64,000 nt of DNA, taken from positions 1,984,001 through 2,048,000 of the forward strand of contig NC_089441.1 of NCBI RefSeq assembly GCF_026210795.1, read 5' to 3'. Below, piece after piece: positions 1 to 64,000 of this stretch. The notes under the pieces were generated by a model. The model had not been told where the DNA came from and ran no database searches. It was given only the letters and a program-made list of their open reading frames with translations. Position numbers and translations under genes: made by a program. The DNA comes from Rhizophagus irregularis (taxonomy: Eukaryota > Glomeromycota > Glomeromycetes > Glomerales > Glomeraceae). Position 1 is the first letter of the stretch. Each line of letters begins with the position of its first letter.

Positions 1-290
1 CACATTTAAATTAAAGTATTATGTAAAGTGTAAAATAATAATATATGAAAATACTTACAAAGAGCTTGTATATATCGTAAGAAACATACATATCTTTATG
101 TCATGGTCATTATAATCTCCAATTTTACGTAAAGTTATCAAATACCAAATTTCTTTATTTTACAAATAAAATATATTTAATATAAAATAAATTATTAAGA
201 AAGATAATTTACAAGTCTCATACCTGCACAAATACATGCAATTAAATAAAGAACATAAAAAATTTTAATAATAATAATATAAGCTTTCAT
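1..290 (-). CDS. Six-exon membrane/secreted-like family, copy 1 (3' end outside window)
   Basis: Unrecognised family. The ATG is the complement of 288-290. Exon 1 encodes a short basic start and a hydrophobic stretch (MKAYIIIIKIFYVLY then LIACICA) like a signal peptide or anchor. It ends in phase 1 at a GTATGAG donor. Exon 2 starts after an AG at about 172 with the family signature EIWYLITLRKIGDYN and runs to a GTAAGT donor near position 58, in phase 2. Both exons are open and have the same phases as in the complete copies below. The remaining four exons lie left of the window. Expression and function are unknown; a secreted or membrane location is inferred from the hydrophobic start only. 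Confidence 0.6.
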
Positions 291-490
291 GGTTTAATCA
301 ACAAATACTAAGTAATTTTTTTTCTTTTAAAAAAAAAAAACTTTGAGGTATGAAAACATCATGCCATTCTTAACATGGTATATACTATATTTGAGGAGCG
401 AGTTTAGAATCAGGTTGGTAAAATTGGTGTCTCACGCCTAAACTTTAATTTCACATGATAAACGGCGACTTTACCTTATCATTTTGCCAA

Positions 491-541
491 AAAAGGAAAT
501 AAAATAATAAGATTTCGGTGTAACAAAATTTTCGTCATTTT
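491..541 (-). promoter_or_regulatory. Conserved upstream box of the six-exon family (copy 1)
   Basis: In gene orientation the segment has a TGTTACACC-like core followed by ATCTTATTATTTTATTTCC, about 200 bases before the start of copy 1. Related boxes sit upstream of other copies at 1831-1873, 2598-2647, 4501-4556, 21151-21215, 30245-30280, 32455-32495 and 33825-33866, and in opposite orientation near 35730-35770. Conservation between otherwise diverged flanks suggests a promoter element, but it could simply be duplicated flank. Confidence 0.4.
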
Positions 542-839
542 ATGATATACGGACCAAAATGTTAATTTTATACGCAAGTACAACATGCAGAAGGGATAGA
601 GATGTCATACTTTAATATGTAAATGTTTAGTATAATATGCGATACTAGCAACTAATTATGTAATACATTTCAAATTTACTATCAGCATCAAAATTTTGAT
701 ACGATTACGAAAATCGAATTTTCTATATTGACTAATCTTTTAAGGTGGATATTCTTAGGTTTATTTGCTGCTTATTTAACATATGATTAATGATCCCGAC
801 GTAGAATTAACATTATGTCAAAAATTTTATAATAATTAA

Positions 840-1727
840 TTATAAGACGAACAAATTTCTTTGTAAACTATTGGAAATTCTCTTAGTTACGTTTGAAATC
901 AAAAAATATAAAGGAATTAATAAAGAAAATGCGTATAACGAAAAACCCAAAGTGTAACTTATAAATCTTCTTCTGCACGCAATTTTAATATTTTCTGATA
1001 CATTATAGCTAAAATTGCAATTAAAAGGAACTTCTTCACGAATAAAATTTGGAATAAAATATCTTAGTCCTAAATAAATGTACATATATACAGTAGATTA
1101 GTCATTGCATGTATTTAATAATATATACTAATAATAAATAATTTGAACTTACCAAAAAAATTGAATATAAAACTAGCCAAAATACTAATACTGTCATGTA
1201 TAATTAATTTTTTAATAAATTAAATTGATATGACAAAGAATGCAAACAATTTTATTTATACTTACAGAGTATATATGAATAAATTATAGAGGGTATCATC
1301 ACCATCACTGTCATATTTGGTATATAGTACTAAAAGATAAATAGAATTTTAATTATATAGAAACTAATAATGAAAGTATCAATATTCAACAAGTTTATAA
1401 CTTACCAAATATTATTAGGAAAATATTTCCAATAAAATAACTATGATTAAATATAAATAATACATTTAAATTAAAAAATCGTAAAATGTAAATAATAATA
1501 ATACACGAAATTACTTACAGAATGTCTGAATATATAATAATACCTCCAATTTTATGTAAAGATACCAAATACCAAATTTCTATATATATATATTTTTTTT
1601 TTCATAAATATAAATAAATCTAAATTTGATAATTAAGAAAAAACGGTACAAATCTCATACCTGTGCCAATACATGCAATGAAGTAAAGAACAAAAATAAT
1701 TTTAATAATAATAATAGAAACTTTCAT
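840..1727 (-). CDS. Six-exon membrane/secreted-like family, copy 2 (intact)
   Basis: Manual splicing gives exons 1661-1727, 1519-1579, 1406-1440, 1266-1329, 1153-1190 and 840-1069: 495 nt, 164 residues. Every donor is GTAAGT- or GTATGA-like, every acceptor is AG, and phases alternate 1, 2, 1, 2, 1 without a stop. Exon 1 encodes a signal-peptide-like MKVSIIIIKIIFVLYFIAC. Exon 2 carries EIWYLVSLHKIGG; exons 3 and 5 are short and hydrophobic; exon 4 is acidic (KYDSDGDDT). Exon 6 holds the best conserved block (VPFNCNFSYN, ENIKIACRRRF, TLGFSLYAF), a hydrophobic stretch, and a basic tail ending NLFVL. Two cysteines (FNC, IAC) are shared by intact copies. I do not recognise the family; a small secreted or membrane protein is inferred. 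Confidence 0.7.
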
Positions 1728-2181
1728 GGTTAAAGTCTGATTATAATACAAAATCTTGCTCTTCTTTATATAATATTTTTTCTTGTGAATTTTCGATTTT
1801 TTTTAAATAAAGAACGATTTTATTTTTATTATTACTATGGAAATAAAACAATTGGTGTCATGTCGTCATTTGTATAACATGAGATTTCTTTGTATGTGTC
1901 TATGTGACGCACAACGCCTTAACATCATTTTCTAATATGGTAAGGTATACAAGGCAACTAAAAACAGTATATTAAAACATTAAAGCTAATATTTATCATC
2001 TATTGATTTCCCATATTCAAGAATGTAATAAAATGGCAACCTGATAAAATTTTAAATTTTTATTTATTTTTTATATTTTTTATTTTGTAGTGACAGAAGG
2101 ACTAGGGAAAACATAGAGGAGAAACTTGCTTAGGTTAACTTACGTGCCTGGCTTTTCCTTATTATTTGTAAATAGAACAAA

Positions 2182-2345
2182 CACATTTAAATTAAAGTAC
2201 TACTATGTAAAATGTTATATGAAATTACTTACAAAGAGCCTGTATATATTGTAAGATCAACACGCCATGGTCATTATAAATTTTACGTAAAGTTACCACA
2301 TACCTGTACCAATACATACAATCAAATAAAGAATATAAATATTTT
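2182..2345 (-). pseudogene. Six-exon family, copy 3 (relic of exons 1-2)
   Basis: The segment matches exon 2 and exon 1 of the family, but intron 1 is almost gone, the start codon has become ATA, and exon 2 is shortened. Exons 3-6 are absent. The family's upstream box is still present at 2598-2647, so this was once a full promoter-bearing copy. Confidence 0.6.
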
Positions 2346-2389
2346 ATGGTTTACTTAATAACTGGATTTGATACAAATTTTAATCTTAT

Positions 2390-2452
2390 AAAAAAATTCT
2401 GGAAAAAATTCCGATAAATGATCATTTTTCTGAAAAATTTTTTATAGGGTAA
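2390..2452. repeat. Short repeat ending TTTTTTATAGGG
   Basis: About 60 bases containing TGATCATTTTTCTGAAAAA followed by TTTTTTATAGGG. Related copies are at 3722-3782 and, inverted, at 57675-57750. The TATAGGG end is also found on the larger CCCTGTAAAA MITE family in this window, so these may be its truncated relatives. Confidence 0.4.
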
Positions 2453-2799
2453 TAAATATTATGTACTTTTCTTTTTTTCTTTAAAACAAATTTCCCGCAG
2501 TAAGGTATTGTATTTAGGCTAGTAAATAGATTAAAATTGGTATCATGTGTCAATACCATTCTGTTCTTCATTGTCATCTTTTATTATTTTACAAAAAAAG
2601 AAGATAAAATAATAAGATCCTAGTGTAACAAAGTTTCGTCATTTATGTATTAAAGTGTACAAATAAAAAGATCATAAATAAATATATTTTATTATTATTG
2701 ATAATATAGAATAATTAAACTAGAGCGCCGAAACTTTTCGGAACCATTCTGCATATTAATAATTGCTTAAATTCTATTGGTCAATTTGGTCCTGTGATG

Positions 2800-3013
2800 T
2801 AGTGTTTGGATCCGAAGCGGTTTTATCCGGTTTTTATCCGGTATCCGTTTCGGTTAATTCAGGATAGAACTATCAGAATTACCAATTTTTTGATTCATAA
2901 TATATTAAATATTCTGGTCGAAATTATAGTCTATTCAGAACTGAGATTTACAATCTTTTTTCGGCAATAATCTCATTTAAAATATTTAAGATTTTATCCG
3001 GATCAAAACACTA
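2800..3013. mobile_element. hAT-like MITE with perfect 8-bp target duplication
   Basis: A 214-bp element starts TAGTGTTTGGATCCG and ends CGGATCAAAACACTA, so the terminal inverted repeats are 15 bp with one mismatch. CTGTGATG occurs immediately on both sides (2792-2799 and 3014-3021). An 8-bp duplication and TAGTG-type ends are hallmarks of the hAT superfamily. The element has no coding capacity, so it is non-autonomous. Confidence 0.8.
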
Positions 3014-3203
3014 CTGTGATGTCAGGCCCCGTGTAACGTCATGTGAAAGATGTGACACAAATATGACCAAGAATTTTGGCTATATTTCAGCATATATCAA
3101 ATCCCGAATATATTTCGATATATGTAGGTTTCGACATCCAAGTTTAAGATGTAAATATTTCAATTTATTACTGAGATTTCTCACGTATCAAATTTACATA
3201 CGA

Positions 3204-3240
3204 TTACGAAAGGTTTGAAACAGAAATTGGATATAACAAA
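3204..3240 (+). pseudogene. Relic of a BTB gene first exon
   Basis: The segment GATTACGAAAGG followed by TTTGAAACAGAAATTGGATA closely matches the start of the BTB-TLDc genes near 37040 (GATTATGAAAAACTTTTTG, then AAACAGAAATAGGATATGA). It is only about 37 bases long, so chance cannot be fully excluded. A second similar relic is at 34228-34268. Confidence 0.4.
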
Positions 3241-3405
3241 TCGTATTAAATTAATCTTTTAAGATATATTTCTAATAAATATTTAAATTTAGGTTTTATT
3301 GGATGCTTATTAAAAATATGATTAATATTTACATAAAATTGAAAAACAAGATTTTATTTATAACCTTGAATAGCATTATTATGCTAAACCTTCCATAATA
3401 ATTAA

Positions 3406-4394
3406 TTACAAGACGAACATATTTTTTTGTAAACTATCAGAAATTCTCTTAATTACTTCAAATAATTTTGGAAACAAATAATTTAAAAAAATGATTAATA
3501 AAGCAAATGCATATAATGAAAAATCTAATATATAACTTATAAATCTTCTTTTGCACGCAATTTTAATATTTTTTGACGCATTATATTTAAAATCGCAATT
3601 AAAAGGAATTATTTCCCGAGTAAGTATTGGAATTAAGTATCTTAGTCCTAAATGTGTGTATATACAATATACAGGTTAACCATTGCATGTACTTAATAAT
3701 ACCCATTAATAAAAAATTTTTTGGAATAAAAACAAGAAAAATGATCTTTAATTGGAGTTTTTCCTAGAAAATTTTTTATAGGGTATTTAATAATACTTTA
3801 ACTCTCTTATTAACTTACCTGAAATATTAAATATACCACTAAACAAACTACTATACATAATTAATTTTTTAATAAAATATGATGACAAGGAAAGCAACAA
3901 TTTTATTTACAGTATACTTACGAAGTATAAATGGTTAACTTTTTAAGAGTATCATCATATGTGCGATATACTAGTACCAAAAAGTATAGATTTTCATTAT
4001 ATAAAAACTACTAAGTAATGAAGTATCAATAGGATTATAACTTACTGAGTATTATTATGAAAATATTTCCAGTAAAGTAACTATAATTAATCATATTTAT
4101 AATTAACGCATTCATGTTACAAGAAAACGTAAAGCGTAAAAAATAATATTTACATAGCGTCCGAAGTTATAATTAGGAATTTGAGTGGATCTTCAAAAAC
4201 ATTAAATAAAGGTACTATATGCCAAATTTCTATGTATATATATATATATATTATATATTAGTAATATTACAAATATAAAATGAATAAACCTAAATTTAAC
4301 GATTAGGAAAAAACATTACAAGTCTCATACCTGTACCAATACATGCAATATAGTAAAGAACAAAAAAAATTTTCGTAATAGTAGAATTTTTCAT
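3406..4394 (-). CDS. Six-exon membrane/secreted-like family, copy 4 (intact)
   Basis: Splicing as in copy 2 gives six open exons with identical phases and about 165 residues. Exon 1 encodes MKNSTITKIFFVLYYIAC. Exon 2 diverges after EIW (HIVPLFNVFEDPLKF). Exon 3 has YFTGNIFIII and exon 4 RTYDDTLKKL. Exon 6 keeps IIPFNCDFKYN, NIKIACKRRF and the QKNMFVL tail, ending TAA at 3406-3408. The second donor is GTAAAT rather than GTAAGT. Exon 2 varies in length between paralogues while exons 3 and 6 are conserved, so the middle may be the variable functional part. Function is unknown. Confidence 0.65.
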
Positions 4395-6170
4395 GGTTAA
4401 AATATAATTATGATACAAATTTCGCTCTTCTTTATATAATATTTTTTATTATGAATTTTTTTTTTTTATAAAAAATACAGATAAAGAACGATTTATTCTA
4501 CTAAAAGAGGAAATAAAACAATAAATGCCTTGGTGTTATGATATGTCGTCGTCTGTGTAATAAAAGGAAAACCTTGTGTGTCGCACAAAAATATTATGAT
4601 TATTGATAATAACTGAAGAACAATAAATAGCTCTTAAAATTGTTTTTGTTTCGTTGCGAGAAAAATCAGCAATTTAAAATATTTAATTAATCCAATACAA
4701 GCTTCTAAAAAAAAAAGAATGTCCGGAAAATGTTCGGAAAATTCCGTAAGTTGAGACATTATGCCCTATGGGGGATCCGGACATTTTCGACGACAATTTC
4801 CGAACATTTTTGTTTTAGCTGAAGAAAAATGATAAAGAAACTCAAATTTGGTAATATATATATATATAATTCCATAAAAGGGTTATAGGGTTATATATAA
4901 AATAATATTTAAATAAAAAAATCTCAACATATATTTAAAAATATATCAATATTACAAATTATATATACAGTAATTTCTAATCGTTTAAAATTGAAACTGT
5001 TTATTGTAAAAAAAATATTGAATTGAATAATTTACGAGAACTTGAAGTTAACCGAATATTATCATCTATTGATTTTTCATATAATAGAATGGCCGATGGC
5101 GCCCTGGTGAAATTTTTAATTTGTTGACATGAATCTATGAATTTTGAATTTTCTTCACCATTGTAGTAAGTTGAAAATCGGCAACTTACTTCTATGGTTC
5201 TATGATGGTAATTGTACCTTACCTTACCGATAGGAATTCTATAATATTTTTTTAAAAGTTTTTGATTTTTACTTTATTATTTGTGTTTTTTATGTTGTCT
5301 CTTATTTTTTTGTTTCATTTTCGTCATTTTTTTTTATCTTTACTTCGTTGTCTTTTTTATTTATTTTTTTTGGTACAGTAGAAGAACTTTCCCGGAAAAT
5401 GGTTAACTTACGCGCTCGAAACAATATTAAGAACACCCTTTTTTATGTAGTTTCTTCCATCTTGTCCTTGAAATTTCTTTAGAAATGAATTGGGTATTTT
5501 ACTAAAGTATACTTTAACCGACTATATTCAGCATATAACGAGTTATCAAATCATTTTAAAGACAGATTATAATACGTGGTGTGATAACCGGGTAAAATTT
5601 TTGGTGAATTAGTTTCACAAATTAAATAACAGAAATGCTATCACGTGATACATGATACATTCGCTCAAATATATAATTTTTACATTGTTATCTGTTATGC
5701 ATTTTATATATAAACACGCACTTGTAACAGATTAGTATTAAATAATATTAATTTTTTGGGCAGATAGTATTTCAGTTGACGATTACAAAAGTATATGTTA
5801 TTTCATATGCCAATAAAGAAATGTTTGTGACAATGCGTTTTAAATATGTACGAATGAGATATTCATCAAATTAATATTTACTATTAGTAAATATTTCCGA
5901 TAATTATTTAGACTTCTCTATGTATCTCTTTTATTTCATTTTTCGGATAATAAATCATATTTTAATGGGTTATTTCGTAGCAATATTCTTTCTATAAGCC
6001 CAACCTATTTTATATATCAAATAGTGCGTGCAATCAAGGATGTATTATAACATTACATTAATTCAAAATTTTTGATTGCAATATATATGTTACCTTAACG
6101 CATCAATATTACACATTAGAATTTTACATTTTGCTCATTCATAAAAAGTTTTAGAAAATTAAAGAATTGA
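4395..6170. other. Intergenic; short inverted repeat and T-rich tract
   Basis: No gene is seen. At 4717-4825 there is an imperfect palindrome: AATGTCCGGAAAATGTTCGG on the left and TCCGGACATTTTCGACG, then AATTTCCGAACATTTTT, on the right, probably a degraded small inverted-repeat element. At about 5260-5380 the plus strand is strongly T-rich. Confidence 0.5.
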
Positions 6171-6500
6171 ATGACTAGCGAAAAAAAATTCTTTTTAACG
6201 AAAAATCAGCGAAATCATGTAGATCAATTTTTTACCGGCCAAAATTATAATTCCAGTCCTGAAAAAATCATGCGTACAGTTAATAGTAAATTTTTTTGGT
6301 CGTCACCTTACATCAATATTTACTTTTATCAATCAGATAAATTTCTTAAATCTAACCAAGATTCAGACGATTTGCTTAATTTATTACCTATAAAAAATTT
6401 TATCCGTAATTTCTGTAAAAACTCCGTGAATATGATACATTTAACGGAAATAACATGGAATAAAAAAAAAAAATTGAATAAATTTTTTATAGATATTTAA
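6171..6500 (+). CDS. Small protein related to the one at 43327, 3' end supplied by a MITE
   Basis: A single-exon ORF of 109 residues. Residues ~17-45 (VDQFFTGQNYNSSPEKI, later KFFW) align with the small protein at 43327-43641 (IPEFITQNDHSHPAKI, later NEFW), which supports a real ancestral gene. From about residue 73 the DNA becomes CCTATAAAAAATTTTATCCG plus TTTCTGTAAAAACTCCG, the end of the CCCTGTAAAA MITE family seen at 21635 and 22852. The C-terminal third is therefore derived from a mobile element. It may be a chimeric gene or a pseudogene. Function is unknown. Confidence 0.45.
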   Translation: MTSEKKFFLTKNQRNHVDQFFTGQNYNSSPEKIMRTVNSKFFWSSPYINIYFYQSDKFLKSNQDSDDLLNLLPIKNFIRNFCKNSVNMIHLTEITWNKKKKLNKFFIDI

Positions 6501-6602
6501 TAATAACAAATTTTTATTATGATAAATAATTTAATAACATTTACAAATACGTTATTGTTTATAAATAAGCTACATAAAATATTCAACTATATATAGTATA
6601 AA

Positions 6603-8617
6603 TTATTCTCCTAAAAGTTCTTTTAATCCTTCTTGAGCTATAGCATTTCCTAAATTTGCTGCCATTTGATAGTATTCAAATGCCTTTTGCATATCAACAT
6701 TAACTCCAATTCCATGTTGATAACATTTTCCTAACAACATTATTCCACCTGTATACCCTCTTTCAGCTGTTTTTTTAGATAATTCAAAAGCTTTAGAATT
6801 ATCATTAATTTCTGTATAAATATACATCACAGCAAGGTTATACATAGCTTTAATATTTCCTAAATCTGCTGCCCTTTGAAATAAATCAAATGCCATTTGA
6901 TTATTAATCCTAGTTAAAACTCCAAAACTATAACAATGTCCTAACCAATTTAATCCATTAGAATATCCTTTTTCTGCTAATTTTCTAGATATTCTAACTG
7001 CAATATTATAATTACTATTACAACCTTCTCCATAATAGTACGAGTGATAAAGATGAAATAAAGCCATATCATTTCCTAATATTGCTGCTTTTTTGTTTAA
7101 TTCAAATGCCTTCTGCTTATTAATATCAGTCCCAATTCCATGATAATTAAAATATCCAAGTAAACAAATAAATTCTGAATTATCTTGATTGTTTAAAAGC
7201 CAATGGTAGGCTTCTTTTGGATTAATTTTATAATGAACAAAATAATCAAAAACATACTTTTTTAATACATCATTCTCATTCCCTTCATTCATTTTCTCAA
7301 AGTAAATATCAAACAATCCATCAATTAAAGAACTTAAATCATCAAATATATCTTGGGTTGTAGGATCTATTTCCTTTATATCAATATTATTAAAATGTTG
7401 GATGTTATGAGAACACATTTCATATTCTGTTTCATAATAATTCGTCCTTGCAATAATTTCTTTTAATCTATCGACCACATGAATAATTGTTGGTCTATGG
7501 TTTGGTCCGTTATTCAAACATTCTAATCATAATATAGAATGAAAATTTAATTTTTGTATGATAACTGACAATACGATAAACTATAATATTAAAAATTATT
7601 CTTACCAATATACAGATTAGAATATTCGACAGGGGTATCTAAAAACATTGGTTCTTTATAACCTTGCTTAATTAAATTATCGTCACATAATTTGTCTTTA
7701 GTAAGTGATGGTTGACCGCTTGACAACTCCCATAAAAGAATCACTCCAATACTGTATGTATCATTCCTTTCATTTGGTGAGTACTTATTTGGATCAAAAT
7801 AAGGCATATAATCGAACGATTCCAATTGCCTCTTAGATTCTCTTTTGGTTCTGCTTAATAATCCAAAGTTGGCTAATTTGATAGTGTTCTGATGAATAAA
7901 AATATTGTCAGGGTACTAAAAAAAGAAGAATTTTTAATTAAGGTTTATTTATCTTAAAAATTTAACGAAATAAATAAATTACCAAATTATAATGCGGAAT
8001 TCCTTTATTGTGAAGTAATAACACAGCGCATGCCAATTGGTATGCCAATTCGTATTTGTCTTTCCAGGTAAGATTATTAAGGGTTTCTTTCAAATAATTT
8101 CGAAGGGAACCACCGTTAGCGTATTCCATTATCAATAAATATTCCCTCATTTGATCATTTTGATTTGCTGAAATCGTAAAGGAAATAATAATTAATTTAT
8201 TGTATTAATATATTTTTTAAAAAAAAAAATCTATGGATTTGAATAATGTATACCTTTATCGGTAATTCCGAATAGTTTAATCATATTTGTATGAAAATTA
8301 ACTTCATTATGAAATTTAAGCTAAATTATAAATAAAATATAGATAAGTTTAATTATTATTTGATGTTATTATGATGATGTATCACAGTTATTAACTTTGT
8401 ATGTAATTACCTCATTAATAATCTCTTCTTTATTTGCACTGGCATTGTTAAGGTTAAAGGACTTTAATATAACATATTGCTCTGAATAATTCCAATTGGC
8501 GAGATAGGTGTTTTCGTTAATTTTTTCAATATTGTAAAAATTTTTGTATTCGTAATATTTTATATTGTTCTCGTAGATAACTTCCTTAATCAAATCATAA
8601 CCTCTGGTGCTTTGCAT
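6603..8617 (-). CDS. Pseudokinase fused to Sel1-like repeats
   Basis: Five exons: 8411-8617, 8254-8320, 7983-8167, 7606-7915 and 6603-7522. They sum to 1689 nt (562 residues) with consistent phases. Residues 1-~285 are a tyrosine-kinase-like fold: VILKSF lysine, an EVNFHTNMIKLFG helix-C region, the EYANGGSLRNYL hinge, and C-lobe NDTYSIGVILLWELSSG and HRPTI. The catalytic HRD is HYN and the DFG is NFG (LANFGL), so the general base and the metal-binding Asp are both Asn. It is probably inactive or an ATP-binding scaffold. Residues ~370-558 hold about six Sel1 repeats (for example LGKCYQHGIGV, KAFEYYQMAANLGNA), which usually bind partner proteins. It diverges from the kinase at 10973. Confidence 0.85.
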
Positions 8618-8719
8618 TTTGTTTTTATTGGAAATAAAAAAAATACTGTAATAAAAAGAATACTGTAACGTAAAGAAAAATACTGTAATGAAAAAAATAC
8701 CGTAACGTTAAAAAAAATA

Positions 8720-9040
8720 GTTGTTAAATCCTGTATATATATATGTAAAAATCCAAATTCGAGCTAACTCAATTTGCGTACATTGGAACGATAGCTATTA
8801 AATCCATATATGTATATACATATATATATATGTCAGTTGCTCCAAATTGTTTGCACTGCAAACAATATAAAAATCCAAATTCGAGCTAACTCAATTTGTG
8901 CACATTGGAACGAAGAGTAAAAAAAATAGCTATTAAATCCATATATGTATATACATATACATATATGTCAGTTGCGCCAAGTTGTTTGTACTGCAAGCAT
9001 GTAAAAATCTAACTCAATTTGTGCACATTGGAACAAAAAG
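8720..9040. repeat. ~125-bp satellite, left block
   Basis: Two to three copies of a unit containing GCGCCAAGTTGTTTGTACTG, ATCTAACTCAATTTGTGCAC, ATTGGAACGAAGAG, TAGCTATTAAATCC and a palindromic ATATATGTATATACATATAT stretch. The same satellite resumes at 10085, so one array has been split by the element at 9049-10075. Confidence 0.8.
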
Positions 9041-9048
9041 GTGCATCA

Positions 9049-10075
9049 CACTCAGGTGCCGACTAAAGGTTATATGTCACAAGTGTATATGTTATGGGCG
9101 GCCAATGGGCAGCTCACTCGGACATCTGATGTCCCAGAATTTGAACATATGATGTTCTTATTAATCATACACGGTGTCTTATTATTAGATCTATCTCCAA
9201 TAAGCTACAATTCAGACCAAATTTAATGCTGGCTCACCAGAACTAGGACATCTGATATATATTATTAGGTTTCGATTCTGAAATCTGGAATTTGATATCC
9301 CTGTTAGCATGAGATTCTGAAATCCGAATATACAAAATTTGGCATATTTAAACTTTTGTCTATTTTGAAAGAAACCGAAAAAATTGAAAATTATAAATAA
9401 TTGAATTATTTATTAGCTTGTAATAATATTTATTTAAATAAAAAATTTATTTTATAAATTTAGGTTTATATCAAAAAAATTTTTATAATTTATATTAGAA
9501 TAAATAATTATAAAAAAAAGATAAAAAAAAATTATTTAAAAATATATTTTGTATTATGTGTACGATCATGTGATACTAAAATTGAATTTTTTGAAATAAA
9601 AACTTAGTAATTGTTAATAATTGATAGAAATAGAATTTTGCAATTACAATACATTTTATTTTAAATATAAAAAGCTAAATCTAATTTGTAGAGCATTCTT
9701 GTGACCAGTGTTACATTTGGCCCAAGTTGTTGCTTATTTAATAATTTGTGTCCTGGAATCCTAATTAATAAGGACATTATATGTCCAAATTCTGGTGGGC
9801 CGGCATTACATTATTTGGCCCAAATTTTAGCTATAGGCAACCTAATAAGTAATAATCCTATTAATAAGGACATCAGATGTCCGAGTGCTTATTTTCACAT
9901 AAATTTTTTCAATATTGGGCAGTGTTGTAAAGTTCGGCCCAAGTTATGTAGCCTATGGGAAACAGCAGGACATTGGATGTCCGAGTGAGCTGCCCATGGG
10001 CCGCCCATATAAGGTTATAACATATACACTTGTGATAAATAATAAGGATATAAGCTTTAATGATCAACCTGAGTG
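9049..10075. mobile_element. 1-kb inverted-repeat element inside the satellite
   Basis: The ends are CACTCAGGT (9049) and its inverse ACCTGAGTG (10067-10075). The inverted similarity continues inward through ACAAGTGTATATGTTAT, GGGCGGCC(A/C)ATGGGCAGC and TCACTCGGACATC for ~100 bases on each side. The interior repeats a GGACATCnGATGTCC palindrome several times and is AT-rich. I see no transposase. Short reading frames at 9041-9226 and 9701-9988 are part of this repeat. No clear target duplication was found, so the superfamily is undetermined. Confidence 0.65.
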
Positions 10076-10084
10076 GGTGAAAAA

Positions 10085-10745
10085 TAGCTACTGATTAAAT
10101 TATATGTATATATATATATGTATATATGTCAGTTGTGCCAAGTTGTTTGTATTGCAAGCATGTAAATATCTAACTCAATTTGTGCACATTGGAACAAATA
10201 ATAAAAAAAAATAGCTATTAAATCCATATATGTATATATATAAATACAAATCAGTTGCGCCAAGTTGTTTGTACTGCAAAGCATGTAAAAATCTAACTTA
10301 ATTTGTGCACATTGAAGCGAAGAGTAAAAAAAAAGAGCTATTTAATCCATATATGTATATATACATATATATATATGTCAGTTGCGCCAAGTTGTTTATA
10401 CTAAAATCTAACTCAATTTGTGCACATTGGAACAAAGAGTAAAAAAAAAAATAGCTATTAAATCCATATATGTATATATATTTATATATACGTCAGTAGC
10501 GCCAAGTTGTTTGTACCGCAAGCATGTAAAAATCTAACTCAATTTGTGCACATTGGAACGAAGAGTAAAAAAAATAGCTATTAAATCTATATATGTATAT
10601 GTATGTATATATATATCAGTTGCGCCAAGTTGTTTGTACTGCAAAAATGTAAAAATCTAACTCAATTTGTGCACATTGGACCTGAAAAGTAAAAAAAAGG
10701 AGTTATTAAAGCTATATATGTAAATATATATATATATATGTCAGT
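10085..10745. repeat. ~125-bp satellite, right block
   Basis: About five further units of the satellite described at 8720, with identical order of motifs. Each unit ends with a TATATGTATATACATATATA-type palindrome able to form a cruciform. The array lies 230 bases upstream of the plus-strand kinase start. Confidence 0.8.
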
Positions 10746-10972
10746 TCTTTGAACGCATATCAAATGTTGGATCACGTGGTGAAGTGCACGCGTCACGGCC
10801 GTCACGTCACTGAAATTTGTGCTGCGTCGATAAACAAAAAAAAAAATATATACGCTAAAAATGGATGTTACAATACAAAATTTTATCTCTCCGGACCCGT
10901 ATAAAAATCCCGGAATTAAAAATCCGATAGAAACAAAAATATTTTTTTTTATCATTTTTTATTATTATTATT

Positions 10973-13215
10973 ATGGCTCATGAATTTATCTATTCCGAAA
11001 TTCATAGAGCGGAGAAATTAGCAGAAAATACTCAAAATAACAAAGAAAAACAATATGAATCTATTAAACAAACAATACTTGCCGATCAAACTTTTACGAG
11101 CGATGAAAGATCACATGCAATAAAATTAATAAATAAAAAAATCGATAAATATAAAGTTCGAGAAAATAAAGGAACAAGAAGAACTTGTGAAATTTGTCAA
11201 GGAAAATGTCTAGCCACATTATATTGTGAATATTGCGTTCGAAATTATTTAATAGCACAATTCTCAAACTGGACATCTGAAAATGATAATATCGATAATT
11301 TAATACGTGAATGCCAAATGGAAACACTTAAACCAGATAATATAATAGAATGGATCCCATACAATAATTTACGAAGTATTAATTATTTAACTGATTGTTC
11401 TAAAATTTATAAAGCAATTTGGATTGATGGATATTATGATGAATGGGATTCTAAAGAAAATCAATTAAAAAGAATCGGATATAGCCCGGACGTGGTACTT
11501 AAGAAATTAGAAAATGTTGAAAAAGCCAATAAAAATTGGATTGATGAGGTATATATATATTTTTTTAAAAAAATAAAATTATATTTTTCTTATATATAAA
11601 ATAATTTAATAATAAAAATGAATTTGTGTTTCTTTTAGGCAAAATCCTACTTAAATATATGTAGTAAATATGGAGAGATATTAACATGTTATGGTTTAAC
11701 AAAAGATCCATCAGATGGAAATTATATGCTCGTAATGAATAAATCGCACATGAATTTAAGAGAATATTTAAAACGGAAGCATAACGAGATTACGTGGAGA
11801 GAGAGGATTCATATAACTGATGATCTTACGTTTGCTCTCTCCAAAATTCATAAGAATGGAGTAATCCACAAAAATTTACATTCTGGAAATGTATTGTTCA
11901 ATCAAAGAAACAAACAATTTTATATCACTGATCTTGGATTTCGCGGACCAGCTGATAGGCCATCAAATAGTATATATGGAAATCTTCCTTATATAGCACC
12001 CGAAATTATCTCCGGTAAAGAAATTACTTTTGCATCTGATATTTATAGTATTGGTATTCTTATGTGGGAAATTTCATTTGGAAAACCACCTTTCATTTAT
12101 CAGGAAGACGAACTTTTCCTTGCCATGAATATAATTAATGGGATAAGACCAAAAATTGAATCGGGAATCCCTTTAGAATACAAAAAATTAATGATGCAAT
12201 GTTGGGATGCTGATCCAAAAAGGCGGCCTAATATTGGAGTACTTAATAATAAAATCTTTGAAATGAGAAAACATTGTCAAAATATATCGAACGATTCAAA
12301 TAGTAATAATAGTAAGAATGAAGGCATGATTAAGAAATTTATTAAAAAACTTAAAGTTTTTCAACCAAAAACAAATGATATATTAGAAATTAGCGAGATA
12401 AGCAATTTGAATGAAACTGATTATAAATTATTTACAAGTAAAGTTTATGCATTTGAGGATTTTCCTGAACCAAGAAATGGAACGGAAGGTATGTATTGAA
12501 TGTATTATTAAGTTATATATAAAACTTGATTTCTATAATTATATTAAATATTCAAATTATTATATCGTTTAAATAAAATAGAGGAACAAGAAGGTATGCT
12601 ATTTAATTGAATCTTAGTATTTTTTTTTTTTTACTTGAAGAAAATGATTGATATTTTTTTTCAATATATTAATTTAAAGAATTTCATAATCAATCTTATA
12701 ATTTCAGCAATTCTAATAATAGTAAGTATTAATTAAAATTTTTTATAATTATACAATTGGAATTTTTATAATTAATTGATTATTTTTAGTCGATGATAAT
12801 ATTGTAAAAATGATGCAATCAAGTAGTATCTTTAAAGGTAATAGTGTTGTTAATTAAAATGATTTTGTTGTTCGATAATAAATTAATTGTTTTAATTAAT
12901 TTAGGTTCATCTAAGGTACCACAAATATATTCAAATGAAGGTAAGTCAACCAGGATTATGCGTTTGTTATTTTCAATATCCTCCTTATTTATGGCGTTTT
13001 TATTTTAGATATTCAAGTGGACTATAAAAGAGAAACAATACAACAAACAAAAAACGTAGATATTAAAGGTATGAAAATGATTATATAGTATTTATAATAT
13101 TTGTGGTTAATATTCTAATCGAATTTTTATATTCATAGACGAACATGAGTTATATAGTAATCCAAATCTTCATTCTGAGGACCAAGATGAATTAGAAATC
13201 CCTTGGATAATATGA
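10973..13215 (+). CDS. Pseudokinase with N-terminal CxxC module and micro-exon tail
   Basis: Eight exons: 10973-11548, 11639-12488, 12582-12593, 12680-12721, 12790-12837, 12905-12940, 13009-13068 and 13139-13215 (1701 nt, 566 residues). Residues ~64-90 hold a zinc-ribbon-like CEICQGKCLATLYCEYC. A linker (IIEWIPYNNL, SKIYKAIWIDGYYDEWD) leads to the kinase lysine (VVLKKLE). The hinge, IYGNLPYIAPE activation-segment end, DIYSIGILMWE and DPKRRPN regions are normal. The catalytic motif is HKNLHSGN instead of HRDLHSGN and DFG is DLG, so phosphotransfer is doubtful. All introns after the second exon are phase 1. The tail (ILEISEISNLN to LEIPWII) is low complexity. The 12-nt and 42-nt exons are my reconstruction. 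Confidence 0.8.
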
Positions 13216-13814
13216 AGTCTGTATTAGTGATCTTATCGTTTTTGGTTGTTATTTTGGAATTATTTAAAGTAGCGATAAATTTTGCAAAATTAGTTGTATT
13301 GTTCCAATATAAAATCCCTGTAAATAAAGGTAATTTGCCGATATTCGATATAACGATATAAAAAACTCTATATAAAAAGTAAAATTTTACTTCCCACGCA
13401 CTAATATCAGTATAATTTTATTTTCAAAGATTATCATATGAATTACGACATTAATAAATTTATAGTCATTTATTAATTATCTAATTTCTTTTTGGGTAAC
13501 GATAAATATTGGAGTCGAAAGGTGGGTCTCGTATGGGATGTGTAACTAGTTGAATATGTATACGTAGTTAGTTATGTATTCATCACCATTGTAAATATGT
13601 ATCTGTTTCAGCAGTATACCTGCCTTTTTGAAATAAAATAAAATAAATAAATAAATATTGGGGTGGTTTAATGGATTTGGTAACACATTTATTTTAACAA
13701 AAAAAAAACAAAAGAACCAATTATCTCTAAAACTCATCCGTGATAGTTAATATTGTGATTTGACAAATTAATTTTAATTATTTTAATATCAAACTTTTGC
13801 GCTGACCTATGTTA
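13216..13814. other. Intergenic
   Basis: AT-rich downstream flank of the kinase gene. Apart from a TGTTA at 13810-13814 (target duplication of the next element) I see nothing structured. The reading frame at 13546-13737 is low-complexity and not supported. Confidence 0.5.
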
Positions 13815-14007
13815 GCCCTGTTCAAAATCGTTCGGTCGTATTTTTTGGTCGGTTATGGTTTAATTTGATTGGCCGGATCTGCTTGCATTTGTTTGCGCGA
13901 CCGATCTTTTAGTCCAATATTTATTTAGGTTTTTTGGATCGAACTTTTTCTACCAATAAGATTGCCTGACTAATCAAAAAATGCAACCGAACGATTTTGA
14001 ACAGGGC
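13815..14007. mobile_element. 193-bp MITE with TGTTA target duplication
   Basis: Starts GCCCTGTTCAAAATCGTTCG and ends with its exact inverse (CGAACGATTTTGAACAGGGC), giving inverted repeats of at least 20 bp. TGTTA flanks both sides (13810-13814 and 14008-14012). GGGCCTGTTC-like ends resemble Tourist/PIF-Harbinger elements, whose duplication is TTA-type; here the repeat reads as 5 bp, so the assignment is tentative. Non-coding. Confidence 0.8.
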
Positions 14008-14546
14008 TGTTATTACATTATCGCACGGCCATATAGGATCCTGTAGAAATTCGACGATCTGTAAAATACCACGAATTTTGATGATAAAATATTAATATTT
14101 AACGAGAAATTCCTTTTTATGTGGTTATATACGAGTTAGATCAATAAACATAATTGACTTGCGATTGGCTCATATAACTTTATAGAAGCTTCAATAGATA
14201 AGCTTATTATATAAATTTTAATAGGTAATGAAAATGAAGTCGTGTCAATAACTCAATATTAAAAGAAGATATTCGATAATTTGTAAAATTATGTTTTAAC
14301 ATTAATGGCGAATAAAGGATATTTAGATTTAAAGAAATTTTCAACTTGTTGATCAATGAAGATTTTATTATTATTATAAAAATTTCATATTAAACTTGGA
14401 CTCAATAATTTAAACTTAAAAGTGATTGATTATTAATAAGAATACCTATCCAGAATGAAAATATTATACATGATGTTATTACACCTAAAAAAAACAGATA
14501 ATATTTTGATTGTAAATCCGTCTGTCCTGCTCCTTTATCCATCTGT

Positions 14547-14705
14547 CTAGCCGATTAATCTTTTTGTATATTTTATTTTCTTCTCCCTTCTGTCCTCTTC
14601 TGCCTTTTCTAACTTCCTCAAAATAGTCTCCAACATGTTCTCAACAGCATTCTCTCTATATTGCGAACTACTTGCGTGAAGTAGTTCTGGAGTGGGTGTA
14701 TCCAT
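14547..14705 (-). CDS. Possible exon or small ORF with charged coiled-coil character
   Basis: Fifty-two codons: MDTPTPELLHASSSQYREN, then a helical ETILRKLEKAEEDRREKKIKY and a TAG stop. Composition is far more protein-like than the surrounding DNA. Directly upstream (minus strand) is a plausible intron acceptor (TTGTTATAG at ~14725). It may be a separate gene or a downstream exon of the start at 15068, but splicing from 15068 into the nearest acceptor reads a different frame and stops. Family not recognised. Confidence 0.3.
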   Translation of the reverse strand: MDTPTPELLHASSSQYRENAVENMLETILRKLEKAEEDRREKKIKYTKRLIG

Positions 14706-14991
14706 TCTCTATCTCCACACGAACCCCTATAACAAGCAAAATAAAAATAAGTAAACATCATTACCATGAGGATGCATTAACCTGAGGCCGGTCTCGAGTT
14801 ACTACAAACCATACACCCTATTCACCACAACTATAAAGGCTTTCGAGTAATAAGGCGACATGTAATCTATAGGGCCACGATTCGCTTCCAGTTCTCTGCC
14901 GCCTTATTACCTAGTGGCAGCGTAACTTCAGGTATATATGGCCATCAATCTACTTAAGAGATATAATATAACTCACCTACTAGTACGAGAA

Positions 14992-15068
14992 ACACATAAT
15001 TTCGTTGATTTTAATTTATTATAAACGTAACTTTCGAACTGAGAACCCTTTTCTACTGAAGAGGTCAT
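14992..15068 (-). pseudogene. First exon of a possible restriction-endonuclease-like gene (fragment)
   Basis: The ATG at 15068 opens MTSSVEKGSQFESYVYNKLK and ends ...SRTS at AG|GTGAGT, phase 2. The pattern G-x-x-FE-x-YV-x-x-x-L is typical of the N-terminal helix of Mrr/type-IV-like restriction endonuclease folds. The expected following strands with a GxD...QxK catalytic core were not found downstream, so this is called a gene fragment. The longer frame upstream of the ATG (to 15194) is AT-rich and hydrophobic and is not part of it. Confidence 0.3.
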
Positions 15069-15194
15069 TGTTAATAAGTGAAAATGAATATAAAAAAGTG
15101 TAAAGTTTAAACATATTAATACACAAAAACGCGACACAAAAAATAGACTTACTTTTATTCTGAGTTTGAAAGTAGAAGCGCAGTTTAGCCTCAT

Positions 15195-15716
15195 GAGTAT
15201 TATATATGTAGCTTTGGCTATTAATTCGAAATTATTTTTTTATTAATGTTATCAAAATATCATATTAAATGTACCTGATACTTAATCGTTCTGAACATTT
15301 CTTTACAACCAAATTCATTTTGCAACAAACAAATTGGAATATTTTTTTTTTAAAAAAAAAATTTAATTCCATGTATTCATTTTCACTGCAATAAGCACAA
15401 TAGAGGGTTTAAATAAAGCACAAAAATATGAATGCATTATGAATGCATTATATCATTATCAATTACCGGTATCAAGTAACAAATTACTGTAAATGAAATA
15501 CATACTAACGATAGCGAGATTAAGCATAAAGGGAAAATTATAACCGAAATGTTTAATTAAACATTTAGCTTTGCATTTTACAGTAAATTGCAAAATATCG
15601 CAACATTGCATAACTCAATAACTACAATCACCGTGCTCTCCGAATCTGATAATGTAAGTTTTTACCTAATTATTCCGCGATGACCGAACGTCCTGTATAT
15701 TATAAAATTTGTTGTA
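15195..15716. other. Intergenic
   Basis: AT-rich. It contains a direct duplication TATGAATGCATTATGAATGCATTAT-like at about 15427-15452; otherwise nothing recognised. Confidence 0.45.
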
Positions 15717-15718
15717 AA

Positions 15719-16195
15719 GATGGTAATCGGTCCTAAAAGACCGTGGTCCTAAAGACGGACCGGTCCATCTTGGTGTAGGACTGCGGTCTTTCAGTCCTGT
15801 ATCACATACAATATGACCGTCGGTCTTTTACAGCTGATTTCATAATGTACAGGACACTTGGCAATTTTTACGCCGAGAGTTGCCGGTTGTCGCCTGTCGG
15901 CAAATTGAAAAAATAACGAAACACATGATTTAGCTAATATCACGTTACACCCTTTTTTGGATTCCAAGTGTAATTGATTGGCTGATTGGCTACCGACAAC
16001 TTGACAACTCTCGGCAAAAATTTGCCATTTTCCAAGTGTCCCGTACATTATGAAATCAGCTGTAAGACGATCGGTCTTTTTTCTTTTTTTTTTGCAAATA
16101 AAAATTTTAAAATCATAAGACCGTCACCAACTGCGCCACCAACTGCGCCAGGTCCAGTCCTACAAGTTCTGGGACCGTAAGACCGATAACCATCC
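15719..16195. mobile_element. Outer MITE of a nested pair
   Basis: Ends are GATGGTAATCGGTCC on the left and its approximate inverse GACCGATAACCATCC on the right. Sub-terminal sequence is rich in GGTCTT/AAGACC repeats. A second inverted-repeat element (15828-16065) sits inside it. The short frames on both strands here are products of the inverted repeats. Confidence 0.6.
15828..16065. mobile_element. Inner MITE inserted in the outer element
   Basis: The 238-bp element starts TTACAGCTGATTTCATAATG and ends with the inverse CATTATGAAATCAGCTGTAA. Inverted similarity extends through GTAC(A/G)GGACACTTGG and CCGAGAGTTG. Similar sequence stands on both sides (GACCGTCGGTCTT and GACGATCGGTCTT), which could be a degraded target duplication or part of the outer element's internal repeats. 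Confidence 0.65.
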
Positions 16196-17030
16196 TTAGT
16201 TTGTTGTAGTATCATCTTGGTGGTGATTTAATTCCATGTCATATTTTCTATACTTTATAGGATATAAATTTGTGATAAGATAAAAACTTTCGGAATTATT
16301 CAAAACTCAATAAATTCACGTAAAACGAATGACAAGTAATTGCATTTATAGCAGCATGTATTTTACTCTGAAAAAAATATATAAGTCATATGCTGTACGT
16401 TGCGCTGTTATTAAACATTCAAATATAACCCTTTGTTAATTAATTTTGATAATATATAACGAATATATTGATTCATTTACACTAATAAATAAAAAGTTAA
16501 ATCTCTGATAATACTCTTCTTACATTATCATTATCACTTCTTAATTTCTTACTTTCACTTCTTCACTTGACCAGCAAGTCTCTTCATAATAAAACAAAAA
16601 TAAACATAATATAATATGAGGGTTTAACACCGTTTGTTCAGTTCCAATGCATCTATAGTCAACTCATAGTCATACTACAATTTAATCTCGTTATTCAGTA
16701 GTCGGCCCTCAAGTAGGGCCGATTAGGCTTTCGTTATGAGAAAGTTTGTTAATGCTATAACTGATATCGAATCATTTGGTATAGCGAAAATTTTGGTATA
16801 ATGCAGTAAAATAGAGGAAAATCAAAACATTTGTAGAACATGGCAAAGGAAACTTCGAAACATAAATCATCCATCTTTTGATAAATAAATTAAAAGTGGT
16901 AAAATTGCTTATTTGAGAAAAATTCAAATTCCATAAAACAAACATCAAACTGCCCTTTATATTAAAATTTATCTTGCAAAAATAAAAGAAATTCGTTATA
17001 AAAGGGGTCACTTGCACCTGTGAATTTATA
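16196..17030. other. Intergenic
   Basis: No supported gene. A small perfect hairpin GGCCCTCAAGTAGGGCC lies near 16704-16722. The stretch GTATAGCGAAAATTTTGGTA (~16780) is loosely inverted at 17330-17360 (TCGTTATATCAAAATTCGC TATAG), suggesting an older element around 16690-17370 that was later hit by the MITE at 17032. Confidence 0.4.
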
Positions 17031-17031
17031 A

Positions 17032-17220
17032 CCCTGTAAAAAATCTGATCCGTGTTTTATCTTTCGATGTTTTTTCCATGAATGTATCATTTTCATGGAA
17101 TTTATGGCCTTAAATCATGGTCGCTAACACGGATATCCATGAATGTATCATTTTCACGGAATTTTTACGGAAGACACGGAGTAATAATGGAAATATTCGG
17201 ATAAAAATTTTTTATAGGGT
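17032..17220. mobile_element. CCCTGTAAAA MITE family, diverged copy
   Basis: Starts CCCTGTAAAAAATCTGATCCG and ends CGGATAAAAATTTTTTATAGGG-like. TAA stands on both sides, a 3-bp duplication. The interior has the family's mirrored ATGAATGTATCATTTTCA blocks. Other copies: 21635-21832, 22852-23036, 51809-51990, and the fragment inside 6387-6495. Confidence 0.65.
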
Positions 17221-18770
17221 AAATTTTTCTTCGTTCAACGTTATACTGCATTTTATTAGTAAAATTCGGTGTAACAAATTTTTTTTTCATATGATTAAAT
17301 GCGTACCACACTAAAGATTTTATATCGTGAAATTCGTTATATCAAAATTCGCTATAGTAACAGGTAAGGACTGATTGTAAATGAGGTTTATTTTATAATT
17401 TCAAACACATACACTTTAAATATTCATTTGTTTGTAAACACTACTTGTGTACTATGCTAAAAAAGAAGAGAGGTTGTCGACTTATTTAATTTTGTTACGC
17501 AATCAAATATTTTCGACAATTCCTTTCGCATTAATACTGATTAACTGGCATTATTTTATTATCGTAATTTATCGAATACATAATTTAATAAACTATTAAA
17601 TAATTCCATCGCTGAACTTTTTTTCTTCCTTGACTCATTATTAACTTTAATTTGAGAGCATTCTTCGGGAGTGATTTATAGGAAAAAATTAACGTTTCAG
17701 AAAATTTTCACTTTTTAGTAACAATTATGTACGATTGGACATCAACTGAATTATACAGCAGGCTTCTATTTAAAATTATCTATTAAATAAAATTTGTAAT
17801 TTAGCATATGAAAAACTTTCTTAATTATGGAATGTTTATAGACTTGACGTTTGATAATTAATTAAATACATGAAACATAACAATTTTTAAGGTTAACAAA
17901 ATTTCATGATTATACAGTACATTGGGATAATACCAGCAAGTTTTAAAAAAGGAATTAATTCCTACCAGTATTATCCAATAAGGAATGAACTTATAACTAG
18001 CGAGCTTTTTTAAAATTAAAAAGTTATAACGAATTTTATAATTATAAATTCGCTATAAAAAGGTATTTTAATTAGTACTAGCTAAACCAAATTTAGAATT
18101 TTTTATATAGAACATAAAATTGCTATGACTTTTTTTTTTTGATTCATCCTACGCATCTTTTGTAGTTTGCCCATTTGAACTTTATCTAGGTCTTCGCTCA
18201 CGTTATTATAGAGTTACGGTCTGGTTTTATTATTGCATATCAACGGTTTGATTCATCACTTATATATGTTAAACTTTATTATACAAGGGAGTAAGGGACT
18301 GTATTATGCAATTTAGGGATATAATTTACAATTGTTCTAAGAATACATGCGGAAAAAATGTGATTTGGTGCGATTTTAATTCCGGCTAGAATTCATAAAT
18401 TTATGGCAATTAGATTAGTGTAACATTAAATATTAATGCTAAGCCACCCAATAAAAAATCGTTCGAAACAATCCCCCAATTTAGCTATTTGGGCTTCTTT
18501 CAATATCCAACTTTACTAGTAAGAACTAAGAAGTTAGAACAAAATTTTCTTTAAAAAAAAAAATAAAAAGAAATAAAAATGGATAAAATAACTAAAAAAT
18601 AAAAGGAAAAACTCTGATTATAGCTATATTTAACTCATAATATGACATACCTTAGTTAAATGGTTGTTACTTATGGTAGATGGATTGGACCAGTTTTTAT
18701 TTAAGTTTTTTTTTTTCATTAATCGTAAAACAGAATCTTATAATATGATTTTGCAATTTGGAAAAGAAAA
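17221..18770. other. Intergenic with a small hairpin
   Basis: No supported coding sequence. A palindrome at 17923-17982 has TTGGGATAATACCAGC on one side and the inverse-like CAGTATTATCCAA on the other, separated by a GGAATTAATTCC centre. It may be a very short foldback element. The rest is featureless AT-rich DNA. Confidence 0.4.
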
Positions 18771-18774
18771 TCGT

Positions 18775-18895
18775 CGACATATAGGAAAGTGAAAGGGGAA
18801 AGCAAAAGGGGAAAACGGGACGAAAGGGTAATAGGAAAACGAAAGGAAAGGGGAAAACGAAAGGGTAATGAGAAACGAAAGAGAAAGAGCAAAAA
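18775..18895. repeat. Purine-rich minisatellite
   Basis: Degenerate repeats of GGGGAAAACGAAAGGGTAAT-like units, almost entirely A and G on the plus strand, for about 110 bases. A purine strand of this kind can form triplex DNA. Confidence 0.6.
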
Positions 18896-18959
18896 AAATT
18901 AAGCTTTGCGCTTAATTTTTTTTTGCTATACCGCAGTCCGCAGCGGTAATTATTAATCC

Positions 18960-19125
18960 AGTGTCACGTAATATATACATCAATTGTACAATATCGAATA
19001 TTGATAGTTTATCTGCGTTAGCCGTACGATAATATAGATGTTGTACGGTGGTATTTATATTGGTTACCGAAGTGACGTTAACCAATATAAATACAACACT
19101 GTATAATATCCATAAAATATTTAAA
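18960..19125. mobile_element. Palindromic MITE, copy A
   Basis: A near-perfect foldback: GTATTTATATTGGTTA...TAACCAATATAAATAC, with outer GTTGTACGGTG and ACAACACTGTATAATATCC. A second copy is at 60095-60235 with the same outer ACAATATCGAATATTGATAG-type flank. The 117-residue minus-strand frame (18912-19265) runs through this palindrome and is not treated as a gene. Confidence 0.65.
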
Positions 19126-19628
19126 AAAACAACTTCGGTATATTCCGCCGATAATGAAATATAAATTTCTTTTGGGATATTTTCTGACAGGTCATTATTT
19201 TTTTTTTTAACTTGGCGAAAAAAAAAGACATTACATTCAGCGCATAATGGATCGAAAATTTTCATTTATTATAAGTAACAGGCTCAATATTCTTTTTTCA
19301 CTCTAATTAGGTTAGAAATTATAAATTTGGGATTATCCCGACATTATGGAATTTTAAAAACAAAAAGGTTTTACGAACATAGACACAATTTTATGGATGT
19401 ATCCAATCATCAATTTAATCATCGACAGGGAGAGGGATTCACGTTCTCACTCTTTAGATAATATTGATTACAAAACTAATAATTTCACCGACAAACCACT
19501 TTGCTGGCAAATCTGGCAAATTATTATAAAGTCAGATTTGACCAATATTATTAATAATACATGGTGTTGGTTTAAATTTCAATGAACTAGTAATTTCGCT
19601 CCAGTATTTCTATGTTGTTATGCATTGC

Positions 19629-19896
19629 GGCGGATTTATGAAATTTGGCAAAACCCATGCTGCGGCCTCGGGAATTAAAATTGACTTACAGAAACATTAA
19701 GCTTTTTTCCTAAAAAATGTCAAATAATGATGCGGCTTTAACACTGGAAAATTTGGTTAGATAATGGGAAAATTGGTTAGACGCAAGATTTGGGTACAAA
19801 AAAATTTTTTTGAGCTTTTTGGGACTTAAATAGAAATTTGATGACTAAAACACTGTCAAATATTTATTTAATTTGACATGACGGCATAAATCCGCC
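19629..19896. mobile_element. GGCGGATTTATG MITE, copy A
   Basis: Ends GGCGGATTTATG and CATAAATCCGCC are exact inverses. The interior contains TTGACTTACAGAAACATTAAG, CACTGGAAAATTTGGTTAGA and AATTGGTTAGACGCAAGATT. These motifs recur in the same order and orientation at 52454-52740. Confidence 0.75.
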
Positions 19897-19987
19897 ATGA
19901 TGGTATTGTACATGTTTATTAAATAATATTTCAATTACTCCAAAGTTTACAGTTGTGTAACATGATCAAAGATTTAACGTCAAATTA

Positions 19988-20920
19988 TCACAAGACAAAC
20001 AAATATTTTTGTAAATTATATGAAATTCTCTCAATTAAGTCAAATAATTTAGAAAATAATTTAGAAAACCGCTTATATAAAAGAAAGATTAATAAAGTAA
20101 CCAAGGGAGTTGCATATAAAGAAAAACCTAAAGTACAACTTATAAATCTTGCTTTACATGCAATTTTAACATTCTCTGGCAAATAATAATTATAATTACA
20201 ATTAAAAGGGATTTCACCAAGATTTAAAGTTGGAACACGGTACCTAGCCCCCACTGTATATTTATAGGTTAGTTATTACATGTATAGTAAGAGAAGTAAG
20301 TTAAATTATTATTTATACTTACTGATAAAACTAAAAAATATACTAGATAAAGCAGAAAACCTATTATTTGTGATTAATTTTTAATAATTGGAATATATAT
20401 GACAAAAAATCAATTTATTTATACTCACCCAGAAATGCCTAAGCCGTAAGAAATAGTAGCATCTTCACCGTCTCCACTGACTTCATATGGTAAAATCCAT
20501 GCTAATAAAATTAATGGAATTTTTCGTTATTTAAAATAATAAAAGTGCCTGTCATCGAGATTATAACTTACTGAATACTAGTGGTATAAGAATCCCAAGG
20601 AAATAGCCATTAATAGTTAGATGATACATTTAAATTAAAATACGTAAAACGTAAATTAATTATAATATATGAAATTACTTACAAAAAGTCTATAAGTGCC
20701 AAAGTAGACATAGTTATGTCTACTCCATGTTCGTTATAATCTCCAATTTTACGTAAAGTTATCAAATACCAAATTTCTTTATTTATTTAATTTTTATAAA
20801 TAAATAAATTAATTAAAATTATTGAAAACTAAGATATTTTATAAGTCTCATACCTGTACCAATACATGCAGCCAAATAAAGAATATAAAAATTTTTAATG
20901 ATAACAAGAGAAGCCTTCAT
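19988..20920 (-). CDS. Six-exon membrane/secreted-like family, copy 5 (one damaged splice site)
   Basis: All six exons are recognisable. Exon 1 encodes MKASLVIIKNFYILYLAACI; exon 2 EIWYLITLRKIGDYNEHG; exon 4 (starting WILPYEVSGDGEDA) ends at GTGAGT; exon 5 FSALSSIFFSF; exon 6 YRVPTLNLGEIPFNCN, ENVKIACKARF, TLGFSLYA and a tail ending KYLFVL, stop TGA. The acceptor of exon 3 should be TAG but reads ATGG, with no usable AG before the exon. Skipping exon 3 (35 nt) breaks the frame. So this copy is probably non-functional, or uses an unusual acceptor. Its last exon is as well preserved as in intact copies, suggesting recent damage. Confidence 0.55.
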
Positions 20921-21634
20921 GGTTTATTTAATAATTTGAAACAAATCCTTATGAAATATTATGCTTGTAAAAGCTAAAAATTAGCATCATGATAATTGAT
21001 AACCTGGTATATATAAATGTAGAGCCAGTTTAGGATCAGCTAGCAAGTAGACTAAAATTGGAAAATTGTTACACGTGTCACACTCTTCCGTCAATAAAAG
21101 TGAGTTGACGTTAACTGTTAATGGGTAACTTTATTCTATTATTATGTCAAACGAGGAAATAAAAGAATCTGGTGTAACATTCACTTTTGTCATTTATATA
21201 ATGGGCAGATAATTTCAATTTCAAGGGGGTTGTGTTTGGTATCACAAAAAAAAAAAAAAAGAAAAAAATAATAATAAAGAAATTATAATTAGGCTATACA
21301 TGCACATGATCATAAACTTTGTCCCTCGTAAAATAAAAATTTTGTAAATCTCGGCTTTTTTCAAAAATTTCAATTTTTAAAAACTTTTTACTTGGAATAG
21401 TAATAATATATAAATTTTTTTTTCAGGATATGAGGGTCAATTTTATTACTTTGCGTCGCTTTATTGTATATCGGTTTTAATTGGATTTATTTATCATTTG
21501 TGCTTTATTTGTAATACTCTCAATCCTATAATATAATAAACACAAAGAATTTCCTTCTTTACAACTATAAAAAACAATATATTAATATTGAACATTCACC
21601 TATTCACCTCAATTAAATAGGATATAGGTTCTTG
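20921..21634. other. Upstream flank of copy 5
   Basis: Contains the family's upstream box at 21151-21215 (CGAGGAAATAAAAGAATC followed by TGGTGTAACATTC). Beyond that, a poly-A tract at 21246-21262 and AT-rich DNA; no gene seen. Confidence 0.5.
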
Positions 21635-21832
21635 CCCTATAAAAATTTTATCCGTTATTTCTGTAAAACTCCGTAAAAAAAATCCGTATAAGTGAGCCTT
21701 TCACGGATCCATTCGCGGAAAATGTAAATGATTCGATAAATTCCGTGATATTAGGTTATTAATTCCGGAAATATGAGCCTTTTACGGAAAAAAAGATGGA
21801 ATGTAAAACAAGGATCGACTTTTTTTACAGGG
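21635..21832. mobile_element. CCCTGTAAAA MITE family, near-complete copy
   Basis: The 198-bp element starts CCCTATAAAAATTTTATCCG and ends GATCGACTTTTTTTACAGGG. Internal motifs are TTTCTGTAAAACTCCGTAA, GAGCCTTTCACGGATCCATT and CCGGAAATATGAGCCTTTTA. It is in the opposite orientation to the copy at 22852. Confidence 0.8.
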
Positions 21833-22851
21833 TTACTTCCGTTTACTCCTCACTCTACCGCTTAGCATCAAAAACAGAACAAACGAGATATACAATTTTT
21901 AATTTAATAACATATTCGGCAATAAATTTATCAATATGCCTGAAGAATTTATATATTAGTAGTATTTTCAAAGCTTATGTGACTTTTACTAGTTATATAC
22001 CAATTTCAAAATTTGTAAATTAGATCGAGCTTTCTATTAGTATATGATAACAAATTCTTATGTTCAAAGCGTGTTACTTGATATTTATGATAATAAATTT
22101 GATTACGTGATATAAATTTACGAAAGATGAATAAAACTGAAAATAATGTAATCTATCAAGAAAACTTACTATAGACCTTTATTCGATAATATCAAAGTAT
22201 GCATGGTATCATGTAAATATTTTCGCTTACATTTTAGTCCAGTTATTAAGAAATTTTCAGCTTATTAATTAGTAAATGATACCTGGTAAGCAGGAACGTA
22301 CTTACGTACAAGAATGTACAATAAACATAAAATATAATATAATAAAGTCAAAATAAAAAAAATAAAAAGGAAAAATAAAGTGAAAAGTAAAATAAAAATA
22401 TAAAGCACTACTACAATTTAAAAGTATTTTGACTGAATAATGAAATATACGAAAATATTTGAGAAAAAAATATAAATAAATTAATCAAAATTAATGACCG
22501 TTAGGGGATTAAAAGCGTCAGACAAACAATTTGTGAAATCAATAAGGAATTTTTTGAATAGCAGATAACATTTATATTATGATGCATAATGCATGGAGCT
22601 GGATTAATTATAGGAGGTTTATCTGTTGCATTAGAAGCAACAATAACAACAGGTTTAAACAGTGGAAGTTAATGAGTTCATTTGTTTTTAAGATTTTCGA
22701 GAATTGATTTGTTTGATTTTTTTGATTTATTTGATAAATGTGATTTGTTTTTGTTCTTGGACCTTTTTTTTACTTTGATGAGAAATTTTACAAGGGCGAA
22801 ATCAGAGCGTATTTATAGTAAACCTAACATATGATTAAAGCATAGAATATC
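21833..22851. other. Intergenic with a possible gene fragment
   Basis: At 22591-22671 a short plus-strand frame reads MHGAGLIIGGLSVALEATI then TTGLNSGS and stops. Its glycine-rich, hydrophobic composition looks like a membrane-protein fragment, but I cannot name a family. The rest is AT-rich with short A-rich repeats at 22320-22400. Confidence 0.3.
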
Positions 22852-23036
22852 CCCTGTAAAAAAAGTCAATCCGTTTTTTATATTCCATCTTTTTTCCGTA
22901 AAAGGCTCATATTTCCGGAATTAATAACCTTATATCGCGGAATTTATCGAATTATTTACATTTTCGTGAATGGATCCGTGAAAGGCTCATTTTTACGGAG
23001 TTTTTACAGAAATAACGGATAAAAATTTTTATAGGG
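22852..23036. mobile_element. CCCTGTAAAA MITE family, copy in reverse orientation
   Basis: Starts CCCTGTAAAAAAAGTCAATC and ends CGGATAAAAATTTTTATAGGG-like. ATC stands on both sides (3 bp). The arrangement is the inverse complement of the copy 1 kb to the left, so the two could pair over the intervening DNA. A 3-bp duplication is typical of CACTA/EnSpm-like or Harbinger-like elements. Confidence 0.8.
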
Positions 23037-23039
23037 ATC

Positions 23040-23460
23040 TTAATTTATTTTTCACCGTTGTCTCCTTTCCTACACATTTCATAGCTCATTTTTTTTATGT
23101 CTTACTATCTTACGTAATTTATTTTTCATCGTTATCTCCTTTTCTTACGAATTGCATTGTTCATTTTAATATTCTTCGGTTGATGTTTTTATTCTTTTTA
23201 TCATTACATAGTTATTTTTCCTTTTTATGCATTCATAGGTTATTTTTAATGACTCCTGTCGATGTTTTTCATTTCTTATTATCTTAGGTAATTTACTTTT
23301 TGCCATTATCTCTTTTTCCTACGCATCCGTTGATATTTTTATTTTTATTTTTTTTATCTTTGTAGTTTATTTTTAACCTTCGCCATTATTTTCTTTTCTA
23401 AGCATTGCATTGTTCGTTTCTTAATACTCTCCCGTTGACGTTTCAGTCGTTTCAAATAAA
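23040..23460. repeat. Diverged pyrimidine-rich tandem repeat
   Basis: Four or more degenerate units of roughly 75-120 bases. Each contains TTATTTTTCATCGTTATCTC, CTTTTCTTACGCATTGCAT, GTTGATGTTTTTATT and TATCTTACGTAATTTA-like words in the same order. Non-coding. Confidence 0.55.
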
Positions 23461-23574
23461 ATAATACTATGCAGTCTTTACTATAGTATTTTAAAAAATC
23501 AATAATGCTCGACCAATCAATGGTGATGGATTTGCCGCAGGGGTGATCACATGGCTATTTATAATAAGTGGTAT

Positions 23575-23757
23575 TTTTATAGGTTAGTTATTACATGTAT
23601 CTTTTATACTTACCGTACAAACTAATAAACGCACTAGTAGTTTTTTTTAATTAAATAGAAAATATGATAAAAATCAATTTATTTATGATATTCAAATATA
23701 CGAAAATATCTTCGAATGGAAAATATGCACTAAATATTAATGTAATTTTTTTATTAT
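23575..23757 (-). pseudogene. Six-exon family relic (exon 5 region), cut by LTR
   Basis: The minus strand has a TAG acceptor followed by AGTGCGTTTATTAGTTTGTAC and a GTAAGT donor. Flanking intron words (TTAGTTATTACATGTA, AAATAGAAAATATGATAAAA) match the other copies. The LTR beginning at 23758 interrupts it, and exons 1-3 and 6 are not found. Confidence 0.5.
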
Positions 23758-24470
23758 TGTCATGGGATATTTTTTTTTGTTTATTATTTTTTTTTATTAT
23801 TTTTTTTTATTTTTATTTATTTGTTTATTTTTAGTATAGTTATTTTTAGTTATTTTTAGATATTTAGTGATTAGAATAACAAGCGGAAGCTTAGGTGGCT
23901 GAATATAAGTGGCTGTATAAACAAATGTGCCCAGTTCGCCACAATTGGCCGGGAGGCAATTATTATGGCCGAATAACAATTCTGTTCGAAAAGACGGAAT
24001 TGCACCAAAAATCTAACATTATAAAAAAGGACCGTTGTTGATAGTTGTAAAAGTTCAGTTTGAATTCGTTTAGAAAAAGTTTAGTTAGGTTTTATTATCA
24101 GCCGATAATATACGGATATTACAGAGCGCCGATAGAGACAGTAATATCGTATTGTTACGCGATAAATCGCGCACATGCTTTCCGATTTGTGTACATGTCG
24201 ATTCTCAACATTTCATAACGATTTATGTCGATATACAACTGCAGATTGTGTACACAATAGATGATATTGATTATATTAACATTATTTTTATATATGTAGT
24301 ATTAACTTATTTTTATTATTGTTTATATTATTTGATATTATTTATTTTCTATATTTGTATTGTCTATATGTATACGATTTTTATTAAGAGTCATTGTAGG
24401 ATAATTAGCTCAATAGTAATTAACCGATAGAATTTGTCATTTGTGTTCTATTAAAAAATGGCTTACAATA
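23758..24470 (+). mobile_element. LTR fragment (TGTCATGGGATATTT family), plus orientation
   Basis: Starts TGTCATGGGATATTT. Matches the solo LTR at 30688-31378 through GGAAGCTTAGGTGGCTGAA, TTGGCCGGGAGGC and ATATTACAGAGCGCCGATAG. The expected 3' end (GGTGGTAACA) is not preserved; similarity fades after TTAACCGAT near 24425, so the right boundary is approximate. No internal retrotransposon coding region adjoins it. Confidence 0.6.
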
Positions 24471-25114
24471 AGAAATATCACTATTGTAATCACATAGATA
24501 TATTACGATGAAACACTAACAATCAGATAGATATGATGTCAATAGGATATCAATAGATTAGATGTCGCTTGATATCAGAAGAAAAAGAGATGAAGAAATA
24601 GATATAAATATACTTTATTTATTTATTTTATTACTAAAAGAGTAGTACTCCCAAAACTATTACAAAATAAGAGTAAAACATCATTTACATGATGGTACAA
24701 ATAGGCTAGTATAGAATTTTGGAAATTAATCCCCTACGGGACCCCACCCTTCGAACAATACTATTCAAACTACTAGAACTACGCTAATACTTCGAATGGG
24801 GAAAGAAAAAAATAAAACCTAAAGACCCATCCGTAACGAGAGAACCTAAAAATTAAAAAGAATTATATATATAGAAAATCAATAGTTCTAGAGTAGTATA
24901 GATTATCAATCTAAAAAGTAAAAATTAAAGATCCGTATTTTTCTTTCGGCCAAGGCCGCCACCTGTAAATACTGTAAGAGGTGGAATGGTTCACACTATT
25001 TTAAGTTGTTTGTAAAATCAATATATATAAATGAATAAATGTAAAAAAAATGTAGATTTAACTACTCGAAAAAGGGTAATTTGACTCTAACTAAAAAATT
25101 AAATATAAAATAAA
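24471..25114. other. Intergenic
   Basis: AT-rich, with a slightly GC-richer stretch around 24740-24970 but no frame I can support. It may be the 3' untranslated part of the gene at 25115-27000. Confidence 0.4.
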
Positions 25115-27000
25115 CTATTTTGAATTTGACGGTCCCGCTTCTTCAGAGTCATAATCAGTATATGGAGCAGGGCGGGAACGTTTCGATGGTGTGTCTATAG
25201 GTGAGGAAAAAGATATCCTATTATCATTGATGTTGCGTTTGTAAGGACGGGATTCTAAGGCTGCGGTATCATCCGAGACAACCAGGGGTTTGTATGAAGG
25301 GACGAAAATAGTAGTTTCTCGTCTAATTTTGTAATCTTTAAGAAATTTCTTCAGGTCTCGTTTGAGAAATTTAGTTGATCGACCCGTGTCGATACGCTCC
25401 TTTCTTTTTGTTAAATAGTTGGGGATATATTTGTGGAATTCGTCTGTTGAGTACATTAAGAAATCAACTTGTGATTTACGAGCGTCCAGGTACTTGACAC
25501 TAGTACCAAGGTGTATCGCCTCTTGTTTGCGTTCCTCTATTTCTTTTGTTCTCCTTTCTTGCTTTCTATGTGTGATCTCTCAAATGCTTGTGTTACTTCT
25601 TGATGTACACGTTCATTAAATTCTTGTTCAGCTTGTTCATCGATAGATTTTTCCAGATTATACATATATGTGAACCATTCACGAGAACCTGGAGTAATAA
25701 AGCAATTGTTAACGTAAATGGGATCTTTGGGTATAATATCACGGTATTTTTTAGGAATAAACATGTTAGGAATAGGGTTGAACGGTTCGGTAACATCAGG
25801 AGGTTTTGGTGTGATTTTAGACGGTGTAGGTGGGTTTAAATGTTTCGATAAGGTGTTGATATTCTTCCAAGTTTTATTTTCATTGAGGTGTCGTTTAGCG
25901 TAAAATGGAACCAAAAATGGATAGTCCTCAGGATTCGGTTCGATAAAACTTTTCTTATATACTAAATGTCGAATGGGGAATTTAATGTACTGATTTTTTA
26001 AGAATATAAACTTGTGTTTTCTAGCTGTTGCTAATATGGCTTGGTGATTGTCTCCTATAGCTTTACCAAGAACGCGCCGACAAGCACGAGTAAATCTTTT
26101 TTCTTGTTTTTGTTGAGTACGGAGATTAGGACTAAAAATCCGTTGAAAGTTGGAAAAGACTTTTCTGTACATATGTTTACTGCCCAATTTAAGGATTGAA
26201 TTAGCATCCCGAGCGTGGATTGAGCTGATGTAAGAAACGCCCGTTCTTTTGGAGTAATGATGTTTAGGCTGACTAGAAAGCCATCTGTGATATAAAAGGT
26301 TAGCATGAGAAGATTTATTGTTAATAAAATCTTCATTTGTTTGTTTTTTAAGTATATTATTTTTTGGTTTGATATTCTTGTAAAAATGGTGTTTAGCTAA
26401 ATTTTGTTGATGATTGATGCAAGCACATCGATCATGTGACATAATAAAAGGACTAGGGATTCGACATAAGGGAGGTGTATAGGGGTTATCAGAATTGTTT
26501 TTGAATGAACAAGGGATATAAATTCCAAAATAAAAACGATATCTTTTGTAACTAAAATTAAAAAAAGTTTTCGTCATCGTGTTCTTTTTTGCCATCAAAG
26601 AAGCACGTGATTCAATAATTTTTCTTCTATCCAATAATTTATTGCGAATTAAATTGAAATATTTTTGTTGTACACGACGGGGTATAACTCTTTGTAAAGA
26701 AAAAAAATGTGTGAGCATGCAACTAATTTGGTATTTGTCATTCGGGAATGAACTCGTGTTACTATAACTAATAGGTTTAGTGTTCATCTGATAATCATTT
26801 GTGTATATTTTTAAATGAATATTATTGGTGTTCGGGGAACGATCAGCGAGCTCAAAAAAGAAACTCCTAGATCGGCGTATTTCATATATCTTGTTAAAAC
26901 CTGATCGATTTGGTTTGATCACGTGAAATTTTTTCAGGGACACCTGTAGGGGAGTTTTCGATAAAATTTTTTCCGAAGGAAAAATATTTTCGGAAGACAT
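25115..27000 (-). CDS. Long basic protein in two overlapping frames, unrecognised
   Basis: The first frame runs from ATG 27000 to a TAG at 25537 (487 residues). It is rich in Lys, Arg, Phe, Pro and Asn, with RRVQQKYFNLIRNKLLDRRK, HDRCACINHQQ and IIPKDPIYVNNCFITPGSRE motifs and a charged helical end (EQAEQEFNERVHQEVTQAF). A second frame, shifted by -1, is open upstream of the first stop and continues as a charged helix (EIEERKQEAI, then LGTSVKYLDARKSQVDF) to a stop at 25115. It adds ~140 residues and ends with Ser/Pro- and acid-rich sequence. Base composition is GC-richer than the neighbours. No usual retrotransposon or transposase domain is recognised. It could be a frameshifted gene, a spliced gene, or a mobile-element ORF. 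Confidence 0.5.
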
Positions 27001-27418
27001 GTGTATAGTGTATAATATTTATTATAATAAAGGATAGTAAAAATGTATGTAAACGTGAAAATAAATGGTATATTTAAGCGACAGTAGGAATAAAGAAAAA
27101 ACTCTACTATAACTGCAAGGTTGAATATTACGTAAGGGGGTATATATGACGTTGTCTATTGACTGTATAATTCTATTAAAAGTAAAACTTTTACCATATG
27201 TATATACTAAAAGATATGGAGTGACTTGAGAATATTCGCGAGTTGTTGTAAGATAAAGAAAAGTATTAGCAAGCGAAAAAAAAGTGTAAAAAAAACGTCT
27301 ATTTTGTAATAATAAAAATATTCTACTGCGCCATTTTAGTAAAAATTGGGTTTATCGGAAAGAGTTTTTTTTTTTTAGATATAAATATACCTTCTGCCAA
27401 CTCGTTGATAACAAGGTC
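27001..27418. other. Upstream flank of the 487-residue frame
   Basis: AT-rich, includes a poly-T at 27365-27379. No distinct promoter is recognised. Confidence 0.4.
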
Positions 27419-27565
27419 TTATCCGGTATCACGTGATTTTTTATAATTTAAAAATGGTTATAATAAATCGTGTATCAGGCAAAAATTCGCGTATCAGGCA
27501 AAAAAATCGTGTATCAGGCAAAAATTCGTGTATCAGGCAATATCAAATCACGGGATACCGGATAA
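27419..27565. repeat. Small foldback with internal GTATCAGGC repeats
   Basis: Ends TTATCCGGTATCACGTGATT and AATCACGGGATACCGGATAA are near-exact inverses. Between them CGTGTATCAGGCAAAAATT is repeated four times (about 27471-27541, ~19 bp per unit). Probably a short non-autonomous element with an amplified interior. Confidence 0.7.
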
Positions 27566-27597
27566 ATCACTTATTCGGCACTTCGAACCGAATAACT

Positions 27598-28288
27598 AAC
27601 TACCCCAAGAACACCACCAAAAAATTTTCGGTAACGTGACTTGATGAGTTTTATTGGTCAGATTTATTTTGTACAACATTATCTTTTTTTTCAAGAAAAA
27701 AAATAAAATGAGGGAACATTTATCTTAAAAATACTTGTAGATTTTATAAAAAAAAAAATCAAAGAAATGTTTAATTTAAACATTTCTTATCAGTTATAGT
27801 TCTTTTCACTTAATAAAATTTATTGTTGGTTTTTTTTATTAAAATAAGTGAATAAATTATTTATTATTTTAGAAATTTAACAACAAATCTTCGTGTTTTA
27901 TTTATATAATTTAATAATAGTAATAAAAAGATAATTTTTATAATGTATTAAATGGAAAAGTCTTATTCTTATTCAAAACTTGATAGTTTACAGTACCTTT
28001 ATACGCCCAAGGTTGTAAATAAATTTTGTATTTAATATAAAAAAACGCGTTTTTATTTTCACAACAAAATACAATAAGATTAAGAACATAGAAATAAAGT
28101 AAACTATAATAAAAAGAATAATATATATTTCAAGGGAAAAAACACGCAAATACAAAACAGTTGGGGTGAGAAGTAAGAAGTAAGAACTATGAAAAATATT
28201 ACTTTTCATCGAATATATCTACTATTTTTAGATTAGTAGTACAAAGTCACGTTACCGAAAATTTTTTGGTGGTGTTCTTGGGGTAGTT
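27598..28288. mobile_element. Mutator-like non-autonomous element with 9-bp target duplication
   Basis: 691 bp. The left end AACTACCCCAAGAACACCAC, CAAAAAATTTTCGGTAACG, TGACTT is repeated inverted at the right end (28243-28288), giving ~45-bp inverted repeats that are virtually identical. CGAATAACT flanks both sides (27589-27597 and 28289-28297). Long inverted repeats with a 9-bp duplication are characteristic of Mutator-like elements. The AT-rich interior has no transposase; the 73-residue minus frame inside is low complexity. Confidence 0.85.
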
Positions 28289-28639
28289 CGAATAACTATT
28301 AAATATCAGGTCATATTAAGATATATGAAGTTATATTGAGTCATATTACCCTAAGAAATACACTTCTATCACTTTTTATCGTTTTGTTGTAAACTCATAA
28401 TCCTACGTTGTTTAATAAAATCATTATACTTTGGTTAATCTTAACTTGTTATTTCTGTGTATTATTATAAGATTCGTCTTATAACCGTCGTGTGCTATTA
28501 TTAATCGTATTTTGTAGTTGTTTACCTTGCCGATTCTTAACGAACAATACCGGAATACCAGGATAGGTAGTATTGAGTAAGAGTCCCGTTGGTAATCGTG
28601 TGTTTATACGACTTAATATCACTAGCTATACGACTATTA
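28289..28639. other. Intergenic between Mutator-like element and LTR piece
   Basis: No gene seen. A slightly GC-richer stretch from 28480 may be more of the LTR at 28640 or its former interior, but I could not align it. Confidence 0.35.
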
Positions 28640-29020
28640 TTTACCGACATATTCGGTAACAGTATCTTGTTTAATTGTTAATAAACCGCCGATCTGTCTC
28701 CGTATTGTTTATATACATTTTATATATTTTTTACACCGTTTATTATTGTTTATTATCGTTTATTACCATTTGTTGATTTTTGCTATACATCATTGATTTT
28801 CGTATACATCGTATAATAAATTGCTTTTATACACACACACCATCCGATTTACCCTTAACCTATCACATTACTTATTATCGTCTTCGTTTATTGTCATTTA
28901 CCTGCACACACTTTTATCCTATCGTCCGTCATATATCGCTATATTACCCTGCCCTTTATTAACCGATTCTTATATTTCTCTCTGTTACTACCTACCGAAT
29001 GTCAGAAACTGGTGGTAACA
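28640..29020 (+). mobile_element. LTR fragment, 3' part, plus orientation
   Basis: Matches the 3' half of the solo LTR at 30688-31378: TTAATAAACCGCCGATCTGT, TTTATTATCGTTTATTACC, ATACATCATTGATTTTCGTA, TTAACCGAT and the end CAGAAACTGGTGGTAACA. The 5' half with the TGTCA start is not seen here. Confidence 0.6.
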
Positions 29021-29173
29021 TTATCTAAAACTAGTACTAGTAATAAAGGTAATAGGAAAAGATTACCAATAAAATAATATTATGTAATAAATAAGATTCT
29101 TAGAAATTTACATTAAATTGATAAAAACCCATATGAATTGTATAATGTTTTCAAGGTACTACTAATTAATTTA

Positions 29174-30184
29174 CTACAAGATAAATAAATTTCTTTGTAA
29201 ATTATCATGGATTCTCTTAATTACATTAGGTAATTTTAGGATCAAATTATATAAAAAAACGAAAATTCTATTAATTACGTTAAGTAATTTTAGGATCAAA
29301 TTATTATATAAAAAATTGAAAATTCTCTTAATTACGTTAAGTAATTTTGGAAACAAAATATATAAAATTATTAATAAAGGAATCAGCGGAGATATAAAAC
29401 CTAAAATGCAACTTGTGAGTCTTGTTTTACATGCAATTTTAACATTCTTTGGTAAATCATCATGATATTTAAAATCACAATTAAAAGGGACTTCTCCAAG
29501 ATCTATAAATAGAAAAAAAAATCTTGCTATCAAATGTGTGAAAAGTTAGTTGTATATTTTATAGGTAGAGAAATAACTGAATTATTTATTAAATCTATAA
29601 AAACTTACGTGAAAAATAATTGAAACCACCAAGATACCTGGTTTTTTTTGGTTGGTTTTTTTAATAAATTAAATAGATACTGTATAATAATAAATCAAAT
29701 TTATTCATACTTACAAAAAACTTTCTATCAATCTTTTAAAAACTTTGTTAAAATAACCTTGACGTGCGTAAATCATTACTATCAATGAATTAATATATTA
29801 TAAATTTTCATTATAAATAATAAATTATCGGTAAGATTATATAACTTACAGTATATTAATGGCACAAGAAAATTTCCAATAAAATGACTATGTTTAAATT
29901 ATATTCAAAGTTAACACACTTAAATTAAAATAGTAATATACGAAATTACTTACAAAGCACTTGTATATATCAATAAAAACTTTCCTGGATGTACACCATG
30001 ATCATTATGATCCCCAATTTTATGTAAAATTACCAAATACACGATTTCTATTTTTTTTTTCGTAAAAAAAATTTAAATAAAATAATTAAGAAATAAAAGT
30101 TACTTATTTAAACTTCATACCTGAACAAATACATGCAATTGAATAAATAGTACAACAAATTATAATAACATTAGAAGCTTTCAT
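29174..30184 (-). CDS. Six-exon membrane/secreted-like family, copy 6 (intact, long C-terminus)
   Basis: Six open exons with the family phases, ~213 residues. Exon 1 encodes MKASNVIIICCTIYSIACIC; exon 2 EIVYLVILHKIGDHNDHG; exon 3 FHFIGNFLVPLIY; exon 4 RQGYFNKVFKRLIESF; exon 5 YLGGFNYFS. Exon 6 carries DLGEVPFNCDFKY, NVKIACKTRLTS and ILGFISPLIPLLIILYI. The C-terminal tail is longer than in copies 2 and 4: a unit NVIKRIFNFLYNNLILKLL is repeated about three times, showing growth by internal tandem duplication within exon 6. The protein ends NLQRNLFIL, stop TAG at 29174-29176. Confidence 0.7.
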
Positions 30185-30687
30185 GGTTTATTTATTAAAT
30201 AAAATATTTTGCTTGTGAAAACCTTATTTTTACTATTATTCTATCAAAAGAGGAAATGAAACAGTAAGACTTTAGAGTTTTAAGGAGCAACCGGACATCT
30301 TATTTATCCGCCGCCGGATTAATTTTTACGATTCCCGCCGATCCGCTTAGGATAATCCGAGGATTGGCACAGCGAAATTTCTTTTTTTTTCTTTTTCGTC
30401 TATGGAACAGTTTGGAACTCCCTGTTATGTCTAACTTGTTTATAATATGACATTTATTAAGTATTTTTAATACATTAGGTTACTTTGGCATACAAGTGCT
30501 GTACTTTTGACAGATATATTATGCGTATATATCATAAAATAAAAATGTAAGCAAAAAAGAAAATTGACTAAGTGACAAAAAAATGCATTAAAAATAAATT
30601 TTTGTTAATTAAAAACCTAAGTCCCAAGACAAAAAATTTAGTAAAAAGAGAGACCAGAAAATTAGTCATATGATTTTTTGTGCATAC
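30185..30687. other. Upstream flank of copy 6
   Basis: Holds the upstream box at 30245-30280 and a GC-richer inverted stretch (TATCCGCCGCCGGATTAA) at 30312-30330. A related CCGGATATCTTATTATCCGG occurs upstream of copy 8 at 33890-33910, so the flanks were duplicated with the genes. Confidence 0.45.
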
Positions 30688-31378
30688 TGTTACTACCGGC
30701 TTCTGACGTTTAGTTGGGTAATAACAGAAGGATAATTAAGGATCGGTTAATAGGTGATAAAGAAATATAGTGAATTATATATCAAATGATGAGACAATTC
30801 GGTATGTGAGTGTATAGGAAACAGTTAGTAATAAGGTGTATACAGATAATCAATGATGTATAACGAAAAACTAATAAGCGATAATAAATGACAATGACAA
30901 TAAACGATAATAAACGATAAGGAGCAATAATAAACAGTGTTACAAAGTATGATAAAACGTGTATAAGAAGTTCGGAAACAAATCCGTCGGCAGGTTTATT
31001 CGTTAATAAACAAAATACGATATCACTTCCTCTGTCGGCGCTCTGAAATATCTGTATATCTATCTTTTAACTATACGAACTGCACTTTTCGCATCCTCCA
31101 CCATTAGTCCTTTATATATTGTTAAAATCCGGTGCGAATCTGACTATCGAACAGATTTGCCACCCGGCCAATCTCGCCTCCCAGCTAAATTTGTCGATTG
31201 GTCGTATTTGTTCATTAAGCCACTTTTAATTCAGCCACTTTTCTCACTGCTAAGCTTCCGATTTTATCTAATCGTTAAATAACTAAAAATATCTTTATAT
31301 AACATAACTTAACATAACTATATATAAACAAATAATAAATAATATATATAATATATAATAATGAAATATCCCGTGACA
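30688..31378 (-). mobile_element. Solo LTR with ATAC target duplication
   Basis: In minus orientation it starts TGTCACGGGATATTTCATTA and ends ACCGGTAGTAACA (TG...CA ends), 691 bp. ATAC lies directly on both sides (30684-30687 and 31379-31382), so the boundaries are exact and the element is a solo LTR left by recombination. Family members: 23758-24470 and 28640-29020. Confidence 0.8.
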
Positions 31379-31863
31379 ATACCGATCATTAAAGATTAAT
31401 TATTGTTCTTTTTTGCAGGTGAATATGAAAAAAATTTTCCTAGTATGAATATTTAATTGAAATCTAATAAAGTTGTATTTGTTGTGTCAATTGCTAACTT
31501 TGATAGTATGTGTATCTCCAAGAACAATTTGTCATTAGCCGTTAAGGTTTAATATATATGTTAGGATTCTGTGTTTTTAAAAGCATAATCAACAATAAAT
31601 AATATTTTCTTCCAATTTTTGGAAATATTTGATGATTACAAGAAACATTTGGGGATGCAATGTATTATATATATATATCAATGACGAAACAAATATTATA
31701 TTTGCGTCAATGCATTCATAATAAGAATACATATGAGATGAAATTAAATATTTCTTCTAATTTCAAAAATTTATTTATAATAAATTATCAGACAAAAAGT
31801 TTACACTTTACACTTATGTAACGTAAATGCTATCTTTCACGATAACTTACTTCACTTCATTTG
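31379..31863. other. Duplicated flank
   Basis: No gene. Words such as GTATCTCCAAGAACAATTTG, TTTTTGGAAATATTTGAT and AATCAAATATTATATTTATG-like recur in the same order at 34400-34620, showing that a ~2.5-kb unit including the intergenic DNA has been duplicated. Confidence 0.5.
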
Positions 31864-32319
31864 TTACAAGACGAGCAAATTTTGTGAATTAGATAATTAA
31901 ATAAGGTAACTATGTGTAAAACGAAAAATTAAAAAGACTAATTAATAAGGTAATGTGTAAAACGAAAAATAAAAAGACTAATTTAATAAAGGAAATGCAT
32001 ATAACGAAAAACCTAAAGTACATAAAAGATAATGATGAACCACCGTATATTATTAGAAAAGTATTCCAATAAGGTAGCTATGAATAATTTAATGTTAATA
32101 CATTTAGATAAAAAAAAGTAAGATCTAAATAACAATATATGAAAGTTACTTACCAACTGCTTGAATATATAATTTACCTATGAGTGGTTTTACACCATGA
32201 ACCATTTAAAGTTACCAAATACCAAATTTCTAATTTTTTTTTTATAAATACTAAATATAAAAATTATGAAAACTTTACAATTCTCATACCTGCACCAATA
32301 CATGCAATAAAGTAAACAT
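31864..32319 (-). pseudogene. Six-exon family, copy 7 (decayed)
   Basis: Parts of exons 1, 2 and 3 and the very 3' end of exon 6 are identifiable. Exons 4-5 and most of exon 6 are deleted; a short GTGTAAAACGAAAAATAAAAA unit is duplicated near 31914-31972. Exon 1 is shortened and its ATG is out of frame with the conserved GCATGTATTGGTGCAG end. Confidence 0.65.
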
Positions 32320-32737
32320 GGTTAAACAAATATAATACAAAATTCGCTCTTTATAAAAACATTAGATACAGAACGTAAAAAGCTTTTATTTTATTACTAG
32401 TGGTAATCCGTTTCTTCGCAGAAGCATCACACAAATGATATTTAGGTTCTGTCAAAAGGGTAAATAAAATAATAAAACCTGGTGTGACGTAACTGAGATA
32501 ATAAAACCGACTTTAACCTACATACAGTTTAAGGTAATTGAGGTTCATTACTATACATTAGTTAGACTCATTTGTTAGGTTCCTTATGGAATTTATGTTT
32601 CAGTTTATTAATTCTCATAAACCAAAGGAGCGCTAAGTTAAAGGGGTACTAGGTTTAAAGGAGCTCTAGGTTTAAAATATGATTAATAATCTGAATAAAA
32701 GAAAGCTTACGACTTGTAAAACTTTCACAGTAATTTA

Positions 32738-33727
32738 TTACAAGACGAACAAATTCTTTTGTAAATTATCAGGAATTCTCTTAATTGCGTCAAGTAATTT
32801 TAAAATCAAATTATATAAATGAATAAAAATTCTCTTAATTACATTAAATAATTTTTGCAACGGATTATATAAAAAATTGATTAAAAAAGAAATAAATGAA
32901 ATTAAACATAACAAAAAACCTAAAGTGTAACTTGTAAGTCTTGCTTTACATACAATTTCAAAATCAATTAAATCATCATCATATTTAAAATCACAATTAA
33001 AAGGGACTCCAAGATCTATGAATATTAAAAAAATTCTTACTATTAAAATATATATAAAGTTAGTTTTAAAATTTATTAATAAAGAGAAATAATATAATTA
33101 AATTATTTATTATAAAGATTTATATAAACTTACACGAAATAATATTAATAATCGTATTAGATATAAAAATGACCCAGCTTATACTATTTGTAATTGATTT
33201 TTTAATAAATTAAATAAATATGACAAAAAAACTTAATTCATTTATACTTACGATACAATAGGCATCATTAGATTGGTGTTAGTAATACTGCTACCATGTA
33301 CACAAAATAATACTAAAAATAAATAAATATAAATTTTCATTATATATAAAACTAACAATAAATTATCAGTGAGATTATAACTTACTGAATATTAATGAAA
33401 AAAGAATTCCAATAAAATATCTACGTATAATTAATTTCAAAGTTAATGCTCTTAAATTAAATGAGTGAAACGTAAAATAATTATATATGAAATTACTTAC
33501 AAAGTATCTGAATATATCAAATAAGCCTTTCCTGGATATATTCCAGAATCATAACCTCCAATTTTATGTAAAATTACCAAATACCAAATTTCTATATATA
33601 AATTATACAAAATAAACAAATTTTTATATAAAGTAATTAGGAAATACTTTATAATAAACATCATACCTGAACAAATACATGCAACTAAATAAAGAATACA
33701 AATTATAATAATAAGAAAAGCTTTCAT
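32738..33727 (-). CDS. Six-exon membrane/secreted-like family, copy 8 (intact)
   Basis: Six exons of 61, 91, 35, 61, 50 and 302 nt total 600 nt (199 residues) with consistent phases and no stop. Exon 1 encodes MKAFLIIIICILYLVACIC, a convincing signal-peptide-like sequence. Exon 2 has EIWYLVILHKIGGYDSGIYP; exon 3 YFIGILFSLIF; exon 4 HGSSITNTNL; exon 5 SWVIFISNTI. Exon 6 has LGVPFNCDFKYDDD, EIVCKARLTS and a hydrophobic stretch, followed by duplicated NVIKRIF/DAIKRIP tail units and NLQKNLFVL. It is about the same organisation as copy 6. Confidence 0.7.
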
Positions 33728-34640
33728 GGTTTATTTTAAAATACAGAATATTTTAATTATGAAAAAGTTTTTTCTAAAAAATATTTGATTCAAACGCAAG
33801 TAATATTTTTTTTATTATTATACCAAAAGAGGAAATGAAACAATAAGATCATGTTGTAGCTAGAGTTTTATGAAGTGAATCCGGATATCTTATTATCCGG
33901 CAGATTGCAAACCGGATGATCCTAAGATAATCCGGAGATTAGCTGCTAAATATTTTAACAAATAAAATTTATTATGAAACAATATTCCTTTTTTAAGAGG
34001 CGATGGTTATGTACACATCGTCATTTTACTCATTTGTAATCATCACATGGTCAGTTTTTTATTAGAAATAATATTTGATTCGCACCATCCAATCGATCAA
34101 CAAAGGTTCTAACCTTACATTGTTGGTAGGAAAATCCGGTGATGTCACGCAAAAAAGATATACAAGAATTTACTATAATCGTAAAATCGTACGAATTTTT
34201 CAAAAATGGTATCAAAATTTTTGATGATTACGAAAAACTTGCTTGGAATAGAAATAGGATGTGAGAACAATATATACTAAAAAAACCAAATTTTATGGAT
34301 CAAAAGATACGGTACCGTTATGCATAGTAGCGTTAAAGTAGAAATTACGGCGATCCATAGTGCTGTTATTATAAACATTTTTTTATTAATGAGGGAGTAT
34401 TTATTGTCATATGTATCTTCAAGAATAATTTTGTCATTGTGAGGTGCAGTTGCTGGTTAAGGTTTCAGAATTTTGCGTTCTTAAAAACATGCCTTAAAAT
34501 ACTACCGATTTTTGGAAATATCAAAACTTTTTAGAATATAATCATGTTATTATATATCAATGGAGAATCAAATATTATATTTATGTCAATAAAATGGAAT
34601 AAAAGTAGGAAATACATATTCATAAAAGTTTACACTTATT
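33728..34640. other. Intergenic between copies 8 and 9
   Basis: Contains the upstream box (33825-33866) and a second short BTB-exon-like relic at 34228-34268 (GATTACGAAAAACTTGCTTG, then ATAGAAATAGGATG). No gene. Confidence 0.45.
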
Positions 34641-34644
34641 TTTA

Positions 34645-35524
34645 CATACAAGACGAATAAATTTCTTTGTAATTTTTCAAAAATTCTCTTAATTAGTACG
34701 TCAAGTAAGTAATCTTAGAAACAAATAATAAAGAAACAAATAATAAAGAATGAATAATAAAAGAAAAGCGTATAAGACAAAACCAAAAGTGTAACTTATA
34801 AATCTTGCTTTGCAAGCATTTTAACATTCTCTGGCAATTGTATTATTTAAAATCACAATTAAAAGGAATTTCACCAAGACCTTTAATAGGGACATAAAAT
34901 CTTCCTCCTAAATGTGTGTACATGTTAGTTATTGCATGTACTAATAAGAGAAATTATTAATACCTATTTAAAACTTACCTATACCAATAACCATATTTGA
35001 ACATATATTATTTGTAATAAATTTCAACAAATTAAATAAATATTACAAAAGTAAGCAATATTGTTTATACTTACAAATAATATATTAAAAAACTTGTAAA
35101 AACATCGTCATGTGTGAAATTTAATACTAAAAATAAGTAGTTAATTAGTTTTTAGATGGTAAAAAAATTCAAGCATTAATAGAATTATAACTTACTGAAC
35201 GCTATTAGTAGAAAATACAGCCACTATGAATAAATTACATTTAAAATTAATACACTCAGATTATAAAAAGTAAAAATATATGCCCGAAAATATAGTTAGA
35301 TTTATGTTTTGTTTTACATCATGAGTCCATGATCGTTATAATCTCTAATATCACGTAAAGTTATCAAATGCCACGTTTCTACTTTTTTTATAATAAATAA
35401 ATTTAAATAAAATAATTAAGAAAGATGCTTTACAAATCTCATAGTACCTAAACAAATGCATGCAAATAAATAGAGAAAACAGATAATTTTAACAGTAATA
35501 ATACTAGAAGACTAGAAGCTTTCA
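34645..35524 (-). pseudogene. Six-exon family, copy 9 (frameshifted)
   Basis: Exon 1 contains a perfect 8-nt tandem duplication (ACTAGAAG twice on the plus strand, ~35502-35518) that shifts the signal-peptide frame. Exon 6 keeps YVPIKGLGEIPFNCDFK but then reads TAA where other copies continue, and later frames are shifted. Splice sites are still recognisable, so inactivation looks recent. Confidence 0.7.
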
Positions 35525-35854
35525 TGATTATGAAATATATTGCACTTAAGTAAGGCATTTTAATATTGGGCAATATCGGGTCGATAATGTAGGCCTGTGT
35601 CATCTGACGCATAAATAAATTTTGCATGAAAAGATGTTCCTCTATTATAATATTTTTGTGTTAAAAATCGGGTTTGTCTGACAACTTTATATACACGGAT
35701 GACGACATATCATCACATCAAGACATTGTTTTATTTCCTCTTTTGGTAGAATAATAAAATAAAATTGTTCCTTATCTGTATTTTTTAAAAAAAAGAAAAA
35801 TACTTCATAAAGAAAAGCAAAATTGTATCATAATTATACTTTAAGTCTTTAACC

Positions 35855-36300
35855 ATGAAAGCTTCTATTATTATTACTAAAATTATTTTATTTTTTGCTT
35901 TGTATGAAACTTGTAATGTTTTTCCAAGTTTTTAAATTCAGAGGTAGTACATTTATATATTCGGGCATTCTGTAAGTAATTTCATTTATTATTTACGCTT
36001 TACGTTTTTTACCCTGAATATATTAACTTAAATATAATTTAATCATAGCAGTTATTTCATTGGAAATATTTTTCTAATAACATTCAGTAATTTATAATCC
36101 TATTGATATTGATTCACTATTAATTTCTATATAACGAAAAATTTTTCGCACATATGGCGATACTCCTAAAGATTTATTCACTTATAATTCGTAAGTTGTA
36201 AATAAAATTGTTGCTTCTTTGTCACATCAATTAGTCATGTATTTTATTAAAAAATTAATTATACAGTGTTAGTATTTGGCTTAGCATTTTTGGCAAGTTA
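35855..36300 (+). pseudogene. Six-exon family, copy 10 (inverted, lacks exon 6)
   Basis: The plus strand starts ATGAAAGCTTCTATTATTAT like other first exons. Pieces of exon 2 (TATATATTCGGGCATTCTGTAAGT), exon 3 (TTATTTCATTGGAAATATTT), exon 4 and exon 5 (acceptor ACAG then TGTTAGTATTTGGC) follow in order. Exon 6 is missing and exon 2 is truncated. It lies head-to-head with copy 9, the only family member on the plus strand. Confidence 0.6.
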
Positions 36301-36357
36301 GAAAGAGACTGAGTTAAAGTATTTATTATACTCTTATGTGTTGTATATATTTCCTAA

Positions 36358-36505
36358 TATTAAATTCAAAACTAATGTGGCACTTTCAAGAAAACTAAGC
36401 TACATTAATTGAATCAAAACACATTCCGTCCTCCATTTGTTTCCTATAATAAAAATATATATTCCTTATGAATTTAAATTTATTAGTAATAGGGATGGAT
36501 TTGCT
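36358..36505 (+). pseudogene. BTB-TLDc relic (linker and TLDc start)
   Basis: Words such as AAAACTAATGTGGCACTTTC, AAGAAAACTAAG, TTGAATCAAAACACATTCC, TTCCTTATGAATTTAAATT and GGGATGGATTTG occur in the order found in the intact gene at 40668, with deletions and frameshifts. Confidence 0.65.
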
Positions 36506-36889
36506 AATTTCAGTATATTTAATGAGTAGGTCCAGAAAAGTGAAAATCTTATTTTAAAAATTAATGTTTTACTTTATACTCTTAAAATCATTCTTAAATA
36601 TAAATGTATAATATTTATATAATTTTCTTTTTTTTTTAAAAAAAAAAATAAAAGTTTAGCAATGCAATATTAATTATTTAACAATATGTGGAAATGGTCC
36701 TGTTGCAATTATTTTGAATTGAAAAACCATTATATATTAACATGTTTAGTATTTTATAAGGTTTATTACTATATTGTAGAATATCGTAATAGATAACAAA
36801 GAATATTTTTCGTTCAGAAAATCTGAATCACTATTTATATGGAATCGGTACTACAATAATCACATGACAGAAAAGGATATTTTTGTTGA

Positions 36890-37008
36890 CAGTGCGCATG
36901 ACGGCATGACCTTTCAGCCTAACTGCATAACTTCATATAAATTCGCCAAAACAAAATATTACATATTTTTTTTATCGTTATTTGAAAACAATTTTATTAT
37001 TCAAAACA
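36890..37008 (+). promoter_or_regulatory. Shared proximal promoter segment of BTB-TLDc genes
   Basis: AGCCTAACTGCATAACTT here is matched by AGCCCAACTGCATTAACTT 80 bases upstream of the gene at 40668, in otherwise diverged flanks. The gene at 46300 lacks it. Probably promoter DNA retained from duplication. Confidence 0.35.
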
Positions 37009-38489
37009 ATGACTTCAAAATTTTGGGCAGAGTTATCTAGTGATTATGAAAAACTTTTTGAAACAGAAATAGGATATGACGTAATCATTTATTCTGGAGA
37101 AGAGCCGAACGTAAAAGAAATTCATGCTCACTCAAATATCTTATGTATTAGGTCTCAATATTTTCGTTCTGTATTTTCTAATGAATGGGCAGAAAAAAAA
37201 GATGGGAAATTTATTTTAAAAAAACCAAATATTTCGCCTCACTTGTTTAATATTATTCTCAGGTAATTTATCATACTAACATTTTTTTGACATTTATTTA
37301 ATACTATATTTATTAATAATTAATTATCCTTAACGTTAGATTTATTTATTGTGGAAATATTGAATTAAAAAATTTACAAGGTCCAGAAGTATTGAAACTT
37401 TTAATAGCAGTTGATGAACTTAATATTCAACAATTGATTACTTATATTCAAGAATATTTGATTGAACATCAAACTGAATTTTTGCATCAAAATCCAACTG
37501 GTATTCTTGAAACTGTTTATCAACATGAAACATTTACGGATTTATGGGAATTTTGTCTTGAAAAAATTTGTGAAGAACCTGAAATTTTATTTAATTCGGA
37601 TAAATTTATTGATTTAAAGGCTCCATTATTAGAAATGTTGATTAAACGGGATGATTTGAATATGGAAGAAATTGAGATTTGGGAAGGTTTATTAAAATGG
37701 TGTTTTGCTCAACAAAATATGATAAATGATCCAACGAAATGGAGTAAAGATGATATTACAAAAATTGAAAGGTCGTTACACAGGTTTATTCCTTTGGTTA
37801 GATTTTATGATATTAACCCTGCAGATTTCTTTTATAAAGTTTATTGTTATAAAGAAATATTGCCTCAAGATTTAATTCATAATCTTTTAGAATTTCATAT
37901 AGTTCCTAATATGAAACCTAAAACTAATGTAGCACCTTCAAGAAAGCCAAACTTAAAATTTAAAATTGATTCAACCTTAATTGAATCAAATCATATTCCA
38001 CTGTTTGCTTCATGGATTGATAGAAAAGATTCCCCTCATAAAAAAAATGATATTCCTTATGAATTAAAGTTATTATATCGTTCAAGTAGAGATGGATTTG
38101 ATGCTGCGTCATTTCATAGAAATTGTGACAATAAAGGAGCTACTATTTGGATAGCAAAAATTCAAGGTACAACACAATTAATTGGAGGATATAATCCACT
38201 TGATTGGTGTGGATATGGTTGGAAAAGTACTACAGATAGTTTTTTATTTCATATTACAGATGGAAAAAATATTTCTACTGCAAAACTAAGTTATGTTAAC
38301 AATAATAATGCAGTAAATGCTATTTATTGTCATGGTAGCCAAGGACCACAAATGGGTGATTTCCTCTGTAGTGGATTTAATAAATGGTATTTTTATGATG
38401 CTGGTGTTTGTATAATCTATCCTAAGATAGGCATTCCAGAAAGCTTTATGGTGGAGAATTATGAAGTATTTCAAGTAATTAAAAAATAA
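37009..38489 (+). CDS. BTB-BACK-TLDc protein 1
   Basis: Exons 37009-37262 and 37340-38489 give 467 residues; the intron is phase 2 with GTAATT and TTAG ends. The ATG at 37009 is chosen because it matches the starts of both paralogues. BTB (~residues 20-120) shows YDVIIYSGEE, EIHAHSNILCIRSQYFR and FSNEWAEKKDGKF. BACK spans ~125-260 (ETVYQHETFTDLWEFC, EIWEGLLKWC). TLDc starts at ~297 (LFASWID, LLYRSSRDGFDA, GATIWIAKIQGT, LIGGYNPLDW, ENYEVFQV). BTB-BACK proteins commonly bind Cullin-3 as substrate adaptors, and TLDc domains can bind the V-ATPase. Either role here is inference from the families. Confidence 0.92.
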
Positions 38490-39937
38490 ATTAAATGTAT
38501 CCATTATGAGCCACAACATGTATTGTCATAATCATTCATACTGAAAATGTTTATTTAGTATTAATTAAATAATAAAGCGAACTGTTCAGCTCTTTATAAA
38601 AGTATGATATCAAATTTATAAATTTATCATAAATTGATTTTTCTTTCATCAAATTAAAGACTGAACTTGTTTAGTAAGCTACTAGTTTTATTCGTTCATG
38701 TCGTATTATTGAACGTCTCAGATCCACTAACGATAGCTGCTAAAATTATTTTTTTTTTTTAACCTATAACTCGAAGGTAACTTTCTCAACGACATAAACA
38801 TTTGAAAATATACATCTATACATACAATAAAGTAAAATGATATGCGCCTAGCTACTTAATAATCTAAATAAAACTAAATTTACTAATAATTAGTTGTTTT
38901 TTCTTTTATTGAACCTCTATCATACACTCCTCCGAAAACATCTCCATTTTTGTTGTTACCATTTGCAATCACTCCACCGAAAGAATCCTTTTTTTTGTAT
39001 CACAATCTGAATACCTGATTACTTTTTGTTTATGACTCAACTTGAGGTATTTCTTTCGGTAAATTAAATCTCTCGTCTTTTTTCTTCATCTCCTTGAATG
39101 GCTTCTTGTAATGTCACATAAAACGGTAAATGAAATTCTTAGCTGCTTCTACTTTATTCCTGTATCTTTAATAACATCACCATTTTTCTACTAAAGGTAT
39201 GTTTAAATTTGACGAGGGGACTCCTGAAATTTTTTACCTTCCTTCAACTTGAATTGTTATCTTATTCTCGAGTTTGTGGGTCATGATCTTGTCAAAAAAT
39301 TAAACAGTGATAGCTTTAATTATTCCATATTCCTTAGCATAAATGATAACTTATCTCTTTGTTTAATAGAACATGAGCTGTGGTGTCATTTGACAACTTA
39401 ATTCTTTTACCAACGGTCCTATTTTGTCTTCTCTCTTTTTTGGTGGCATATCGTGTAGCAACTTTAAAAACAGGAAAAAAGGAGATTGTACGTGGTTATA
39501 AAATATTGCAGAAATATTGTAATAATTCAAAAAAACACCTATAAAGTAATTATAATCACATCCCAGAAAAATATTATCGACAATGGTTTTCTCCTTTGTT
39601 ATTCAGAACATTCAGTTATATTTAATCAGATATCCAGCGGTAAAAGTTTCTATTTAATAAAAGTCATATTAATTTAAGAATCAAATTTTTTATTACACCA
39701 GAATTTATCAAATGATTATAATGGAAATGGAATTTACTCTCACCCAAATAATTATGTTAGATTTCAAATTTCAACATGTCCCGATTTTAACATAAGAAAA
39801 CCTCGTTATATCGAATTTTAAGCTCGTACACCGTTTAAACAAGTAAATCTCATAATTATAAGTCATACATATAATAACTTTCTTGTTAAAAAAAAAATTA
39901 TAAAAAAAAATTCAATACAAACGAAGATTCACAAATA
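38490..39937. other. Intergenic with decayed minus-strand coding traces
   Basis: On the minus strand around 39300-39470 a frame reads RYATKKERRQNRTVGKRIKL then SNDTTAHVLLNKEISYH before stopping, and at 39030-39110 there is KKTRDLIYRKKYLKLSHKQK. Stops and frameshifts separate them. Together with the start at 40041 they suggest a dead gene, possibly of a transposon, but I cannot name it. Confidence 0.3.
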
Positions 39938-39949
39938 AAGGAGAATGTA

Positions 39950-40041
39950 ATACCTGTTCCCCTCCCTTCTCTGTTGAAAAATTTCTCTAATGAAATGATT
40001 TTTCTTTTTCTAGGTAGTTCTTTGGGTCTTTTGGACGCCAT
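39950..40041 (-). pseudogene. Start of a decayed minus-strand gene
   Basis: The ATG at 40041 opens MASKRPKELPRKRKIISLEK and continues FFNREGRG to a possible GTATTA donor. It is strongly basic. Coding traces farther left (39030-39470) are broken, so this looks like the first exon of a dead gene. Confidence 0.3.
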
Positions 40042-40207
40042 GAAATTATTAAATAAATAATTCCACGTGGTGGTTGATTTATGTTCTTTATTAAAATGAC
40101 CATGCCGTCATACAAATATGCTTTTATTATACCAGGTTTTCGTATCAATAAATTTTCTGGTCTAATCGGACATCGTATTCAGTTTCTTAATTTAATTATT
40201 AAATATT

Positions 40208-40375
40208 CAGGTCTCGTTTATAAGAACATCTTGCCACAAGATTTAATTCACAATTAAATGTTTAGCACAGTTATCATTAAATATACAATACAACTAATTT
40301 AACCAAATTTAAAATTAAACATGATTTAACGCTCGTTAAATCATTTATTCTACACATTTTTGCTTCATAAATTAA
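40208..40375 (+). pseudogene. BTB-TLDc relic (BACK end and linker)
   Basis: TATAAGAACATCTTGCCACA then AGATTTAATTCACAATTAAATG matches the LPQDLIHNLLEF region of the intact genes. CCAAATTTAAAATTAAACAT and TTTTTGCTTCATA match the linker to the TLDc start. Frame is destroyed. Confidence 0.6.
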
Positions 40376-40667
40376 TAAAAAGGTTCATAATATATTAAGA
40401 ACCCTTGTGACTAGGTTTCATGTAAGACGGGATGTCTTTAGTACTTTAATTCTATGATATTTGAATAATTACATTATAAAAAAAAAAGAAATGTAATTAA
40501 TTACAAACGCCATTTTATTAAATAATATCATTTTTATATTTAGCGCCAATTTATTATATATCCGATATGTTTACGGATGCATAATTTTAGCCCAACTGCA
40601 TTAACTTGTAGTACAAATATTTGATTAAATTGTATTACATTCCGATTTTTTTTCATCATTTTAAACA

Positions 40668-42152
40668 ATGTTTTCAAAATTTTTGACAGAGTTATCTAGT
40701 GATTATGAAAAACTTTTTGAAACAGAATTAGGATATGATGTTATCATTTATGCTGGGGAAGAGTCAAATGTTAAAGAAATTCATGCTCATTCTAATATTT
40801 TGTGTATCAGGTCTCAATATTTTCGTTCTGCATTTTCTAATGAATGGGCTGAGAAAAAAGATGGGAAATTTATTTTAAAGAAACCAAATATTTCGTCTCA
40901 CTTATTTAATATCATTCTTAGGTAATTTACATATTAGTTTTCCTTGACATTTATTATTTAATACTATATTTATTAATAATGATTAATTATCTTTAACGTT
41001 AGATTTATTTATTGTGGAAATATTGAATTAAAGAATTTACAAGGTCCTGATGTATTAAAACTTTTGATAGCAGTTGACGAACTTAATATTCAACAATTGG
41101 TGTATTATATTCAAGAATATTTGATTGAACATCAAACTGAATTTTTGCATCAAAATCCAACTGGTATTCTTGAAACTGTTTATCAACATGAAACTTTTAC
41201 GGATTTATGGAAATTTTGTCTCGAAAAAATTTGCGAAGAACCTGAAATTTTATTTAATTCAGATAAATTTATCAATTTAAAAGCTCCTTTATTGGAATTA
41301 TTATTAAAACGAGATGACTTAAGTATGGATGAAATTAAAATTTGGGAAGGTTTATTGAAATGGTGTTTTGCTCAACAAAATATAATAAATGATACAACAA
41401 AATGGAGTAAGGAAGATATTGCAAAGATTGAAAGGTCACTACTTAGATTCATTCCTCTAATTAGATTTTATGATATTGAACCCACAGATTTCTTTTACAA
41501 AGTTTATTGCTATAAAGAAATATTGCCTCAGGATTTAATTCATAATCTTTTAGAATTTCATATAGTTCCTAATATGAAACCCAAAGCTAATGTAGCATCT
41601 TCAAGAAAACTAAACTCGAAATTTAAACTTGATTCAACCTTAATTGAATCAAAACACATTCCTTTATTTGCTTCATGGATTGATAAAAAGGATTCCTCTT
41701 ATGATAAAAATGAGTTCCCCTATGAATTTAAATTATTATATCGTTCAAGCAGAGATGGATTTGATGGTGAGACTTTTCATAGAAATTGTGACAATAAAAG
41801 AGCTACTATTTGGGTAGCAAATATTCAAGGCTCAACACAATTAATTGGAGGGTATAATCCACTTGATTGGAATGACTTGAGTGGAAATGGCACTTGGAAA
41901 AATACTGCAGACAGTTTTCTATTTAATTTTACGGATGGAAAAGATATTTCTACTGCAAAATTAGGTTATGTTAATGATACAAATCATGCTATTTTCTGTT
42001 ATAATAATTATGGGCCATATACAGGTAATTTATTTTGCCGAGGTTCTAATAAGTGGTCTTATAATACTTATGGGACGTTGTATCCTTGCATAGATATTCC
42101 GGCAAATTTTATAGTAGAAAATTATGAAGTATTCCAAGTAATAAGGCAGTAA
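40668..42152 (+). CDS. BTB-BACK-TLDc protein 2
   Basis: Exons 40668-40921 and 41003-42152, 467 residues, with exactly the same exon lengths as protein 1. The first exon begins MFSKFLTELSSDYEKLFETE. BTB, BACK and TLDc lie at the same positions. Differences from protein 1 concentrate in the second half of TLDc (DWNDLSGNGTWKNTADSF, HAIFCYNNYGPYTGNL), so substrate or partner specificity may differ. It ends VENYEVFQVIRQ. Both introns share the TTAACGTTAG acceptor region, indicating recent duplication. Confidence 0.92.
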
Positions 42153-43326
42153 AATATTGTGTAAAAATTTTCAACAAAAGATTGTTTTTCTTTTGCTTAA
42201 ACAAAGTATTAACTAACAGAAGCATTTTACTTGCTTAGTATTCGTTAAAAGATTTGCACAAAAATTACAAATTACAAATTATAAAATTAATTTACAAGTG
42301 AGCCTGTTAGTACAATTTAATTCTTCTTCATTAGTAATCCGAAGAGGTTTTTCGAATACACACATATATTTTTACTAAAAATTATGAAAATAATATCTTC
42401 GAACATTTACCTCTTCAATTATATTTAAATATTAATAATCCAAATAATCCAAATATAAAGCGTTATAAATTTTAATGCAAAAAAAAAGTTTTTTTAAGAA
42501 AGCTATACTGATAATTTTTAAATTTGTGTTTTAATTTAATTTAATGTATCTTTTTTAACAAAAAAATATAATTATTTATTTATTTTATGTGAAGTCGGTA
42601 AGACTGGCAAAAGAACATAGTTCGATACAAGTAAAGAACGTTCAACATATAATCTATTTTCCATCAGTAAAGACTCGACGGACCCTAATTTCTAATTATA
42701 TAAAACCTAGTCTATTCCTAAACCACTACCAGTAAAGGAATCAGGACGCACCTATGAAACAATTACACGACAAGCTAACAAAAAAATATAATTCAAGTAA
42801 CGTGATTTAACGAAATATTTTTAACTATACAAATTATACACAAGTATAATATGAATAAAGGTTGATAATGCGATTAACAATATAATTGATCAATTAATCT
42901 CACCTTTATTCGCTTTATCTGGTTATTTTATTTAATTGTCTCGAAAACGATTACATTGAGACTTGAACTTTGACCGGGACCCGAGCAGATCGGCAACGTT
43001 GATCTCAGCAGGCTAGCAAGAGTAACGTGTAATTCTGGTCGGAATTATTCAAAAAGGAAAAATCTACATGATCATTCTAACGCGAACCTCCTAATTGATT
43101 TTTTTAAACGTATAATATACTTGTTTGTAATGCTGCAACTTGCAGCTCTCAAATATTTATGTTTTTGTTCGAAATGATAATAGTTTCTTGACAAGCTTGA
43201 AACCAAGTTTTCTTTTTTAGCAAGAACAAAATCAAGTATTAGTAAAAGAAATTGTTATAAAAGAAAGCGCTGTTTTTGCAAAAAACAAAAAAAAAATAAA
43301 AATTCTTTTTAGCAATTCTCATTGAT
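42153..43326. other. Intergenic
   Basis: No gene recognised. A GC-richer patch at 42955-43060 (GACCGGGACCCGAGCAGATC) is neither a tRNA nor an open frame. Confidence 0.4.
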
Positions 43327-43641
43327 ATGCAAACTACTATTAACTTTTCTATCTTTGATAAAAAATTCATCCCCGAATTTATTACACAGAATGATCACTC
43401 TCATCCTGCAAAAATTGCCCAGAAACTAGATGGTAATGAATTCTGGCCTAAACAACATAAATCACCTAACAAAACCAAAAAATTCTTCTCTAAGTCTCTT
43501 AAAATTTTAAAACGTAGATTCACTCGCAAAAATACAATTATATCCGAAGAAACAATGATTTCAAAAATCGCTTATCGTACGAAAACTTTAACTGATAAGA
43601 GCATAATCGAAATTAGTGAGATTTTCGATATTAATTCATAA
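43327..43641 (+). CDS. Small basic protein related to the N-terminus at 6171
   Basis: A single-exon ORF of 104 residues. It opens MQTTINFSIFDKKFIPEFIT and has QNDHSHPAKI and NEFWPKQ, aligning with QNYNSSPEKI and KFFW of the ORF at 6171. The middle is highly basic (KFFSKSLKILKRRFTRKN). The end, SIIEISEIFDIN, resembles ILEISEISNLN in the tail of the kinase at 10973, which suggests a shared docking or tail motif. Function unknown. It is a plausible intact reference copy of this small family. Confidence 0.55.
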   Translation: MQTTINFSIFDKKFIPEFITQNDHSHPAKIAQKLDGNEFWPKQHKSPNKTKKFFSKSLKILKRRFTRKNTIISEETMISKIAYRTKTLTDKSIIEISEIFDINS

Positions 43642-44260
43642 TTGCTTACTGATAACACAATTTTAGAACGTTCATTGTTTTTATTCTGTTAAATATGGGG
43701 ATGAAAATGGTTTTTTTTATGAAGAACTTCTAATGTTATAATGCTTTCGTTATAAAATGAGAATTTTTTAAATATTTTATTATTCTACTAAAGTTAGTGT
43801 TTCTTCTTGATAAAACCACGACTAATGTTTTAATTATCAATTACTCGCTTCATTCATTAATTATTATATATATTTGTATACTTTTGTAAAAAATATGTAA
43901 TATATTAATATTTGTAATATTATTCAAATTATAAAATTTAGCCAGTTATCCAGTAACATCATTGTATGATAATTACAAAACGTCTTGTTCTGATTTTCTT
44001 TCTATGTTATTTATTATAGCGGAGTATTCAATGTGGAGATGAATGTTGAACGACAATCATAAATGTAATAACGGTTATATCCTGGTGATTAATCATATTC
44101 GGCATATTACATCGTTTATTGCCGGATATCATTTATTTCCGGCAATAAATGACGTAACATGCAGGATATGAGCAAAATTATTAGCATCATGATCTTATGG
44201 GACACCCGGATATAAATTAATAATATGTTTATATATTTGTTCTTGATAAAAATATGTATT
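43642..44260. other. Intergenic
   Basis: AT-rich. A short inverted repeat CATTTATTGCCGG-type occurs at 44115-44152 (GTTTATTGCCGGATATCATT followed by TATTTCCGGCAATAAATGA). Confidence 0.45.
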
Positions 44261-44344
44261 ATTTATTTCATGGGGAGTTGGGAATAATAGGGTTTTTTTC
44301 CCGAAGGGGAAAAACTCTAATGTTCCCCTTCCCATGAAATAAAT
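44261..44344. repeat. Strong 84-nt hairpin
   Basis: ATTTATTTCATGGGGAG pairs with CTTCCCATGAAATAAAT, and the inner GGGTTTTTTTCCC/GGGGAAAAACTC region can extend the stem. The length and complementarity would suit a foldback element or a structured RNA. No transcript evidence is available. Confidence 0.55.
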
Positions 44345-46299
44345 GGGTAATCCCCTGGAGTGTGTCACCCATTAAATATTAACTATTTTACAGTAAACTA
44401 AAATTAGTAATTTCCCGGCTATCTATATGAGACCGGGAAATAAGTAAACGAAGATACCCGGTCATTTATAAACTCAGCTAATCACTCGCAATATTTAACA
44501 TGAGTGACACTTAGTGCGACAGGGAATTATAGAATTAATCATAACTGCGAAATTTACAATAAATAACAAAACTTTGCGAATAAATTATGATATCGCTTAT
44601 AGAATTTCATATGGTTTTTTACTTAAAAAAAAATATTGCCGTTTCGGAAATGTTACCCAATAATTTATTTTAAAGAGATTCATGCTCAATCCTTCCATAC
44701 TGCGTTTTCTGATGTGAATATGGTAATAAAAAAAATGGAATATAAATTTATTAAAAATCAAATAATTTTTATAATTCATGAAATATTTTACGTAATTAAG
44801 GCCGAGCGCCCGAAATAATCTAGTAGATCACATTATAATCATAGTAGCCAATTATGTATAGAAAAAATGCGGAATAATAAATTGCAGAAATATTAATTAT
44901 TACAGTATGTCTCAAATTCAACTATGTTTTGAAATATTGTATATGTAACTTATAAATTGAACCTTCATTAATGCAGTAAAGACTAAGAAATTATTTCTGT
45001 ACAATTTCCGATTCCTATAATAATATAATTGGTAAAAATTTAATGTTATTATTGATTAAATAAATAATTAAACGTTAAGAGTAATTATGAAAATATACAA
45101 AATAAACTATTACAGAAGTACGTTCTATATATCACTATACAATATGAGTTCCGACGTACCCTGGTACCTTCCTTGTTTTCTCAGACTTTCGGAATGTACT
45201 TGTTGCTACAACTGTCTAATTCCTTGATTCAGGCCTAGTACAATTCACCTACAGATTATTTAATTGTGATACACATTTCACATGTTAACCACGTCAATTA
45301 TCTTCTTCAATAAATCAAGTCGGATTAAGTTTAGCCAAATACGTCGTGGATCATCAGAAATAACGACATGCGAAGTTGAAAGTTGAAGATCGTTTTTGAT
45401 CTGCTTTTGCAATGAAACTACTTCTAGACTTGCAAACTGATTAATTACATAATGAATTTTCGTTTTAAAATAGAAAACATTGCTAATAGTAAATAGGAAC
45501 ATTTAAAAAAAAAAATGTGAAAAGAAGCAGAAAAATTGTAAGTAACAAAACGAAGAAATCAAAACTTATGCCGATTGCGTCTCGTATCTGTAATAGTTGA
45601 TTATTTTTTTGAGGTAAGATAATATTTTTCACCCGATTTATTACACTTTACCAGCTTATGTCATTAATTTCCATTCTACTAATAAGGATGTACAGTAAAT
45701 ACATCCCATTAATATTTTAAGTTTGATTGGTTGCAGCAAGGTTATAGGTCGTGCATTGGTTTACAACAAATAAACAGAACTTACTTTATCGACCAAATGT
45801 ATGAATTATACAAATCGAATAATATGGCTGAGGATTTGTTACCCCAAAGGATTTCCTAGAAACAGGTAATTAATAGATATGCATGCTTAGTAATAATATA
45901 TGATTGATGGCTGATTTTTGTTTACCAATTTATTCCGGTAATAATAATTTTAGCAATATTAAAATTGAATTAATTTGACTCATAATACATTTTTGAAAAA
46001 AAAAAGGGTCGCTCTCCGAGAATCAATGACAATTTTTGTTGATGATCGATATAAATCGGGAATCTTTAATTAAATAAAATTAAATAACGTAATATTGCAT
46101 AATACAAATGAAAAATTTAACAATTTGATCGACTCCACTCAACTAAACTATTGCAAGAAAAAAAAACATGACTATGTACTACTAGAATAATCACAAATTA
46201 AGTAATATGGCAATAATTGCCTGCAGATCCTATTATATTAAATACTTGCTTTGAAACATGATCATCATCACACTTGGTACTTCTTAAAGAATAACAACT
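44345..46299. other. Intergenic with a tiny BTB relic and a possible coding fragment
   Basis: At 44670-44722, AAAGAGATTCATGCTCAATC and CATACTGCGTTTTCTGATG match the BTB exon of the intact genes with a deletion between. At 45278-45440 the minus strand encodes LQLSTSHVVISDDPRRIWLN then LIRLDLLKKIIDVVNM; it looks protein-like, but I do not recognise it and its upstream part is AT-rich noise. Confidence 0.35.
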
Positions 46300-47793
46300 A
46301 TGTCTTCAAAATTTTGGACATGTTTATCAAATGATTACGAAAAACTTTTTGAAACAGAATTAGGATACGATGTTATCATTTATGCTGGAGAAGAACCGAA
46401 TGTTAAAGAAATACATGCTCATTCAAATATTTTATGCGTTAGATCACAATATTTTCGTACTGCGTTTTCTAATGAATGGGCCGAGAAAAAAGATGGAAAA
46501 TTTATTTTAAGAAAACCGAATATTGAAGCGAAATTATTGAGTATTATTCTCAGGTAATAATATATAACATTTTATAATAAAAAAAAAATGTTTTCATTCT
46601 TTTTAAAAGAAAATAATACGTATCTAAAATATTATTATTTTTTAAGGTTTATCTATTGTGGTAATATTGAATTAAAGAATTTACAAGGACCTGACACATT
46701 GAAACTGTTGATAGCAGTAGATGAACTTAATATTCAACCATTAATTTCTTACATTCAAGAATATTTGATTAAGCATCAAACGGAATTTTTATACCAAAAT
46801 CAAACCGTTATTCTTGAAATTGTTTATCATCATGAAACATTCACGGATTTATGGGATTTTTTTATCAAAAAAATTTGTGCGAATCCCAAAGTTTTAGTTA
46901 ATTCAGATAAATTTATTAATTTAAAGGCTCCATTATTAGAATTATTGATAAAACAAGATGATTTATATATGGATGAAGTTGAAATTTGGGAGAGTTTATT
47001 AAAATGGTCTTTCGCTCAACAAGATATGACGAACGATCCAACAAAATGGAGCAAAGAGGATATCACAAATATTGAAATATCATTAAATAGATTTATTCCA
47101 TTAATTAGATTTTATGATATTGAACCTGAAGATTTCTTTTACAAAGTTTATAATTATAAAGAAATCTTACCTCAAAATTTAATTTATGATCTTTTGGAAT
47201 TTTACATAGTTCCTAATATAAAGCCCAAGTTTAATGTAATACCTTCAAGAAAATCTTATTTAAAACTTGACTCAACCTTAATCGAATTAGATCATATCCT
47301 TCTTTTCGCTTCATGGATTGATAACAAAGATTATTCACATTATAATAAAAGAATTCTTCCTTACAATTTTAAATTATTATATCGTGCGAGTCAGGACGGA
47401 TTTGATGCTAATTCTTTTCATAGAAATTCAGACAATAAGGGAGCTACTATTTGGGTAGCAAAAATTCAAGGTTCAGCACAATTAATAGGAGGGTACAATC
47501 CGCTTGATTGGGGTGGAAACTGTGGTTATAAAAATACTTCAGAAAGTTTTTTATTTAATTTTATAGATGGTCCAAATATTTCCACTGCAAAATTCGGTTA
47601 TGTAAATGATTCACGTTATGCTGTTTATTGTAATAATAATTATGGACCAGATATGGGTAATTTAAACTTTCCTAATTCCAATAATTTGAATTATAATTAT
47701 AATAATAGAGATTGGTATCCTGATATAGGTATTCCAGAAACTATTGTAATAGAAGATTACGAAGTATTTCAAGTAGCTAAAAAAGGAAATTAA
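46300..47793 (+). CDS. BTB-BACK-TLDc protein 3
   Basis: Exons 46300-46553 and 46647-47793, 466 residues. The first exon has the paralogues' 254 nt and encodes MSSKFWTCLSNDYEKLFETE. It is more diverged: the cysteines of the BACK region change (WDFFIKKICANPKVL), and the TLDc end is Asn-rich (FPNSNNLNYNYNN). Core motifs IHAHSNILCVRSQYFRTAFS, LLYRASQDGFDAN, GATIWVAKIQGS and LIGGYNPLDW are intact. The acceptor is TTTAAG rather than CGTTAG. A single open second exon running back to 46588 includes intron sequence and should not be taken as the gene. Confidence 0.9.
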
Positions 47794-48540
47794 ACAATAA
47801 CTATTCAAAATATAAAAATTTAATAAATACATTTGATCACGTCATATCTAATCAATTATCAAATTTAGTGAATTTTCAAGTATTTAAATATCATTGACCA
47901 TCACAACGAATAATTGGATCGGGGTTGATCCGTGAAATAACCATGGAGACTAACGTCACGTACACGATTTTAAACTACCGACAGACTTTTTTAGCTTATC
48001 CATTTAAATAAGCATCCCTCATAAAAGTATCGACTAACCGACTTACATATCTTTAAAACCATCAATAAAATCTCATAATTTATAAGTAGAAATTTTATGT
48101 TAATTTTAAATTTTATATTTCACAAAGAATTTTAAAACACAAAATCAATAAGGATTTTTTTTCTTTCTTTATCTAATTGATGTTCAAGACTGTAAATATA
48201 TTATTATTATGGTAATGTACAAGAATTATTAGAAAACTGAAACCAATAGGTGTTTAAAAAAATATATCTATTATAATTAAATTAATTATATTATTATATT
48301 ATTAGTGGTTCATCAGGAAATTTTTTTGGGAGATATATATTGATGAAAATGTCACATGATAAATATCACCGAACTGCGTATTAGATATGAAAGCATAGTA
48401 AACATGTGATAATTAATCTATATGACGTAATGGCTGCATAATAACGAGAAATATTCAATCTTATAATTTATTTAATGTAAATAAACTTATAATTAGTCCC
48501 ATAAATCGAGATCTGTAAATTTGAAAAAATACATAAAAAA
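47794..48540. other. Intergenic
   Basis: Downstream flank of BTB-TLDc protein 3; AT-rich, nothing recognised. Confidence 0.45.
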
Positions 48541-48549
48541 TAATAATTA

Positions 48550-49120
48550 TAAAGGGGGGGGGAAGGTTAACAAAACGCTATATAACGATGAGCCATATAA
48601 AATAGAAAAAACTTAATCATATATGATGAAATGAGGGGAAGTTTAAGTGTTTAACAGAACGTTATATAACGTTAAGCCATATAAAAGAGAACAAACTAAT
48701 AATTGTAAAATTATTATAGGATGAAAGTTAACAAAACGCTATATAACGATGAGCCATATAAAATAGAAAAAAACTAAATCATAAAATTATTATATGATGA
48801 AATGAGGAGGGGAAGTTTAAGTGTCATATAACGTTAAGCCATATAGAAGATAGTAATGATCGGGTATTTATGTTTCCTTTTCTATAATAGGAGTTTGTTC
48901 AATTAGAATTAGGGGAGATTTTTTAGAAGAATCAGAAGGGTCAAAGTCTAATATAGTTGTTGAAATTCCTTTTGAGCTTTTAATTGTTGAACCACTTTCT
49001 TAAATTGTAGACTTATAAAGTCGTGGAACTTCTAAACATAACTCCTGATCGTAATATAAAAAACCCGAATCAATTTTTTACTTTTCTTTATCGCAACTTA
49101 AAAAAACAGAACGCTATATA
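48550..49120. repeat. Tandem repeat with TATAACG motifs and decayed coding traces
   Basis: A unit of about 165 bases is repeated: AACAAAACGCTATATAACGA then TGAGCCATATAAAA..., alternating with AACGTTATATAACGTTAAGC then CATATAAAAGAGAAC. The motif recurs at 49108-49125 and as ATATAACGAT in introns of the next gene. On the minus strand at 48880-49010, SSKGISTTILDFDPSDSSKK is readable between stops, probably a dead exon. Confidence 0.55.
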
Positions 49121-49224
49121 ACGTTAAGGAGATAAATTTGTACTCTGTAAAAATATATAATAATTTAGCACTTAACACAACCATCATATTAATTACAGAA
49201 ATAATGAATAAATCAAACCAATAA

Positions 49225-51366
49225 TTACCAGTCACTAGCAAATAAAAAGTCATAGTAATCATCATTATTATCATCACCGGGTGCTTCTTCCACTTCATTT
49301 ACTTCATTTTCTATATCTTCCACTTCTTCATCATCAATAATCCGCTTTTTCTTTATAAACTCCGGCGTTTCCTTTTCCTTTTCCAATATCGCGTTAGCAT
49401 CACTAAGTTCAAAACTTCCCTTATTTTCAAGTAGCTCCTAAAATATTAATTTGATAAATTTTAATAAAAATGCTAAATAACGATGAAAATTCAACCGATT
49501 ATACCTTAAATTTTTTATATCGTTTTTCCAAAGGTTTTTTGGAAACTTCAATACCGGGATAATTTGGGTTTAAAATAATATCTGCAACCGATGCGGTGTA
49601 TACATAATTATGGTGAAGCATTAATTCGTCGGTAGTAGAGGGAAAAGCTCGTTTAGCAATATTATCTATCGCCACCTCATCATCATAAAGTTTATTATAA
49701 CAAACTTCAACTTGTTTTGACTTCTTCCAATCCGAAATGGCTTTTAAATTTTTTCGTTTACTGCCGCCCACTACTGACAAATTAAATTCTTTTGAGATGG
49801 CATTTTTTACTGCCGAGACGCCAATTCCTCTCAAATCTTTCATTCTTCGCAAAAGCTATAAAAGAAATAAATATTTAAAATTAAATATAACGATAATTAA
49901 ATACATTTAAACATACCGATAATTAATGTTAATTACCAGGGTATAGTGTTTGCCACTAAAATTATTTATCCACTCCCCCTGTCCTAATTCTTTAATATAA
50001 TTAGGATAATTTTTTTCCAGCCAACCCTCCAACGAATTTTTGAAGTCCAAGAAAGTTGGCCATAAGTTATCGGGAAAAAACGCGGCGCACACAAAATTAT
50101 ATCCATCCTAATAACAATGGCAATCATATTAAAAAGATCGTAATATAACGATGTTGTAAAAATTTTTACTTAAAATATCATGTAATATAACGATGTTATA
50201 CTTACTCCAAAAACCTTTTCACTTAGGTTAATGTTTTTTTGTCTGCTGTTCCTTACTTTCATTTGTTTTTGAATCCACGTAACTTTTTCGTTCGTTGCTT
50301 TCTGTATGTCATACAACGCACGAATCTGGTTCATTTGTTTGATTAAAATCTTTTCACAATTTTTAAGAATTTTATCGTCGCTAGTATAAGCTGGCAATTT
50401 ATGAAAATCATCAATTGCCAAATTATCAACTGATGGCGTAGACCTAGAACGTCGTTCGTTATCATCATTTCCGGAACGTTGATCAGATGGTAAGATCGGC
50501 GTAGTCCCGGAACGTTGCTCATCATCAGAGGATTCTAAGGTTGGCGTACTTTCATTGTATTCTGTTAAATCATAGTAATTGTATGTGATGAATATCTTTA
50601 CCGGTGATTATCAAGTTGGTAAACAAGCCACTTACTTTGCTTTTTTCCATTATACGATTTAATATATTTAGAAGGTGATTCACTGCTTTTACTACTACTT
50701 TGAGCTAAGAACAAAGAAAGCGATATAATAAGACGTTGATTTTTTATATATTTAATATGACAAACATATTTTGGATAATTACCTTCCGCCGTAATAGTTT
50801 TAGAAGAAGTCGATGTTTCTTGATCGTCATCTGACTCTTTGATATCCGATTTAGTAAATTTTCGCTTAGTAGGTGATTTACTACTTTTACTACTTTGAGT
50901 TTTCTCTATAAGAACAAAGAAAGCGATATAATAAGACGTTGATTTTTTATATATTTAATATAACAAACATATTTTGGATAATTACCTTCCGCCGTAATAG
51001 TTTTAGAAGAAGTCGATGTTTCTTGATCGTCATCTGACTCTTTGATATCCGATTTGGTAAATTTTCGTTTAGAAGATGATTTACTACCTTTACTACTTTG
51101 AGGATTCTCTATAAGAACAAAGAAAGCGATATAATAAGACGTTGATTTTTTATATATTTAATATGACAAACATATTTTGTATAATTACCTTCCGCCGTTA
51201 TAGTTTTAGAAGTCGATGTTGTTTCTTGATCGTCATCTGACTCTTTGATATACGATTTGGTAAATTTTCGCTTTATAGGTTTATCTGGGCTTTCTTTGTC
51301 ACTATTTGATACTTGAGATTCTTTATTTTTCGTAAAACTTCTAGTAGCATATTTTCGTTTTGGCAT
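49225..51366 (-). CDS. Eight-exon protein with tandemly duplicated Ser/Lys exons
   Basis: Exons: 51189-51366, 50986-51108, 50783-50905, 50636-50704, 50206-50561, 49937-50107, 49505-49855 and 49225-49437; 1584 nt, 527 residues. Exons 1-3 each end with the same phase-1 module (KRKFTKSDIKESDDDQE then TSKTITAE). Exons 2 and 3 are both 123 nt, and their introns are nearly identical, so exon plus intron was duplicated. These residues (~1-165) are basic/acidic, nuclear-localisation-like and disordered. Residues ~210-283 are helical (NCEKILIKQMNQIRALYDIQ). ~284-460 look folded (VCAAFFPDNLWPTFLDFKNS, RRMKDLRGIGVSAVKNAI, HHNYVYTASVADIILNPNYP). The C-terminus is acidic (DDEEVEDIENEVNEVEE) and ends FLFASDW. 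The folded part is unrecognised; a nuclear or chromatin role is only a guess. Confidence 0.65.
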
Positions 51367-51808
51367 TTTGTAAAAATTTGAAATTTTTTAAATTTTTTTA
51401 AGAAGAAAATTAAGAAGAAAATTTTTAAAGTGAAAAAAAAAAGCGTAAAAAATTCAATAGAGAAACAAAAATTTGAGAAAAGTATCCTTATTATAAACTT
51501 TTTGTTATATAATTACATCATACTGAAAGTTAAGTAATTTTTAGATTCGATAGATAATTGTTAATTATATCGATAAATCTAATTATATCGATAAATAGAT
51601 AATAATGAATTTTGAATTGAAATCTATTTATGGATAGTATCTTAGATTGACAGTTGAAATTCATGAATTGACATAATTGACATTGTATTAGTTCGACTAA
51701 TTTGGTAGTTAATACCCATACGTTATATCCTTGTTCATGCATCTATATCAAATGACCTCATGTCAAAAAGATAGATTTGTACACAGTAAAAAAATGATTT
51801 CTAAAGCT
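51367..51808. other. Upstream flank of the eight-exon gene
   Basis: Pyrimidine-rich leader-like region next to the ATG on the minus strand; no other feature. Confidence 0.4.
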
Positions 51809-51990
51809 CTATAAAAAAATTTACCCGTTATTTCTGTAAAGACTGAGCCTTTCACGGATCCATTCACGGAAAATGAAAAATAATTTGATAAATTTCATGA
51901 TACATAATATTACATATAAGGTTATTAATTTGAGACTTTTATGGAAAAAAGATGGAATATAGAAAATGGATCGACTTTTTTTTTTACAGG
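51809..51990. mobile_element. CCCTGTAAAA MITE family, degraded copy
   Basis: Left end CTCTATAAAAAAATTTACCCG, internal GAGCCTTTCACGGATCCATT and GATGGAATATAGAAAATGGA, right end TCGACTTTTTTTTTTACAGG. Same orientation as the copy at 21635. The terminal G/C trinucleotides are eroded. Confidence 0.7.
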
Positions 51991-52453
51991 CATTAAGTCA
52001 TACCATTTCACATTAAGTTTACTAATAATGTAATTATCATTAGATTCTTAGCCATTTCAAAATCTTAAAAGTCCAAATTCCGCAAATCTAATTTCGACAG
52101 ATTTTGGAGATTGTTTACCTAGTATAGGATTGAATACTCTTTATAGATAGTTTGTACTACTAATGTACTTATTTATTATGATAATATGACGTAATAAAAT
52201 TAGATTTATTTATTGTTACATTTGTTTTTTCGGAAGATTTATAATAATAGGTTAAACAATAACTAAACTTTCGAATTGGTTAGATAAAATCTTTGCGCGA
52301 TCAGCTGCAACAGGATGTTTGAAATTTTTTAAACCAAGATCAAATCTATTTTTTTTTTTCAGTTTTTTTTTTCAAAACCGATTTTTTTTGTTTTTTTTTT
52401 TAATACCGAAAAATAAATTCATACCGTTAAGTAATAATATTAAACATAATCTC
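51991..52453. other. Intergenic
   Basis: AT-rich with poly-T runs near 52350-52400; nothing recognised. Confidence 0.4.
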
Positions 52454-52740
52454 GAATTTATGAAATTTGGTAGCGCCCTCTAATTGACTTACAGAAACAT
52501 GTGATATCAATTAAGCATTTTCCCTAAAAAATGTTAACACTGGAAAAATTTGGTTAGATAGTGGGAAAATTGGTTAGACGCAAGATTTGGGGTACAAAAA
52601 AGTTTTCTGGTCTCATTGCTCAATTTTCTAATAAATTTGGGGACTTAAATAAAAATTTGGTGAGTGGTGACTAAATACTGTTAAATATTTATTTAATTTG
52701 ACATGACGGACAAATTTTGGGGTATTTCATAAATCTGCCG
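52454..52740. mobile_element. GGCGGATTTATG MITE, copy B
   Basis: Same internal order as 19629-19896 (TTGACTTACAGAAACATG, AAATTTGGTTAGATAGTGGG, TTGGTTAGACGCAAGATTTG, TATTTATTTAATTTGACATG) and the right end CATAAATCTGCC. The left end is degraded to GAATTTATGAAAT. Confidence 0.7.
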
Positions 52741-53102
52741 TGACGTTTAGATAATCAATTGCTATGCAGTAGTGGAACTCTAATATCAAGAATGATGTAT
52801 CGCTTAATAAATTGTAATACAACTATAATGCACAGCCTTTTAGTTACCTGTGGAGCGGACGAGCGGTACATTCTTTGCGATACAGTAAACCTTGTTCCCT
52901 TGACGGCTTTGGCGCCAATGCAAAAGTTGCATTTTTTTCAAATTGTTTATTTTCAGCAATTAATATACCTACCGATCAGTCCAATCATCGTATATTTTCT
53001 AGGTACGAATATAAAAACTAATATAATTAAATATAATTTATTCATATTTCTATAATCTTTTTTTTTTATACAATTGTTCTATTTTTGTTCTATTTTTTAA
53101 TT

Positions 53103-55257
53103 TCATACATTAATTTCATACATTTCACAATATTTAACTAATTGTATAGCATTACATTCCTTTGCAATTAAATTAATTTCTTCTAAATTATCAATATTAA
53201 CATAATTTCTAATAGAAAATTCACAAATTTGAACCAATTTAGGTATTAAAAATCTAGAAGAAATATATAATAAATCAATCCAATCATTAATATCATTTAA
53301 ATTATCAATATTATCATAATAAATATATAAAAGTAATTTTTCAAAAATATTTAAAGAAAGATCATTAAGATTAAGAAATCTATTTTTTGATTCAATCATT
53401 TGTGAATTAAATAATGCTTTAAAATAATCAGATTTTGATATAAGAATTTTAGAATGAAGATAAAAATTTTTTTCTAAAATATTTTTATAATTATTTGTTG
53501 TTGATAATTCTTCTTTTAATTTAATAATGAAATCACTCGTATTTTTATCATTTAATAAGAAATTTTTTTCATTCATACTATAAATAAAATTTTTCTTAAA
53601 AAATTCATCACATATTATATTTGGTCTTAATTTTACTTCAACATCCATATCAAAATTATCATTTAATAATGATTTTTCATTTTTATTTACATCTTGTCTA
53701 AACAAATGATTTTTTCCACCAATCATCTTTACTTTTAAGATAAATCCATATTCATCTTTAACAATTTCAGTCAAATCTAAGATATTATTTTCTTGTAAAG
53801 GAAAATTGATTGGTTTAAATTCAGAAATTGGATTTTTTCTTGTAGGTAATAATTTAATTAACCATTGAATTTTTGATCTATTAGAAGAATAATGAAATTT
53901 CAATAAAAGTTTTAAAGAATTAATATAAAAATTTCCAGGTCTATAATCAAATTTCCATGTAATATGAGCAGATTGATTTTTTTTATCAACGCCAAGGTAT
54001 CTAAGATATAAGTTATCGATATTGTATTAAAAAAATAATGATATTTATATAAAAAAAAAATAAAAAAATATACAGTCACTTACTTTTCTATATTCGTTGA
54101 ATTTTCAAGAGAATAATAAATATTTTTATTTGTAAAAGTTCCACGATCCCATCTTTTTAAGTATTTAATATCCGTTTTACCATTTTCATAATAAGCATTT
54201 GTAATGACATTATATGAAATTCTATGATTATAAATATTTTTCATTTTTTCAATTGGTAAAACATTAAATTTATATTTATCATTAAATAATCCATCACAAC
54301 TTTCAGATTTTATCATATAATTTTTATATTTTAAATTATCAAAATTATATGATAATGATGATAATGATGATAATGATGATAATTCAACTATAACATCTAA
54401 TCCAAAATTCTTTTTTATAGAAAATTCATCAAAATGATTTTTAATATAAGGAAATAATTGTAAATTTCTTTGATAATTTTTATGATGTTTTTTAATAATT
54501 TCTGCTTTAATATAAAAAATTTTATTATTTTTTATTATAAAATGAGTTAAATTTTTTGGTAAATTTGTCCTTTCATTTGTATTCTTAATATAAGTTTCTT
54601 TAATTATATTCCATTTAAGATTATTAGATAATGATGATGATGATTTATTGTCGGAATTATGGTCTGTTGAAATAGAAATTATTAAATGATAACCTGTATT
54701 ATTATCATAACAATTTAATTTTAAATTTAACCTTGTGATTGATAAAGTTTCATATGAAGAATAATCAAATTTATAAATAATTGAAGCTGAAAGTTTGGAA
54801 TTTTCCAGAATTAACGCCGTAGTATCTCTTAAATATGTCCTAAATATTTTAAAATACAGATTATTTTTTTTTTATTAAATAAATTTTTTAACTCGAATGT
54901 CTTTTTTACTTACCGATCATCAGAATAATGAGTCGCATGAATCAAATTCTCATAATATAACGCTCCCTGATCCCAAAATTCAATATATTTTTTATTAAAA
55001 ATTCCATTTTCATAATAAGCATCGCTCATTACATCGTATGATATTCTATTCATGAATACATTCTCTTTCTTAGGATGTGGAATTATATGAAGAGGATATT
55101 TATCATTGAATAATCCATAAATATTATTATTATCGTTATTATTAATGGGAGAATCATAAAGAATTGCGGATTCAGGATCAATTTTCGAATTATGAGAAAG
55201 AATTTTACATTTAGAATTTAAATGATAATAAGAAGAAGAAGGATACATTCGACACAT
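53103..55257 (-). CDS. BTB protein with two N-terminal PAW-like modules
   Basis: Exons 54914-55257, 54084-54839 and 53103-54000 give 1998 nt, 665 residues, both introns phase 2. Two related modules precede the BTB. Module 1 (~65-215) has GLFNDKYPLHIIP, NRISYDVMSDAYYENG, KYIEFWDQGALYYENL, TYLRD and ASIIYKFDYS. Module 2 (~297-470) has GLFNDKYKFNVLP, NRISYNVITNAYYENG, KYLKRWDRGTF, YLGVDKK and AHITWKFDYR. The pattern N-x-Y...YY..G...W..G...EN...YLR...I.WKFD resembles the PAW domain at the C-terminus of peptide N-glycanases; this is inference. The C-terminal BTB (~520-640) shows NTSDFIIKLKEE, LHSKILISKSDYFKALF and FEKLLLYIYYDNI. It is probably a ubiquitin-ligase adaptor with a glycan- or protein-binding front end. 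Confidence 0.75.
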
Positions 55258-58200
55258 TTTGAAATAATTAAAAAATTCAAAAATTAAAAATTAAAAAAAA
55301 TTTCGAGAAAAAAAAAAGTTGATACACATTTATTTATAATAATCCGTTTTATTCATTGAAACAATCTCAAAAATCATAATTTGATGATCCATTTTCGTTA
55401 TAACTGAATGATAAAAAAAAAAATTTCAGTTAATAATTTGTTAATAAAAGAAACCAAAAAAGGAATTTGAATTAAATATTTATATTTACGTAAACAATTG
55501 ATATCATCATGAATGAATAATAAAAAAAGGGTATGATCAATGAACTTTAAAAAAAAAAATAAAGAAAAGGACATCATCCATTAAAAAAGTGCATAAAACA
55601 AAATATCATGAATTTAAATTTCGGGGTCCCCGATTATCCAAAAGGGCTTAAAATTAATTTACTATTAAAGTATAATATATAATTTTTACGGGAAAGACTA
55701 TTTTTATAAATTATTTATTATTAGTAAATAACAAAGTGAACAAAGGCAGATTACGTTGCTTAAAAAATATTTTCCTTATTTAAACTTATTTAAAAGCAAA
55801 AAAAGTTTTTTGAACCCAATTATTTTGTACCGTGTACATCATATTTTTCTTTTTGCATTGACGCCATGCTTTAAGTTCAGTAAACAATTGCAGATCTTTA
55901 TCCGCTTTGTATATTTTACATATTTATTTGAATGAGACTAAATAGGATATTTAATAAAATCTCATTCCTCATTGATATTCTAAAATTATTGAGTTTTGTT
56001 AAATTCCTAAATATATATTTAAATTAATGGACTTGGAAATTACCATAAAAAATTTAAAATGTTTCAAACATCCAATATAATGAATTAACCTCTTTAAGGG
56101 TAACCTTCGTCGATCAAATCATATTATAACTTGAAAAAGATTATAATAATTATGTAATCTTTCACTCTATGCATGTAAAAAATGAGGCGTTGAGGCGAAT
56201 GAGACGAATGAGACGTCTACTTAAAATATAAAACATTTTTTAGGGATTTTAATTTTAAGGAATTTAAAGTATAAATGAAATAATTGGTTATTTCATCGAC
56301 CATTACACAACATACTGTAAATAATAAACCCATTTTCGTTATTAATATAATTGCAACATTCATATTATCTTATAACGGATAAATTTTAATATGAGTAACG
56401 TCACATTTTTTTTTTGTTTGTGTAAATTTTGTCAATATTTGTTCTTTCCTCTGCTGTCAAAGGATATCCTTACAATCACAGCAAAATATCTATTTTATAA
56501 TGTTTAAGTAAACATTTTTGAAATCGGGTAAATTAATTGCGTACTGTGCGTGATTACTGTGTGATATTAATATTCGACCAGTTTCGGAGGTTTCGTTTCC
56601 CATTTTCCTATTTTTAATTACTTGTATAATCAAAAATATCGAAGTCAACATATTTCTGTAGAGCAAAAACCGGGTTTATTAATCAATTGCATTTTTAGAA
56701 AATTGTTTTCTAAGTATTTTATATTTACAAACAAAAAATTTTTATACTCTGCGCTATCTTTTTTTTTTCATAATCTCATATTCCAACCGATTAACAAACG
56801 AAAGTTTCGACCGATTAATATAGCAAATTGAAAATAGTATATCGTTTAATTAATTGCCATACATAATATAATTAATGTGGTATGCATTAATCAAAATCGA
56901 TATTTGTTAAAAAGTTTTGTAATATTTAACGAATATTTAGATATAAACATTCTATTTTTCACACTTAACTTGGTAGCGAACTTTGTGATTATGCATTTAT
57001 GAACACTTACAATTTTGTGATTGAGTGCAATAATTGTCGCATCTGATGCCCTTTACTAGTGCAAAAGTTTTTTTTTAAAAAAATGATCTAATAAATTAGC
57101 GACAAAAATCAGCAGGATAGAAATTCCCTTAATTTGCGTCATCTATTTGTATAATTGTTCGGAGGACAATATATGTCTACGCACTATGAAAAAAAAAATC
57201 GATCCCGTGAATTTCTCTGCCCGCCACGTGATCGTCGCCCAATGAAATCGACAAATATTAGTTTTTCGCTCCGGACTTACAACGGTTCCCGTTTCCTAGT
57301 TAACTGCATAATAATTTTACGCGCGAAACTCGATAAAATTGAAGTACAGCCTCCAAATCTTAAATAAATGAATGGATTTATCTGCTGCTGTTAATATAAA
57401 ATATAAAATTTAATAATTTATCAAAATATAATTATAAAAAAAATATTTCTTTTTCTACAATCATTTACTGTATTATTTGTCGTTTGAAGCTGGTCATATT
57501 TTTTCAAAAATACAGTATGTTAATTATATTGGATTTAATGCACTAACTACTACTTGTACATATGGAAATTTTTAAAACTGAGAAATTAAAATGTCCTATG
57601 TAGGACGAAAAAAAAAATTGAACATTTTATACATTTTATTCAAAAAAAAAAAAATTTAATTTTTTATTGTTCAGTCAAACTTTATAAAAAATTTTTCAGA
57701 AAAATGATCACGTGTCTGAGTTTCTTCGGAATAAAAACTAGAAAAATGATAATCGATATGATGTAAAGAAAGAATTATGGAATTATCTAAAATATTTACT
57801 ACTTTAGTCATTAATTAATTTTCTTAGTGTCATCAATAGTGAGTGCAGACTTTTTCTTTTTTAGCTACGCCACTCATTAAGTCAATGAAAGGTCTCCAGG
57901 GTGACTTTATTAACGAAACCAGGTTTCGTTACTCTAATAAAAAAAAAATATTATTATTTAAACATTAGCAAAAACATAATAAAAATAATAATAATAATAA
58001 TAAAATAAATACCTTATTAGTTCGGAGACCTATTTATCTACTGTATAAAAAAGTGTCTTTCTACGATCACAGGATGGCGAGTTATTGCGCAAAACGGATT
58101 CTGATCAATCAGAAAAGAACAGATCATTATTATTATCTAAAATCTACGGTTACTGCGTCAATTATACATTTAGCTACGCATGTATAAAACAACAAGTAAT

Positions 58201-58529
58201 ACTAATAATAATAAAACACATAATGATCTTAATAAATGTTCAATAATTAATTTTCTGATAAATAAAGGAGTATGAAGATAAACTAAATAATATCCATCAT
58301 GCTTTTTACAATGTTCGATAAAATATTTAACTTTAGAATCTGTCAGCTATGATGGAAAAGCTTCATAAAGAATACTAATCATGAGCGTGTACAAATTCCA
58401 TAATTTCATCGCCGATATCTTCAATATTCTTTTCATCAGAAAGATAAATCCCAATCTTCAAACTTCATCTTTTAAGTGGATCTCATCTTTACACCTTTTT
58501 CGCCATCATAAAAGATCGTCTATATTATA
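55258..58529. other. Long intergenic region
   Basis: No gene is supported over 3.2 kb. At 57675-57750 lies an inverted copy of the short TTTTTTATAGGG repeat. At 57155-57367 there is a GC-richer frame (FLCPPRDRRPMKSTN) of uncertain status, possibly a transposon remnant. Simple AAT repeats occur at 57980-58000. Confidence 0.4.
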
Positions 58530-58918
58530 TACCGTATTTTGCTGTTAGTAAGCACCCCCGTTGCGTATTTGTCTTAAACGCCATAATAAGCTGATAGTGA
58601 TAATCTCACTATGACGTTTCCAATCATCGTAACTTCTTGAAGAGCAATACGCAAAAAGAACGTTACGTATTTGTCTCAGTCTCCATAACAAAAACGCGGA
58701 TAATGTTAATCTCATTATCAGCTATAATATTTTCATTCCAGAAGAACAATGAACAATACGCAAAAATAACGTTACGTATTTGCCTCAAGCGCCATAACAA
58801 GAACGCCGATAGTGATAACTCACTATCAGCTATAAAACATTTCCGACCATTGTAACTTTAAGGATCTTGGTCGGCATTAAGTGCAAAAAGGGGTGCTTAT
58901 ATATTGCAAAATACGGTA
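58530..58918. mobile_element. 389-bp MITE with internal tandem repeats
   Basis: Ends TACCGTATTTTGC and GCAAAATACGGTA are exact inverses, followed inward by AAGCACCCC and GGGGTGCTT. TATA stands on both sides but is self-complementary and uninformative. The interior holds about three ~105-bp repeats with CGTTACGTATTTGTCTCAG, CGCCATAACAAGAACGC and GATAGTGATAACTCACTATC palindromes. No coding capacity. Confidence 0.75.
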
Positions 58919-59059
58919 TATAATTTTTTTTTCTAAAATTCTTTTTACAAGTTTCTTCTATAATCTGCAGGTCAATCTGAATTTTTGGTAAAACCGTGCA
59001 GATTTATAATCGCGGATGAATTTAAAGATTATAAATAAGGCCTAGCCAATTGGATTTTC

Positions 59060-59450
59060 AAGGGGGGGGGGGGGGGGGGGGGTATTTCTTCAAATTCAAA
59101 TAAATTTTCAGAAATTTTCTTTAAATTTAAATAAATTTTCAGAAACTAGATTTTCAAGAGGGGGGGGGGTAATTTCTTCAAATTCGAATAAATTATAAAT
59201 TCTCAGAAATTAAAGATTCGTTAAATGATAACGCTTCTATTTTAAATTGATGTGCAATAAAATCTAATGAAACGTTAGTAAATGATATGATATTATTAAA
59301 TCGGGAATATTATGAAAATTTTTGAGAGGAGGAGAGGAGGAGGAGGAGGAGGAGGGGGGGGATTTAAAAAAAATTGATAAAATTTTCTTTTTTAAGTGTC
59401 TATCTAAATTAAAAATTTTTGAAGGGGGAGGGGGGGGTATTAGAAAATCA
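59060..59450. repeat. Cluster of long G runs
   Basis: Plus-strand G homopolymers or near-homopolymers: 21 G at 59062-59082, a second run near 59160, a GGA/GAG repeat ending in G8 near 59326-59360, and a mixed run near 59422-59440. Flanking TATTTCTTCAAATTC-AAATAAATTTTCAGAAA is duplicated, so the G tracts amplified with their flank. Strong G-quadruplex potential; assembly errors are also possible. Confidence 0.75.
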
Positions 59451-60094
59451 AATTGATCTGGCCTTATAAAAATATCTAAAATATATTATATTTTGATTCT
59501 ATAAGTTGTAAAAAGAATCAGAGATATCTTGAATATCACGTTGTAATTTTCAAGTTTATACTTTATTAATTACAATAAGAATAATTAAATATTTTAATAA
59601 TATGAATTTATTATTCTCTAAAGAGGTCTTATTAGAGATTGATACTAAAAAAGTATCGTGAAATTGGGATTAAGAGAGAAATAGGTTATATGTATAAAAA
59701 TTAATGGTTTAATATTACTAGAAGTTTTAAAAGATAAAAATCGATTTGATCCAGCGCAAAATTTAGCATTTATATACTTTTTTTTTTGGAAGAAAGCATA
59801 CTCCGATTTTGTTTCACGTATTTTGTTATTGTTGCATTAACATAATCGTAAAAATGCCTTTGTCCGAATATAATTACCCGTATATGTATTAGTTTAAAAT
59901 GCGTTTTCCGTGTGAAACTTCCGATAATTCCGATGTAGAAGAATTTCTTTGTTAACAATACTTCAATTAGACAATCATATAAATCAAGGAATACCAATAA
60001 TCAAGAGTATAATTTAAACTAACTATAAATTCTTTATTTAATATTATCGCATGGCCCTATTTTATTTGACCATTATCGTACAATATTGATATCA
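59451..60094. other. Intergenic
   Basis: AT-rich; the 75-residue minus frame at 59770-59997 has no recognisable family and no paralogue in the window. Confidence 0.4.
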
Positions 60095-60235
60095 ATAGTT
60101 TTATTTGCGTACAATATTGAAATATTGATAGATCTGCATTAGTCGAGATATTGTACGGTAGTATTTATATTGGTTAACATCACGAAGTTACGTTAACTAA
60201 TATAAATACAACACCGTACAATATCCATAAAGTAT
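60095..60235. mobile_element. Palindromic MITE, copy B
   Basis: TTGTACGGTAGTATTTATATTGG and its inverse TAATATAAATACAACACCGTACAA form a foldback like the one at 18960-19125. The preceding ACAATATTGAAATATTGATAG and following ATATCCATAAAGTATG also match that copy. Confidence 0.7.
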
Positions 60236-62619
60236 GAAAAGAGAGTTATTTTTAAATAAAAAAAACTAAAGAATAAAATCCAAATCCTGATAACTTCATA
60301 AAAGGACGCGCGATTCATGATTTACTTTTTTTTAAAAAAAAAATTATTAATAAATGTCATTTAGAACCAAATAAGATGAAGCGATAAAAATTATCTGTAA
60401 AACCAATTAGATAAATTTCTTGGCATGTTTCACAAATTCTAAATTATATGTTTTCTTTATATTTTCATTATTTTTAGTAAATTCCCATTGGTACATATAA
60501 TAAAATTATACTACTACAATCATTTATCATTTATACTAGCGTATATATTTTCTATTATCAATATTATTATATTGTCTGATATTATAAGTATACATTAACC
60601 AAATTAATAAATCATATGACTATTAGAGAAAAAAATGTGTTCATATGATTCTGATTATAGAAATTTGATCTGTAAATGCGAATGGCTAACGTACAAAGAG
60701 TTTTAGACGATCAATTATCCAGATAGAGTAAATTTGTAGATCTCCGGCTAAAACTCGTGATAATTTTCATAATTTTGGCCAAAGTCGTTAACGTCAGATT
60801 TCCTTTTTCGTTTTTAAACGAAGAATGGTAAAGACGTTCTGTGGATTTGTTCCAGACCTTTAAAAGGAATTACACAAAGAATGCAAAGAACAATAGGATC
60901 ATCAAAGGCGTTAATTCATACATGTAATGAAATTCTGTAAAAGGAATAATAAATAAGGATTAAAATAACTATTTTTGTTTCTTTATTAAAAAAATATGTT
61001 GTTTATTTTAATTTTTTTTAAATCAAACAATCAAATAAATAATTTCAAATGGCGTAAACATATGTGAAACAAGTAAATAAATGTATCTTATGATTCTTAC
61101 AAAATTTTTACAATGAATTACTCGACACAAAGGACGTCATAGAAGCTTTCATAATTTTTATTAATAATTAATTTTACTTGATTCCAGAGGGTTCCAAATG
61201 ATATTAATTTAATAAAGTTTTCTGCATTTCTGGAAACTCCGATGCATGTTGACGTTTCAGAATTGGTCATCTGTTCAGTTTAGATAATTTTTTTTTTAAA
61301 AAAAGAAAGAAAAAAAAAAGACCAATCTAAATGAAGTAACTAATCAAAGAAAAATGGGTAATAAGACTAAATTTAGATAATTAATTATTTTTTTTTTTCA
61401 AAAAATGGGGTTGATATTTTTTTTTATTTTTTAAAAAAAAGTGATATATCATAAAAATTTTGGGATTCTACGTTTTTACTATTGCAATCGATCGTAAAGA
61501 ATTAAGTGATGATTAGGTGTAACGACTGTGACGTATCTGCATTACCCGTGACATCAATTTTCTTCCGCAGCCAAAATTTAAAAGAATTTTTGATAGATAC
61601 AACTTTATGAAAATCGATTATAGCTTATAGGCTAATGCATTTATCTAGTAGATTTAGGAGAATAATTACAGTATTAAGGATTGGTTAACTTTTGTGATTA
61701 TTCCGTAAAAAGATAGGGCGCAATAGCCGGAAAAACCCCATTACACGTCGATCGACTATAAAATTAGGCATTTTATTTCCAATGATTTTCTTTAAAAAAA
61801 AAATAAATAAATAAAAGATAGCATATGACCAATTCTGAAGCGCCAATATGCATTTTGTTTTCCGAAAATGTAGAATTATTAATAAAATTTTTCATTTTGA
61901 ACTTGTTAGAATCAAGTAAACCCTTACTTAAATTAGATTTCGAAAGTTCTTTATTGATGCTTAAATTCTTTGTAAAATTATTTAATATATTCAATATATT
62001 TAATATATTATTCACATGTATTGAAATTAATAAAAACTTAATTTTATAACAGATAAATAATTAAAATAAATTAATTCCTATTTATCACTGAGATCTACAA
62101 ATATACTTTATAATTAAATAAAAAAATTGCGAAAATTTTAATCATGTTATCTAAAATTCTAAATGATTTTTGTGATTTTTAATTTTAATAAACGTTATAA
62201 TAATTTATCGTGAATCGAACCATAGATTATACATTCTGCTATTCCCATTCTTGAGATTATAAGAAATTTCGCGTGGGCAATATAATAGTTAATTTTTCTG
62301 CGCCAATATACCGTCATTATACACTACTATTGATTAAAATAATTGACCCACCATAAAAATAAGGAAGATTTTTTTTTTTTATGGACGCTATATTTTCAAC
62401 TGCATACACTGACTGTATCGTTACAATTAACATAATATAATAAAATAAAATATAAAGCAGATCCTTACGTGACAAGTTTGAAATATCGTTATGTGATTGT
62501 CATACGTATGGCAAGCCGTGCTTGCGAATAATTTGTATTGGGGTTTTTTAGACGAAAATTATATTTAAAGGTACTATTCCAATTGGTAGAAATCAAAAAA
62601 AAAAATAATAATAATAAAA
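60236..62619. other. Intergenic upstream of the F-box-like gene
   Basis: No gene is supported. Overlapping short frames on both strands at 61773-62049 are low-complexity Asn/Leu/Phe sequence. Long A and T runs are frequent (61285-61320, 61388-61442). Confidence 0.4.
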
Positions 62620-64000
62620 ATGTCTAATCTTAATAAAGATATACTTTACTTGATATTTGAGAATCTACAATATGACTTACATACTCTATATTCATGTTCA
62701 ATGGTAAATAGACTTTGGTGCGCTATTGCAATCCCAATTTTATGGAGGAATCCTTGGCTTTATCATAAAATTGTTAGTAAAAGAAATCTATTCAACGTTA
62801 TCGTTCCGTACTTATCCGACGGAATGAAACAACTTATAACAAATAAAAATATTGAATCGCCTCTATTTGATTATTTATCTTTTGGCAGAAGTATCACTGT
62901 GATGGCCATAGACAATATATTAATTTCCATTGGTTCTAATTTAATTCATAATCAATTTCTTTTATTAAAACGAGAAATTTACCAACTCTTGTTAAGTAAA
63001 TATTCAAAAGTACAATATCTCAACGTGGTGAACACTAATCACCGATTCTCAGAAGTTTATCCACTAATAGAATTACTCACGGAATTAGTCTGTGACACCA
63101 TAATTAATCCCTCCTACCTTTGTGAATTAGGAAAAATCTGTAAATCTATACAAAAAATTAAAATAATCAATAAATGTACAAGATTTAACTATGGAATAGT
63201 AGAATTAATCAAAGCTCAAACAAATTTAAAATATTTTGAATGGAATGACGAATTCAAAGAAGATGTATTTAGAGAGGATCTATACGAAAAAGTCTTCTCC
63301 ACGTTAGCAAAAAAGAAGAATGTTCTTAATCATTTGAAGGTATTCTTTTTATATGTTTACCCATACAACTATACATTGTTGTTTGATGGTGTATTATATA
63401 AATTTGATAAATTAAGATCTTTATTAATTAATTGTGATGACCTTCATTTCACGAGCGAACAATCAAATAAATTAAAATATCCTAACCTTGAGATCCTTAA
63501 AATAGATTATATAAAATTAAATGTGGCTTCTAGTGTGATTAAAAATAGCGGGGGGAATATCAAAGAAGTTATATTAAATAACCAAGATTTTGTTGAATGG
63601 GAGGAAAATTTTTCGGACGATTCTCTTGAATTTATTCGTAATATTTGCAAGTACTGCCCATTTATTGAATATTTATCACTTGCATTATCAACAACAGATA
63701 CTCATTTTATAGCATTTGAAAATTTACTAAAAGTTTGTAAAAATTTGCAGTCATTATTGATAATTTTTCAATCAGATCATATGTATAATGATACAATCAT
63801 AGGAGATAAGTTACTTGATATATTAATTAGTTCGAAAACAAATCTAAAAGAGATTAGATTTTTTAATAATTTCAATTTTTCTACAACAAGTTTGAAAAAG
63901 TTCTTTGAAAAGTGGAGAGGTCGACCAGCACTTTCTATGCTTACGTGTGATACAACTTATCAAGTGGATTATTACAAGAATTTATTTAAAATATATGAAA
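62620..64000 (+). CDS. F-box-like protein, runs off the window
   Basis: An open frame of at least 460 codons from ATG 62620 (preceded by an A-rich leader) to the window end. The start LNKDILYLIFENLQYDLHTL followed by YSCSMVNRLWCAIAIPILWR is a classic F-box (~residues 3-45). The rest is a leucine-rich-like series of weak repeats (KYCPFIEYLSLALST, NLQSLLIIFQ, NLKEIRFFNN). No stop or intron is seen. F-box proteins recruit substrates to SCF ubiquitin ligases through Skp1; the substrate here is unknown. The 3' end is missing. Confidence 0.85.
   Translation, partial: MSNLNKDILYLIFENLQYDLHTLYSCSMVNRLWCAIAIPILWRNPWLYHKIVSKRNLFNVIVPYLSDGMKQLITNKNIESPLFDYLSFGRSITVMAIDNILISIGSNLIHNQFLLLKREIYQLLLSKYSKVQYLNVVNTNHRFSEVYPLIELLTELVCDTIINPSYLCELGKICKSIQKIKIINKCTRFNYGIVELIKAQTNLKYFEWNDEFKEDVFREDLYEKVFSTLAKKKNVLNHLKVFFLYVYPYNYTLLFDGVLYKFDKLRSLLINCDDLHFTSEQSNKLKYPNLEILKIDYIKLNVASSVIKNSGGNIKEVILNNQDFVEWEENFSDDSLEFIRNICKYCPFIEYLSLALSTTDTHFIAFENLLKVCKNLQSLLIIFQSDHMYNDTIIGDKLLDILISSKTNLKEIRFFNNFNFSTTSLKKFFEKWRGRPALSMLTCDTTYQVDYYKNLFKIYE

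Follow-up and report, generated by a model that had tools for sequence, protein, structure and literature searches.

Rhizophagus irregularis carries, mostly in a tandem array on chromosome 13, a gene family that lacks a functional name. It is best read as a hitherto undescribed group of small tetraspan membrane proteins of the Glomerales that evolves by tandem birth and death. Its genes have six exons, and we consider it probable on balance that their products are predicted four-helix (tetraspan) bundles residing in fungal membranes and not secreted effectors. The genome analysed (146.7 Mb, 32 contigs) contains seven intact copies over three chromosomes (C13, C5 and C6). Chromosome 13 carries five of these together with seven damaged or relic copies (one relic weak), and C5 (4951331–4952264) and C6 (1986664–1987531) carry one intact copy each, beyond the window (i.e. 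the 64,000-nucleotide stretch of chromosome 13 analysed here, to which unprefixed coordinates refer). A description of the family was not found in titles or abstract openings among the literature matches listed, which left subscription literature mostly uncovered.

Gene structure and copies on chromosome 13

Four copies within the window (B, C, D and F) splice at GT-AG sites into open proteins of 164–213 residues with phases 1-2-1-2-1, as the initial sequence-only reading had proposed. Copies B (840–1727, 164 aa; exons 1661–1727, 1519–1579, 1406–1440, 1266–1329, 1153–1190 and 840–1069) and D (3406–4394, 165 aa; exons 4331–4394, 4154–4229, 4046–4080, 3922–3970, 3819–3850 and 3406–3647) were assembled by hand from the minus strand and also recovered by a chain search. 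The latter added, on the same strand, copies C (29174–30184, 213 aa; exons 30121–30184, 29954–30047, 29850–29887, 29715–29778, 29609–29637 and 29174–29526) and F (32738–33727, 199 aa; exons 33667–33727, 33501–33591, 33386–33420, 33252–33312, 33134–33183 and 32738–33039). Intact copy A (C13:1983367–1984290) lies only partly within the window (1–290, minus strand); the chain search placed its exons 1 (224–290) and 2 (59–152) there, with exons 3–6 beyond the window, down to C13:1983367. All seven intact copies have six exons with phases 1-2-1-2-1, the last of which encodes PFNC-x(11-15)-C.

The chain scores of the seven copies range from 461 to 1090, whereas 74 control tiles drawn from non-family parts of the window gave one open six-exon chain, at −27.3. 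The proposal of a multi-copy family whose exon order and phases are fixed is borne out. Own or near-own pieces were present among the seed peptides for six of the seven copies, and the C5 copy, which had none, still scored 461. The chain search imposes the phases, and equal exon lengths modulo 3 are therefore by construction; independent of it are the hand-built copies B and D and database proteins P0003, P0004 and P0008. An internal duplication (exons 2-3 versus 4-5) as the source of the alternating phases was not supported, as exon 3 against exon 5 scored 0.1 (shuffled mean 0.7, sd 6.0) and exon 2 against exon 4 scored −1.7 (shuffled mean −7.2, sd 6.6).

Two further stretches of the array are damaged, both on the minus strand. 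Copy E (19988–20920) has readable exons 1, 2, 4, 5 and 6 (20854–20920, 20683–20776, 20429–20501, 20323–20360 and 19988–20253), but exon 3 lacks an AG acceptor in the present genome; the near-identical P0003 (RhiirB3_521282, strain B3 by its tag) retains this exon. At 34645–35524, no open exon 6 was found (best blastn E 2e-92). This stretch and the minus-strand relics at 2182–2345 (blastn E 5e-23 to copy A) and 31864–32319 (E 9e-43 to copy B) do belong to the family, as had been proposed, albeit in degraded form. The relic at 35855–36300 (E 8e-52) likewise stands, except that it is on the plus strand, inverted relative to the array. A weak relic at 23575–23757 (minus strand) retains nucleotide support (blastn E 2e-7 to copy E) and loses protein support (E 0.2). 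Outside the window, there is a further relic at C13:1980.2 kb and a partial copy at C16:3848828-3849342 that matches P0003 residues 2–98; P0013, a database protein related to this partial copy, ends after its exon 4 part. Weak genome matches on C22 (E 0.76; both strands searched, best score 18.5) and C2 (E 0.77; one strand, score −62.4) yielded no family chain and were discarded.

Database records for the family are of uneven quality. The copy A protein is identical to P0004 (OCT59_005015), copy F is identical to P0001 over the latter's 159 aligned residues and copy C and P0002 agree at 137 of their 138 aligned residues. In P0001, part of exon 6 is left out, and P0007, P0011, P0002 and P0019 have ends or starts that are wrong or cut. 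The expectation that annotation would falter thus holds for several records, but the suggestion that pipelines probably miss the family was too strong, because P0003, P0004 and P0008 span all six exons. The family illustrates how short-exon genes emerge wrong or cut in current annotations.

Lineages, constraint and decay

All named relatives that were found belong to R. irregularis, R. clarus or Glomus cerebriforme; gene structure was read in the R. irregularis genome, and the relatives from the other two species were compared as proteins. In the tree, copies A and E are joined by R. clarus P0009 (99/99) and the C6 copy by P0018 (100/100), while P0024 is identical to the C5 copy at 118 of 173 aligned residues. 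By these sequence relationships (P0009 with A/E, P0018 with C6 and P0024 near C5), the family's lineages are old.

Purifying selection acts on exons 1 and 6 and is undetectable on exons 2–5. Among the seven paralogues, each test being made against omega 1, omega was 0.47 over all columns (twice lnL difference 29.7), 0.38 for exon 1 (6.0) and 0.41 for exon 6 (17.8). Omega 1 was not rejected for exon 2 (0.74; 0.8) or exons 3–5 (0.67; 1.2), and the variability ascribed to exons 2 and 4 was borne out. Constraint on the last exon, which the sequence-only reading had named beforehand as one of its tests, is thus present, more weakly so by simple counts (pN/pS 0.69).

These values also bear on whether the family is largely decaying under relaxed selection, the intact copies being survivors with no present role, which we regard as unlikely. 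The seven damaged or relic copies beside five intact ones, the splice-site loss in copy E, the failure to reject omega 1 for the middle exons and the weak constraint by Nei-Gojobori counts (exon 5 pN/pS 1.15) all point that way. However, omega 1 is rejected for exons 1 and 6, relatives survive in R. clarus and G. cerebriforme, and in 2000 neutral simulations of copy B run to 0.2 substitutions per site (roughly half of the dS of 0.41 between B and D), not one kept both its full set of splice sites and its reading frame open.

Predicted architecture and comparison with known families

Hydropathy profiles (Kyte-Doolittle, 19-residue window, peaks of at least 1.3) gave four hydrophobic peaks at corresponding positions in 8 of 10 proteins. 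The exceptions are copy C, in which helix 3 falls below the threshold and the tail scores instead, and P0010, with three peaks. Low-confidence AlphaFold models of P0003 and P0004 each contain four long helices (3–34, 45–68, 78–114 and 129–189 in one; 2–31, 45–68, 77–103 and 124–180, plus a short 34–39, in the other); they were built from overlapping alignments and are hence not independent. By prediction, helix 1 comes from exon 1, the cores of helices 2 and 3 come from exons 3 and 5, and exon 6 supplies loop 3, helix 4 and the tail. A Cys pair spaced 12–16 residues apart precedes helix 4 in all 12 full-length proteins, and the C-terminal four residues are hydrophobic in each of the 12. Repeated units were seen only in copies C and F, within the hydrophobic tail of each (~18 residues per unit in copy C).

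The secretory start and effector-like character first proposed fared poorly. Were exon 1 a cleaved signal peptide and the remainder a secreted or host-delivered effector acting in the plant, one could account for the hydrophobic N-terminal exon, the small proteins, the tandem copies, the variable exons 2–5 and the finding of named relatives only in plant-symbiotic Glomerales. The effector reading is nevertheless weak, because most members (8 of 10) have three more hydrophobic stretches beyond exon 1, four helices are predicted and exon 1 ranks among the best-conserved parts, with the low omega given above and a Cys at residue 17–20 in all seven intact copies; signal peptides are usually under loose constraint. 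We therefore judge this reading to be rather improbable, although exon 1 may still act as a cleaved signal.

A further possibility, to which we give a low probability, is that these proteins diverged from within an established four-helix family such as MARVEL, claudin-like Sur7/Fig1, tetraspanin or VKOR-like. Four-helix membrane proteins recur among the structural matches, with synaptogyrin and VKOR-like proteins found for both models. MARVEL (PF01284), which includes synaptogyrin and fungal Nce102-type proteins, has Cys between helices 3 and 4, and the six-exon family resembles it in its four predicted helices, short loops and Cys in the helix 3–4 loop. However, two Pfam searches, of 7 and 8 proteins, found no credible family among matches listed at E up to 10 (HMMER filters remove most matches above 0.1). 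The hits were at chance level, to different families and in one member each (Bestrophin-like 0.74, Ost5 1.4, NVEALA 2.2, Rota_NSP4 4.1), with PF01284 and the claudin-like, tetraspanin and VKOR-like families absent. MARVEL membership gained no support from a PF01284 search of the R. irregularis genome, which returned two genes, both outside the six-exon family, or from hhalign against one of these MARVEL hits (single sequence; probability 0.2 on a 0–100 scale). The MARVEL hit has one open frame across the domain, in contrast to the six exons of the family.

In tetraspanins, the large loop that links helices 3 and 4 carries a CCG motif, whereas loop 3 in 12 of 12 proteins lacks CCG and has P[FL]NC...C instead. 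Claudin, Sur7 and Fig1 proteins have a Cys pair in loop 1; no loop 1 Cys was present in the 12 proteins as delimited by hydropathy, and a single Cys lies just beyond that limit in copy A and in P0009, the pair occurring in none. A PDB sequence search with alignment A3 gave zero matches at E 10, and Rfam gave zero matches on the window at the gathering score. The viral fold library returned no match at E 0.001; its best weak matches were uncharacterised or transmembrane giant-virus proteins.

Possible role and comparable systems

We favour a role in organising a fungal membrane or in showing a variable loop there. If the N- and C-termini are inside, an assumption against which charge counts lean slightly, loops 1 and 3 would face outward and the conserved loop 3 Cys pair would form a disulfide. 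The conserved hydrophobic C-terminal end may serve ER export or anchoring, and the constant helical scaffold with its braced loop 3 would retain the protein in the membranes of hyphae or vesicles, where it might assemble with partners. Divergence among tandem copies would fall on loop 1 (encoded by exon 2) and on the segment from exons 4 and 5, and the repertoire could be renewed on chromosome 13 as copies duplicate, decay or are lost in particular strains. A more elaborate version, which we consider highly unlikely, is that of a strain-variable tetraspan surface set in which the constant scaffold shows a diversifying loop 1. Tandem births, losses and the decay of splice sites would renew this set, and hyphae would use it to recognise each other or the host interface.

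Genetics is difficult in arbuscular mycorrhizal fungi, and a large share of their genome is confined to the lineage, with no known role. For work on the fungal surface, this compact and well-delimited predicted membrane family offers a testable starting point, given its clear gene structure, its old lineages and the differences among its copies from strain to strain. A possible counterpart in R. irregularis is RiPEIP1, reportedly described by Fiorilli et al. 2016, for which several membrane helices are predicted.

The SP7-like effectors of R. irregularis, as described in PMC11333574, also form a small family with a hydrophobic N-terminal start restricted to Glomeromycotina. They combine a signal peptide with hydrophilic imperfect repeats, several have a nuclear localisation domain and their paralogues are scattered over chromosomes, whereas the six-exon proteins are mostly hydrophobic, lack that combination and have most of their genes in a single array. 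Aphid bicycle genes, candidate effectors expressed in salivary glands, are likewise fast-evolving with gene structure conserved better than sequence, according to PMC9168663; they belong to another kingdom. The Glomeromycotina AGL proteins described in PMC8786786 are, similarly, variable, Glomeromycotina-specific cell-surface candidates that are difficult to assemble, with the difference that disordered, proline/glycine-rich tandem repeats are a feature of AGL proteins.

Gene structure and intact copies

In this AT-rich window (GC 22–30 % in 4-kb steps), copies B (840–1727) and D (3406–4394), both on the minus strand, were built by hand; each has GT-AG introns in phases 1-2-1-2-1 and ends with a stop, giving proteins of 164 and 165 residues, respectively. 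A chain search returned three further minus-strand members of the array, namely copy C (29174–30184, 213 aa), copy F (32738–33727, 199 aa) and copy A, the first copy, which was completed outside the window (181 aa), together with copies on two other contigs, C5 (174 aa) and C6 (148 aa). The proposal of the sequence-only reading that tandem copies splice to open proteins thus holds for B, D, C and F (164–213 aa, GT-AG), and the shared phases that it described were seen in the hand-built B and D. Repeated units of ~18 residues lengthen exon 6 in the tails of copies C (29174–29526) and F (32738–33039).

Family chains scored 461–1090, as against −27.3 for the sole open chain found among 74 null tiles (1/74) cut from non-family parts of the window. 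The seeds were drawn from the family itself; C5 alone lacked a seed of its own and nevertheless scored 461. The models of copy A and C6 are letter-for-letter identical to database proteins P0004 (OCT59_005015) and P0008, respectively, pieces of which were among the seeds. All of the relics proposed earlier proved related to the family by blastn and tblastn, although 23575–23757 only weakly so; that at 35855–36300 lies on the plus strand. Transcript support is indirect: the DAOM197198 gene models, according to PMC10234402, were made from Illumina reads and then refined with Nanopore RNA reads, and P0004 stems from the annotation of a contig exactly as long as the one that carries the array.

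Selection and predicted membrane layout

Codon maximum likelihood (GY+F3X4, seven paralogues, columns with at most two gaps) gave an overall omega of 0.47 (twice the lnL difference from omega 1: 29.7). By region, omega was 0.38 for exon 1 (6.0), 0.74 for exon 2 (0.8), 0.67 for exons 3–5 (1.2) and 0.41 for exon 6 (17.8), the last bearing out the suggested constraint on the final exon. Simple counts were less clear than likelihood, with a pooled pN/pS of 0.81 over all exons and of 0.68, 0.95, 0.87, 0.92, 1.15 and 0.69 for exons 1 to 6, so that the constraint on exon 6 is weaker by this measure. Between B and D, introns are about as alike as exons in a gap-permissive alignment. In neutral simulations of copy B, splice sites and open frame stayed intact in 0.35 % of 2000 trials at 0.1 substitutions/site and in 0 % of 2000 trials each at 0.2 and 0.25.

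An effector-like secreted role had been put forward; the data fit a small tetraspan membrane protein better than a soluble secreted effector. Exons and predicted parts of such a protein roughly coincide: helix 1 would come from exon 1, loop 1 from exon 2, the core of helix 2 from exon 3, loop 2 from exon 4, the core of helix 3 from exon 5, and loop 3, helix 4 and the tail all from exon 6. If both termini are inside, as assumed, loops 1 and 3 would face outwards. Lys/Arg counts do not back this orientation, being higher in loops 1 and 3 in 6/12 proteins, lower in 4/12 and tied in 2/12. Each inner exon shifts the phase, and losing any single one therefore breaks the frame, which would fit the constant six-exon count. 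No internal duplication was detected. The conserved scaffold and variable segments suggest that the protein may organize membrane or display a variable loop.

No credible Pfam match was obtained for the family proteins, and a profile comparison with MARVEL gave no match. Tetraspanins and claudins are recognizable by the Cys patterns of their loops; set against these motifs, the family's loop Cys pattern differs from both. The family is also unlike the SP7-like effectors described in PMC11333574. Among the papers listed by literature searches, no title or abstract opening gave an account of it.

Relatives, lineages and strain differences

Searches of 5.77 billion protein sequences found relatives in R. 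irregularis, R. clarus and Glomus cerebriforme and in fragments without an organism name; one protein search scored just the 7988 candidates with most words in common. R. clarus has at least P0009, P0018/P0021, P0024 and P0025, and G. cerebriforme at least P0010. Protein searches of the own genome recovered the chromosome-13 array, C5, C6 and a partial copy on C16, counts that are lower bounds; weak places on contigs C22 and C2 gave no family chain.

In an 11-row, midpoint-rooted tree, in which 4/8 inner branches are open and the later-found P0024 and P0025 are left out, B groups with D (100/98), C6 pairs with R. clarus P0018 (100/100), and A, E (represented by P0003, a near-identical protein tagged strain B3) and R. 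clarus P0009 form one group (99/99). Since R. clarus proteins group both with A/E and with C6, the split between R. irregularis and R. clarus seems to be younger than at least two of the lineages.

Copy E (19988–20920, minus strand) has no AG ahead of exon 3 in this genome, whereas exon 3 is present in P0003; P0005, a protein from another record, equals copy A at 125/144 aligned residues, and part of this mismatch may be annotation error at the end of P0005. From these two comparisons, the copies seem to vary from strain to strain.

Other features of the window

Inverted repeats of 76 bp, 96 % complementary and spaced 1.1 kb apart (21718–22965), lie near copy E and are possibly a small transposable element. 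Between family copies are a Sel1-repeat frame (6603–7517, minus) and a protein-kinase frame (11726–12499, plus). A 487-codon open frame (25537–27000, minus) has no Pfam match at 0.001; of all 4-kb steps in the window, the one that holds it shows the strongest G skew. Three related tandem genes follow on the plus strand (37392–38489, 41064–42152 and 46588–47793), their DNA 79–94 % alike in repeat blocks; TLDc (PF07534) and BACK (PF07707) matches were obtained for both of the genes scanned, the first and the third. A 74-bp unit occurs in eight diverged copies (8791–10772), most of them at intervals of ~120 bp, which surround AT-rich TATATG stretches, and a 203-bp unit occurs in three head-to-tail copies (50706–51314).
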